Below, in pieces: positions 1-41,811 of a stretch of DNA of 41,811 nucleotides (its first letter is position 1; each line of letters opens with the position of its first letter). Made by a program: the position numbers and the translations under genes. The stretch is from positions 1 to 41,811 of the forward strand of contig JAUWZX010000005.1 in NCBI GenBank assembly GCA_030615175.1. Direction: 5' to 3'. Under the pieces are notes generated by a model. It made no database searches and was not told the DNA's origin. It saw only the letters and a program-made list of their open reading frames with translations. The stretch comes from Candidatus Parvarchaeota archaeon. GTDB lineage: Archaea > Nanobdellota > Nanobdellia > WJKC01.

Positions 1-1
1 C

Positions 2-178
2 AGGGAAGGAAAGAATAAAAACTTCTTCTACTTAAACGCTGAAGAAGTGAACAGGCTAAAGAACGTACTAAAACAATTCACAGAACAAAGCGAGCAAACA
101 ACAGCAATAATCAGGAAATGCAGGACATGCAAATGGATAGAGAAGCAAAAGAGGAAGGATTTGTTTTTCAATGATTAA
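2..178 (+). CDS. C-terminal fragment of a possible winged-helix regulator
   Basis: An open frame enters from the left edge and ends at TAA 176-178, giving about 58 residues. It begins REGKNKNFFYLN, which resembles the beta-wing of ArsR/MarR-type winged-helix proteins. A charged helix follows, then a CRTCKW cysteine pair near the C-terminus that could be half of a metal site. Only the tail is present, so the family cannot be fixed. It is separated by about 90 bp from the next gene, which has its own promoter. Confidence 0.5.
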   Translation, partial: REGKNKNFFYLNAEEVNRLKNVLKQFTEQSEQTTAIIRKCRTCKWIEKQKRKDLFFND

Positions 179-197
179 TGAATATTACCGGAAAAAG

Positions 198-212
198 GGA
201 CACGAGGTGTCC
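198..212. promoter_or_regulatory. Perfect inverted repeat next to the HNH-gene TATA box
   Basis: GGACAC-GAG-GTGTCC is a perfect 6-bp inverted repeat with a 3-bp centre. It ends five bases before the TATA-like box at 217-225, so it covers the BRE position of that promoter. It could be a repressor or activator operator. A weak stem-loop end for the upstream transcript is the alternative. Confidence 0.45.
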
Positions 213-216
213 ACGC

Positions 217-225
217 CTTTATAAA
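217..225 (+). promoter_or_regulatory. Archaeal TATA-like box for the HNH gene
   Basis: The sequence ctttataaa lies about 45 nt upstream of the ATG at 267. This predicts a leader of roughly 20 nt that contains the strong Shine-Dalgarno GGAGGT at 255-260. Confidence 0.55.
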
Positions 226-266
226 TGGTAATTTTTTTTAATAAATTAACAATTGGAGGTATAAAT

Positions 267-554
267 ATGGTTGATGAAAATTTAATACAAAAAGTATGGG
301 AAAAAGCAAAAATTATTAAGAATTATAATCCAGACTTATGGAGAAAAGATGAATGTAATGCGTGGATCAAAAGAAGTAATCATGGAAATAGGAATTCACT
401 ATATGGATGGGAAATAGATCATATTTCACCAAGCGGTGGAGATAATATATCAAACCTTAGACCCTTACAATGGAAGAACAATGTTGATAAAAGTGATGAA
501 AGACTAATATGTCCTGTTATTTCACAAGAAACAAGAAATATAGATAAAAAGTAA
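267..554 (+). CDS. Small HNH endonuclease-like protein
   Basis: This 95-residue protein carries a recognisable HNH (beta-beta-alpha-metal) core: WEIDHI at about 48-53 (Asp51, His52), then SGGDNISNLRPL at about 56-67 and an Asn near 70. These match the D-H...N...N pattern of HNH nucleases. The ATG at 267 is preferred over an in-frame upstream ATG at 225, because GGAGGT sits seven bases before it and the upstream ATG lies on the TATA box. It lies on the same strand just upstream of a cytosine-5 methyltransferase. It may therefore be a nuclease partner of the modification system, or a stand-alone HNH protein that happens to neighbour it. The central domain call is firm; its target and its role in restriction are inference. 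Confidence 0.8.
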   Translation: MVDENLIQKVWEKAKIIKNYNPDLWRKDECNAWIKRSNHGNRNSLYGWEIDHISPSGGDNISNLRPLQWKNNVDKSDERLICPVISQETRNIDKK

Positions 555-602
555 ATATTTGTTTTCAGTTATTAATAATCAACATGAATTGCTAGCTAAC
601 AA

Positions 603-610
603 TATTTAAA
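603..610 (+). promoter_or_regulatory. TATA-like box for the methyltransferase gene
   Basis: tatttaaa lies 35-42 nt upstream of the ATG at 645. This predicts a short leader that carries the Shine-Dalgarno GAGGG at 635-639. Confidence 0.45.
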
Positions 611-644
611 AATAAATAAAAGATACCAAATATTGAGGGATAAA

Positions 645-1778
645 ATGAACAAATCTTCAAATAAAAAAGAAGGCAATACTTCTAAAAGACCTATTTTAAG
701 AAGAAACATTGTTCTTAGGAGGATGCTTAAAGAAAATCTTCTAAATTTTAACACCGAATGGACGGATACTAAAAAAATGAAACTAAAGAAAACAAAATTT
801 AACTTTATAGATTTGTTTGCTGGTGCTGGAGGCATTAGTTGTGGGTTTTGCATGGCTGGATTAAGGCCTATTTTGGGTGTGGAAATTAACCCGGTTGCGT
901 GTGAAACATACAGGAATAATTTTCCTGAAGCAAAAATGCATTGTGGTGACATTAAAGGATTAACTAACGAGGAAATAAATAAAATCATTGAGAACCAACA
1001 AGTACACATAATAACAGGGGGATTTCCTTGTCAAGGATTTTCAGTTGCTGGATATAGAGATCCTGATGATAAAAGAAACACTTTGTATAAGGAAGTTGTT
1101 AGAATTGTTAAAAGCTTAAAGCCCTGGTATATTATTCTAGAGAACGTAGCAAACATTGTTACAATGAAAAATGGAGAAGTTTACAAAACAATAATAAAAG
1201 ATTTTGAAAGTGTTGGTTATCCTAATATGTCTGTGCATATTTTAGAAGCAGCTGATTATGGTATTGGGCAATTGAGAACTAGGGCTATTTTTATAGCAAA
1301 TAGGTTCGGATTAAAGAATCCTTACCCAAAGCCTCAATTGAAGCCAGAAGATTATACTCCTATCGAAACAGTTATTGGAGATTTAAAAAATAAGAAACGA
1401 GATCCTTCTATCAATCACGAATGGACTAAGCATTCTAAAGAATTTATTAAAAGAATTTCAAAAGTCAAACATGGTTGTTCATTGTATAAAACGTTTGTAG
1501 ATGCATATAAAAGGCAGTATAAAGGACTTCCTTCAATGACAATAAAGGAAAATCATGGAGCCGCGAATATCCATTATAAATTAAATAGGTGCCTTTCAGC
1601 AAGAGAAATGGCCCGCTTGCAGTCATTTCCAGATTCCTTCATTTTTTCAGGGAGCATGAAAAAGGCAATGTGGCAAATTGGTAATGCCGTACCCCCAATC
1701 ATGTTTAAAAATATAGCTTTGGCGATTAGCTCAAAATTAGAAAAAATTGAGGAAAAATTTGCTAAGAATACTTTTTAA
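645..1778 (+). CDS. DNA (cytosine-5-)-methyltransferase
   Basis: This enzyme transfers a methyl group from S-adenosylmethionine to carbon 5 of cytosine in a specific DNA site. All key motifs are present in order. Motif I is DLFAGAGG (about 56-63) and motif IV is GGFPCQGFS with catalytic Cys129. Motif VI is ENV (166-168) and motif VIII is QLRTR (209-213). A target-recognition region of about 100 residues follows, then motif IX (RLQSFPDSF, about 324-332) and motif X GNAVPP (346-351). It is 377 residues with an unusual basic N-terminal extension of about 50. The ATG at 645 is chosen over a TTG at 633 because GAGGG ends five bases before it. Its 3' end overlaps that of the convergent endonuclease gene by 17 bp. 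With that neighbour it forms a type II restriction-modification pair. The target sequence cannot be read from here. Confidence 0.95.
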   Translation: MNKSSNKKEGNTSKRPILRRNIVLRRMLKENLLNFNTEWTDTKKMKLKKTKFNFIDLFAGAGGISCGFCMAGLRPILGVEINPVACETYRNNFPEAKMHCGDIKGLTNEEINKIIENQQVHIITGGFPCQGFSVAGYRDPDDKRNTLYKEVVRIVKSLKPWYIILENVANIVTMKNGEVYKTIIKDFESVGYPNMSVHILEAADYGIGQLRTRAIFIANRFGLKNPYPKPQLKPEDYTPIETVIGDLKNKKRDPSINHEWTKHSKEFIKRISKVKHGCSLYKTFVDAYKRQYKGLPSMTIKENHGAANIHYKLNRCLSAREMARLQSFPDSFIFSGSMKKAMWQIGNAVPPIMFKNIALAISSKLEKIEEKFAKNTF

Positions 1779-2709
1779 TGACTCTATTTAATTCTTCTTT
1801 CCATTTTGTCATATCGTACCAGCCACAACCGCAACACTCTCTTTCTGCTTCTTTTCCTCTTTTAGGCACCCTTTTAGGCCAATTTTCGTCACCAACGTAA
1901 AAAAATTTAATTCCGTGAGGAAATCCTCTTTTCCCCATTTGATAACACTTCCTGCAAACCTCTCTTTTTTGTTGATTTCTTCGGTTGGATAATAATTGAA
2001 ATTTTTTTCTTATTTGCTCTTCAGTCATATCATCGAGATTCTCTTCCCTTGTTTTTTCATCCCATCTTATTTCAGGAAATTTGTGGTCCGGTAACAAAGA
2101 AGATCTTCTTCTACTTTCAAAAACATCAAAATTATTTAGAACCCTCAAAATCTTTCTTCTTAGTTTTGGAGACAAAATTTCGTACCCCGTCTCGTGCCCT
2201 CTTGACAAAGGGAGCATTATCAAGTGAGTTGTTTTCTTATTACATTTTTTGCAAAACATATTTGTGTTTGTAGCAAGAGTATAACCAAATTCTTTAATGT
2301 CTTGAATTCTTCTAGCCCAATTTGGATTTCTTGGCAATTCGCAATAAACACATTTCCAATCGAAGTCTTTTAATTTTTCGAAAAATTCTCTAGTTACTTT
2401 TTTACGTGTGCTATCCCAAAAGATACTTTGTTCTCTAAGCCATTGCTTGTAATTTTTCGGATTCATCTGTTTGTGCGTTTTTTCAAGTAATTCAGCTATC
2501 TCCTCTTCGGTTCTAGCTGAAACGCCCGTTCTTCTATATTCAATTGGAACAGAGCCTTTCCAGGCAGTTTTTTGTTTAGGATACGAAAATTTCACGTCAA
2601 CATAAACTTCACTTGCTTTTGAATGAGCTCTTATACCAAAAATTGCAATATTTTTATTTTCGATCATTTTTTTCAATGCTATGGGATTTATTTCATAATC
2701 AGGAATCAT
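1762..2709 (-). CDS. HNH-type type II restriction endonuclease
   Basis: This 315-residue protein has four cysteine pairs that look like structural zinc sites: C120/C123, C153/C156, C252/C255 and the cluster C292-C295. Between them lies LLPDHKFPEIRW (Asp208, His209), followed by FQLLSNRRNQQKR before the third pair. This is the layout of beta-beta-alpha-metal (HNH) restriction enzymes. The gene is convergent with the cytosine-5 methyltransferase and overlaps its last 17 bp. Its start overlaps the end of a winged-helix regulator gene by 11 bp, so regulator and endonuclease are probably translated from one message. Cleavage of unmethylated DNA at the methylase site is inferred from context. The exact enzyme family and site were not identified. 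Confidence 0.8.
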   Translation of the reverse strand: MIPDYEINPIALKKMIENKNIAIFGIRAHSKASEVYVDVKFSYPKQKTAWKGSVPIEYRRTGVSARTEEEIAELLEKTHKQMNPKNYKQWLREQSIFWDSTRKKVTREFFEKLKDFDWKCVYCELPRNPNWARRIQDIKEFGYTLATNTNMFCKKCNKKTTHLIMLPLSRGHETGYEILSPKLRRKILRVLNNFDVFESRRRSSLLPDHKFPEIRWDEKTREENLDDMTEEQIRKKFQLLSNRRNQQKREVCRKCYQMGKRGFPHGIKFFYVGDENWPKRVPKRGKEAERECCGCGWYDMTKWKEELNRVIKKYS

Positions 2710-2962
2710 TTTTTAATCCCTCCAAAATATTTTTTCCTAAATTTGTAATAACATAAGTAACTGTTCTTGAACTGCCCGTTACTGACATCACCAAACCTTT
2801 TTGTTCCATAACTTTTAGAATTCTGCTTGTGGAAGATCGATGTATATTCAATTCTGACGCCAATTCGCTTGATAACAAGCTTCTTTTTGATAATACTTTA
2901 AGTATTAAAATCCTGTATTTCCCATCTTTTACCCAGTTCAGTAATTCCAAAGTCATTAACAT
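2699..2962 (-). CDS. Winged-helix regulator of the restriction operon
   Basis: This 87-residue ArsR/MarR-like winged-helix protein has helix-turn-helix segments LLSSELASELNIHRSSTSRI (about 29-48), a following KVMEQKGLV recognition end and a TVTYVITNLG wing. It is the first gene of a two-gene unit; its end overlaps the endonuclease start. That position is where bacterial restriction systems keep a controller (C) protein, although this protein is not of the usual HTH_3 C-protein type. The start codon lies inside a TTAACAT repeat (2956-2962), with more copies around the TATA box upstream. The simplest reading is that this protein binds its own promoter and limits endonuclease expression. A second in-frame ATG lies two codons downstream (2956). 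Confidence 0.85.
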   Translation of the reverse strand: MLMTLELLNWVKDGKYRILILKVLSKRSLLSSELASELNIHRSSTSRILKVMEQKGLVMSVTGSSRTVTYVITNLGKNILEGLKNDS

Positions 2963-3023
2963 ATAGTTAACATTTAGTTTTTATAAAATGAATTAACATA
3001 TAATTAACATCAATGGATGTTAA
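2956..3023 (-). promoter_or_regulatory. Promoter and TTAACAT operator array of the regulator-endonuclease unit
   Basis: On the plus strand TTAACAT occurs at 2956-2962, 2967-2973, 2993-2999 and 3004-3010, and as its inverse ATGTTAA at 3017-3023. Each direct pair has an 11-bp period (one helical turn). The last direct copy and the inverse copy form a perfect inverted repeat with a 6-bp spacer. A TATA-like box (about 2978-2987, tttttataaa on the plus strand) lies between the two pairs, about 20-25 nt upstream of the start codon, so the message should be nearly leaderless. One pair covers the transcription start and the other the BRE side. Confidence 0.7.
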
Positions 3024-3134
3024 TTTTCCACTCCAGTAACCCACCCGGCGTTTCCGTTTTAAAATAAGTGAATTTATGTTCTTAATCGAATTGATTTATA
3101 TTTACTCGCGCCTCATACACGTTTATAAAATCTT

Positions 3135-3788
3135 TTATCGTCCTAAACTATTATAAAAAGAGCATTTTCCTTTCAAAGGGCACGATTCACATTTTGGCTT
3201 TGTTTTACAAACAAGCGCTCCCAAGTCTAACAATCCCCAGTTATACTCTTTAAAATTTTTTCTAGGAACCAATTCTTCCGCTTTCTTTAATAATCTTTTA
3301 TTGTGTCTTAAATCTTTATCATTTTTAATATTAAAAAACCGCGATACAACCCTGCTTGTATTTACATCCAGTATGGGTAATCTTTTATCAAGTGCGAAAC
3401 AAAAAACCGCATTTGAAATATATTGGCCAACATTATTAAACTCGCTTAGTTTTTTTTCATTAGGGGGGAAGCCCTCACCACCATACTTCTCAGTTATCTC
3501 TTTCGAAGCGTTAATTAATGCTTTAGTTCTTCTTTTACCCAAACCTATCTTAGAAATTATCCTAAAGATTTCTCTTTCTTTTGCATGGGTTATTAACTTA
3601 AATAACTTGTATTTTTTCAAAAAATCCTTTATCACTGGTTCTGCGTTCTCCGCTCTAGTTTTTTGCAAAAACATCTCCACGATTAACATTTGATACGGCG
3701 ACATTTTTCGTTCCCGCCAGAAAAAGAGTCTTCCGTTAGTTTTATAAAAGCTCCTTACTTTGTCTCTAAAATGCTGGTCTAATTTCAT
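3135..3788 (-). CDS. mig: Mig-type T:G mismatch-specific DNA glycosylase
   Basis: This 217-residue protein is of the HhH-GPD (endonuclease III/MutY) superfamily. The helix-hairpin-helix segment FNNVGQYISNAV puts Tyr123 where endonuclease III has its lysine. ILDVNTSRV provides the catalytic Asp141. A C-terminal iron-sulfur loop follows with Cys194, Cys200, Cys203 and Cys209. The first spacing is C-x5-C where the family usually has C-x6-C. The Tyr/Asp pair and the GLLDLGALVC region resemble Mig of Methanothermobacter, an enzyme known to remove T from T:G mismatches made by deamination of 5-methylcytosine, and known to be encoded beside a cytosine-5 restriction-modification system. Here it also sits beside such a system, with an SD-like GGAAGGT upstream. 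MutY-like adenine glycosylase is the main alternative. Confidence 0.85.
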   Translation of the reverse strand: MKLDQHFRDKVRSFYKTNGRLFFWRERKMSPYQMLIVEMFLQKTRAENAEPVIKDFLKKYKLFKLITHAKEREIFRIISKIGLGKRRTKALINASKEITEKYGGEGFPPNEKKLSEFNNVGQYISNAVFCFALDKRLPILDVNTSRVVSRFFNIKNDKDLRHNKRLLKKAEELVPRKNFKEYNWGLLDLGALVCKTKPKCESCPLKGKCSFYNSLGR

Positions 3789-4139
3789 TTAAATTACTAC
3801 CTTCCTTTTTACAAAGTCTTTTTTAATAATTTGTAACGTATAAAAGCGTCTCTTCCAACAACTCTTTTTATTTGCCTTTTTTAATTAATTTTTGCAAAAT
3901 AATTTGCAATGTTTTTTCTTCTAGCCTTGTTTGTTTTAATAATTCAAATATTGAACAAGGTCTCTAGCATTTTTAAAAATTTTCAAAATTTTTTCAGTCA
4001 TAATTAATAACTTAACAATTATCTTGAATATATATAATTACTTTTATATTCTTCTAGTAATAATTATTAATGATGAATGAAGTCTTGTGGGCGCTCACCA
4101 CCTCATCTTTAAATACAACTTCCAGTTCATTTATTAGTA
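3789..4139. other. AT-rich intergenic stretch
   Basis: No convincing gene is seen here. The stretch is very AT-rich with T runs and TATA-like sequences, for example near 4041-4050 and 4108-4115. The second of these could serve the 40-codon ORF at 4140. A 25-residue reading frame at 4070-4147 is too short and too Ser/Thr-rich to call. Confidence 0.5.
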
Positions 4140-4262
4140 ATGAATGAAACTTTATCCCGAATGCCTGAATGGTACCAAGAACTAACTAGGTCAATGGAGA
4201 GTAAGAAACTTGATTTTTGCCTAAAAAGTGATGATTTTTATAAAATCCAAGAAAGGTTTTAA
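4140..4262 (+). CDS. Possible 40-residue small protein
   Basis: An ATG-initiated frame encodes a charged, soluble peptide that begins MNETLSRMPEWYQELTRSME and ends in KIQERF. A TATA-like tttaaata at 4108-4115 lies 25-32 nt before the ATG, the spacing of a leaderless archaeal gene. The composition is protein-like, amphipathic and mixed in charge. It may be a remnant or a small regulator. No family is recognised. Confidence 0.4.
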   Translation: MNETLSRMPEWYQELTRSMESKKLDFCLKSDDFYKIQERF

Positions 4263-4274
4263 TTAATCACAAAA

Positions 4275-4283
4275 TATTTATAA
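4275..4283 (+). promoter_or_regulatory. TATA-like box of the lipoprotein gene
   Basis: tatttataa is centred about 28 nt before the ATG at 4307. This predicts a leaderless message, which is consistent with the absence of a Shine-Dalgarno sequence. Confidence 0.6.
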
Positions 4284-4306
4284 CAGAGTTTTTGCTTTAA
4301 AGCAAT

Positions 4307-6127
4307 ATGAATAAAGCATATTTAGTACTTTTAGGATTAGTAATTTTTGCAGGTTGTACTGGTTCAACTGGTGAATTTATTAAAGAATATTTGCAAGGTG
4401 AGGGTATTACTTGCCTTGATATCTGTAATACCCAACCGCATGAATCATGTGAAGAGTTTACTTGGAACATCACTGGTGAACCACCTAATTGTGTTTGCTC
4501 ATATTATTGTAATACTACAACACAGGAAACATCACAAATATGGACACAAGTAAATGAGACCACGCTAACAAGATGTACTCCTTCATGGTCTTGTAGCGAA
4601 TGGAGTGAATGTTCATCTACTACTTTAACACAAACAAGAACTTGCACTGACTTAAATGAATGTAATGTAATAACTGATAAGCCTGCTGAAAACCAATCCT
4701 GCAGTATTGATACAAAAAATGTTTACAATTCAAGGGAAAGTATAGAATTATTTGGTGATAAAAGATATAGTGAAATTGTAAGTACGGCTATTGATTACTT
4801 TCAAGCCAATTATGTAACGAACCACGGTTGTAGTCCAACACCTTGTAATAAAGATTACTGGACAAGCACGGATGGAGGAAACACACACTATTATTTAGAT
4901 AAAAATCAATGGACTGTTAAGTTAGAAATTAATTATAAAAACAATACTCAATTCTGGTACGAATACTTCTTAGTCACAGTTGACCAAGATACATATGAAA
5001 TATTAGATATAAAACAAGTTGATATAGAGGAAGTGGATATTTCATTTAATGTTTCTGATTTTAAGGTTTATAAGGAAGGTGAGAACATATACGCTAAGTT
5101 TACATTAGAATACCCATTACATTACTTGAAGAGGGGGCCATTAAATATTTACACACACCCTAACAAAAATTTGAGTCCGCCATTTGAATTTGATGAATCT
5201 ACACTTGTTCAATTAGGCACTAATGATGAAGATAATTATGTTTGGACTGATGATATAACGCAATATTCTGACAATTACTATCAACTTCAGGTTTATGAAA
5301 TTGGAATAGAACTCTGTGACTCAGAATTAGATGTCTGCGAATTTATTAGAAAAGAATATAATGCAATAATAGACTTCACTTCATTTGGTGATACTCAAGA
5401 AGTGGATATAACTCCTCCAACAATACAATGGGTTAAGATTAATGGAATCAGTGTAAATAATGGAACGATAATAACAATTACTGCTGGCGATTCAATCACT
5501 ATAACTGCAGAAGCTACAGATTCGCTTTCTGGTTTACAGTACCATGGGGTTGAATGGTTTGGACTTACTGGTGGTCGTACACAAAGTGGTTTTGCTTCTT
5601 CAGAAGAACTATTCACTTTCACGTTAGGCGAGAATTTTGGCATTTCCCCTTATATGGAACGGGGTACTTATAGATTAGTATTAAAGTTCAAAGATGTTGT
5701 AGGCAATTCAGTAACGAATACTTTTTGGATAAACATCTCATATGCTGAAGCAACTTCACAAGTGGATACTAATCCTCCTACTTATGATTATTCTCAATGC
5801 TTTCAAATAATTAAGTTTAATTTTGATGCTGAAGGAAATGACCATTACAACTTAACTGATGAATATGTGACTATTCAGAATACTTGTGCTGAAAATATTG
5901 ACATGACTGGCTGGACAATAAGAGATGAAGAAGATAAACACTTTTACCCATTCCCAAACTTCATACTATCTGCCTCGGAAACATTCACTTTATATACTGG
6001 TGAAGGAGAAAATACTGCAACTTCTTTATATTGGGGAAGAATCTATGGAGCGGTTTGGAATAATGATGGGGATACACTTTACTTATGGGATGGTAATGGA
6101 AATATTGTGTTTTACTATTCATACTAA
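4307..6127 (+). CDS. Secreted lipoprotein with thrombospondin-like and lamin-tail-like domains
   Basis: This 606-residue surface protein starts with a short hydrophobic leader ending in a lipobox-like IFAGC, so Cys17 may be the lipid-anchored first residue. Residues about 90-132 hold a Cys/Trp-rich unit (CTPSWSCSEWSECSS...RTC) like the thrombospondin type 1 modules common in DPANN surface proteins. About 366-478 look like an Ig-type beta-sandwich (ITPPTIQW, ITAEATDSLSG, FKDVVGNSV). About 493-606 resemble the lamin-tail domain (EYVTIQNTC, MTGWTIRD, VWNNDGDTLYLWDGNG). Function is unknown; adhesion or cell-surface binding is inference. It has its own leaderless promoter and is not part of the pilin operon. 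Confidence 0.8.
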   Translation: MNKAYLVLLGLVIFAGCTGSTGEFIKEYLQGEGITCLDICNTQPHESCEEFTWNITGEPPNCVCSYYCNTTTQETSQIWTQVNETTLTRCTPSWSCSEWSECSSTTLTQTRTCTDLNECNVITDKPAENQSCSIDTKNVYNSRESIELFGDKRYSEIVSTAIDYFQANYVTNHGCSPTPCNKDYWTSTDGGNTHYYLDKNQWTVKLEINYKNNTQFWYEYFLVTVDQDTYEILDIKQVDIEEVDISFNVSDFKVYKEGENIYAKFTLEYPLHYLKRGPLNIYTHPNKNLSPPFEFDESTLVQLGTNDEDNYVWTDDITQYSDNYYQLQVYEIGIELCDSELDVCEFIRKEYNAIIDFTSFGDTQEVDITPPTIQWVKINGISVNNGTIITITAGDSITITAEATDSLSGLQYHGVEWFGLTGGRTQSGFASSEELFTFTLGENFGISPYMERGTYRLVLKFKDVVGNSVTNTFWINISYAEATSQVDTNPPTYDYSQCFQIIKFNFDAEGNDHYNLTDEYVTIQNTCAENIDMTGWTIRDEEDKHFYPFPNFILSASETFTLYTGEGENTATSLYWGRIYGAVWNNDGDTLYLWDGNGNIVFYYSY

Positions 6128-6136
6128 GTGAAAAAA

Positions 6137-6223
6137 ATGAAAGAGGAATACAATTGTAAGGTATATGGAAAGGAAATATCTAAAGAAGAAAAACACTTGT
6201 TATTTACAGTGAAAAATGACTGA
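6137..6223 (+). CDS. Possible 28-residue peptide, zinc-ribbon-like remnant
   Basis: The frame from the ATG at 6137 (or GTG at 6128, directly after the lipoprotein stop) encodes a charged peptide beginning MKEEYNCKVYGKEIS. NCKVYGKE looks like one knuckle of a zinc ribbon (CxxCGKE) whose second Cys has become Tyr. Its stop overlaps the start of the following small membrane-protein frame by 8 nt, which suggests coupled translation if both are real. Confidence 0.35.
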   Translation: MKEEYNCKVYGKEISKEEKHLLFTVKND

Positions 6224-6344
6224 AGTTCAATTGTGGAGTTTATTAAGTAATAAGCAGAAAGCATTAGTTCTTGCTGTAATACTTCCAATAATATTTCTTG
6301 TTTGCTTGGGCTTGGCTTACTTAATGGTCTTATTTGGTTGGTAA
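6216..6344 (+). CDS. Possible 42-residue single-span membrane protein
   Basis: ATG at 6216 opens a frame with a short soluble N-terminus (MTEVQLWSLLSNKQK). One long hydrophobic helix (ALVLAVILPIIFLVCLGLAY) follows almost to the C-terminus. It overlaps the preceding mini-frame by 8 nt. The clean amphipathic-then-transmembrane pattern favours a real gene. No family is recognised. Confidence 0.5.
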   Translation: MTEVQLWSLLSNKQKALVLAVILPIIFLVCLGLAYLMVLFGW

Positions 6345-6426
6345 AATTCTTAAAATAATAGAATACGCTTGTTTTGGGCTTCTTTTCAGAAAAGAGAATT
6401 AATAAGTATTTGCTCTTAATTACTGT

Positions 6427-6705
6427 TTATTCATTAAATTTTTCTCTTAAATCTTCAAAATAAGAGCGAGGATAAAATTTAATGTACCATTCACATTTTC
6501 TAGGATTATCTATCCCTTTAATGGCCTCTTCTTTAGAAACAATTTTATAACTGCCACCTAATTGAATATTTTGCTTTAAAACAACAACTGCCTCGCAAGT
6601 CCTTTTTTTCTCATACGCATCAAGCGCATCTAAAACATTCTCTAATTGTGTTAACGTTCTTATTCGTTTTGGGTTAACACAAATTAAATCATAAAGTACT
6701 GCCAT
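6427..6705 (-). CDS. Hypothetical protein, 92 residues
   Basis: A small soluble protein with mixed alpha/beta composition. Segments such as AVVVLKQNIQLGGSYKIV and CEWYIKFYPRSYF look like beta strands, following a helical LTQLENVLDALDAYEKK. A GAGGTG element about 12 nt upstream of the ATG could be its ribosome-binding site. It lies downstream of the tandem ATPase gene on the same strand with a 68-bp gap, so the two could be co-transcribed. I do not recognise the family. Confidence 0.6.
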   Translation of the reverse strand: MAVLYDLICVNPKRIRTLTQLENVLDALDAYEKKRTCEAVVVLKQNIQLGGSYKIVSKEEAIKGIDNPRKCEWYIKFYPRSYFEDLREKFNE

Positions 6706-6773
6706 AATAACATTTACACCTCTTTTTTTTATTAAACTTTTTATTTATACATTAATTGAAACAAATAATTTAA

Positions 6774-8378
6774 TTACAGGTATTCTGTCATTTTTTCGAG
6801 CATTTCCCTGCCTCTCGGCTCTTCCTTGAATTCAGGGATTACTGTATAAGAGTAAGAGTAATCTGGCGGAAACCATTCCTCACTTATTTTACTAAGAACG
6901 TTATGCTGGTACTGCTTGTCCTTGACTTTATTAATCACTAAGTGTTTAGGCAAGCTAATATCATAATCCCATAACGCGAAAGGATTAATATCCCTAACAG
7001 ACAATTCTACTTCAAGACTATTCGTCTCCCTTAAAGCAGTCATTGTTGGCTGCAAGACTGGAACAGTCATGAACTCATCAGAAAGCATTTCTAAAGAAGA
7101 GTACTCGTACGCTTCACGCCTGTTCTTTAAGAAATTCATCAAATTCTTTGAACGCTCTGAGAACCTGCCTCTAAGCTTTAATTGAAGCAAGTCAAGCTTG
7201 AACATTCCTTCCTGCATGAAATCATAATCCTCCCTTCCAGTGTCCATATTCTTCTTAATATTACCGCTTGGAGGGGCATCAATTATTAAGCAATCCTTAT
7301 CCTTGTTCACTTCCTTCATTGCGCAGTAAAAAGATATGCCAGGAATACTGTCCAAATACTTATCCTCCTTGTAAACAAGGATTTTCAAGCCATTATACTC
7401 CTCAGTCTTGCTTAAGTCAAACCATGGACTGCCACCATCATATTCAGGGATTACGACTCCAAAGCAGTCGCTTAAACTGCTCTTAGCATCAGCACTAATA
7501 ACGTGAACGGTTTCACCTCTTAACGCCTTCTTCAACGCGTAAGCGCATGACATCGTTGTCTTGCCCTGCCCCCCTTTACCGCAAAACATTACCATCCTCT
7601 TATCAGGCAATTCGCCTGACTCTATTTCATACTCCTGAAATGACTCCACTAATTTCTCCGGAGGATTTAATAAATTAATCAATCCTTCACCCACAGGCTC
7701 GAATGACTGCTCGTATAATACTATTTTCTTAGCAGGATTTAATTCAGTGAAGCAGTCAACGTAATCAAGCCATGAATCCTTCTTAGCGTTATTAATTATT
7801 AAATACTCAAGCCCTGGTTGCAAATCCTTAACTAATGGCTCACTGAAGAACCGGTTAATTTTTTCAAGACTCAGGTCTTCAAGAGTGGTTACTGGAATGA
7901 TTTTAGCATTCCTGCTCTTAATTAATTCCCCTAATTCCTCATTATCACTAGCGTATGACAAGATTCTCTGAAGTCCTTCAAGACTGTCAGTGTCAATTAT
8001 CATTAAGCCGTCAAAACCCTTAATTATCTCCTTGCCAGCAAGTAATTCATACTCAGTGTAAACCCCATTATTAATTTTATCCCTTATCCTGTACGCTTTA
8101 CGGCCTGTTGGTTCTAATTCATTAATGTATAACTTACCGTTTAACTGCTTCTTTAAAACCCTGGTCCTGCGATTAGGCTTCAATTCCTTCCAGTAATTCA
8201 ACGCGTCGCGAACTGAATGGAACGGGTCAGCACTAATTATTAAAGTATTCTTCTCATCCTCGTATAAAGAGCGTAACACCCCTATTAATGTAGCAGCAGT
8301 AGTCTTGCCAACACCACCCTTGCCAGTAATAATGATTAACCCCTCATCCAATTCAACCAAATCATTAAGATAACTCAT
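6774..8378 (-). CDS. Tandem ArsA/Get3-like (SIMIBI) ATPase
   Basis: This 534-residue protein has two deviant Walker A motifs, GKGGVGKTT (about 19-27) and GKGGQGKTT (about 267-275), so it is an internal duplication of a MinD/ArsA/Get3-type nucleotide-binding domain. Each half also has ISAD after the next strand. The second half carries IIDAPPSGN (about 365-373), like the switch II of Get3. The matching place in the first half reads IIDTDSLEGL, so only the second half keeps a canonical switch. The start at 8378 is preferred over 8405, because a TATA-like box lies 24-33 nt upstream of it and the longer start would fall on that box. No arsenite genes are nearby, so a resistance pump role is unlikely. 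Partner and substrate are unknown. Confidence 0.85.
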   Translation of the reverse strand: MSYLNDLVELDEGLIIITGKGGVGKTTAATLIGVLRSLYEDEKNTLIISADPFHSVRDALNYWKELKPNRRTRVLKKQLNGKLYINELEPTGRKAYRIRDKINNGVYTEYELLAGKEIIKGFDGLMIIDTDSLEGLQRILSYASDNEELGELIKSRNAKIIPVTTLEDLSLEKINRFFSEPLVKDLQPGLEYLIINNAKKDSWLDYVDCFTELNPAKKIVLYEQSFEPVGEGLINLLNPPEKLVESFQEYEIESGELPDKRMVMFCGKGGQGKTTMSCAYALKKALRGETVHVISADAKSSLSDCFGVVIPEYDGGSPWFDLSKTEEYNGLKILVYKEDKYLDSIPGISFYCAMKEVNKDKDCLIIDAPPSGNIKKNMDTGREDYDFMQEGMFKLDLLQLKLRGRFSERSKNLMNFLKNRREAYEYSSLEMLSDEFMTVPVLQPTMTALRETNSLEVELSVRDINPFALWDYDISLPKHLVINKVKDKQYQHNVLSKISEEWFPPDYSYSYTVIPEFKEEPRGREMLEKMTEYL

Positions 8379-8401
8379 AATAAATAAAGAATTATGAAAA
8401 C

Positions 8402-8411
8402 CCATTTAAAA
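8402..8411 (-). promoter_or_regulatory. TATA-like box of the tandem ATPase gene
   Basis: The minus strand reads tttttaaatg, about 29 nt upstream of the start at 8378. This indicates a leaderless message and supports the shorter start. Confidence 0.5.
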
Positions 8412-8440
8412 ACCTTTAGGAACCCAAAAATAAAGAAAAA

Positions 8441-8499
8441 AATAAGAAAAAAAGAAATAATAATTAGTAACTAGTTCTTTCCTCTAACTTCTCGAAGTC
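8441..8499. repeat. Direct repeat copy A (gene 3' end plus T-rich terminator)
   Basis: This stretch matches 10941-10998 with one substitution and a one-base length change in an A run. It covers the last eight codons (KLEERTSY plus stop) of the metallopeptidase-like gene and the AT-rich region behind it. Confidence 0.85.
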
Positions 8500-9606
8500 A
8501 TAAAGTTCTTTTAACTTTTTAAGTGTTAATGGTTTGTTTCCTTTTTTTAACTCCAATGCGTTTCGACGATATGATAGTGAGTAAGATAACGCAATCTTCT
8601 TTTGCCTTTCATCATCTAATTTTTCATGGTACTCTTTTTGTTCCTTGCTTTTGCTTAAATTATAATAAACTGCTTTTTCAGTTATTGGCACACTTAATGC
8701 ACGATTCTTCAAATTTGTTAAGTAATCTTTACTGCCATGAATTAGTTCACCAGTAAATAATGCATCAGTAACACCAACATCAAGGTTTTTAATCACCATT
8801 TCAATTTCATCCTCTTTTACAGCGTAAACATCAAGCCATCCATTAAAAAAGTTATAACTTTCTTGGTCAACAATGAATAAATCAATATCACTCTCTGGTT
8901 TTTGAGAACCATAGAGAAGCACTAATTGCAAGTCATCAAACTTTTTTCCATAAATTTTGTTTAAGATTTCTAGTAAAACATTCTTATCATAATGTTTAGG
9001 CAAACCTAAATCAAAAAGCAAGGCGTGAGGGGTTAAAGTCTTAGAATAACTAATAAATTCCTTAACCAAGCTAATATTATTTTGATATTCTTTACCAAAT
9101 CTTCTGAGATACACTTCTTGCTTTTCCCAGAAAGCATCTTCACTCAAAAATTCCTTTGCCAAGAGCCATTCTAACCACATAGCAAATCCTTCCTGTAAAT
9201 TAAGGTTCTCATCATAAGATTGAACAATATTTTTGTAAACAGGATTGTCTTCTCTAAATGATTTAAGTTCCTTAATTGGAATCTGTTTGTCTTGGAAGTT
9301 TTTCTTTTCTTCTTCATAAAGAATCTGCTCTAAATCATGAAGTTCTCTTCCTTTTGAATGATTCTCTGCGAATAAGCCATGACCAAAGAACTCGTGTAAA
9401 AAATTTAAAGTTAAGAATTCAGAATCTTGATTTAAATGGGCTTGAAAAGAGCGTGGCAGGTAAAAAGAATCTATTGAATGGTCTTGCCCAATGCTTAAAC
9501 AGAACTCTTGCCAATTACTGTGAAGAAAGTAAGAAGACTTACTAACTGAAAGAGAAAACTTTTCTTGCAAATACTCATTAATTCTCAAATCTAGTTCTTC
9601 TACCAT
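8464..9606 (-). CDS. Metallopeptidase-like domain fused to a nucleotidyltransferase domain
   Basis: This 380-residue protein has two parts. The first (about 1-200) contains HEFFGH (His71, Glu72, His76), an HExxxH zinc motif like that of dipeptidyl peptidase III. It is followed by NLQEGFAMWLEW, whose Glu139 could be the third ligand. The second (about 205-380) carries LLYGSQKPESDIDLFIV: Gly-Ser at 233-234, Asp240 and Asp242. WLDVYAV then offers a third carboxylate (Asp259), so it has the full GS...DxD...D set of a minimal nucleotidyltransferase of the polymerase-beta superfamily. The fusion is unfamiliar to me. The last eight codons are shared with the gene at 10963, see the direct repeats. 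A TATA-like box at about 9630-9639 predicts a leaderless message. A toxin, phage-defence or peptide-modifying role is speculation. Confidence 0.7.
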   Translation of the reverse strand: MVEELDLRINEYLQEKFSLSVSKSSYFLHSNWQEFCLSIGQDHSIDSFYLPRSFQAHLNQDSEFLTLNFLHEFFGHGLFAENHSKGRELHDLEQILYEEEKKNFQDKQIPIKELKSFREDNPVYKNIVQSYDENLNLQEGFAMWLEWLLAKEFLSEDAFWEKQEVYLRRFGKEYQNNISLVKEFISYSKTLTPHALLFDLGLPKHYDKNVLLEILNKIYGKKFDDLQLVLLYGSQKPESDIDLFIVDQESYNFFNGWLDVYAVKEDEIEMVIKNLDVGVTDALFTGELIHGSKDYLTNLKNRALSVPITEKAVYYNLSKSKEQKEYHEKLDDERQKKIALSYSLSYRRNALELKKGNKPLTLKKLKELYDFEKLEERTSY

Positions 9607-9629
9607 GATTAAAGAAAAATAAAGAAGGT

Positions 9630-9639
9630 TTTATTTAAA
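9630..9639 (-). promoter_or_regulatory. TATA-like box of the metallopeptidase-nucleotidyltransferase gene
   Basis: tttatttaaa on the plus strand is centred about 28 nt upstream of the ATG at 9606, the usual spacing for leaderless archaeal genes. Confidence 0.5.
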
Positions 9640-9648
9640 CATTTCCTC

Positions 9649-10128
9649 TTAATTACCCATTTTACTTAATTGAGCATAATATTTTTCTGTTTCTTGTTCA
9701 AAATATTCTTTTATTTCATGAGTTGCTTTTTCAAGTTTATCACATACTCCTGCCATTTCAGTTTCCCCAAGCTCCTCAAATAACTTCTGAGCATAACTTA
9801 TTTTAATTTCAGAATCTAAAGAAAGTCGCCCTACTTCATTATCAACCTGATGTAATAACCTTGCTGCTAATTCCTTTTTTAATTTATCAACTTCCTCGTT
9901 CTTTACTCCTTTCTTGTTCAGCTTTTCAATTAATTTTCCTAATAAAAGAGCTATTTCTTTTGTTCTTCCACCAATTAATTCCCCTATCCTTTCCTTAACA
10001 TTTTTACTATTCAGACTTCTGTCCTCTAATCCTAAAACAAGTTTATTCAATTCTTTATTTATTAATTTAAAGATTTTCTTATCAACTTCAGCTTTCATTT
10101 CAAGCAAAGCATCTTGTTCTTCTTTCAT
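9649..10128 (-). CDS. Helical, probable coiled-coil protein
   Basis: This 159-residue protein is almost entirely charged and helical (for example KKIFKLINKELNKLVLGLED, KLIEKLNKKGVKNEEV and EIKEYFEQETEKYYAQ), with heptad-like hydrophobic spacing. It has no signal peptide, membrane span or recognisable catalytic motif. It lies 42 bp upstream of the metallopeptidase-nucleotidyltransferase gene on the same strand and may be its partner. No family is recognised. Confidence 0.6.
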   Translation of the reverse strand: MKEEQDALLEMKAEVDKKIFKLINKELNKLVLGLEDRSLNSKNVKERIGELIGGRTKEIALLLGKLIEKLNKKGVKNEEVDKLKKELAARLLHQVDNEVGRLSLDSEIKISYAQKLFEELGETEMAGVCDKLEKATHEIKEYFEQETEKYYAQLSKMGN

Positions 10129-10169
10129 TTTTCATCAAATCCTAAAAAATAACTTTCAATTATATAAAA

Positions 10170-10490
10170 TTACTGTTTGGATTTGAGAATCTCATCAATT
10201 GTATTGATTAATTTCTTTACTATTTTCTCCTTTCTCTCTCTTGAAAAATCAGGATGAGTAACATCCAATCCAAATTTTAAATCTGACACTCTTTTATCAA
10301 TTCTGACCAAGAGATTACTCCATTGATCATTTACTACAAGCCAATGCACTGTGGAATTTGACAGTTCTAAATCTGTAACAATGCCCTTCAAATAATCCTC
10401 ATATAACCCACGCAAAAACAATAAGAATGGCTTAAAAACTTTCTCAGCATCCTGCCCAATAAACTCACTTAAAGCTTTTTCATCATACAT
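10170..10490 (-). CDS. Hypothetical helical protein, 106 residues
   Basis: The start at 10490 (MYDEKALSEFIGQDAEKVF) is chosen over 10538, because GAGGTGG lies about seven bases upstream and the longer version would add only a Phe/Lys-rich leader translated from an AT-rich promoter. The protein is soluble and mostly helical, ending in EKIVKKLINTIDEILKSKQ. It sits 41 bp upstream of the coiled-coil gene, within the block bracketed by the direct repeats. No family is recognised. Confidence 0.6.
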   Translation of the reverse strand: MYDEKALSEFIGQDAEKVFKPFLLFLRGLYEDYLKGIVTDLELSNSTVHWLVVNDQWSNLLVRIDKRVSDLKFGLDVTHPDFSRERKEKIVKKLINTIDEILKSKQ

Positions 10491-10550
10491 GTTATTCCAC
10501 CTCTTTTTAAAATAAATAAAAAGAAAGAATATAAACATTTATCTTTCTTC

Positions 10551-10847
10551 TTATTCTTCCTTTAAATACTTTAAATACTTTAAAATCTTGGTTTCCATTC
10601 TGCCAGGACCCCTATCATGGTGTATATATGTATTTGCTATTTGGTCTAAGTCTTCTCTCAGTATTACTGTGTTTGGAGTAGTGTTCTCATTAATTCTTAA
10701 CCCACCATCTAGATAAAGATCTATTGGTTTTATTTTAAAAGGCTTGATTGGTCCTGTGTATAAAGCAGTTGCTCCAACAATGTATAAGTCTATCCTCTGG
10801 CATGTCTCTGTACTTTCTAAGATTTGTTCCAATAATTGGCTTCCCAT
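10551..10847 (-). CDS. Hypothetical protein, possibly nucleotidyltransferase-like
   Basis: This 98-residue protein contains IDLYIVGATALYTG followed by KIKPIDLYLDGGL. The pattern recalls the VGGTAL...KDIDLYL core of AbiEii/DUF6036-like nucleotidyltransferase-fold proteins. However, the GS/DxD catalytic signature is incomplete, and the protein is shorter than those families. GGTGA upstream of the ATG may be the ribosome-binding site. The link to a nucleotidyltransferase fold is a weak inference, made more interesting by the true nucleotidyltransferase domain three genes downstream. Confidence 0.5.
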   Translation of the reverse strand: MGSQLLEQILESTETCQRIDLYIVGATALYTGPIKPFKIKPIDLYLDGGLRINENTTPNTVILREDLDQIANTYIHHDRGPGRMETKILKYLKYLKEE

Positions 10848-10940
10848 TTTTTAATTCACCAATGTATTATTCATTATTGAAATTTAAATAATTTACTGAT
10901 TATTAAAAGTTCATTCTATGTAAAGAAAAAAGTAAAAAAA

Positions 10941-10998
10941 TAAGAAAAAAAAGAAATAATAATTAGTAACTAGTTCTTTCCTCTAACTTCTTGAAGTC
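10941..10998. repeat. Direct repeat copy B (gene 3' end plus T-rich terminator)
   Basis: Second copy of the sequence at 8441-8499. It covers the last codons (KLEERTSY plus stop) of the 241-residue gene and its AT-rich downstream region. The two copies bracket four genes. Confidence 0.85.
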
Positions 10999-11688
10999 GT
11001 CACTATTCATGGATTTAATGCCTGCACGCTTAGACTTGTAGTAGTCAAGGAATTCTAAGCCGAGTTCCACGCCAAGAATCGTTGCAATACCAGCATAAGT
11101 TAAAGCCGTCAAAGCAGTAATCCCCTGCGAAACAGCGGGCTCAAGGTCTGTAGATGACACACCCCCAAACTGAGAGTATTCTATTAAATTGTAGGTTCCC
11201 ACATCAGGTTCTATTACGTATGGCATGTTACTTAATCCAATGTTGGCATTTATTAATTGCCCAAGACCCATTCCAGCCCCAATTCTCCTGCCAGTCTTAA
11301 TAGCGCCTTTCAAATGCTCATTATTGAATTTATACATTGCTGCGCCATGCAAAATCCCACCAATAATCTCAGCCCACAACAAAGTCTGAAAACCAAGATT
11401 ACCACCATTAACGTATAATTGCGGAACAGCACTGAAATCCATCTCATTAATTAATTCCCACTGCTGTGTTCCCTCATTCCAAAATATATCTTCAGAAGTC
11501 CATGTCCAATCAGTTATTTTAGTGCCTAACTGTTGTATATCCTCCGCACCTGACTTCTCAAACTGTTCAACAATTAAATTCAATCCCTGCCTTGTGTAAT
11601 CAATAGTGTTCCTTGCAACCTCTTCTGCTACAATTCCTGCACCAGCACTAACTCCATTCCAAACCGCCTTCTTTTTATTGAATTTCAT
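10963..11688 (-). CDS. Hypothetical protein with weakly hydrophobic segments
   Basis: This 241-residue protein begins MKFNKKKAVWNGVSAGAGIV. It has Gly/Ala-rich hydrophobic stretches (LLWAEIIGGILHGAAMY; GITALTALTYAGIATILGV), compatible with two or three membrane segments or a pore-like helical bundle. It follows the 1574-residue secreted protein at the end of the pilin operon, but has its own TATA-like box (11711-11720) and so a probable leaderless message. Its last eight residues are shared with the metallopeptidase-nucleotidyltransferase protein. Family unknown. Confidence 0.6.
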   Translation of the reverse strand: MKFNKKKAVWNGVSAGAGIVAEEVARNTIDYTRQGLNLIVEQFEKSGAEDIQQLGTKITDWTWTSEDIFWNEGTQQWELINEMDFSAVPQLYVNGGNLGFQTLLWAEIIGGILHGAAMYKFNNEHLKGAIKTGRRIGAGMGLGQLINANIGLSNMPYVIEPDVGTYNLIEYSQFGGVSSTDLEPAVSQGITALTALTYAGIATILGVELGLEFLDYYKSKRAGIKSMNSDDFKKLEERTSY

Positions 11689-11710
11689 AAACAGAAAATA
11701 TGAACCTCCC

Positions 11711-11720
11711 TTTATAAAGA
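11711..11720 (-). promoter_or_regulatory. TATA-like box of the 241-residue gene
   Basis: tttataaaga on the plus strand is about 27 nt upstream of the ATG at 11688 and lies in the gap after the large secreted-protein gene. Confidence 0.55.
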
Positions 11721-11741
11721 ATTATATACTGGAGAATATGA

Positions 11742-14700
11742 TTAACACACCCAAGACCCAGCAACAAATGCACAGCATTGCCCATCATGGCATACCTTAC
11801 CAGTATCACAAACAGTAGTATCATCTGCTATAGGTATATTACTACAGCTAGCAGCAGTACATGAATCAGTAGAACATATCACACCATCATCACAGGACTG
11901 CGTTGAGTAACTGCAAGCACTTCCTACAACAGGGCAGGAACCACTATAATAACGAGTTAAGCTAACACAATAAGAAGCACAATCACCAGCAACACAACAG
12001 GACGCGGTAGTGCCAAGACAAGAAACATCGCATACGCCGATTGCAGTGCAAACCTTACCAACAGCACAGGTCATGCCAAGACAATCAGCATCATCGCAGT
12101 CAAACAGGGAATCACCATCATTATCAACGAAATCACTGCAATCAATCTCCACCTTATCAAGCATATAGCACTTCCAGCCATCAACAGAATAACCATCACA
12201 ATAATCGTCAGCGCAGTCAATAAAGGTATCACAATCATCATCAACACCATTAACGCAGTTCTCAGAAGCAGGCGACAGCCAATCAACAAGAGAGAAATCA
12301 TCAATCAAAATCTTATCATAATAATCACTAATGAAAACACGCAACTTATAATCAGACTCAGGAGTCAATACCTCAACACAATTACTGATTAACTGAACAC
12401 CAGGCACAAGAGAAGGCATGACTTCAAAACTACTGCTGCAAACAACACTGCCATCAGAATCAAGGATTTGATAACCAGTCACTTCATCATACAAACCATT
12501 AAAATCATAAGGATAATACACTTCATTAGGCGAAGCAAACAAACTATACATACTGCCATCAACAGGAGGGCTGCCATCAGCCTGCTGAGGGCACGCTAAT
12601 AACTCAAACTTACCAGCAGGAGAAGTATTATCCAACCTGATGTCAGCCCTGCCGGCAAGCGCTACAACAGAATTAAAAGAATAACAATTCTCATACTCAA
12701 TAACCCCGGCACGCGTGCAGATATCAAAAGAATAAGGACGCGGAAAACCATGATTACAGTCAGGCAAATGACAAAAGACTTCCTGAGAAATAAAATCCTT
12801 CTTCAATATTGGAAGCCCAATGCCGTCAGGCCCGGCAGTATTAGTACAGTAAACAGGCATGTCATCAATCCTGACAGTGAAATTAAAGTAATCATAAGGC
12901 TCGAAACGCAGCTCCCTCTGATTAAAGGAAACGTTAAACCAGTAATCCTCACCACAAAACAAAACCTTGCCAAACTGCGACTCATCATGAGCAGGGCTAA
13001 TCTCATCATAAAACTCATTAACCTTCAATGACTCGGAAGGCACAATCAAATCAGGAAATAACTGGTCAAGAACGGTGACAGGATTCACATCACCATACTC
13101 AAAACGCACAAGAGGAGCAGCACTGCTAAAATCCAAACCATCACACGCATAAGGAACAGTGAAGCCTGAAATCCTATTAATAACGCCGCTATTTATGAAT
13201 AAAATACTTGAATGATTGGAAAAAAAGTTAAAACCAGAAGGAGACAACCCTAACTCAGTGAAACGGAAATCACTATTAACTAACTCAGCAAAAAAGAACT
13301 TACCAGTATCATTACTGAACACGAAATCAGCCACTCCATTAAGGTTTAAGTCACCGGCAGCAAGAAAGCTGACTCCAGTCTCAGGAGAAGCATTAGTGAT
13401 ATCCAAAGGAATGAATCCTAAACGCCCATAATTACGGTAAACCCCTAATGACTCCTCGCCAGTCAAGCCAATAATATCAGAATCACCGTCACCATCATAA
13501 TCCAAAACTAAAAAATCACTAGCAGCGAAAACAGACTTCTCAGGGTAAACGAGCTCAGGAATTAAATCATAATCAAGCATGAACACCCCCTCACCCTCAA
13601 CGCCGTAAAATAATTCACCAGAACCGCCTAACGCGAGCATGGTCACCTCACCACTCGTAGGAATAACAATCTTGCCACCTAAACGAGGAGACTGATGCTC
13701 AAAAATAGTGACTCCTGACTCATTACCAGCAATTAATTCATCACCACTAGAATCCTCAACCAAGTCAGCGCCAAGAATAAAATCATAAGAATTAATCTCA
13801 GGAGGAATGTAAAACGCGCCCTTAGTGCTTAAATTAAGGAATTCAACATCAAAAGCACTAATCGAGTAAAGACCAACACCGTCAAGCACTACCAAATAAT
13901 CATCAACACCTGCAATGCCTGAAATACCAGAAGCAATCACGCCCGAAGCATCAAACTCACTGCCATCAACGAACACGGAATCACCTGAAACGTAAAAGAA
14001 TTCACCATCAAAACCTTCAATGCTCAAGAAATTAAATAAATCAGCATTAATGCCCGCTGACTCCTCTGCAGGACTGAATTCATCAAAAGAGCATGAAACA
14101 TCATTAACCAAGTAATAATAATTACTCGTCTGATAATCATTATCCACATCAACACTAATGTGAACATCACCATCAGGAATAAAGGAAAATTCATACCAGT
14201 CATTAGCAAGGTCATAACCAAGCTCTAAAGGATTAAAAACGAATTCATGCCATGAAATAATGTCATCACAAACAATAACACCCAAATCAACTCCTTCAAG
14301 ACTAACGCTTAAATCCACACTACCTGAATCAGTAAAGCATTCAGTCATTATTTGAGCAAACCCATAATCCTCACGAGTCACGTTCTCACCAACATTAAAA
14401 CTAATTGAAAAAACATCACCCGCCCCAAGCAGTAAATTAGACTCTGCCTGCCCGTCATCATCCCTGAACTGCGCTCCACGGCCAAAAGTGCTCAAGTAAA
14501 CAGGCACCACATTATCCTCATTGTAAGCATAAATAGTCAAGTCAACAAGCGTCTTAAGATCATACTTAACCCTTGACAAACGATTACTGTAAAAACTGCA
14601 GAACTCTCCTTCACCAGAATCACTGCACCACACATCCTCATTAATTAAGTTAGACCCGCGATTAACGCCTAAACTAAGACCATAACGACTTAATGAATAA

Positions 14701-16466
14701 TTAAGAGCCCCGCCCCAATAACACTCACCGTCATTAAGAGGGAATAAGCGGTCGCAGCGGTCATGATGCCTTAACTCAAGATTATAAGTAGTGAAATAAC
14801 CCGTATCCACCTCCTCATCAGTCCAGTTCATTGCAAGAAACAAAGTCTTATTAGGAAGAGGGCACTCGCAGTCAGGGGCGCGGGAGGGGATATGAAACTC
14901 ATCAATCACTAAACTATCATTACATAATTCAGGAGGCACGAAATCCATTGCAGCCTCCTGCGCACCGCAAGAACATGAATCAATAAGCGTTCTTGAAGGA
15001 GGAGTTAACTTTGAAATATTCTGCACTCCAAAATTAAGCTTTGAAGGAATAACCTGCAGGACTAATTCAGAAATACATGTAGGGCACGGAATCTTCAGTA
15101 TAGCCCCCTTCTCAGGGTCGCATACCCAGTTATCACCAAACATGAAGTCACGCTCAACATTGCACCCGTTCACGCCGCAGCGCTCCTCACTCACATCCTC
15201 CTGATAATAACAAAGAGAATAATAACCCGCATTAACAACTAAGCCTGGAGGAGGACAGTACTCCCTAACGCCAGCCCATCCGCCGTAATCACGAGGCAGC
15301 CAAGTGCAATGATAATAGAAATCATAATCCTCCTCCATTAACCGCCTATACTTAAAATCCTCACACTGCCCCTGCTCACAGTACTCCTCAATGCAGTCAA
15401 CGCATGAAATCTTATTAATACAGTAATCCCCTTCACTGACAACGCCGTAGCAGTCAAGTTCCTCCACGCAATCACCAGCTTCATCATACTTAATGCATTC
15501 ACCGCACACGCGGTCCACAACGCTGCCGTCATCATTCAATATCTTAAGTAAATCAGTGCTCTCAGTGAACCCCCAGTTAGAAGGGTTATCCCACCCCCTT
15601 ACAGTGCCAAGGCATTCAATACGGTAATAACAGGAATTAAAATTAACATCATCAGTAAAATCATTGCTTAAATAAGAATTTTTACCCACACCACTATCAT
15701 TAATCTTGTTCTGAAGAGCCTGCCCGTCAAGTGCAATATTATCCGTCCCTAAAATCGTTCTTGCTGGCTGCACTCCATCAAGAATCTCGCTTATCAGGTG
15801 CTCATCATAACCGCAATACTTGCATGGCTCACCGCAAAGAGGCAAATCCCTGCACGCATAAACTCCAGTTTCTCCATTACAATACACATTACTTCCAGGA
15901 TACTTGCTTTCGCATTGAGTAAGATTACAGCACTCATAAGGAGTCCAATTACAATTAGTCACACGGTTATCACAACCACCCTGATTCCAATTCCAATAAT
16001 CACATGCCCATGGAGTTTCACTGCAATCAGCCTCATACCAATTACAACCACCATACGCGTCAATTCCCTTACAATCAGACTCTCCGCTAATACCAGAGCA
16101 ACGGTAAGTGCCGCCCCTGCAACATTTATATAATACACACGAACCCCAATAGCATTGACCATCAGTTTGCCTGCAGTCACTTTTACCTAAGTAACCACAC
16201 TCAGCCTTTGTCGTGGGACCGCAATGCCCTATAGCCCAGCTACAGCCCAAGTGAGCGCACTCATCTTCATAATTCAGAGTCTGAGACGGGTCTGTATCAT
16301 CCCATACATCACAACTGTAAGAACTGCCTGAACAATAACCACAATTATAAGAAGTCTTACCACAGCCAGCACCGCAAAGGTCAGGAGAGTCAGGGCAATC
16401 ACAGGCAGCGAAAGCAGTGCTGATAAAGAATACTGTTACCATAATTAATAATAAGTAAGCCCTCAT
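11742..16466 (-). CDS. Giant secreted cysteine-rich protein of the pilin operon
   Basis: This 1574-residue protein has a Sec-type signal peptide (LLLIMVTVFFISTAFA), with mature CDCPDSPDLC. The N-terminal 480 residues or so are extremely rich in Cys, Gly, Tyr and Trp, implying many disulfides. A central part (about 800-1110) has FG-GAP/VCBS-like repeats (VLDYDGDGDSDIIGL, AAGDLNLNGVADFVFSND), suggesting a Ca-binding beta-propeller. The C-terminal 215 residues or so carry acidic Ca-loop-like units (NGVDDDCDTFIDCADDYC, DNDGDSLFDCDDADC) and a Cys-rich end. Its start overlaps the stop of the preceding pilin-like gene in an ATGA junction, so it is the last gene of the operon. Unlike its neighbours it lacks a pilin-type leader. 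An adhesin or tip protein of the filament is a reasonable inference. Confidence 0.85.
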   Translation of the reverse strand: MRAYLLLIMVTVFFISTAFAACDCPDSPDLCGAGCGKTSYNCGYCSGSSYSCDVWDDTDPSQTLNYEDECAHLGCSWAIGHCGPTTKAECGYLGKSDCRQTDGQCYWGSCVLYKCCRGGTYRCSGISGESDCKGIDAYGGCNWYEADCSETPWACDYWNWNQGGCDNRVTNCNWTPYECCNLTQCESKYPGSNVYCNGETGVYACRDLPLCGEPCKYCGYDEHLISEILDGVQPARTILGTDNIALDGQALQNKINDSGVGKNSYLSNDFTDDVNFNSCYYRIECLGTVRGWDNPSNWGFTESTDLLKILNDDGSVVDRVCGECIKYDEAGDCVEELDCYGVVSEGDYCINKISCVDCIEEYCEQGQCEDFKYRRLMEEDYDFYYHCTWLPRDYGGWAGVREYCPPPGLVVNAGYYSLCYYQEDVSEERCGVNGCNVERDFMFGDNWVCDPEKGAILKIPCPTCISELVLQVIPSKLNFGVQNISKLTPPSRTLIDSCSCGAQEAAMDFVPPELCNDSLVIDEFHIPSRAPDCECPLPNKTLFLAMNWTDEEVDTGYFTTYNLELRHHDRCDRLFPLNDGECYWGGALNYSLSRYGLSLGVNRGSNLINEDVWCSDSGEGEFCSFYSNRLSRVKYDLKTLVDLTIYAYNEDNVVPVYLSTFGRGAQFRDDDGQAESNLLLGAGDVFSISFNVGENVTREDYGFAQIMTECFTDSGSVDLSVSLEGVDLGVIVCDDIISWHEFVFNPLELGYDLANDWYEFSFIPDGDVHISVDVDNDYQTSNYYYLVNDVSCSFDEFSPAEESAGINADLFNFLSIEGFDGEFFYVSGDSVFVDGSEFDASGVIASGISGIAGVDDYLVVLDGVGLYSISAFDVEFLNLSTKGAFYIPPEINSYDFILGADLVEDSSGDELIAGNESGVTIFEHQSPRLGGKIVIPTSGEVTMLALGGSGELFYGVEGEGVFMLDYDLIPELVYPEKSVFAASDFLVLDYDGDGDSDIIGLTGEESLGVYRNYGRLGFIPLDITNASPETGVSFLAAGDLNLNGVADFVFSNDTGKFFFAELVNSDFRFTELGLSPSGFNFFSNHSSILFINSGVINRISGFTVPYACDGLDFSSAAPLVRFEYGDVNPVTVLDQLFPDLIVPSESLKVNEFYDEISPAHDESQFGKVLFCGEDYWFNVSFNQRELRFEPYDYFNFTVRIDDMPVYCTNTAGPDGIGLPILKKDFISQEVFCHLPDCNHGFPRPYSFDICTRAGVIEYENCYSFNSVVALAGRADIRLDNTSPAGKFELLACPQQADGSPPVDGSMYSLFASPNEVYYPYDFNGLYDEVTGYQILDSDGSVVCSSSFEVMPSLVPGVQLISNCVEVLTPESDYKLRVFISDYYDKILIDDFSLVDWLSPASENCVNGVDDDCDTFIDCADDYCDGYSVDGWKCYMLDKVEIDCSDFVDNDGDSLFDCDDADCLGMTCAVGKVCTAIGVCDVSCLGTTASCCVAGDCASYCVSLTRYYSGSCPVVGSACSYSTQSCDDGVICSTDSCTAASCSNIPIADDTTVCDTGKVCHDGQCCAFVAGSWVC

Positions 16467-16948
16467 ACTGACACCCCTGAACCGCGCAAATTAAAACTTA
16501 ATTCAACCACTCCAGTATCCTCAATCCCGTGAAGAGGGAACCTGCAGACAGTAAATCCTTCGCTAAAAGCGCCGGCAGTCTCCTCAACATCACCAACAGT
16601 AACCCTGAAACCCATCCTGCCAGCAAGCAAAGGAAAAAGTTCATACGACTTATCACTCAAGTACTGGGCAGTAGGGTAAGTTCTCGCCTCACTAATCCCT
16701 AACTGAGAAAATAATAAGTCAACAGCGCCTAAACGCTCCTCAACCAGGACTTTAATATACTCATTACCAACCATTAACGGCAGAGTCGTTGAACAAGTAT
16801 ACTTAAAATTATTATCCTGAATCTGAATCACGCCGGCAAGAAAAAAGTTATTAACGTAAAAAGACTGCAATAATAAAATGATTACTGTAACAAGTATTAT
16901 GAATATTATCTCAAATATCAAACCCTCCATTGCACCCTTACGACTCAA
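16463..16948 (-). CDS. Type IV pilin-like protein, 161 residues
   Basis: A TTG start at 16948 gives MSRKGAMEGLIFEIIFIILV, a basic leader then a hydrophobic helix as in class III prepilins, with probable cleavage after Gly. This start is one base after the upstream TGA and has GAGGGTG about nine bases before it. The longer frame to 16987 would overlap the upstream gene by 38 nt and bury the leader. The rest is a soluble beta-rich head (FRVTVGDVEETAG, VVELSFNLRG). The 3' end overlaps the giant secreted-protein gene by 4 nt. Confidence 0.75.
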   Translation of the reverse strand: MSRKGAMEGLIFEIIFIILVTVIILLLQSFYVNNFFLAGVIQIQDNNFKYTCSTTLPLMVGNEYIKVLVEERLGAVDLLFSQLGISEARTYPTAQYLSDKSYELFPLLAGRMGFRVTVGDVEETAGAFSEGFTVCRFPLHGIEDTGVVELSFNLRGSGVSV

Positions 16949-16949
16949 T

Positions 16950-17528
16950 TCACAACACCCTCGCCTTAAATAATTCAGCTGAAGCACTGATTAATATTTC
17001 AACATAACCATAAGAGAATCTGTTATCATAAATAATTTTCACTGGCAGCACAACGTTCACATCAGTATTAGGATTAAAGAAGTAATCAAAATGCAGGTAA
17101 GAAGCGTAACCCTCATCATCACCTAACAAGTAATGAGCACCTGACTCATCATAAACCTTAACTCCTATGAAAACATAATACTCCTTTGTGTGCAACTGCG
17201 TGCACGCTTTCAGGCGTTCAACGCTTAACTTATTAGCATCAATTGAGTTAGGAAGAGTTATTTTATCAATAAAGTTATAATCAACACTTCCCTGCTGAAG
17301 CACATCATAAAAAACGCCTTTCTTAACATAAGCAAAGCAATTCTCACTATTAATTAACCGGTTAGCAATTAATAATGCCTCAGTAGTCCAGTCAGCCCTG
17401 CCAGTAGTTATTAAAGAACGGTCAACACTGTCAATAATTAAAACTGCAATAACTGAAGTTGACATGACCATGGCTATTGAAACGAATAATAATACTATTG
17501 TTGACGCGGCAGCCCTCCTATTCAACAC
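16950..17528 (-). CDS. Type IV pilin-like protein, 192 residues
   Basis: The N-terminus MLNRRAAASTIVLLFVSIAM has the basic-residues-then-Ala leader and a hydrophobic N-helix typical of archaeal prepilins. The head is mixed (YYVFIGVKVYDESGAHYLLG, NVVLPVKIIYDNRFS). The start is GTG 17528 or TTG 17525, overlapping the upstream stop by up to 11 nt. It lies one base before the next pilin-like gene. It is probably a minor pilin of the same filament. Confidence 0.75.
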   Translation of the reverse strand: MLNRRAAASTIVLLFVSIAMVMSTSVIAVLIIDSVDRSLITTGRADWTTEALLIANRLINSENCFAYVKKGVFYDVLQQGSVDYNFIDKITLPNSIDANKLSVERLKACTQLHTKEYYVFIGVKVYDESGAHYLLGDDEGYASYLHFDYFFNPNTDVNVVLPVKIIYDNRFSYGYVEILISASAELFKARVL

Positions 17529-19413
17529 GCTTATAACCTCCTAAACCAAAGTCATTATATAATGTCACATTGCCCATGCTTAAATCAATCCTGTAACCTT
17601 TAACCCCTTCTGGTGATGCATTATACATGGATAACTTGCAGTTCAACAAGTAATCAAGACCCATACCCTCACTTAATGATTCAAAAGCATTGCCCTTAAA
17701 AGAAGACATGTGACCAGTCACCATTCCCTGAATCCTCACACCCTCGCACCCGTCAAAATCATTGCCTTCATAAGGACCGCCATAAATGACATTGAAATTA
17801 TACTCCTGCTCTGTAGGGAATTCCTGCCTGAAAAGAGAGCTGAACAATGAACTGTCCTTATCATAAAAAGTAACATTCAATCCATCAGGAAAAGGAATCA
17901 TCCTGGTCAAGCCTTCCATATCGCATGGACGGTCATCACTATCAGCGGTTACTATGAACCCAACACTGCTGTCCTCTGCACAGTAAAAAGTAATCATGCA
18001 GTCCTTAGAAAAACCAGGACCCCACAAAACACTGTCAAAAGGAAAATAATTAATCTCCTGGCAGGCAGGACTAATACAGTAACCTCCCCTCTGCGTGTAA
18101 TAATCCATGTAAACACTTGCTTCAGTAAGATGATAATAATCACAGTCATCCCCCACGCCAGGATAGCATAATTCATAATCAGTCTCCAATTCTAACGTAA
18201 TATCAATATCTGTTTCAGGATAAAAACTATTATACAATAATAAGAATGAATTAATATTAGTGTCATTTACTTGTCCAGTACATGACTCTTCAACGCACAT
18301 GCCTCCAATCATGAATTCATAATCAGCACAGCATGACTCATTACTTTCCTCATCACATTCAAGTTTTGAAATATCCTTTAAATCATAACAAACATCCCTA
18401 ACCCATCCATCAGCAGGGCAGGCATCGCTTGATAAACTATGAATCCCGGGGCAGTACTCCTCGCATAAAACGGTTTCTGAACGCTTAATTATCCTGTAAC
18501 CAGAAGGCAGTATAACCGTGAAGTTCTCACTTAAGTCATTCCAGTAAGGAATTTCATCATAAAGAACATCACCCCATCCATTATCACATGACTTAAATAA
18601 CTCGGATAACAAGCCGCCCAGCCCCTCCCTTAAACTGTCCTTGAAATCAGCGGTTGAAACATGATTCCAGTAAGTTGATGCATAAAAAGTCAGGTTGCCT
18701 TCATATAAATTAAAAGTGTTAGGCATAACGCTTTTAGGCACTACTAGCGCCCTCCTCACTGCCTCAAAATCATTAAGGTCCAAGTAAAGTTCAGAAAAAG
18801 CCTCATAATCACTAGCCCCTCTGTAAAAACTGCCCTTGCCAAGCACAAGCACAGGATTCCAGTAAAAATCATTCTCAGGGTGAGGCCTGAAAGTGAATTT
18901 AACTCCATAAGAACCAGGCGAACCATTGTCCGGGTTGCGGTAAATCATTACCGGCTCTATCCTCTTAATCCACATTCCGTCGCAGACAAGCCCGCGCTCA
19001 TTAGCAGTTACTTCAGTAATGACCTGATTACTCTCCCTCTTAGGCCTGCCATCAGCGTGATAATTATCGCAGTCGCAGTAAACCATTAATAAAGGAATAA
19101 CAGGGTATAACTGCACTGTCAAAGGGTCAAACGCGACCCCGCAGTCAAGGCATTTATCCGTGATGCAGCTGCCTGGCAGCCCGGTACTGACATCAGTGAC
19201 TCCGGAAGGCATGGCGTATAATGAATTCTGAACTAATGAGATAAGATTGCCTGTTAACTTAATGCCAATAACAATGCTGATTTGCTCCTGAATAAAACTA
19301 CTAATCCCTGTCAGTATGAACATTGGACCAATAACAGCGATTATTATTATCGCAATCTGAACTATTAAAAAAGTTCCAGACCCCTGCGCCTTAATCGAAA
19401 GCAGGATAAACAC
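17518..19413 (-). CDS. Large pilin-like protein with Cys-rich ectodomain
   Basis: A protein of about 631 residues. Near its N-terminus SIKAQGSGTFLIVQIAIIII matches the KA|QG cleavage site and hydrophobic helix seen in the small pilins at 25153 and 25732. A second hydrophobic stretch follows (VIGPMFILTGI). The remaining 550 residues or so are extracellular in character, with many Cys pairs (ITDKCLDCG, EEYCPG, ESCCADYEF). The GTG start at 19413 lies within the end of the upstream gene (23-nt overlap) and has no clear ribosome-binding site. An ATT codon at 19395 directly before KAQG is an alternative. Far larger than an ordinary pilin; role unknown. Confidence 0.75.
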   Translation of the reverse strand: MFILLSIKAQGSGTFLIVQIAIIIIAVIGPMFILTGISSFIQEQISIVIGIKLTGNLISLVQNSLYAMPSGVTDVSTGLPGSCITDKCLDCGVAFDPLTVQLYPVIPLLMVYCDCDNYHADGRPKRESNQVITEVTANERGLVCDGMWIKRIEPVMIYRNPDNGSPGSYGVKFTFRPHPENDFYWNPVLVLGKGSFYRGASDYEAFSELYLDLNDFEAVRRALVVPKSVMPNTFNLYEGNLTFYASTYWNHVSTADFKDSLREGLGGLLSELFKSCDNGWGDVLYDEIPYWNDLSENFTVILPSGYRIIKRSETVLCEEYCPGIHSLSSDACPADGWVRDVCYDLKDISKLECDEESNESCCADYEFMIGGMCVEESCTGQVNDTNINSFLLLYNSFYPETDIDITLELETDYELCYPGVGDDCDYYHLTEASVYMDYYTQRGGYCISPACQEINYFPFDSVLWGPGFSKDCMITFYCAEDSSVGFIVTADSDDRPCDMEGLTRMIPFPDGLNVTFYDKDSSLFSSLFRQEFPTEQEYNFNVIYGGPYEGNDFDGCEGVRIQGMVTGHMSSFKGNAFESLSEGMGLDYLLNCKLSMYNASPEGVKGYRIDLSMGNVTLYNDFGLGGYKRVE

Positions 19414-22400
19414 CTTCAGCAGTTAATACAATGCCATTACTCCACGCGTAATCACTTTCACCATATCTTTTAACACTTAATTTATTAATATTATCAATGA
19501 ATGGCCCTCCAAAACCTGCAGGGTCGCCGTAAGCCCCAACCCAGTACTGGAATGCCCTGACCTGCTTCTCCTCGCAGGTTAATCCTGACTTAAAACTAGC
19601 TGATTCGCAGACGTCATCGCAAGTGAATGAAAAGCATGCAGTCATTGTATTACGATAACATGCCTCCCCTACCGAGTAATTGCAGACGTTCTCAAAAGCA
19701 GTGCCTAACTGACCTAATGGCCCAAGTTCAACATCCTTATTATTACAGTACCAGTCCTCTGAAGCTAAACCAAAAATGCTTCCTAACGCGTCAATCCACA
19801 GGTCAAGGTCTCCTAACTCCCTTAAAACCACCCTGGTATAACAGTAATTTGACTCATTAACCCAGATTAATTCATTAGTACCGCATCCTAACTCATCAAG
19901 CCGGACGCATGAAATAGGTCTCATCCTGTTAGGATTAAAAGTCCGGATAGCACCGTCAGCGTACATGATTTCCTCAACAAATCCTCCAGAGTCAAAAACA
20001 TCTGAATAAAAGGATGCTATTGCCAGGTTAAAAAAATAACCAGCAGCCATGCCGGCTAACTTCTTTACTAATCCTTTCAGAAAATTTTTAATAAGCCCTG
20101 ACGCGATTTTCTTTAAAATCTTGCTCTTAATGCTAAAGCCAGTAATGCTTAAAGTAAAATGCGGAGTTAAAAGAACATCCTCTATCTTCTCTGTAAAAGA
20201 ATCCGACACTCTTGAAACAATCTCCTCGCCAGAGAAGAACACTAATAACGCTTTATTAGACTTAAAGAAAGGGTTTAAGTTTGATAATAATTGAGGAACG
20301 AGCCGGGCAGTGCTCGTGTACCTGTTCAATGACAATAAATCATTAATATTACTGTAACCCTTAAACCAGCCCTTAAAATCACTTTCTCTTGAATGCAAGC
20401 CGCTTGGTCCGGGCCAGCACTTAACTCTTGATACCTCGCCAGGCTCCAGGGCTTCATCCACTGCATCCATTAAAGCCAAATTAAAATCACTGACTAAGTC
20501 ATCAACCAAATTGCTAATTAATGACTTAAAATTAGGATAAGGATCACCCAAGTAACCTTCATTAAATATTAACTCAAGGAATTCATTAACTGCGCGTCCA
20601 GTATAATCATTAAACAATGCATTTAAGTCATTAAAAAAAGGCGTCTTAAAAATGTCTGTCTTATAATAATCATTAAATTCATTCTCATTCATTGCATCAT
20701 AAATACCTTCAAAAATTAAGGATTTAAAACTGCCTGGTGAAGGAAGGTAACAAGTCCCTCCATCCTCAACATAATTATCCTGCAGTGACTTATTATATGA
20801 TTGAGTAAGATTGTTCCTTAATAAAACTGAATAAGCAGTAACAGCGTCAAGCGCGTCCTCAAAGACAACATCACCACCACTCCTGCTACTAATCTTTTCT
20901 GCCATTAAATTAATAAGCGGGTCTAAATCATTACCAGACGCTCTTGCCGAATAAGTTTCTAAAATACTCTCAAACACAAGCTCATCTAAATCATAAATAG
21001 AACAGAGGATAGCGTAATAACTTAAATCATCAATATGCTCTCTTAACCCTGCTTCTAATTCATCAAAAATAATTGACTTGCCCATCTCGTAAGTGAAATT
21101 ATTCCTCACATTTGATTCTGTCTCACTGCTTAAACCATAAACCTCTCCTATAGGGTTATAAACCTGATTGCACACAGTGCCAGCTAATTCATAAATAAAT
21201 TCATCATTAACCCTGTCAAGAGTGTCATTAAATGAGTAACTGATATTACTAATTAACCTATTATGAATGTCTGCTCCTAAATCAGGGTAAGAATAAAAAC
21301 CTTCAACACCTCCTAATGATTCATTTAATTCATCATAAATCATTTTTGCAAAAACACTTAGAACACCATCACCTACTGCAGTAACGTCTGACGCTTTATC
21401 CCACATTAAGTCATCATTCATGATTAAATCCACTAATGAAGGGTTAAGCGTGCAGTCACAGCCATCAGGAGTGCAGGAAGGACAATTCACTAAATCATCA
21501 TCATATGACCCTGAATCCTGGACAGGGATTAAGCCAAGGTCAGGCAATACGAAGTAAAGAATGGTGTTACTAATGTCTTCTTCCAAATTACTAAAACCAG
21601 TCTTAACTGAATCCTCCAGCAAGGAGCTGACTTCACTATTAACTGAGGCACTAATGGACTCAGGTGAGGAATCAATTATTGAATTAGTAACCATTAATTC
21701 AGTCCTATCAGCAAGATAATCTGTTAAGTCTGTATTAATTAATTCCTGCAACTCACTTGACTTATCAATTATTATGTTATTATTAATCCTGTTCTTAACA
21801 GTCACTGCCCCCTCTCCTAAGAGGTCATAAATGTCATGATTAATTAATAAGTCGCAGTCAAAAGTGGCAGTGTCACTAGTAAAACTTGAAATAGTAATGT
21901 TATCCCTGTCAGCCAGCGCGCACCCGCCGAAGTATTCGGGCGCAGAGTAAAAATAAACATTGCGTTCAACGCCTTCAATTAATTCTATTACTTCATTAGT
22001 GAGTATCGTGGTCCCTAAGTCAAGAAGTGCAAGAGTGTCAGCCAGTAATTGCTCCATAATGCCTGGCGGCGAGTAATACCAGAACGGGCAGCCAGGAGCC
22101 TTCGCGTCAGCAAGGATTGTTGAATCCCAATCAGAAGTCGTGCACTTAGCCCAATTACCCTCCCACTCATCTAACTGGAACAGGCAGAGGCAATTCGCGC
22201 CAACGCACTTCCTCATCTGCGCTGGAAGCATTCCAGCATCCTCAGGCTGGCTTAAGAAGTTTTGCGGAACATACACTTGTGAAATAATGTTAGTCCGCCC
22301 GAAAGTGCTGATTGACAAGTCAAGAGCCAATGCCTCATTAGTAGCGCCGCGACACACTGCCTCAATCGGCTCCAGGAACCGTCTGAAACCACTGAGCGCG

Positions 22401-22525
22401 GCTGACTCTGAGTAACCGCCAATTAATGATTCCAGACCTCCAAACCATGTCAGGACGACCATGCCGAAAATTAATAATGAAACAACTTCTATCAGCAAGG
22501 TTGTAATACTTGCCTTACGATTCAT
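19391..22525 (-). CDS. Giant pilin-like protein, 1044 residues
   Basis: The N-terminus MNRKASITTLLIEVVSLLIF is a class III prepilin-like leader plus helix. Residues about 46-117 (GFRRFLEPIEAVC, ALALDLSISTF, MRKCVGANCLCLFQ) align with the same region of the 794-residue neighbour, so the two are paralogues. The middle is long, helical and acidic. A hydrophobic amphipathic segment (KKIASGLIKNFLKGLVKKLA) lies near 800. The C-terminal part is again Cys-rich. The start overlaps the upstream stop by 4 nt (ATGA). It is far beyond the size of known structural pilins. It may span the cell envelope or form a large surface appendage; that is inference. Confidence 0.8.
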   Translation of the reverse strand: MNRKASITTLLIEVVSLLIFGMVVLTWFGGLESLIGGYSESAALSGFRRFLEPIEAVCRGATNEALALDLSISTFGRTNIISQVYVPQNFLSQPEDAGMLPAQMRKCVGANCLCLFQLDEWEGNWAKCTTSDWDSTILADAKAPGCPFWYYSPPGIMEQLLADTLALLDLGTTILTNEVIELIEGVERNVYFYSAPEYFGGCALADRDNITISSFTSDTATFDCDLLINHDIYDLLGEGAVTVKNRINNNIIIDKSSELQELINTDLTDYLADRTELMVTNSIIDSSPESISASVNSEVSSLLEDSVKTGFSNLEEDISNTILYFVLPDLGLIPVQDSGSYDDDLVNCPSCTPDGCDCTLNPSLVDLIMNDDLMWDKASDVTAVGDGVLSVFAKMIYDELNESLGGVEGFYSYPDLGADIHNRLISNISYSFNDTLDRVNDEFIYELAGTVCNQVYNPIGEVYGLSSETESNVRNNFTYEMGKSIIFDELEAGLREHIDDLSYYAILCSIYDLDELVFESILETYSARASGNDLDPLINLMAEKISSRSGGDVVFEDALDAVTAYSVLLRNNLTQSYNKSLQDNYVEDGGTCYLPSPGSFKSLIFEGIYDAMNENEFNDYYKTDIFKTPFFNDLNALFNDYTGRAVNEFLELIFNEGYLGDPYPNFKSLISNLVDDLVSDFNLALMDAVDEALEPGEVSRVKCWPGPSGLHSRESDFKGWFKGYSNINDLLSLNRYTSTARLVPQLLSNLNPFFKSNKALLVFFSGEEIVSRVSDSFTEKIEDVLLTPHFTLSITGFSIKSKILKKIASGLIKNFLKGLVKKLAGMAAGYFFNLAIASFYSDVFDSGGFVEEIMYADGAIRTFNPNRMRPISCVRLDELGCGTNELIWVNESNYCYTRVVLRELGDLDLWIDALGSIFGLASEDWYCNNKDVELGPLGQLGTAFENVCNYSVGEACYRNTMTACFSFTCDDVCESASFKSGLTCEEKQVRAFQYWVGAYGDPAGFGGPFIDNINKLSVKRYGESDYAWSNGIVLTAEGVYPAFD

Positions 22526-24906
22526 TTAAGCACTCCAACTGTTTCAATGTAAATCCCGGGCTCACACCTATTATACTCGCTTTCGTAGATTTCAAAGCAT
22601 GATGCGTAAGAGTCAGGTGCCTCAGTGAAATCAATATTAGTGGATTCCCTGAAGTCAGTGTTAACTGCTGTCTTGTATAAAATTGAATATAATTCATCAA
22701 GCGTGTCTTCACTAACTGACCCTGCCTTTAATTTTTCATAAATTCCGGAAAGTTCTGAATACCCTAATTCAAACTCTATCGTACTGTCCCCGATAAGGAA
22801 TGCCAGTATCTTACTATTCCAACTTATCAAAGAAGCTAAAAGACTGGTTATTGGAGTGCCAGAACATACAGGGTTCTTGCATTCACTTAATTCCTCTGCG
22901 CACCGAGTAATCTGCATGCACTCACTGACTGACACCATTTCATCTTCAAACACTGAATCAAGGAAGTCAGTGCTCTCAATTATATCCTTAAGAATATCCC
23001 AGTCTGAGTAGTATTCAAGAACCGGTTCTGAACAATCCTCCCAAAATTTATGCCTGCAAGCGCATTCAGTCATGTCAAGCAATGCATCATGACTGCACGC
23101 TGAAACATCACTCTCACTGCTTTTAATATTAACTTCTGCTTCAAGCATGAATATGTTGCCGTCATAACTCCAGACATTTGATAAGTCAGGGTAAGGAATC
23201 CAATACTGAAAGTACTCTGCCTTTCCCTGCATCGCGTACTGCGGCACCACGCAGTCAATGAACATTCCTTTTGAACTATGTATTCCTGCCAGTAATATGT
23301 CGCCAATAATTATGTCAAGAAATCCTTTAAGGATATCATAAACCCAGGCAAAACTACCCCACAAACTTCTTGCTCCTAATATCATTTCAAAAATATTCAT
23401 TTCATAAGTCTGATCTGACTCCTGGTAACCGCAGTAAATCGCGTCCATCGGGTAATTCAGGGGGTCAGTGAGTCTGAATAACAAAAAGTAATCAGTGTCA
23501 GCAACTAATTTTACCGGATCATTGCCGCAGTTAGGTCCGAGTTCATCAATACTAACGCATGTCATGACTGATAAGTCGCTTGGAAAGAGGTCATAAACCT
23601 TCATGTCATAAGTTTGTTCAGGAGCTAATTGCCTGCCCCAGCCCTTGTCCCAGCACTTGCCTAAAAATGGATTGCCAGCAAAGCAGTCAAGGTCAGTTGC
23701 CTGTCTCTTAGCCAGTATTTCAGCAGTATTGCATGAAGGGCTTAAATCAACAGGCTTAGGTGTTTTAAGCACGAACTGGGCTAATGAACGCCTTAAAGGA
23801 AAAAAAGTTAGTTTAGACGTCCAAAGGCCTGCTACTAAAGCATACTTAATAACCTTAAACCATTTTGAACCCATTACTGCTCCAAGTTGAGACATTTTAT
23901 GAAAAGCCAGAAGACCTGAAGGAGCTTCATCCAGCTTCCCGGCAACACTGGATAAACCTTTAGTTAATCCTTTAATTAATCCTTTAATGAAGTATTCATA
24001 CCCAGCCTCAAGTGCTGAGGAGAAAGAATCTTCTAAAATATCGCCAAATACAGCCCAATCATCCGGCTTCATGACTGCATAACAGTCATATGTCCCGTCG
24101 CCATCCTTCCATTCAAGCATGTCCTTACTGCCTTGAGTCATTAAGTTCTGAGGGTAATTATAAAAAAGCAATGGCTCAAAAGTCCTGTGAATTAACTCCT
24201 CAATAAACACCCAGACGAATCCTGAAATAGCGTAAAGAGCTCCAAAAGCTAAAGGACATGTTATTAACGCCCAAGGACCCTTCTCAGGGCTGCATGCAGC
24301 AGCGACCCCTGTGAGTGAAGGAACAATGTAAGTAAGAGTTATTACTTGAATTATGTTCATAAAAAATCTTATCAGAATCACTGGCATTAACTTTGTCAGC
24401 GCAGTAATTCCTGGAGTATTAAAATGCCATAATGGTGCTGCATCGCTGGGCTTAAAAACCCAAGGACCAGTAGTGGTTACTTGCGCCCAAATATCAGAAG
24501 TATCAGGCGTCTCAGTATAAGCCCATGAAGACCATAACTTGCGCCTCATCTGGAACAAGCACAGGCAGTACTGGTCAGTGCACTTCTCAAGCATTGCCTG
24601 CGGATACTTGTATGACTCATCCTCAAAGTAAGTTTCACCACTGCCAAGTTTTGTCTGGAAAATGCCGTAAACATAATTAAAGTCAAGAGTTGGCAGCCTA
24701 ACATCAAACGCGAGAGCTCTCTGACCAGGATTATTACACGCTTCTGAAATAGGACTTATGAAGTTCTCAAAACCCCTGACAGCATCAGATTTCTGAGTGT
24801 TAGCAAGGAAAGAATTATAAACGTAGAACGCGCCTGAAAAAACAACACCCACTGCTAACAGGGTTATCACAACGTTTAAAACCTCACCAATTATCCCTCT
24901 GCGCAT
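22522..24906 (-). CDS. Large pilin-like protein, 794 residues, paralogue of the 1044-residue protein
   Basis: The leader MRRGIIGEVLNVVITLLAVG has the RRG basic cleavage region and a hydrophobic helix. Residues 45-119 (GFENFISPISEAC, ALAFDVRLPTLDF, LEKCTDQYCLCLFQ) match the 1044-residue neighbour in order and spacing. Additional hydrophobic segments occur near 180-260 (MNIIQVITLTYIVPSL; FGALYAISGFVWVFIEEL), so it probably has more than one membrane span. A Cys-rich region follows (CRHKFWEDC, CMQITRCAEELSEC). It is followed by the 1044-residue gene with a 4-nt overlap, suggesting translational coupling and a shared complex. Confidence 0.8.
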   Translation of the reverse strand: MRRGIIGEVLNVVITLLAVGVVFSGAFYVYNSFLANTQKSDAVRGFENFISPISEACNNPGQRALAFDVRLPTLDFNYVYGIFQTKLGSGETYFEDESYKYPQAMLEKCTDQYCLCLFQMRRKLWSSWAYTETPDTSDIWAQVTTTGPWVFKPSDAAPLWHFNTPGITALTKLMPVILIRFFMNIIQVITLTYIVPSLTGVAAACSPEKGPWALITCPLAFGALYAISGFVWVFIEELIHRTFEPLLFYNYPQNLMTQGSKDMLEWKDGDGTYDCYAVMKPDDWAVFGDILEDSFSSALEAGYEYFIKGLIKGLTKGLSSVAGKLDEAPSGLLAFHKMSQLGAVMGSKWFKVIKYALVAGLWTSKLTFFPLRRSLAQFVLKTPKPVDLSPSCNTAEILAKRQATDLDCFAGNPFLGKCWDKGWGRQLAPEQTYDMKVYDLFPSDLSVMTCVSIDELGPNCGNDPVKLVADTDYFLLFRLTDPLNYPMDAIYCGYQESDQTYEMNIFEMILGARSLWGSFAWVYDILKGFLDIIIGDILLAGIHSSKGMFIDCVVPQYAMQGKAEYFQYWIPYPDLSNVWSYDGNIFMLEAEVNIKSSESDVSACSHDALLDMTECACRHKFWEDCSEPVLEYYSDWDILKDIIESTDFLDSVFEDEMVSVSECMQITRCAEELSECKNPVCSGTPITSLLASLISWNSKILAFLIGDSTIEFELGYSELSGIYEKLKAGSVSEDTLDELYSILYKTAVNTDFRESTNIDFTEAPDSYASCFEIYESEYNRCEPGIYIETVGVLK

Positions 24907-24993
24907 CTAATTAAATCCTAATGCTTCCTTATTATTAAAATTTTGTTCTCAGTTATTTCTGCTAAAAAATTCCTTTTTCTAAAAGAGTTGCTC

Positions 24994-25152
24994 TCAATCA
25001 ATCAAGTCTGACAAGTTGCCAATAATAGTGGTATGAGTATCATTTAATATGTCAGTCTGCTGAACAACACCATATATCAGGAAGATTACTAGTCCAACAG
25101 TAACTATTACGAGTAATACTATAATTCCTATTGTGCTGATACCTATTTCCAT
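24994..25152 (-). CDS. Mini pilin-like protein, 52 residues
   Basis: The ATG follows the upstream TGA with no gap (TGAATG). The product begins MEIGISTIGIIVLLVIVTVG, a hydrophobic helix preceded by G-I, and ends in a short polar tail with NLSDLID. It resembles a pilin N-helix without a head domain. Position and size match the other mini-pilins of this operon. Confidence 0.65.
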   Translation of the reverse strand: MEIGISTIGIIVLLVIVTVGLVIFLIYGVVQQTDILNDTHTTIIGNLSDLID

Positions 25153-25368
25153 TCACGCACCATCCTCGCCTGACTGCCAGCCAGGAAGAGTTTCCAATGC
25201 TGATGAAATATTAATTCCTTCAGTAACAGTCTTGCTCGTGCCTGAGATTATACCCCCCTGCTCTGATAACCCTGCAAAGAAGAACACTGCAACAGCAACT
25301 ACTACTAAGACAACTAAAATTATTACCCCAATCATTTGTATGGGCATGCCCTGTGCTTTCCTGCTCAT
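25153..25368 (-). CDS. Small class III pilin, 71 residues
   Basis: MSRKAQGMPIQMIGVIILVV has the K-A|Q-G cleavage motif of euryarchaeal-type class III signal peptides, followed by a long hydrophobic helix. The polar C-terminus is short (LETLPGWQSGEDGA). It is a plausible structural or minor subunit. It abuts the 52-residue gene. Confidence 0.8.
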   Translation of the reverse strand: MSRKAQGMPIQMIGVIILVVLVVVAVAVFFFAGLSEQGGIISGTSKTVTEGINISSALETLPGWQSGEDGA

Positions 25369-25404
25369 CTAATTTAAATTAGAATCATTAAGTGTTTATT
25401 AAAT

Positions 25405-25713
25405 TTATTGAATAATGCAAAGCCCTCCCCTGGTTGACACCTCGCACGCCCCTGTCTTATTCACGCAGTCACTTAAGTATTCCTGCACTGCTGGTTTCTG
25501 TTTGAATTCATCGCAGTTATTGTAATTAAATGCTTGCCCGAGGAATTCCTGGCACGAGTCCTGGCACTCAGAGTGAGTTAGTGACTGCCCAATTGCTGCA
25601 ACATCTCCCTCAGCCCGCATGAAAGTGATTAAGAAGAATATTCCTAAAGCGAAGAAAACAAGCAAGCCTATGCTCACGTATAATGCTTTCTTTACAGGGA
25701 ATCCGGCTCTCAT
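25405..25713 (-). CDS. Small Cys-rich pilin-like protein, 102 residues
   Basis: The leader is MRAGFPVKKALYVSIGLLVF. Its head region shows a pattern shared with the next two upstream genes: ECQDSCQ, then AFNYNNC, then a P-V-x-EY segment, then GACEVSTRGG and a final Cys. It is therefore the most diverged of three tandem paralogous pilins. Conserved Cys positions suggest two or three disulfides in a compact head. Confidence 0.75.
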   Translation of the reverse strand: MRAGFPVKKALYVSIGLLVFFALGIFFLITFMRAEGDVAAIGQSLTHSECQDSCQEFLGQAFNYNNCDEFKQKPAVQEYLSDCVNKTGACEVSTRGGLCIIQ

Positions 25714-25731
25714 GCGAAACCAAATGTTTTT

Positions 25732-26064
25732 TTAAGTGCAACCACCAATATCACAGGCGCAGCTTACTCCACCTCTAACAGTTACAGTGCACGCCCCGAA
25801 CTGTGATGCGCAGCCATCAGTTGCTATGTACTCCTCTACTTGCGGGTTGCCTTCTAAGGCATTACACGTCTCATAATTAAATGCTGATGTTACTATCCCC
25901 TGACATTTTGCCTGGCATTCTGCCTGAGTTGCATTAGTTACTTGCATGCTAGCACCTGCTGAACCGAATCCTGAAATAAAGAATGCTCCGACCACTACAA
26001 GAACTAATAAAGCCAAGGCAGTCAGGACAATCATGTTAACAGGCAATCCTTGTGCTTTACTCAT
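25732..26064 (-). CDS. Small Cys-rich pilin, 110 residues
   Basis: MSKAQGLPVNMIVLTALALL has a KA|QG prepilin site and N-helix. The head carries ECQAKCQ, AFNYETC, a PQVEEY segment and GACTVTVRGG. The first 50 or so residues are nearly identical to those of the neighbouring 124-residue pilin, and 115 bp are identical at DNA level. The heads differ. Together these are candidates for the major filament subunits. Confidence 0.85.
   Translation of the reverse strand: MSKAQGLPVNMIVLTALALLVLVVVGAFFISGFGSAGASMQVTNATQAECQAKCQGIVTSAFNYETCNALEGNPQVEEYIATDGCASQFGACTVTVRGGVSCACDIGGCT
25939..26053. repeat. 115-bp identical repeat, copy in the 110-residue pilin
   Basis: Identical to 26327-26441. It encodes QGLPVNMIVLT through the end of the N-terminal helix and GSAGASMQV. 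Similarity continues about 18 bp further with two changes. It fits a recent duplication or gene conversion of the pilin N-terminus. Confidence 0.9.
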
Positions 26065-26077
26065 AAATCATCAACTG

Positions 26078-26452
26078 CTATGGAAACTCTTCAATTCCGC
26101 ATGTTGCGCCACCACTTAAGGTTACTGTACACGTTCCAAAACTTGGCGCGCAATCCATGGCATATACACAGGCTTTAGTTGTGCTTTTTAATCCACTACT
26201 ACCAGAGCCTGGGCACGCACTAGAGCTAACAGGTTTTGTGCCATATGCACCGCAGTCATTGTAATTATAAGCCATTGTCGTTAATGCCTGGCAGTCTGAC
26301 TGACAGCTTGCCTGAGTTGCATTAACTACTTGCATGCTAGCACCTGCTGAACCGAATCCTGAAATAAAGAATGCTCCGACCACTACAAGAACTAATAAAG
26401 CCAAGGCAGTCAGGACAATCATGTTAACAGGCAATCCTTGTCCAATCCTCAT
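26078..26452 (-). CDS. Small Cys-rich pilin, 124 residues
   Basis: The start at 26452 gives MRIGQGLPVNMIVLTALALL with a G|QG prepilin site. A longer frame from 26512 would overlap the upstream gene and push the leader inward. A TATA-like box at 26477-26485 is 29 nt upstream of this ATG. The head has TQASCQSDCQ, AYNYNDC, an inserted Ser/Gly-rich stretch (PGSGSSG) and GTCTVTLSGG. It is first of the three-gene Cys-rich pilin cluster, and probably strongly expressed from its own promoter inside the operon. Confidence 0.85.
   Translation of the reverse strand: MRIGQGLPVNMIVLTALALLVLVVVGAFFISGFGSAGASMQVVNATQASCQSDCQALTTMAYNYNDCGAYGTKPVSSSACPGSGSSGLKSTTKACVYAMDCAPSFGTCTVTLSGGATCGIEEFP
26327..26441. 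repeat. 115-bp identical repeat, copy in the 124-residue pilin
   Basis: Identical to 25939-26053, in the same orientation, 388 bp apart. Confidence 0.9.
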
Positions 26453-26476
26453 TAGAATAAAATTAGGGCTTGCACG

Positions 26477-26485
26477 TTTATAAAT
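26477..26485 (-). promoter_or_regulatory. Internal TATA-like box ahead of the small pilin cluster
   Basis: tttataaat on the plus strand is centred 29 nt before the ATG at 26452 and lies just inside and downstream of the end of the preceding gene. It would allow the small pilins to be made in excess of the rest of the operon. Confidence 0.5.
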
Positions 26486-26489
26486 TTTC

Positions 26490-28175
26490 CTAATCACAGA
26501 TTCCCTGCTCAATTAATCCTGTAATTGTTAAGCCATACTCAACCCCTGACTCAGTCTCCACTGCAATTCCCTGCTCTGACAAGAAGTAATCGCACTGCCC
26601 GGCAAGCACTAATAAGTCGTTCTCGCCATAAAACCTGCACGGGTCGCAGTCAAGTGAGCGGATAAAACAGGATTTAACAGTATCAAACTCATCAGCGTAC
26701 TCAAGCAAGGCATTACTTAATCCTCTGCCAAAATCACTATTAACTAAGCACCCGCACGCGTAATCCTGCCCCCATTCAGAATTCTTAACTGAATCACATG
26801 ACTCTCCTGAAACAAGACTACTAATAACGCTTTCTTTTAAATTATTACAAGCAGCATCACCCAAGTAAGAAGCATCAGTTTCCGGATTTAATGACACAAC
26901 ATTGTCAGTGGAGAATAAGGCAGTCCTGTAATCATTACTGTAATCACCATCAAGCGTTAATGAATAATCATAATGGCAAAAATTATCCTCACTTACATCC
27001 TGCCTCTGCTCAACATAGAATAAATAGTGATTTAACCCTTCATATGCCTCAACCTTAAAACTGCCGGAAAACTCTGGAGGATAATTCTGCGTCTTACCGC
27101 TCGTACACCCGTTAATTGAATCCTTGCCCGGAACATTCAGTGTTGACTGGGAAAAACAATTGCTAATCTCAACGCTGAATTCACATTCATTGAATAATTT
27201 CTTGCAGGGGCATGGAAGGTCGCAGTACTGAATATTAAGACTTAAGTCATTAACTGGAACCCCTATCGCCCTGAATAATGAATACTGAAGTATTGTAAAG
27301 TCCTCGCACCTGCCATTAACAGGCGTATAAATCTGACCTCCATTGTCAGGGTCAATCCTGTCCAGCAACCCCCAGGAAGGCAGGCAGTCATCATCGTACT
27401 GCTTTGATTCATAACATAGTGAATAAGCCCTGTCACTGCACCTGAAGTAATTATTAATATCCTCACCACTCCTGTAATCATACCTGAAATTCTCAGGATT
27501 AACTAAATCATTAAGGTTAATACTGCTCCAGCATGGAATATTATGAAATCCTTTTAAGTGGTCGTCCGCCAGGCAGAAATCAGACATGCCCCAATGCCAT
27601 TTTGAAAAAGAACTGGCGCAGTTAAAATCACCTGTCAGGCAATCATACATTACTGTAACCGCCCGTTCCTGCTGGCTTAAGCCAATCTCACTTAACTCAT
27701 CTGTCTGCTCATCTAAGAAGCAGTGACCCTCATCATCATCCTGAATATTATCACTAAAACCCCAAGGAATGCCCCACCTCTGCCCAAAGCCAAGTTCAGT
27801 TAATAAGGCATCACGGTAACATCTTGTTTCCATAGGCCATGGAAATATAGGATTCTTCCACCTGGCATTTTCAAGCGCCAAGGTCGCGGCAAGAATTAAA
27901 TGTTCATTACAAGGGAAGAAAGTGATTACGTCACTCGTATCCTGAACTTTAAGGAATGATGAATCAGAATAAATTATCTCCTCATCACCTCCGAGAGACG
28001 TGTAGCAAGAAAGCATGCAAGGCAAGTCCTCAGAAGTAAGCAAGGGCAGTTCAGCACGGCTGATAGCTGCTACTAACTGGTTTTGAGGAAGGAATGTGAC
28101 AACTACTAAGGCAACAATGACTATCACTACTACCACAAGAATTAACTTCAATAACTGATTAGCTTCAAAGTCCAT
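26490..28175 (-). CDS. Pilin-like protein with transglutaminase-like domain, 561 residues
   Basis: The N-terminus MDFEANQLLKLILVVVVIVI is a short polar leader and hydrophobic helix. The start at 28175 lies five bases after the upstream stop. Residues about 288-307 (NGRCEDFTILQYSLFRAIGV) match the active-site segment of transglutaminase-like (papain-fold) domains, with Cys290 as nucleophile. GLNHYLFYV supplies a candidate His383, followed by Asp-rich strands. PCPC and several other Cys pairs are also present. It is a paralogue of the 665-residue neighbour. An enzyme that crosslinks or cleaves surface proteins is possible; an inactive structural domain is the alternative. Confidence 0.75.
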   Translation of the reverse strand: MDFEANQLLKLILVVVVIVIVALVVVTFLPQNQLVAAISRAELPLLTSEDLPCMLSCYTSLGGDEEIIYSDSSFLKVQDTSDVITFFPCNEHLILAATLALENARWKNPIFPWPMETRCYRDALLTELGFGQRWGIPWGFSDNIQDDDEGHCFLDEQTDELSEIGLSQQERAVTVMYDCLTGDFNCASSFSKWHWGMSDFCLADDHLKGFHNIPCWSSINLNDLVNPENFRYDYRSGEDINNYFRCSDRAYSLCYESKQYDDDCLPSWGLLDRIDPDNGGQIYTPVNGRCEDFTILQYSLFRAIGVPVNDLSLNIQYCDLPCPCKKLFNECEFSVEISNCFSQSTLNVPGKDSINGCTSGKTQNYPPEFSGSFKVEAYEGLNHYLFYVEQRQDVSEDNFCHYDYSLTLDGDYSNDYRTALFSTDNVVSLNPETDASYLGDAACNNLKESVISSLVSGESCDSVKNSEWGQDYACGCLVNSDFGRGLSNALLEYADEFDTVKSCFIRSLDCDPCRFYGENDLLVLAGQCDYFLSEQGIAVETESGVEYGLTITGLIEQGICD

Positions 28176-28180
28176 TTCTT

Positions 28181-30178
28181 TTAAACACCACACTCATTCA
28201 CAACATCCGCTATGAACCCTTCCTTATCATCAGGGTTATCAAGGAATTCAGCGCATGCATTTACTAAATCACTTAATGAGGCATCACTCCACTCATTACC
28301 GCAGGCGACTCCAGCATAACTCTCATGAGTCACTTCATTTACATCAAACTGCGTCTTGCACTCTGTTAATAAATAATCATCATCCAAATTATTAAATGAC
28401 TTAATCAGGCGATACCTGCAGTACGGCTCCACGCTCCTGTGATACTGGTTAATGTTAAAGATTGAACCCTGAATATCAATGATGTACGTGCCTCCGTAAA
28501 ATTCAGGCGCTGACTCCAGATAATCACAAGGATTATACGAACCATACGCTCCTAATGGTTCAACAGTTACTTCATTATTAGTAATGCAGTTTATTTCTTC
28601 ACTATAATAACCGCACTGCTCCACTAACTCCATGCAAGGGCATGGAAGACTGCAAGCGCCTAACTCAAGTGAAACCGTAATTGGTGGTGGAACAATGCCT
28701 GATGAACTGTCAGGAATTCCTAAAGTCCTGAATGCTGCGTACTCCATTATTGCAAGGTCCGCGCAAGTTCCTCTCTTTTGAATCATGGTTTCCCATGCGG
28801 GCTGGCAGTCAGGGTCAGCGTCCCCTCCGCCACTAACCGCCCCGTACTTCTCAAATTCATAATTGCATGCATCATAAGGGCCATTATAACAAGTAAGATT
28901 AACTAAATCCATGCCAGTCCTTGGCATTAAAGTATAATTTACCGGGTCGAAACGTTCTTTTAAACTTCTTAAGTCAAGGCAGTTAATGTAACCGTAATTC
29001 TTTAAGCCAGGATTATTAAGGCAGAAACTATGCATGTTATAACCACCAATTAATCCTAAACTCTGAATCTCCACCTCATCATTGCAGTCACCTTTAAAGC
29101 AGTTATGCAGAAATTCCACTGCATCATCATAGTAATTAAGGAATGACACTGCAGTAGTCTCTTCATAAACAATGTCAGGACAGTTAAAGCATAATTGAGG
29201 CACTGAATACGCATCCAAAAACTTCGGGGCCCGCACAACCAGAGTCTTATAAGATGCTTCTGTTAAATCATAAAGGTATACTTCCTCTATTAATTCATAA
29301 TCCATAACAACCCAGCCAAGGTAATTATAATATGATAACTCAGAACTTTGTGAAACAACAAAAGGATGATTAAAGACTTCTCCTTCAATTGTCTTGCTTA
29401 TAATATCATCAATCACTTCTATGTGATTTGCTTCACAGCCATCATTCACTCCATCAACATCACTGCAATCCAGATTATTTTCGTCAAGGTAATTAATTAC
29501 TTCCTGATTTAACTTAAACACCAAATTATCAGATATTGCAGTCCTAATAGTTTCCGTAATATAATCATACTTGTACTTGCCGTACTCTAATGCCATCTGG
29601 ACAAAGTCAAGTAATTGATAATTGCACGAGAAATATAATGGCAGTCGTTCAATAACTGAGAAGTCAAGTCCTTCCTTTTTCTCGCAAAAACCCTTAACTT
29701 TATTGCACTTGAAAAGGCATAACTCTAATTCACTGCTAGAGCACGCCTCGCATTCATCAGGCAAGTCAAATAATCCATTATTATAATCTTCACAGCAGTT
29801 ACAGCACTCCTTGCATGAATCATCTGGTTCATCACAAACGCAGGCGCCGCAAGTGCAGGAACCACTAATTAAGTACTTCTCGCACTCAGGCGGCGGGCAG
29901 TTAGACTTGCAGTAAGCCGTACAGCACTCATCATCATCAATACATAACGTATCAGATATTCCATAATTCATTACCGCCACTTCCTCATCACTTAAGTCAG
30001 AGAGGCAGAAGTAAGCGCACGGAATCTCAAAATAAGAGATGTCAGGAATGAACACACTGATTGTGTCAAGAACATCCTCAGTCATCGGTGCAGTGAAATT
30101 AGAAACCGCTGTTGCCACGATAATAATTACTATAAGTACTATAATCAGTTTTAATATTGAAGCTGTAGCAAACCTCAA
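28181..30178 (-). CDS. Pilin-like protein with Cys-rich and degenerate transglutaminase-like domains
   Basis: The leader-helix is MRFATASILKLIIVLIVIII. Residues about 79-165 form a dense Cys-rich module (DDECCTAYC, SGSCTCGACVC, KECCNCCEDY). Further on, KRGTCADLAIMEYAAFRTLG (Cys472) and LPCPC (512-516) align with the transglutaminase-like neighbour. However, the segment aligned with that neighbour's His (SIFNINQY) has no His in the same place, so catalysis may be lost here. At 665 residues it is about 100 longer than the neighbour, mostly because of the Cys module. The two genes arose by duplication and are separated by only five bases. Confidence 0.75.
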   Translation of the reverse strand: MRFATASILKLIIVLIVIIIVATAVSNFTAPMTEDVLDTISVFIPDISYFEIPCAYFCLSDLSDEEVAVMNYGISDTLCIDDDECCTAYCKSNCPPPECEKYLISGSCTCGACVCDEPDDSCKECCNCCEDYNNGLFDLPDECEACSSSELELCLFKCNKVKGFCEKKEGLDFSVIERLPLYFSCNYQLLDFVQMALEYGKYKYDYITETIRTAISDNLVFKLNQEVINYLDENNLDCSDVDGVNDGCEANHIEVIDDIISKTIEGEVFNHPFVVSQSSELSYYNYLGWVVMDYELIEEVYLYDLTEASYKTLVVRAPKFLDAYSVPQLCFNCPDIVYEETTAVSFLNYYDDAVEFLHNCFKGDCNDEVEIQSLGLIGGYNMHSFCLNNPGLKNYGYINCLDLRSLKERFDPVNYTLMPRTGMDLVNLTCYNGPYDACNYEFEKYGAVSGGGDADPDCQPAWETMIQKRGTCADLAIMEYAAFRTLGIPDSSSGIVPPPITVSLELGACSLPCPCMELVEQCGYYSEEINCITNNEVTVEPLGAYGSYNPCDYLESAPEFYGGTYIIDIQGSIFNINQYHRSVEPYCRYRLIKSFNNLDDDYLLTECKTQFDVNEVTHESYAGVACGNEWSDASLSDLVNACAEFLDNPDDKEGFIADVVNECGV

Positions 30179-30181
30179 GAC

Positions 30182-30313
30182 CTAAAACCTCAATACGTTA
30201 ATTGATTCATTAACTCCTGATTCCAGATAACCAGCTATTGTTATTGCTAATAATATTAAAATCAATAACACAATAACTGTTATTACTGCAATTGCAATCG
30301 TCTTAAATTCCAT
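30182..30313 (-). CDS. Mini pilin-like protein, 43 residues
   Basis: The ATG directly follows the upstream TAA. The product begins MEFKTIAIAVITVIVLLILI and ends in a short polar tail (NESINVLRF). It is essentially one N-terminal helix with a single Lys before it, like the other mini-pilins. The stop is three bases before the next start. Confidence 0.65.
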   Translation of the reverse strand: MEFKTIAIAVITVIVLLILILLAITIAGYLESGVNESINVLRF

Positions 30314-31180
30314 TTAAGTAACCACCGCCGTTGATACATCATAAGTGCAAAGTATTAACTGGTCAGCAGAAGCGGAAGCAGAGACAGTGTAGCACAGCGT
30401 CTCAGTAGACGTCTTGACTCTTGAAATTGCCTGGAAGAACTGGTCAATATAGTATAATCCTACCACGTACTTCCGCTTTTTCCCGTCACAAATCATATTA
30501 TAACCAAGAATCCCTCTGAACCCGAGAAAAGGATTCTCAGCGCCTAATAAGTCAGAATACCTTTTCTGAATATCACCAATGCTATAAAAATGAGTGTCAG
30601 CATACCTGTTAAGGAATACCTGGTCAATGATTATTGAACCACCAGACTCTGTTAGTGAATCATAAATATCCTCATACTCTTCATACATATTCTTAATCCA
30701 CTGAGGGTAAACGCCATCACTTAATGAATCACACTTTAAGTCAATTGTTTGCTCAAAACAAGTGAATTGATTGCCTCCCTCGTACATCACTAACGGGTCC
30801 CACCGGCCCTCCCCGAACACATCCCAGCACCTGATGGATTCATCCATTACTTTCCTGGTCAGAACGTCAAGCGTGACGTAATCAGTGTAATCAACTGCGG
30901 GTCCAGGATAACAGGCAAGAGGGACAGACATTAAACTAACTGCTGCACCGCCAAACCCTCCAGTAAGTGTTCCAACAGCACCTAAAAGCGTCTCAACCAC
31001 GGGGTTGCCGAGCGTGGCAGCCCTGAAGAACACGTTAATCTTGCAGATTGAGTCAGAAAGCCCTCCAGTAATTATTGGATAAAAAGAGAACACGAGTGAC
31101 AAGACGATGAACGCGACTACTGCAAATAATATTACCATCACTATTGAATTAAATCCTAATTCAGTGCCTCTTCGATTCAT
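30314..31180 (-). CDS. Pilin-like protein, 288 residues
   Basis: MNRRGTELGFNSIVMVILFA is a prepilin-like leader with RRG and a following ELGF motif that the upstream 51-residue mini-pilin shares. A second, Gly-rich hydrophobic stretch (LLGAVGTLTGGFGGAAVSL) follows. The soluble head has six or so Cys (ACYPGP, IRCWDVFG, FTCFEQ, LKCDS). Its start overlaps the upstream stop in an ATGA junction. Confidence 0.75.
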   Translation of the reverse strand: MNRRGTELGFNSIVMVILFAVVAFIVLSLVFSFYPIITGGLSDSICKINVFFRAATLGNPVVETLLGAVGTLTGGFGGAAVSLMSVPLACYPGPAVDYTDYVTLDVLTRKVMDESIRCWDVFGEGRWDPLVMYEGGNQFTCFEQTIDLKCDSLSDGVYPQWIKNMYEEYEDIYDSLTESGGSIIIDQVFLNRYADTHFYSIGDIQKRYSDLLGAENPFLGFRGILGYNMICDGKKRKYVVGLYYIDQFFQAISRVKTSTETLCYTVSASASADQLILCTYDVSTAVVT

Positions 31181-31332
31181 CCAATAACACTCCTCTTGCC
31201 GAAAATACTGCCTGCTTCAACAGCAGGATTAACTATTAAAATGAATAGTAAAGTAAGTATTATTATAATTACTACTGCAAGTATTGCAATAACTATCTCC
31301 TTAAAACCTAACTCAATTGCTCCAAGCCTCAC
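31177..31332 (-). CDS. Mini pilin-like protein, 51 residues
   Basis: A GTG start gives MRLGAIELGFKEIVIAILAV: an RLG leader, then AIELGF and a hydrophobic helix, with a short tail (GSIFGKRSVIG). Its Glu in the N-helix recalls the +5 Glu of bacterial type IV pilins. It overlaps the 288-residue gene by 4 nt, and the two share the ELGF motif. Confidence 0.65.
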   Translation of the reverse strand: MRLGAIELGFKEIVIAILAVVIIIILTLLFILIVNPAVEAGSIFGKRSVIG

Positions 31333-31365
31333 TATTAATAATTAACTAGCTCTTCAAATAAATAA

Positions 31366-31503
31366 TTATATGATAAAAGGAATGTTTATTTGAGAACCTG
31401 CCTGGTAAGTAAAAGTAAGGATGAATATTAAAATAATAATGAATATTGCTATGACTACGAGTAATAATCCTAATACTGAACCCCATTTAATGTCAAGCAC
31501 CAT
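31366..31503 (-). CDS. Mini pilin-like protein, 45 residues
   Basis: The product begins MVLDIKWGSVLGLLLVVIAI and ends in a short polar stretch (YQAGSQINIPFII). It starts three bases after the stop of the platform-protein gene, so it is the first small product of the run. Basic residue and hydrophobic helix fit a pilin N-domain or a small membrane partner of the secretion machine. Confidence 0.6.
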   Translation of the reverse strand: MVLDIKWGSVLGLLLVVIAIFIIILIFILTFTYQAGSQINIPFII

Positions 31504-31506
31504 TTT

Positions 31507-33612
31507 TTAACCAAACACTAATCCTGCCTCCACAGCAACTCTTGCAATGCCAGTGAACACGGTAGTGACGGCGAAAGTCACTATTACATAAATGATTAAA
31601 CCAATTGGAAGCATTCTTGAAATAAGGTCAAATTTGAATAAAGGGTCGCCTGCTAACTCTATATCACCATCAATCATTGATAATAAAATGATTATTTCAA
31701 CAACGTAAATGCCAACAACTGGCTGGAAAATAAATAATGGGATTGCTTTACTAACCTGGAATATCCCAAGAATCCATGTGCCAGCACCCATGCCAAAAGC
31801 CGCTCCTCCTTCATCAGCCATCATGCCCACAACCTGCGTGCCTAATATGTCAAGGATTATTAATATCATGGCTGTTAATCCAACAACGAGTCCTGAAATT
31901 ACTGGCGCTAAAAAACTTGACTGGAACTTCATGCTTGAAAGAGTTTCAGACAATATATCCCTGACTTTTTCATCAATCCTGTGAATATCCCTTAAGTAAT
32001 TACTCATGTTAACAAGACTTATTGCTGCAACGTCAAGGCTTTTCTTAGCACTCATGACTGCAACGTTTAAAATACTCTTAACAATTGCTGAAGGATAAAA
32101 ACGAATCGCGCCAATCTTAGGGTCAAAGATTGCTGATTCAACATCCATTCCTAATTCATTAATATTCTTGCTTATCTCGCCGAACAACCTGGAAGTTGCT
32201 GACTCACCCATAATACTGGCAACCTTTGTAAGAGCTATTTCTAAAGGGTAACCTTCACCAAGCCTGTTACCTAACTGGAAGGTTGCGTCAGCGAACTCGC
32301 GCTCAATCTCCTGCAACTCCTTTCTAATCTTCATCCTTGAAGTAGCAAGTAATTTGCCGTAAATAATCATTGCAGCAGCCGGCGCTGCAACAATTAACAG
32401 TGTTGCGTAAATATCCATTTCCTGAGGCTTTATTGAAGCATACATTGGAAAGTAAAAGAACATTGGGAGCAGTAATAAGAACGCGACTATTGCTGCAGGA
32501 ATCCATGCTGAGTAAGCCTTCCTGCCTTCCCCTTTACCCATGAAGAACTTGCCTTTCGGCGGCACGTCAGGATGAATACTGATATCCGGTATCGGGAAGC
32601 CTGCAGGCCTCTTAGCCAGCGAGTACTTGGCGAACACGAAAACAGCTATTGGCAGTATAACATCATAAAGCACTATTAATGCTAATGGATTAACAATATC
32701 ACTTAGGAAAGCACCCATTATAGGGAACATGACTAATCCAAGAACTGGAAGCATTATGCCCATCATGTAAAGCATGTTGATAGGAGTCCTTAAAGCATTA
32801 GCGTACCTAATCATCTGCTCATAAGTCCCTTCAAGAGATAAATCTAATGATTTATTAAGCATCCTAATCCTTGCATCCTCACTCCCCTGGTAAAGACTTG
32901 CTTCAATTAAGTGCACTGCGTCAACAAATACTGGCGAAGTTTCCTTCCAGTTCAACACATAACTATCCAATGCTTCCTTCATGCTTGCATACTTGCGTGA
33001 CTGAACATCCCATAATAACTTCTTAAAGTCATTGCCCAGCGCTGTCTCCAAGTTATCAGCAACGAATTTAACAGCTGCCTCTAAATTACTCGTTGTGCGC
33101 ATGAAGATAACCATGTAAAGTATTGACAGTATTAATTCTGAAGAGGCGCGGGCTCTTCTAATATCAAGCATCCTGTCAGGGTAATTTGTTATGTACATGA
33201 ACGCGCCGAACCCTGCCACTGCCAGCAATAGTCCTCCAGGACCAACGAATAAGAATGCAATAACACCCATTATTAGGAAAAGTATTATTGCCATTATGCC
33301 AAGCGAATAAATATCCGCTGGCTCAACATCTAGTCCAAGCAATCTTATCTTTACTTCTAATTTATCCTTTGTCTTCTGGTCAAGAGCGAATTTAATGCCA
33401 AGACTTCTTGACCATTTAGCGAGTTTCTCAAACCATTCTCCTCCTGCCGTTTTTTCTTTTTCAAAAATCTTAAACTCCCTTGAACGCGCAATTATTTCCT
33501 TTTTCTGCGCTTCTATGCCTGCACCGGTTTCAGGCTTCTTCTCCTTAACTCTATCCTTTAAGTATTTCTCCTTTAACTCCCTCTCTATCTGCGCTTTAGT
33601 TTTCTTTGCCAC
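31507..33612 (-). CDS. TadC/FlaJ-like platform protein of the secretion system
   Basis: This 701-residue polytopic membrane protein is the inner-membrane scaffold that works with the secretion ATPase in type IV pilus and archaellum assembly. After a charged cytoplasmic N-terminus (about 1-100), membrane pairs (IMAIILFLIMGVIAFLFVG; MLYMMGIMLPVLGLVMFPIM) alternate with two T2SSF-like cytoplasmic domains: ASSELILSILYMVIFMRTTS and later FADATFQLGNRLGEGYPLEI. This two-domain layout is typical of archaeal FlaJ/TadC proteins. Its start overlaps the ATPase stop by 17 nt, and it is followed by the pilin-like genes. Confidence 0.9.
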   Translation of the reverse strand: MAKKTKAQIERELKEKYLKDRVKEKKPETGAGIEAQKKEIIARSREFKIFEKEKTAGGEWFEKLAKWSRSLGIKFALDQKTKDKLEVKIRLLGLDVEPADIYSLGIMAIILFLIMGVIAFLFVGPGGLLLAVAGFGAFMYITNYPDRMLDIRRARASSELILSILYMVIFMRTTSNLEAAVKFVADNLETALGNDFKKLLWDVQSRKYASMKEALDSYVLNWKETSPVFVDAVHLIEASLYQGSEDARIRMLNKSLDLSLEGTYEQMIRYANALRTPINMLYMMGIMLPVLGLVMFPIMGAFLSDIVNPLALIVLYDVILPIAVFVFAKYSLAKRPAGFPIPDISIHPDVPPKGKFFMGKGEGRKAYSAWIPAAIVAFLLLLPMFFYFPMYASIKPQEMDIYATLLIVAAPAAAMIIYGKLLATSRMKIRKELQEIEREFADATFQLGNRLGEGYPLEIALTKVASIMGESATSRLFGEISKNINELGMDVESAIFDPKIGAIRFYPSAIVKSILNVAVMSAKKSLDVAAISLVNMSNYLRDIHRIDEKVRDILSETLSSMKFQSSFLAPVISGLVVGLTAMILIILDILGTQVVGMMADEGGAAFGMGAGTWILGIFQVSKAIPLFIFQPVVGIYVVEIIILLSMIDGDIELAGDPLFKFDLISRMLPIGLIIYVIVTFAVTTVFTGIARVAVEAGLVFG

Positions 33613-36600
33613 TTAAATCCATCTCCTTCCTGAACACCTTAACCTTTTCTTTAAGCCATGCCTCATATAATCTTAGAACATCCTTTGTTTCAGGGTAGCC
33701 CATCTCGCTTGATAACCTGTCAAATATTTTATGGAAAGCATCATTTGCTTCAACCATGAAGTCAGCCTCGTACAACTCCATCACTCCTGACTTCTCAGCG
33801 TAATCCTTAATTAATTCCTTTGTCCTAGTCCTTAAATTAATGTTCTCCCAGACAGCATCCCAGTTACCAGCCCATTCCCTGACCCTGCCGGCAATGCTTT
33901 TCAGCACTTCACTCTCGCCTTCAAGCAAGTCCCTCGTAGGCACTAATTTATTTGATTTAGAGTCATAAGTCATTAGAGTTACGAAACCATGCTCCCTTAC
34001 AGGATCCTCCTCCCAGTCTTTCCTTATTTCTGTTATATCAACTAATTTCCTGACTTCCCTTAAACCTGAAGGGTCTCTTATCTTGTTTGCAATCATTATT
34101 ATATCAGTTGCCTTAAAACTAGTTCTTGGAACTTCCAAGTCATTAACAACTCTGTCAAACACTCCGTAAGCACTGTCACCGTGAATAGTTCCTGCAACAA
34201 CGTTTGCCAGGGCGCCGACCCTCATTGCCTCATATAATGCTTTTGCTTCAGTGGACCTAATTTCACCCATTATCAGGCTTGAATCGCCAAGACGCAGTGA
34301 AGTCCTTATGCCGTCAGCTGCTGATAACTCACTTTTGCTTCCAACAATAGCGCTTCTAACCTTCATTGATACAATGTTGTAACCAATATTGCGCATGTAA
34401 TTAATAGGTAATTCAAGAGTGTCTTCTATAACGATTATCCTGTAACGCCTCATTATCTCTATAAGTAAGGATTGCAGTAATGAAGTGTTATGCACTACAA
34501 TATTATTTGCTATGAAATTATGCGTGCCTTCAACCTCTAAGTCATAAACGTAACCTTCATCATTAATTACTCTATCAACACTGACTACTTCATCAAAGAA
34601 TACTTCCGAGCCTGCTAGTATCCTAAGGTTTTCAATAATAGTTTTAAATCTTGATAATTCATTTGATTTGAGACTATTTAATTCAATAATTCTCCTTTCA
34701 AAAGTATTAAGTATTTCTTTTAATTTTTTCTTGCTTGGATTACATATTCCTTCAAAATCACCCTTCAAGTTCTTCATGAATAATCCTTTATATAATTCTT
34801 TTAAGGGCTTGCTGATATTAGGGATTACTTTAACATTCTTCACTTCATGACTGAAACCTGTTTTTTCATAGTAATTCCTTAATGAATCATCACTATTAGT
34901 GAACATTAATTTGCTTTTATTAACGTGGCTATCACTAATGAAGTCCATAAACTCAGGCATCTTAACAGGCCGGGACAAGTGTACTTTTAATAAAGTATTT
35001 TTATTAATACAAGCATAATTAAACCCTGATTTCTCATTAGTAACAGCATTAATTAATTTCATCCTGCGCTTGTATTTCTCAAGCAAGTTTAAAGGAGTTC
35101 TTAATATTTCAGGAACAGTTATGAAATCCTTTTTCTTTATTTGCTCTGCAAAAACTTCAGTTAACACTCCATTTTTTATGGTATAAAACGGGTGTTCAGG
35201 CGTGACTCTCACTTTCCTTCCTGAACGAGTCATAACTTCAATAACATCTGTTAAATATTTTCTTTTATAAACTGCTTTTACTTCCTTTTCTTCAAAACAC
35301 AAGTTCCCAGTATTCATTGTTAAAACTTTTATTGGTTTCTCAGGGACTCCTATAAAACCATCATCTGTTCTTTCACTATTAATTAATAACACGTTATCCA
35401 CCAGTTCTTTTATTGGCTTAAGTGAACCGCCAGCAAGCTGCACTAATGAATCCCCTGTCAAGCACTTCCCTGAACCTCTGGTGCCTGCCACAAGCATTGG
35501 ACGCGCGCCGTCAATCAGGAAACTAATTAAGCCAGCTGATAAAGGCGTTATCATCCCAACCTTCATGAATAACGGCAGAGTCCAGGGCCTTTCCCTGTGC
35601 CTCCTGAAAGTGAATGCCAGACCTGTAGGGCTTAAAGGCTTCTGTATTACTGCAACCCTTGCCCTGGCTTTTTTAGTTTCTAATTCAGTGTCAAGGACTG
35701 GATTAGCCTCGTCTAAAGCTCTTCCAGAAAGCATTCTGAACCTTGAAGCCCAGGCTTTTGCCTCCTTAATATTTGGATAAATATTTGTCTCGCACTCTCC
35801 GTGAATCGAGTGCTTGAAGATTATTGGCGTACTGCCTACAGGCGCGTTAACGTAAATATCTTCCACTTTTTCATCCTCTAATAACACTTCTATTAAACCG
35901 AAGCCGACTGTAAGCCTCATTAATATTCTTGCAAGTTTTTCAATTTTCTTATAGGACATCTTTATTTCATTATTGCGCGCTAACTCCTCAACCAAGTCCT
36001 TACCGATATTAAAGAATACTTCCCTCATACGCGTAGGGTTTACGAATTCCTCCCTTCTGGGCTTGAATTTAACCATTATCTGTCTTGCCTCGTCAAGTAA
36101 TGTATAATCATTCTCGTCAAGTTTAAATTCCGGCGGCACTATGTGATACACATACCTTATCTTATCAGGTAATTCGTATACGACTACATCATTCTCCCCC
36201 ACCCTATACGAGTCAATCTCCTCAGCCCTCATCGGCGGCTCTGATATCAGTCTCGTGTACATGAAGTTAGGTTTGATTATTGGCTCAAAAACCACTGTGT
36301 ATAATTCCCTGTCACCTACTTTATAGCCTGGAAGTTTATCCTTAATCAATCTTATTATTTTTAATCCTGCAATATCCTTCACAATGTCTTCAATTATTGC
36401 TGCATACTCAGTTACGCATTTCCTCTCACTCTCACCTTCAGTTATCTTAAGCCTTGACCTTATCGTCCTATAATGCCTTAAAGCAATTAAGTAAGCGCCT
36501 ATTGGGTCGCTTTTCAGGGTGTTAATTATTTCTCTTACCTTCACAACGTAGTCAGGAATTACTTTTCTGCACTTCTCGCTTATTAATTCTATTGACAGCA

Positions 36601-36874
36601 CTTTCTTTTCCTTAACCAGTTTAATGAATAGTGATGCAAGTTCATTCATTAATTTAGCCTGCGTTAAAGGGTAAATATAATTCCTCTCAGCCTCGAATAT
36701 TATTGTCGTTACTGAACCAGTTTCCATTAACTTGTTAACAGTGTCATCCATGCATAAAGGATTGTTCTCAATGCTTGGATAACTAGTAGGGTCTTTCCAC
36801 TTTATTATTAGGTTAACCTCTGTCCCTTCCCTTTCAATTTCATAGTTCTTTTCTTTTTTAGGGTCCTCAGGCAT
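33596..36874 (-). CDS. Type IV pilus/secretion ATPase split by an intein
   Basis: A VirB11/GspE-family ATPase that powers pilin polymerisation or secretion. The precursor is 1092 residues. The Walker A loop GTRGSGK (464-470) is interrupted by a 326-residue intein, and TSLLQ follows at 797. Downstream are the Asp box IIVIEDTLEL, Walker B region LIMGEIRSTEAKALYEAM and His box GTIHGDS. After splicing the enzyme would be 766 residues. An SD-like GGAGGGG lies about ten bases before the ATG. It heads the 25-kb pilin operon and is divergent from the coiled-coil pair on the plus strand. The P-loop is non-functional until the intein is removed, so splicing controls activity. Confidence 0.93.
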   Translation of the reverse strand: MPEDPKKEKNYEIEREGTEVNLIIKWKDPTSYPSIENNPLCMDDTVNKLMETGSVTTIIFEAERNYIYPLTQAKLMNELASLFIKLVKEKKVLSIELISEKCRKVIPDYVVKVREIINTLKSDPIGAYLIALRHYRTIRSRLKITEGESERKCVTEYAAIIEDIVKDIAGLKIIRLIKDKLPGYKVGDRELYTVVFEPIIKPNFMYTRLISEPPMRAEEIDSYRVGENDVVVYELPDKIRYVYHIVPPEFKLDENDYTLLDEARQIMVKFKPRREEFVNPTRMREVFFNIGKDLVEELARNNEIKMSYKKIEKLARILMRLTVGFGLIEVLLEDEKVEDIYVNAPVGSTPIIFKHSIHGECETNIYPNIKEAKAWASRFRMLSGRALDEANPVLDTELETKKARARVAVIQKPLSPTGLAFTFRRHRERPWTLPLFMKVGMITPLSAGLISFLIDGARPMLVAGTRGSGKCLTGDSLVQLAGGSLKPIKELVDNVLLINSERTDDGFIGVPEKPIKVLTMNTGNLCFEEKEVKAVYKRKYLTDVIEVMTRSGRKVRVTPEHPFYTIKNGVLTEVFAEQIKKKDFITVPEILRTPLNLLEKYKRRMKLINAVTNEKSGFNYACINKNTLLKVHLSRPVKMPEFMDFISDSHVNKSKLMFTNSDDSLRNYYEKTGFSHEVKNVKVIPNISKPLKELYKGLFMKNLKGDFEGICNPSKKKLKEILNTFERRIIELNSLKSNELSRFKTIIENLRILAGSEVFFDEVVSVDRVINDEGYVYDLEVEGTHNFIANNIVVHNTSLLQSLLIEIMRRYRIIVIEDTLELPINYMRNIGYNIVSMKVRSAIVGSKSELSAADGIRTSLRLGDSSLIMGEIRSTEAKALYEAMRVGALANVVAGTIHGDSAYGVFDRVVNDLEVPRTSFKATDIIMIANKIRDPSGLREVRKLVDITEIRKDWEEDPVREHGFVTLMTYDSKSNKLVPTRDLLEGESEVLKSIAGRVREWAGNWDAVWENINLRTRTKELIKDYAEKSGVMELYEADFMVEANDAFHKIFDRLSSEMGYPETKDVLRLYEAWLKEKVKVFRKEMDLSGKEN
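34487..35464 (-). mobile_element. Intein in the P-loop of the secretion ATPase
   Basis: The intein starts with Cys1 (CLTGDSLVQLAGGS), has block B RVTPEHPFYTI, block F DEGYVYDLEVEGTHNFI and ends VVHN, with Thr as the +1 residue. It is 326 residues long. The 180 residues or so between blocks B and F are too long for a minimal intein but show no clear LAGLIDADG motif. FMDFISDSHVNKSKLMFTNS and LYKGLFMKNLKGDFEG look like eroded versions. This suggests a splicing-competent intein with a decayed homing endonuclease. Confidence 0.93.
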
Positions 36875-36964
36875 TGATTATTACCCCTCCAAAATCCTTA
36901 TATTTATTTAGTGCTTCATACTTTTTAAGTATTTAATAGGATAAATATTTTAAGGTGAGTTAAA

Positions 36965-37390
36965 ATCCCGAATGCGAAAGAACAGGAAGCCCCTAAGAAG
37001 AAAACAACTAAGGAGCAGGAGTTAGAATTAATTAAGGAATTAATTAGTAACGTTGCAAGGATTAATGACCGTTTAAGAATTATTGAAGAAAGAGTTCACA
37101 GGAATCGTGAGAAGATAAGAGTTGTTGATGAAAACTTAATCATTAAAGTTAATTACTTAAAAAATTCAACAAAGAATACTAATCTTAAAGCCATTGAGTT
37201 AAACAAGAAGGTTGAGGAAATCACTGATTCTCTTCAGAGAATGCTTAAAACTCTTGCTGAAACCGCAAGGATTTCTGATTTAGCAGTTATCGAGAAAGTA
37301 CTGGACTTATTTGACCCCACAAGATATTTAACTGAAAAAGATGTATTAAAAGTTATTAATAAAGAGTTAGGAACAAGGAGTGTTAAGTGA
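36965..37390 (+). CDS. Coiled-coil protein with a probable AUC start
   Basis: This frame is open from the TGA at 36956-36958 to the TGA at 37388-37390. No ATG, GTG or TTG lies near its 5' end; the first in-frame ATG is about 90 codons in. AAGGTGA at 36952-36958 is a good Shine-Dalgarno sequence with ATC at 36965 six bases behind it. ATC then starts a plausible 141-residue protein (I/M)PNAKEQEAPKKKTTKEQ. It is a charged coiled coil with heptads (RINDRLRIIEERVHRNREK, IELNKKVEEITDSLQRMLK) and a folded end (DLFDPTRYLTEKDVLKVIN). It abuts the next gene and is divergent from the ATPase operon. It resembles FlaC/D-type coiled-coil partners in general character only. Confidence 0.7.
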   Translation: MPNAKEQEAPKKKTTKEQELELIKELISNVARINDRLRIIEERVHRNREKIRVVDENLIIKVNYLKNSTKNTNLKAIELNKKVEEITDSLQRMLKTLAETARISDLAVIEKVLDLFDPTRYLTEKDVLKVINKELGTRSVK

Positions 37391-38065
37391 ATGGGAATTT
37401 TAGGTAAAAAAGGAGAGAAGAAAGAAAGTAAAAGTGACGTCCCTGTTCAAGCAGTTATCAGCATGAGGGATAGAGGATTAACTAATGAGCAAATAATTAA
37501 TCAATTGAAGAGTCAGGGGCACAAACTTCAAAGCATTAGGGATGCATTGACTCAAGCAGAGGTTAAGAGCGCTGCAGTTATGCCTAAAGAACCTGAAATG
37601 CCACCACCTCTTGAAGCTCCTCCGCTCCCGCCGCCTCCAATGCCTGGAGAAGTGACGCCATCTAAAGCGCCTGAAATGCCTGTATTCGGGGCTAAGGTGG
37701 AAAAAGTCAGGGAAGCTAAGATTGAGGAAATGGAGCGTATACTTGAAGAAATCGTTGACGAGCGGTGGAAGGATGTTACTGCTCGTTTCAAGACTCTGGA
37801 AGAATTAAAAGGCAAGATTGAGATAAAGATTGACGAACTTAACATTAAGGTTAATGGCTTGGTTAAGCGCATGGATAACATTAGCAACGTGATGATGACA
37901 AAGGTTGAGGAGTATGATAAGACAATGAAGGATGTTGACGTTGAGATTAAAGCTTTAGAGAAGGTAATGCAAAAACTTGTTCCAAGCATGGCTGAGCAGG
38001 TTAAGGAATTAAGGGATATAGTTACTGGCTTGCGCGGTTCAACTAAGACAATTAGTGAAATCTGA
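37391..38065 (+). CDS. Pro-linker coiled-coil protein, 224 residues
   Basis: This cytoplasmic protein has three parts. A small helical N-domain (about 18-60: RDRGLTNEQIINQLKSQGHK) is followed by a Pro-rich linker (about 65-97: PPPLEAPPLPPPPMPG) and a long coiled coil (about 105-215: IDELNIKVNGLVKRMDNISN). The ATG directly follows the upstream TGA, so the two coiled-coil proteins are probably co-translated and may interact. Location beside the secretion ATPase suggests an accessory part of the machine, in the manner of archaellum FlaC/FlaD; homology was not established. Confidence 0.75.
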   Translation: MGILGKKGEKKESKSDVPVQAVISMRDRGLTNEQIINQLKSQGHKLQSIRDALTQAEVKSAAVMPKEPEMPPPLEAPPLPPPPMPGEVTPSKAPEMPVFGAKVEKVREAKIEEMERILEEIVDERWKDVTARFKTLEELKGKIEIKIDELNIKVNGLVKRMDNISNVMMTKVEEYDKTMKDVDVEIKALEKVMQKLVPSMAEQVKELRDIVTGLRGSTKTISEI

Positions 38066-38078
38066 TTTTCATAAGTTT

Positions 38079-38756
38079 TTACTTCTTAGGCGCTGTTATT
38101 GCTATTGTTGAAACTAATAGTATTATGAATACCATTATTGCTCCTACTACCTCAGGGGTTCCTAAAGCGTAAGCCACTCCCTGGTAGCCGCCTTTATAAT
38201 ATATTCCTTTTATTAATTGGTATTCCTGCCCATCAACAACTATCATGCTTGGCTTGCCTTCAGCTTCAGTAACGTTTCCAATGTATTCTCCTTGAAACCT
38301 GTTCTCAACAATTAAGTCTCCTGATTCATTAATCATCCGTGCTGGTATCCTGTCCATGGATATAAGCCAGTCCTGCAGTCCTATTATTGTGAAGAGCACT
38401 AAGAGTCCTACCACCATGATTATGAACATTGTGCTCTTTAATGCATTAGCAACTGATTCCTGCGGTGCTCCCAGGAATAAGAATAGTAAGTATCCTATGA
38501 AGAATAGTATGAATAATATCATTAGTACTGGCAGCACTGAGTTCAACCAGTAACCTGCTCCTGCCATGATGAATAAGAATGCAATAGTGAATGCTAGTAT
38601 ACCGTTAATGTCTGCCCTGTCACTTACTATTTTCAACTTCATTAACAGCCCGTACATTACTGCGAAAACTAGTAGGAATGGTATCACGTAGTCAGTTATT
38701 CCTAACTGCTTGAATATGTCTACTGGCATCGCTGTTTTAGGGTATCCTGTTGCCAT
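38079..38756 (-). CDS. Polytopic membrane protein, paralogue A
   Basis: The start at 38756 (MATGYPKTAMPVDIF) follows the upstream TAG by one base and has AAGGGGAG before it. This is better supported than a frame from 38780 that overlaps the upstream gene. The protein has about six hydrophobic segments and a central soluble insert (VTEAEGKPSMIVVDGQEYQL). FLLVFAVMYGLLMKLKIV, followed by NGILAFTIAFLF, is shared with the two upstream genes. It ends AITAPKK. Third gene of a three-gene membrane operon. Confidence 0.75.
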   Translation of the reverse strand: MATGYPKTAMPVDIFKQLGITDYVIPFLLVFAVMYGLLMKLKIVSDRADINGILAFTIAFLFIMAGAGYWLNSVLPVLMILFILFFIGYLLFLFLGAPQESVANALKSTMFIIMVVGLLVLFTIIGLQDWLISMDRIPARMINESGDLIVENRFQGEYIGNVTEAEGKPSMIVVDGQEYQLIKGIYYKGGYQGVAYALGTPEVVGAIMVFIILLVSTIAITAPKK

Positions 38757-38757
38757 T

Positions 38758-39348
38758 CTAGAACTCCCCTTCCAAGTCAATTAATTTCTTAAGTAATCCT
38801 CCCCGCCCACTGCTCTTTTTCTGCCTGCCAGTCATGAATATTAGTAGTATTACGAATATGAATATTCCAAGTATTATAACGCTGCCCCAGTCAACTCCTG
38901 TTATCCTTGGCATTTGTATTCCTGTTAGGTTTAATTCTCCTGCAACGCTTAGCCATGTGAGTATTATTACTGCTCCTATTGCTCCTACAACGATTAATGG
39001 TCTTAGAGGCATGCCGTAGAATCCTTCTTCCTTTTTTGACAGGAAGCCGCCTATTACTATGAATACTAGTAATGCTACTGTCACCATGCCCAGGTATGGG
39101 AACATCTTCGTTATTAGTATTGTTGAGAACGCGCTTGTAGCTGTGAAGTAAGCAATTGCAAGTGCCAGTATTAGCCTGGCCCCCCTATTGTCTTTGAATA
39201 AGTGCACTCTTTCAAGTATTAGGAATATTATTGAGTATATGACTAGGAATACGCTTAGGAATTCTATGCCTGTGACTCCTGGAGGCATTAGTGGTGTCAT
39301 CATTTCGTTTATCAGGTTTATTGAGTTCGCTATCACGTTGGTTGTCAT
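38758..39348 (-). CDS. Polytopic membrane protein, paralogue B
   Basis: A 196-residue protein with several membrane spans. LSVFLVIYSIIFLILERVHL, then ARLILALAIAYFTA, match the position of the LLVFxxxYGxL...NxIxAFTIA motif in the flanking paralogues. The C-terminus is basic (GRQKKSSGRGGLLKKLIDLE), probably cytoplasmic. It starts three bases after the stop of paralogue C and its own stop is one base before paralogue A. Function unknown. Confidence 0.75.
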   Translation of the reverse strand: MTTNVIANSINLINEMMTPLMPPGVTGIEFLSVFLVIYSIIFLILERVHLFKDNRGARLILALAIAYFTATSAFSTILITKMFPYLGMVTVALLVFIVIGGFLSKKEEGFYGMPLRPLIVVGAIGAVIILTWLSVAGELNLTGIQMPRITGVDWGSVIILGIFIFVILLIFMTGRQKKSSGRGGLLKKLIDLEGEF

Positions 39349-39351
39349 TAT

Positions 39352-39900
39352 TCATGCACCTTCTTTCTTGCCTGGAGTCTTGCTTATATAATAAATGACT
39401 ATTATGAATGCTAGGAAGAACATTATTCCCCAGAAGTCCACTATTGATAATCCCATTGCTGCCAGTCCTTTGTTAAGGTCTAAATCCACTCCTGCCAGCC
39501 CTATTAGTACTGCTGCTAGGCTTCCAACCACTATTACTGCTCCTATCTGTAATGTTCTCTTTGCGTGCGGTCCTGTAAACCATTCCTCAATGTCTGTGGC
39601 GAACATTGCTATTAACATTAACCCGCATACAATGACTATACTTATGATTGATACCCATGGCAGGAACCCTGTTAGGAATCCTACGAACCAGCCTGTTAGC
39701 ACGCTCGTCATTGCTATTGTGAATGCTATTATCGCATTAACTGCAGGTCCTTTTTCTCCGAATACTTTGGTCTTGCCTAATATTCCATATATTATTGAGA
39801 ATACTAGCAGAAATGGTAGGACTACGTCGAATATCCCGAACTTCTTCCACGTTTCAATTATGCCTATCACAACTGACGTGTCATTAACAGGAACACTCAT
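39352..39900 (-). CDS. Polytopic membrane protein, paralogue C
   Basis: A 182-residue protein with about five spans. FLLVFSIIYGILGKTKVF followed by NAIIAFTIAMTSVL is the clearest form of the motif shared by the three adjacent genes. C-terminal SKTPGKKEGA is basic. A TATA-like box at 39925-39934 is about 29 nt upstream of the ATG, so this is the leaderless first gene of the trio. Its neighbourhood suggests it is a membrane component of the pilus-like system. Confidence 0.75.
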   Translation of the reverse strand: MSVPVNDTSVVIGIIETWKKFGIFDVVLPFLLVFSIIYGILGKTKVFGEKGPAVNAIIAFTIAMTSVLTGWFVGFLTGFLPWVSIISIVIVCGLMLIAMFATDIEEWFTGPHAKRTLQIGAVIVVGSLAAVLIGLAGVDLDLNKGLAAMGLSIVDFWGIMFFLAFIIVIYYISKTPGKKEGA

Positions 39901-39924
39901 ATCATTATTAAAACTAATTGGATA

Positions 39925-39934
39925 GATTTAAAAG
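39925..39934 (-). promoter_or_regulatory. TATA-like box of the three-gene membrane operon
   Basis: gatttaaaag on the plus strand, about 29 nt before the ATG at 39900. This predicts a leaderless start. Confidence 0.5.
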
Positions 39935-39939
39935 TTTTG

Positions 39940-40026
39940 CTATGGCGTGAATTGCAGGTCTTTGGGATGGTAATCCTTAAATCCTTCTACAATGTATGCT
40001 ACAACTTTCTCCCTGCCTTGTTTCAT
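39940..40026 (-). pseudogene. Duplicated C-terminal tail as a 28-codon mini-frame
   Basis: The frame from ATG 40026 overlaps the TGA of the 253-residue gene as ATGA. It encodes a peptide ending VEGFKDYHPKDLQFTP, almost the same as the end of that gene's product (VKGFYDFHPKDLQFTSE). It results from the 86-bp tandem duplication at 39946-40117. It could be translated by re-initiation, but more likely it is the displaced original 3' end. Confidence 0.6.
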
Positions 40027-40031
40027 TCTGA
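39946..40031. repeat. 86-bp tandem duplication, copy 1
   Basis: Similar to 40032-40117 in direct orientation with no gap. The first 25 bases are identical and later ones diverge moderately. The unit is not a multiple of three, so the two copies lie in different frames. Confidence 0.85.
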
Positions 40032-40784
40032 CGTGAATTGCAGGTCTTTGGGATGGAAATCATAAAATCCTTTTACAATGTATGCTATCTCTTTCTTTTT
40101 GCCTGGTTTTACTCTCACCTTGCCTAATGATAATTGAGTATATTCCCTCCCTTCATGCTTTTCTTTTTTTCCAAGTTTTACTTTTTCATCGCTTTTCATT
40201 ATTTCAAATCCTTCTGGCAGGAAGTCCTTAACATTAATTTTTATCATGTTTTTTCCAATGTTTTCTACAGTAAGGACTATCTTGAACTCGCCTGATTTAC
40301 CTTCGATTGGGATTATTTCTTTTCCTGTCCTGAAACTCATTATCGGCTTATGCTTTTTAATTAATTCCTCAACTTCTTCGCTTAGTATTTCTTGCGATTC
40401 TCCTCTGTTTATTAAGTATTCGTTTATTTTTTCTGCTTCATATTTAATGAATTCAGCCATGTCTTTCCTAATATCTTTTTCCTTTATGTTTTGAATTCTG
40501 TAAACAGCTTCTTTGAATTCCCTTCCACCTTCTTTCCATAAGTTAGTTAGTTCCTTTGCTTGTCCAATGAATATTAATTCGTATAATCCTTTCATTGCCT
40601 GGTTTATTCTTTTAGCATTGCCTTTATAAATTATTTTTATTAATGCATTAATTAATTCTGCGTATAATTCACTGATTAACGCTTTCTTCTTCCCTCTTGC
40701 TTCTAAGCCTCTTGCGCTCATTTGAATTATTGTTTTAAAAGTATTAATTAATTTTTCAACTCCTTCAGCATCAAGTTTCTTCAT
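40023..40784 (-). CDS. Helical plus beta-sandwich protein, 253 residues
   Basis: Residues about 1-150 are helical and charged (KKALISELYAELINALIKII; DMAEFIKYEAEKINEYL). Residues about 165-253 look like an Ig-like/DUF11-type beta domain (KIVLTVENIGKNMIKINVKD, LPEGFEI, YTQLSLGKVRVKPGKK). There is no signal peptide or membrane span, which is odd for such a beta domain, so it may act on the cytoplasmic side. The 3' end carries a tandem duplication, see 39946-40117. No family recognised. Confidence 0.7.
   Translation of the reverse strand: MKKLDAEGVEKLINTFKTIIQMSARGLEARGKKKALISELYAELINALIKIIYKGNAKRINQAMKGLYELIFIGQAKELTNLWKEGGREFKEAVYRIQNIKEKDIRKDMAEFIKYEAEKINEYLINRGESQEILSEEVEELIKKHKPIMSFRTGKEIIPIEGKSGEFKIVLTVENIGKNMIKINVKDFLPEGFEIMKSDEKVKLGKKEKHEGREYTQLSLGKVRVKPGKKKEIAYIVKGFYDFHPKDLQFTSE
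40032..40117. repeat. 86-bp tandem duplication, copy 2 (inside the 253-residue gene)
   Basis: This copy encodes the current C-terminus (about KKEIAYIVKGFYDFHPKDLQ) of the 253-residue protein and directly follows copy 1. Confidence 0.85.
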
Positions 40785-40831
40785 GGCTTTCTTTAATTCA
40801 GAAATTACTTTGTCCGAACTTGTTTTAGTTA

Positions 40832-41811
40832 TTATTTTTTTTTTAATTCTTCTACTAACTTCTTTTTATCTTTAGGTAGGAAGTCAACTAGTAATGGTTT
40901 ATTACAATGAGGACAGTAAGACGCGTTTTCACCTACTCTTTTTTTACAATAAGGGCATGATTTGCCTCCTTTCTTTATCTTGTAAAGTACAACTTCGGCA
41001 GCGCCTTTACATACAGGACAATGTAATTCCCTTCTTACTTCCCTTTTTCCATTCCGTTCTCTTATTTTTGATAATGCAAAGAACCTCCAATTACACTTCC
41101 CGCAAACGTATTTAAAAACGTAATCCTTAACTCCTTGTTTTTCAAGTAATTCAAGTACGCTCTTATTTCTTTCAGTTATTTCCTTGCTTAATCCATCTAA
41201 TTTGCCTTCATTTACTTTCTGCCCGCGCTCCTTCATAATTAAAAACTTTTTAAATCTTATAGAGTCCTCAATTAACATTAACAGGTTTTCGAAAAACTTA
41301 GTAACATTCATTCTATGAGTAACTCTTTCTACTCCAGTGCCGTAACTTTCTACTTCAGTTTCGTAAGGGCGATGCCCAAGATAACGATGATATTTAATAG
41401 ATGTTTGCTGCTTTACGTAATACTTATGCAGTCTTTTTAGTTTGACTTTTGATGTTTCAAGCTTACTTATTTTTCTTGTCTTTTCTGTATTAATCTTGTC
41501 CTGGTCAATTGAACCGTCAGCCTTTAGTGGCACTTCCTTCTCAACTCTCTCTCTTTCCTTCCTTCTCTTCCTTGATTCCTTTAGCCTTGTTGCTGGCGGC
41601 GCTCCAAACGGTTCTCCCAGAGGAAGTCTTTCAATTCTTTCTTTGGTGGCTGGTCTTGCCTTTGATAAACTAAGCTTGCTAAACAACTTAATAACCGAAA
41701 TCACTCCAATAACAACCATTATAAAAGTAATCACGCCCTGACCCATCTGACTAGCAATACCAGCCATAGTAAAACTAGCAAAAGTAAGCAAAACCCAAGC
41801 AGAAAACTCAC
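40832..41811 (-). CDS. Membrane-anchored double zinc-ribbon protein (5' end may lie outside the window)
   Basis: The frame stays open to the right edge, so the N-terminus is uncertain. In-window starts are TTG 41791 and ATG 41767. One or two hydrophobic segments (AWVLLTFASFTMAGIA; GVITFIMVVIGVISVIKLF) come first, then a long basic helical region (RKRRKERERVEK). Near the C-terminus are two zinc ribbons: CGKC with HCPVC, and CPYC with YCPHC. The zinc ribbons are on the side of the basic region, so probably cytoplasmic. Neighbours suggest an accessory factor of the surface system; no family recognised. Confidence 0.75.
   Translation of the reverse strand, partial: EFSAWVLLTFASFTMAGIASQMGQGVITFIMVVIGVISVIKLFSKLSLSKARPATKERIERLPLGEPFGAPPATRLKESRKRRKERERVEKEVPLKADGSIDQDKINTEKTRKISKLETSKVKLKRLHKYYVKQQTSIKYHRYLGHRPYETEVESYGTGVERVTHRMNVTKFFENLLMLIEDSIRFKKFLIMKERGQKVNEGKLDGLSKEITERNKSVLELLEKQGVKDYVFKYVCGKCNWRFFALSKIRERNGKREVRRELHCPVCKGAAEVVLYKIKKGGKSCPYCKKRVGENASYCPHCNKPLLVDFLPKDKKKLVEELKKK

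Follow-up and report, generated by a model that had tools for sequence, protein, structure and literature searches.

The closest described counterparts of the locus analysed here are archaeal type IV pili (T4P), for which multi-component loci with large adhesins are already on record (PMC4371748, PMC4858521). In the parts of the Makarova et al. 2016 census on which we draw (PMC4858521), the T4P loci of Thermoproteales and methanogens contain numerous Cys-rich components that evolve fast, together with large adhesins, DUF2341 marks candidate pilus-tip adhesins, archaeal T4P are linked to transglutaminase-family surface peptidases, and of the nanoarchaeal systems only ATPases are mentioned, one class of them lacking identified cognate pilins. 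FlaFind-positive proteins extend well over 1000 aa, and the Sulfolobus bindosome (Bas) likewise combines large class III proteins, several times the size of a pilin, with a T4P-type ATPase and platform protein (PMC4371748). An elaborate host-contact apparatus from the same phylum, the attachment organelle seen in Nanobdella aerobiophila and in strain YN1, has been described by cryo-tomography only, with no gene assigned (PMC11104419, PMC11420986).

The window, i.e. the whole 41,811-nt stretch of DNA that was analysed, comes from a tiny, probably host-dependent Candidatus Parvarchaeota archaeon. It contains a head-to-tail cluster of 25 kb on the minus strand (36874 to 11742), encoding an ATPase, a platform protein, 16 pilin-like proteins (43-1044 aa) and a 1574-aa Sec-type protein (Table). 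An earlier note on this DNA had listed these ORFs, and all were found with the strand, coordinates and lengths that it gave or, in three cases, with slightly longer alternative starts (567 for 561, 144 for 124 and 174 for 161 aa). From the ATPase gene onward the intergenic gaps are -17, 3, 33, -4, 0, 3, -13, -23, 13, 18, 36, 0, 87, -4, -23, -11, -38 and -4 bp, a range (-38 to +87 bp) compatible with a single transcript; a sigma-70/terminator scan, which is uninformative for archaea, gave hits at chance level. The conserved unit also takes in the divergent pair upstream (about 36959-38065, plus strand), the 224-aa member of which is present in 50 of 75 loci. The 143-aa frame is open throughout and lacks a standard start, the only ATG/GTG/TTG being at 37241.

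Table. Features of the locus, with positions in the window and the evidence for each; a slash marks the predicted cleavage or insertion site.
Feature	Position	Strand	Evidence
Secretion ATPase (TadA/FlaI/GspE2-like), ORF 1092 aa, 766 aa if spliced	33596..36874	-	PF00437 E=1.8e-13
Intein, 326 aa, in Walker A at GTRGSGK/TSLL	34487..35464	-	PF14890 E=1.2e-28
Platform protein, TadC/FlaJ-like, 701 aa, multi-helix	31507..33612	-	family-level PF00482
45-aa single-helix peptide	31366..31503	-	counterpart in L055: MATLDIKWSSAIG...
51-aa single-helix peptide, RLG/AIELGF	31177..31332	-	L055 orthologue: VRKG/AFELGF
288-aa pilin-like protein, family A, RRG/TELGF	30314..31180	-	hhalign, AF2
43-aa single-helix peptide	30182..30313	-	ORF + N-terminal helix
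665-aa pilin-like protein with 46 Cys and a Cys-helix motif of transglutaminase type	28181..30178	-	sub-threshold PF01841 match, E=0.0032
567 (561)-aa pilin-like protein, paralogue of 665-aa protein	26490..28193	-	alignment A2
Small pilin, 144 aa (124 aa from inner ATG), IG/QGLP	26078..26512	-	family with 110- and 102-aa pilins
Small pilin, 110 aa, KA/QGLP class III site	25732..26064	-	canonical KAQG motif
Small pilin, 102 aa	25405..25713	-	BLAST cluster shared with 144/124- and 110-aa pilins
71-aa pilin, KA/QGMP	25153..25368	-	KAQG motif
52-aa single-helix peptide	24994..25152	-	ORF + N-terminal helix
794-aa pilin-like protein, family B, RRG/II	22522..24906	-	profile clustering
1044-aa pilin-like protein, family B, RKA/SI	19391..22525	-	N-domain likeness to 794-aa protein by eye
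631-aa pilin-like protein, KA/QGSG	17518..19413	-	class III motif
192-aa pilin-like protein, family C, RRA/AAS	16950..17528	-	profile family, 17 genomes
174 (about 161)-aa pilin-like protein, RKG/AMEG	16463..16987	-	motif + helix
1574-aa Sec-signal secreted protein, 99 Cys, FG-GAP repeats	11742..16466	-	PF13517 E=3e-7
Divergent 224-aa cytoplasmic gene, coiled-coil-like	37391..38065	+	genes 24-43% identical in relatives, divergently placed there too
Divergent 143-aa coiled-coil-like frame	36959..37390	+	orthologue of ~130-aa genes in relatives

With archaeal T4P (especially Epd, methanococcal clade 1, and those of Thermoproteales) the locus shares an ATPase, a TadC platform and several class III proteins, as well as large Cys-rich or DUF2341 adhesins, an association with transglutaminase-family peptidases and fast-evolving components. 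It differs from the systems covered in the same parts of PMC4858521 in that its 766-aa ATPase and 700-aa platform protein belong to a DPANN-wide family, that about 16 pilin-like proteins, five of them of 567-1044 aa, are encoded in one operon, that enzyme-like domains are joined to pilin-like N-termini, and that a coiled-coil-like pair lies divergently upstream. Bindosome subunits are sugar-binding proteins; no solute-binding Pfam domain was matched in the nine window proteins scanned, and this reading was rejected. The archaellum also has a FlaI-like ATPase, a FlaJ-like platform and class III subunits, but archaellin (PF01917) was not found in the window genome, so that this identification was rejected as well; in two relatives (G100 and G127) archaellin is encoded elsewhere than at this locus. 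A literature search, with subscription papers largely outside its scope, found no description of this locus.

That a T4P-type motor stands behind the operon, as the earlier note had proposed, is supported by both the ATPase and the platform family. The ATPase, which also matches TadA and FlaI models, has an unusually long ORF because an intein (residues 471-796) sits in the Walker A motif, and its predicted splicing restores GSGK/T. The assignment is based on the splicing blocks (TIGR01445 and TIGR01443), the junction residues (Cys1, and a terminal HN followed by Thr) and the empty site in an 82%-identical relative (L055). For an intein-free orthologue from a relative, the best match was A. 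fulgidus 2oap, followed by CpaF and FlaI. The window platform protein alone has no significant Pfam match, T2SSF included, and a search with alignment A1 against PDB sequences gave no platform match; PF00482 (T2SSF) is matched by four out of eight members of the family, at best with E=3.5e-4, and at the family level the gene beside the ATPase is predicted to encode a T2SSF/TadC platform. It follows the ATPase gene in 62 of 75 loci. The window genome also encodes an A24 prepilin peptidase (PF01478, E=2.4e-13, at C5:149308), the gene for which adjoins the locus in one relative (G228, E=3.1e-9), a similar gene being present in G027.

Every product encoded after the platform gene has one strong hydrophobic segment that begins no farther than about 45 residues in (the 794-aa protein has extra, weaker internal ones), and the short N-terminus followed by a helix, earlier ascribed to each pilin-like product, was indeed seen in all of them. 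This single-N-helix type accounts for 22 of 250 ORFs in a background set made up of ten 20-kb stretches of this genome and the flanks of the window; nine such ORFs lie on one strand within 10 kb beyond the platform gene of the window, vs at most three in any 10 kb of the genome's own background. The claim of class III sites in most genes holds in part. Motif inspection revealed clear Lys/Arg-Gly/Ala contexts in about 10 of the 16 pilin-like proteins (good contexts: 51 aa, via L055; 288; 124, 110 and 71; 102; 794; 1044; 631; 192; 161), and the strict motif is present in 46% of 490 operon proteins from relatives and the window vs 13% of other N-helix proteins. The context is weak or absent in five window proteins (45, 43, 52, 665 and 561 aa), and among operon proteins of at least 350 aa the strict motif reaches 38%; three of the five giants (794, 1044 and 631 aa) have a fitting site, the other two no clear one. 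The small pilins with KAQG or IGQG are predicted to carry class III signal peptides. The 1574-aa protein, with an ordinary Sec-type signal, FG-GAP repeats and no pilin N-terminus, appears to be secreted, as had been suggested.

Because profile clusters merged short helices (c00), the families were re-tested with the N-terminal helix removed. Family A, the most widespread pilin-like component, aligned with Woese- and Pacearchaeota-type families (hhalign: 88.8%, E=2.5e-6; 96.5%, E=7.9e-10). AF2 modelled the 288-aa protein as a helix (6-57) and four strands at medium confidence (pLDDT 69); a Foldseek search with this model against PDB gave no match better than E=0.69 and no solved pilin. In family B the 794-aa protein profile-clusters with proteins of 290-453 aa at equivalent operon positions in G168, G232 and L059 (near vs window subfamily, which was taken to include the 1044-aa protein: hhalign probability 50.7, E=1.6e-4), and the N-domain of the 1044-aa protein resembles it by eye (CLCLFQ motif). 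In family C the near and Woese-type subfamilies align with each other (hhalign: 95.8%, E=7.1e-9), the 144/124-aa small pilin family has homologues in other families, and sequence searches with the 631-aa protein gave no homologue.

Cys-rich ectodomains, noted earlier as enzymatic-looking, are present in the large window proteins, while truly enzymatic or adhesive domains were found in relatives. The profile of the 665- and 567-aa proteins matches LapG (4fgo, E=0.008) and, weakly, true transglutaminase cores, and their motif GTCEDFxxMQYSLFRxIGIP fits the Cys nucleophile pattern GxC-[DE]-F...LFRxxGIP. In the three-way alignment of this family, however, the His (HAW) and Asp of the triad are unrecognisable, a Cys-rich CDLPCPC stretch being found instead, so that a full-triad transglutaminase was rejected and these proteins are probably not a standard enzyme. 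The 567-aa protein has a larger homologue of 1247 aa (L056/G149), and AF2 modelling of its 561-aa form from a three-sequence alignment reached a mean pLDDT of 30. Large members in relatives contain Peptidase_C1 (papain; 3.3e-17; also in G100 and G027), PKD, Laminin_G, DUF2341, TSP3 and, in one protein, S_layer_C domains; in four relatives Cys-rich Sec-type giants of 875-2777 aa end the operon.

Within the phylum the platform family is represented in 360 of 371 genomes. Conserved synteny, which the earlier note had proposed as a test, was found in 33 of 52 sampled loci, with recurring order and content: 7-13 same-strand single-N-helix genes lie in the 10 kb downstream and at most one upstream. 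In the other 19 the ATPase-platform pair is separate from any pilin cluster. Sequence similarity between relatives is low for most operon genes, but the 288-aa, 794/1044-aa and 192-aa families and the small KAQG pilins are common to several GTDB families despite extreme divergence. Nanopusillus acidilobi, a cultured ectosymbiont with a genome of 605,887 bp (PMC4935971), has a split version of the locus that includes a pilin-like protein of papain-protease type, the two parts lying at G100:C1 82-101 kb and 378-398 kb; in N. aerobiophila the two loci are at G127:C1 84-103 kb and 424-443 kb. When genes for the giants were sought in the 82% relative G371, the search found only an ATPase-platform contig and no transglutaminase-like match; the assembly is fragmentary, and this absence therefore means nothing.

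The low similarity among relatives is the one feature that would suit a chance run of unrelated membrane-protein genes, a reading with practically no probability left and already refuted by synteny, since order and content are conserved over at least 30 loci against a near-zero background and profile homology links the families. A serious competitor, to which we give somewhat less than an even chance, is an ordinary adhesive T4P with accessory adhesins for surface or biofilm adhesion, in which minor pilins have inflated in one lineage and play no special cell-cell role: the similarly rich loci of Thermoproteales and methanogens in the portions of PMC4858521 used, the long FlaFind positives (PMC4371748) and the adhesin-type domains in relatives all agree with it. 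Yet the window genome already has a separate PilA/PilB3-type locus (C5:312-323 kb), which makes the operon an additional, different system, and its near-universal retention in very small, presumed-ectosymbiont genomes argues for a core lifestyle role.

Alternatively, the large N-helix proteins could be membrane-anchored envelope proteins (S-layer-like or proteases), co-expressed with a small pilus of KAQG pilins and small peptides only. The missing or weak sites of the 665- and 561-aa proteins, the lower motif frequency among long operon proteins and the S_layer_C domain fit this, which we hold to be unlikely, about one chance in several, given the good sites in three giants, the starts NKRG/GTITNF and KRVQINLL of the papain proteins from G027 and G127 and the family B members of normal size (290-350 aa) at an equivalent operon position. 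Still more doubtful is a pseudopilus, i.e. a type II-secretion-like piston exporting the 1574-aa protein and proteases with no fibre displayed; giant Sec-type proteins ending the operon in several relatives and the many short single-helix peptides speak for it, but a secretin-type partner is not expected in a single-membrane cell, and the large proteins retain an N-terminal anchor and are therefore not free secretion substrates.

We thus favour, with good though not full confidence, a distinct T4P-like machine found throughout Nanobdellota/Nanoarchaeota, equipped here with giant Cys-rich minor pilins and probably used for binding other cells. The earlier note's undescribed surface machine stands as a distinct system conserved across the phylum; it does not stand as a new class, because pilin-like proteins above 1000 aa and complex T4P loci have been described, and the locus is better regarded as an elaborated T4P. 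In the proposed mechanism, prepilins would be Sec-inserted and then processed by the A24 peptidase, and the TadA/FlaI-like hexameric ATPase, active only once its intein is spliced out, would drive the platform protein, which in turn would feed N-terminal helices into a short filament made of small KAQG pilins. Family A, the paired family B proteins and family C may be conserved minor pilins of an initiation, base or tip complex, while the large Cys-rich members and the 1574-aa protein would show adhesive and cysteine-protease-fold-like ectodomains. The probable role of the machine is to bind another archaeal cell at its surface, perhaps also cutting that surface locally. Host attachment is a plausible role on comparative grounds, best supported by the locus of the cultured ectosymbiont; the recurrence of the ground plan across the phylum, including this cell-attaching relative, makes the locus a concrete candidate for a host-attachment apparatus. 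We also speculate, at rather long odds, that it determines all or part of the Nanobdellota attachment organelle, its tube or the 15-nm rough appendage, with protease-fold and adhesive heads of giant minor pilins opening the host S-layer.

The locus names a compact gene set, with a motor near-universal in the phylum, that bears on how DPANN archaea hold and feed on their hosts and is testable at once by localisation and proteomics, a proteome of N. acidilobi having been published. As a conserved multi-component locus it suggests that pilin-type N-termini can bear protease domains as well as ectodomains 500-1000 residues long, which, if these proteins are part of the filament, would widen the view of what type IV filaments can display.

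In our ORF reading of the window, 19 ORFs form an unbroken minus-strand series with intergenic gaps of -38 to +87 bp, in which the secretion ATPase and the platform protein are followed by 16 proteins with a single N-terminal hydrophobic helix. The run of overlapping or abutting one-strand genes claimed in the earlier note is sound, including the 1574-residue secreted protein that closes it, and the product lengths agree, in some cases via shorter inner starts (567, 144 and 174 aa correspond to the longer ones). The window flanks and ten 20-kb stretches of its genome contain 250 ORFs, of which 22 encode single-N-helix proteins; this background amounts to at most three per strand per 10 kb, against nine in the first 10 kb past the platform gene.

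Features of the operon and of related loci (C5 positions are in the window's own genome)
Feature	Location	Strand	Size or remark
Secretion ATPase	first gene, start 36874	minus	
Intein, ATPase residues 471-796	34487-35464	minus	326 aa
Platform protein	second gene, after ATPase	minus	
16 N-helix proteins, in order		minus	45, 51, 288, 43, 665, 567, 144, 110, 102, 71, 52, 794, 1044, 631, 192, 174 aa
794-aa protein	22522-24906	minus	
Secreted protein	last gene, end 11742	minus	1574 aa
Divergent frame	36959-37390	plus	143 codons; homologous to conserved ~130-aa divergent gene
Divergent gene	37391-38065	plus	224 aa; homologue in 50/75 loci
Three tandem membrane proteins	38079-39900	minus	182, 196, 233 aa
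PilA/PilB3-type locus	C5:312-323 kb (L160:2626-13075)		
Another ATPase-TadC pair	C5:37 kb		
Papain pilin-like protein, G127			502 aa; 3.3e-17
Papain pilin-like protein, G100			483 aa; 1.0e-18
Papain pilin-like protein, G027			679 aa
Papain-pilin gene	L176:10324-11832	minus	

The operon is real and conserved. Of 371 genomes sampled throughout the phylum, 360 encode a platform homologue, and among the named matches are records under the labels Nanoarchaeota, Parvarchaeota, Woesearchaeota, Pacearchaeota, Aenigmatarchaeota and Jingweiarchaeum. The earlier note had proposed searching relatives for conserved gene order, and it was found: the ATPase directly precedes the platform gene in 62/75 loci, and the 9.9 kb downstream contain 7-13 same-strand single-N-helix genes in 33 of 52 loci (0-4 in the other 19, where the pilin set lies at another place or was not located), while upstream stretches contain 0-1. 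The near relatives G168, G147, G033, G232, G036 and G298 share the plan: the ATPase and platform genes are followed by a first set of large or mid-size proteins, then by small pilins of the KAQGLP type in a block and by a second large-protein block, and in several of them a giant Cys-rich Sec-type protein of 875 to 2777 aa comes last. In G168, G147, G036 and G298 (L038/L039, L040/L041, L049/L050, L051/L052) the operon runs straight into an ftsZ-containing Alba/FKBP/FtsZ/SecE/NusG/ribosomal-protein-like cluster, which places genes for cell division and translation next to the machine. On the other side of the ATPase and facing it lies a divergent gene pair for cytoplasmic, coiled-coil-like products; the first ATG/GTG/TTG of the 143-codon frame comes at codon 95 (37241), so that either the start is non-standard or the sequence contains an error. 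The tandem membrane-protein genes upstream of this pair are matched by homologues in the corresponding position in G036, G074, G317, G298 and G148.

Most operon components have diverged past the reach of BLAST and were compared profile against profile with the N-helix removed. The 288-aa protein (family A) matches 238-495-aa proteins near the operon front in Woese-/Pacearchaeota-type loci (E=2.5e-6 and 7.9e-10), and the 192-aa protein (family C) a family present in 17 genomes (E=7.1e-9). The small pilins of near relatives are linked to those of Woesearchaeota-type loci with E=1.4e-6, those of the window more weakly (6.8e-5). The 794-aa giant clusters with 290-453-aa proteins (family B) whose genes stand in tandem pairs at the corresponding position of G168, G232 and L059; this makes at least one giant look like an enlarged form of an ordinary-size component; the profile match of this family to the 794- and 1044-aa proteins has E=1.6e-4 and a probability of only 51%. 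The 794-aa protein also contains internal hydrophobic stretches (residues ~165-235), unusual for a pilin ectodomain, and could be membrane-active.

The ATPase matches T2SSE, with the TadA and FlaI models as the best fit, and its intein-free orthologue in G147 has A. fulgidus 2oap, CpaF and FlaI as the closest solved structures. The window platform protein by itself has no Pfam match; T2SSF was matched by four of eight platform relatives (best 3.5e-4), so that the claimed secretion ATPase and TadC/FlaJ-like platform are borne out, the latter at family level. The ATPase ORF is enlarged by an intein (Pfam intein splicing domain, 1.2e-28, and both NCBIfam splicing-region models), which has Cys as its first residue and HN at its end, is followed by Thr, and interrupts the Walker A motif GTRGSGK/TSLL exactly at the Walker A Thr. 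We infer that the machine would hydrolyse no ATP before the intein splices. The insertion is probably recent, because the site is uninterrupted (GTRGSGKTSVLQ) in L055, the locus of the nearest relative found (platform 82% identical). The mature ATPase has 766 aa, and near relatives with a complete gene have 751-769 aa. Differently placed inteins may be present in the odd-sized ATPase matches of L093 (1243-aa ORF) and L116 (TGDHSL motif). A prepilin peptidase is encoded in the genome (PF01478, 2.4e-13); no archaellin was found there. Since the genome also has a PilA/PilB3-type locus and a second ATPase-TadC pair, the window operon represents a further and distinct type IV pilus (T4P)-type system. 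The PilA/PilB3-type locus encodes two ITPVIAVVLL pilins that closely resemble each other, and a pilin-like protein of 938 aa (MKRAQFF).

The enzymatic-looking ectodomains claimed earlier have a clear counterpart in relatives, but not in the window's 665/567-aa paralogues (a larger, 1247-aa homologue occurs in G149). This pair exhibits a transglutaminase-type Cys-helix motif GTCEDFxxMQYSLFRxIGIP, weak matches to PF01841 (E=0.0032, below the cut-off) and LapG (4fgo, E=0.008), and weak cross-matches to proteins that have genuine transglutaminase cores; it is not called an active enzyme, because the His/Asp part of the triad is not recognisable. The 1574-aa protein contains FG-GAP repeats (3e-7), and large operon proteins of relatives carry PKD, Laminin_G, TSP3, S_layer_C, DUF2341 and further surface modules. 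In three genomes, G100, G027 and G127 (the last probably Nanobdella aerobiophila MJ1), a pilin-like N-terminus is followed by a protease domain of the papain family (C1). In G027 the gene is flanked by other pilin-like genes, a platform gene and a gene resembling that of a prepilin peptidase. In L176, L206 and L204, from these three genomes, each papain-pilin gene is followed by one for a KNPxAV-type Cys-rich protein. An archaeal T4P census had already connected DUF2341 adhesins and surface peptidases of the transglutaminase family with such systems (PMC4858521).

We consider it fairly probable that the operon encodes an assembly machine of type IV pilus-like kind that has unusually many minor pilins. 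Separate anchoring of the giants is a rival view, and the class III (prepilin-type) signals bear on it. By a rule ([KRDE][GAS] suitably placed before the helix) cruder than FlaFind or SignalP 6, 46% of 490 operon N-helix proteins have the strict motif, compared with 13% of the 364 remaining N-helix proteins in those loci (25% of single-pass ones); among operon proteins of at least 350 aa the share is 38%. Class III sites, for which the earlier note cited KA/QG or RRG contexts, fit about 10 of the 16 window proteins, including the 794- (RRG/II), 1044- (RKA/SI) and 631-aa (KA/QGSG) giants, but the 665-aa protein does not fit and the 561-aa form (EA/NQ) is doubtful. Pseudopilus secretion is another rival, and an ordinary adhesive pilus would use the same machine in a mundane role. 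The role proposed here for the pilus-like machine is contact with other cells, which is clearly less probable than the machine itself. The operon is not categorically new, since class III proteins of giant size and archaeal pili with many components are already known (PMC4371748, PMC4858521); the surface machine called undescribed is thus of a known kind, while the literature searched yielded no description of the DPANN-wide operon, its protease-bearing pilin-like proteins or its intein.

G127 has archaellins and belongs to the same genus group as G100. Both encode an ATPase-platform pair with the divergent coiled-coil-like genes at one place and, elsewhere, a further platform protein together with 9 or 10 pilin-like ones (92-549 aa), among them the papain-pilin. 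G100 is Nanopusillus acidilobi (PMC4935971). In N. aerobiophila and its relative YN1, attachment to hosts is through an organelle made up of a cone, a portal and a 7-nm tube, and N. aerobiophila also shows a 15-nm rough appendage (PMC11104419, PMC11420986). The locus is a concrete candidate, at present a rather unlikely one, for the proteins of this organelle, because the archaellum and other T4P systems also come into question; it offers a testable link to a long-standing question.
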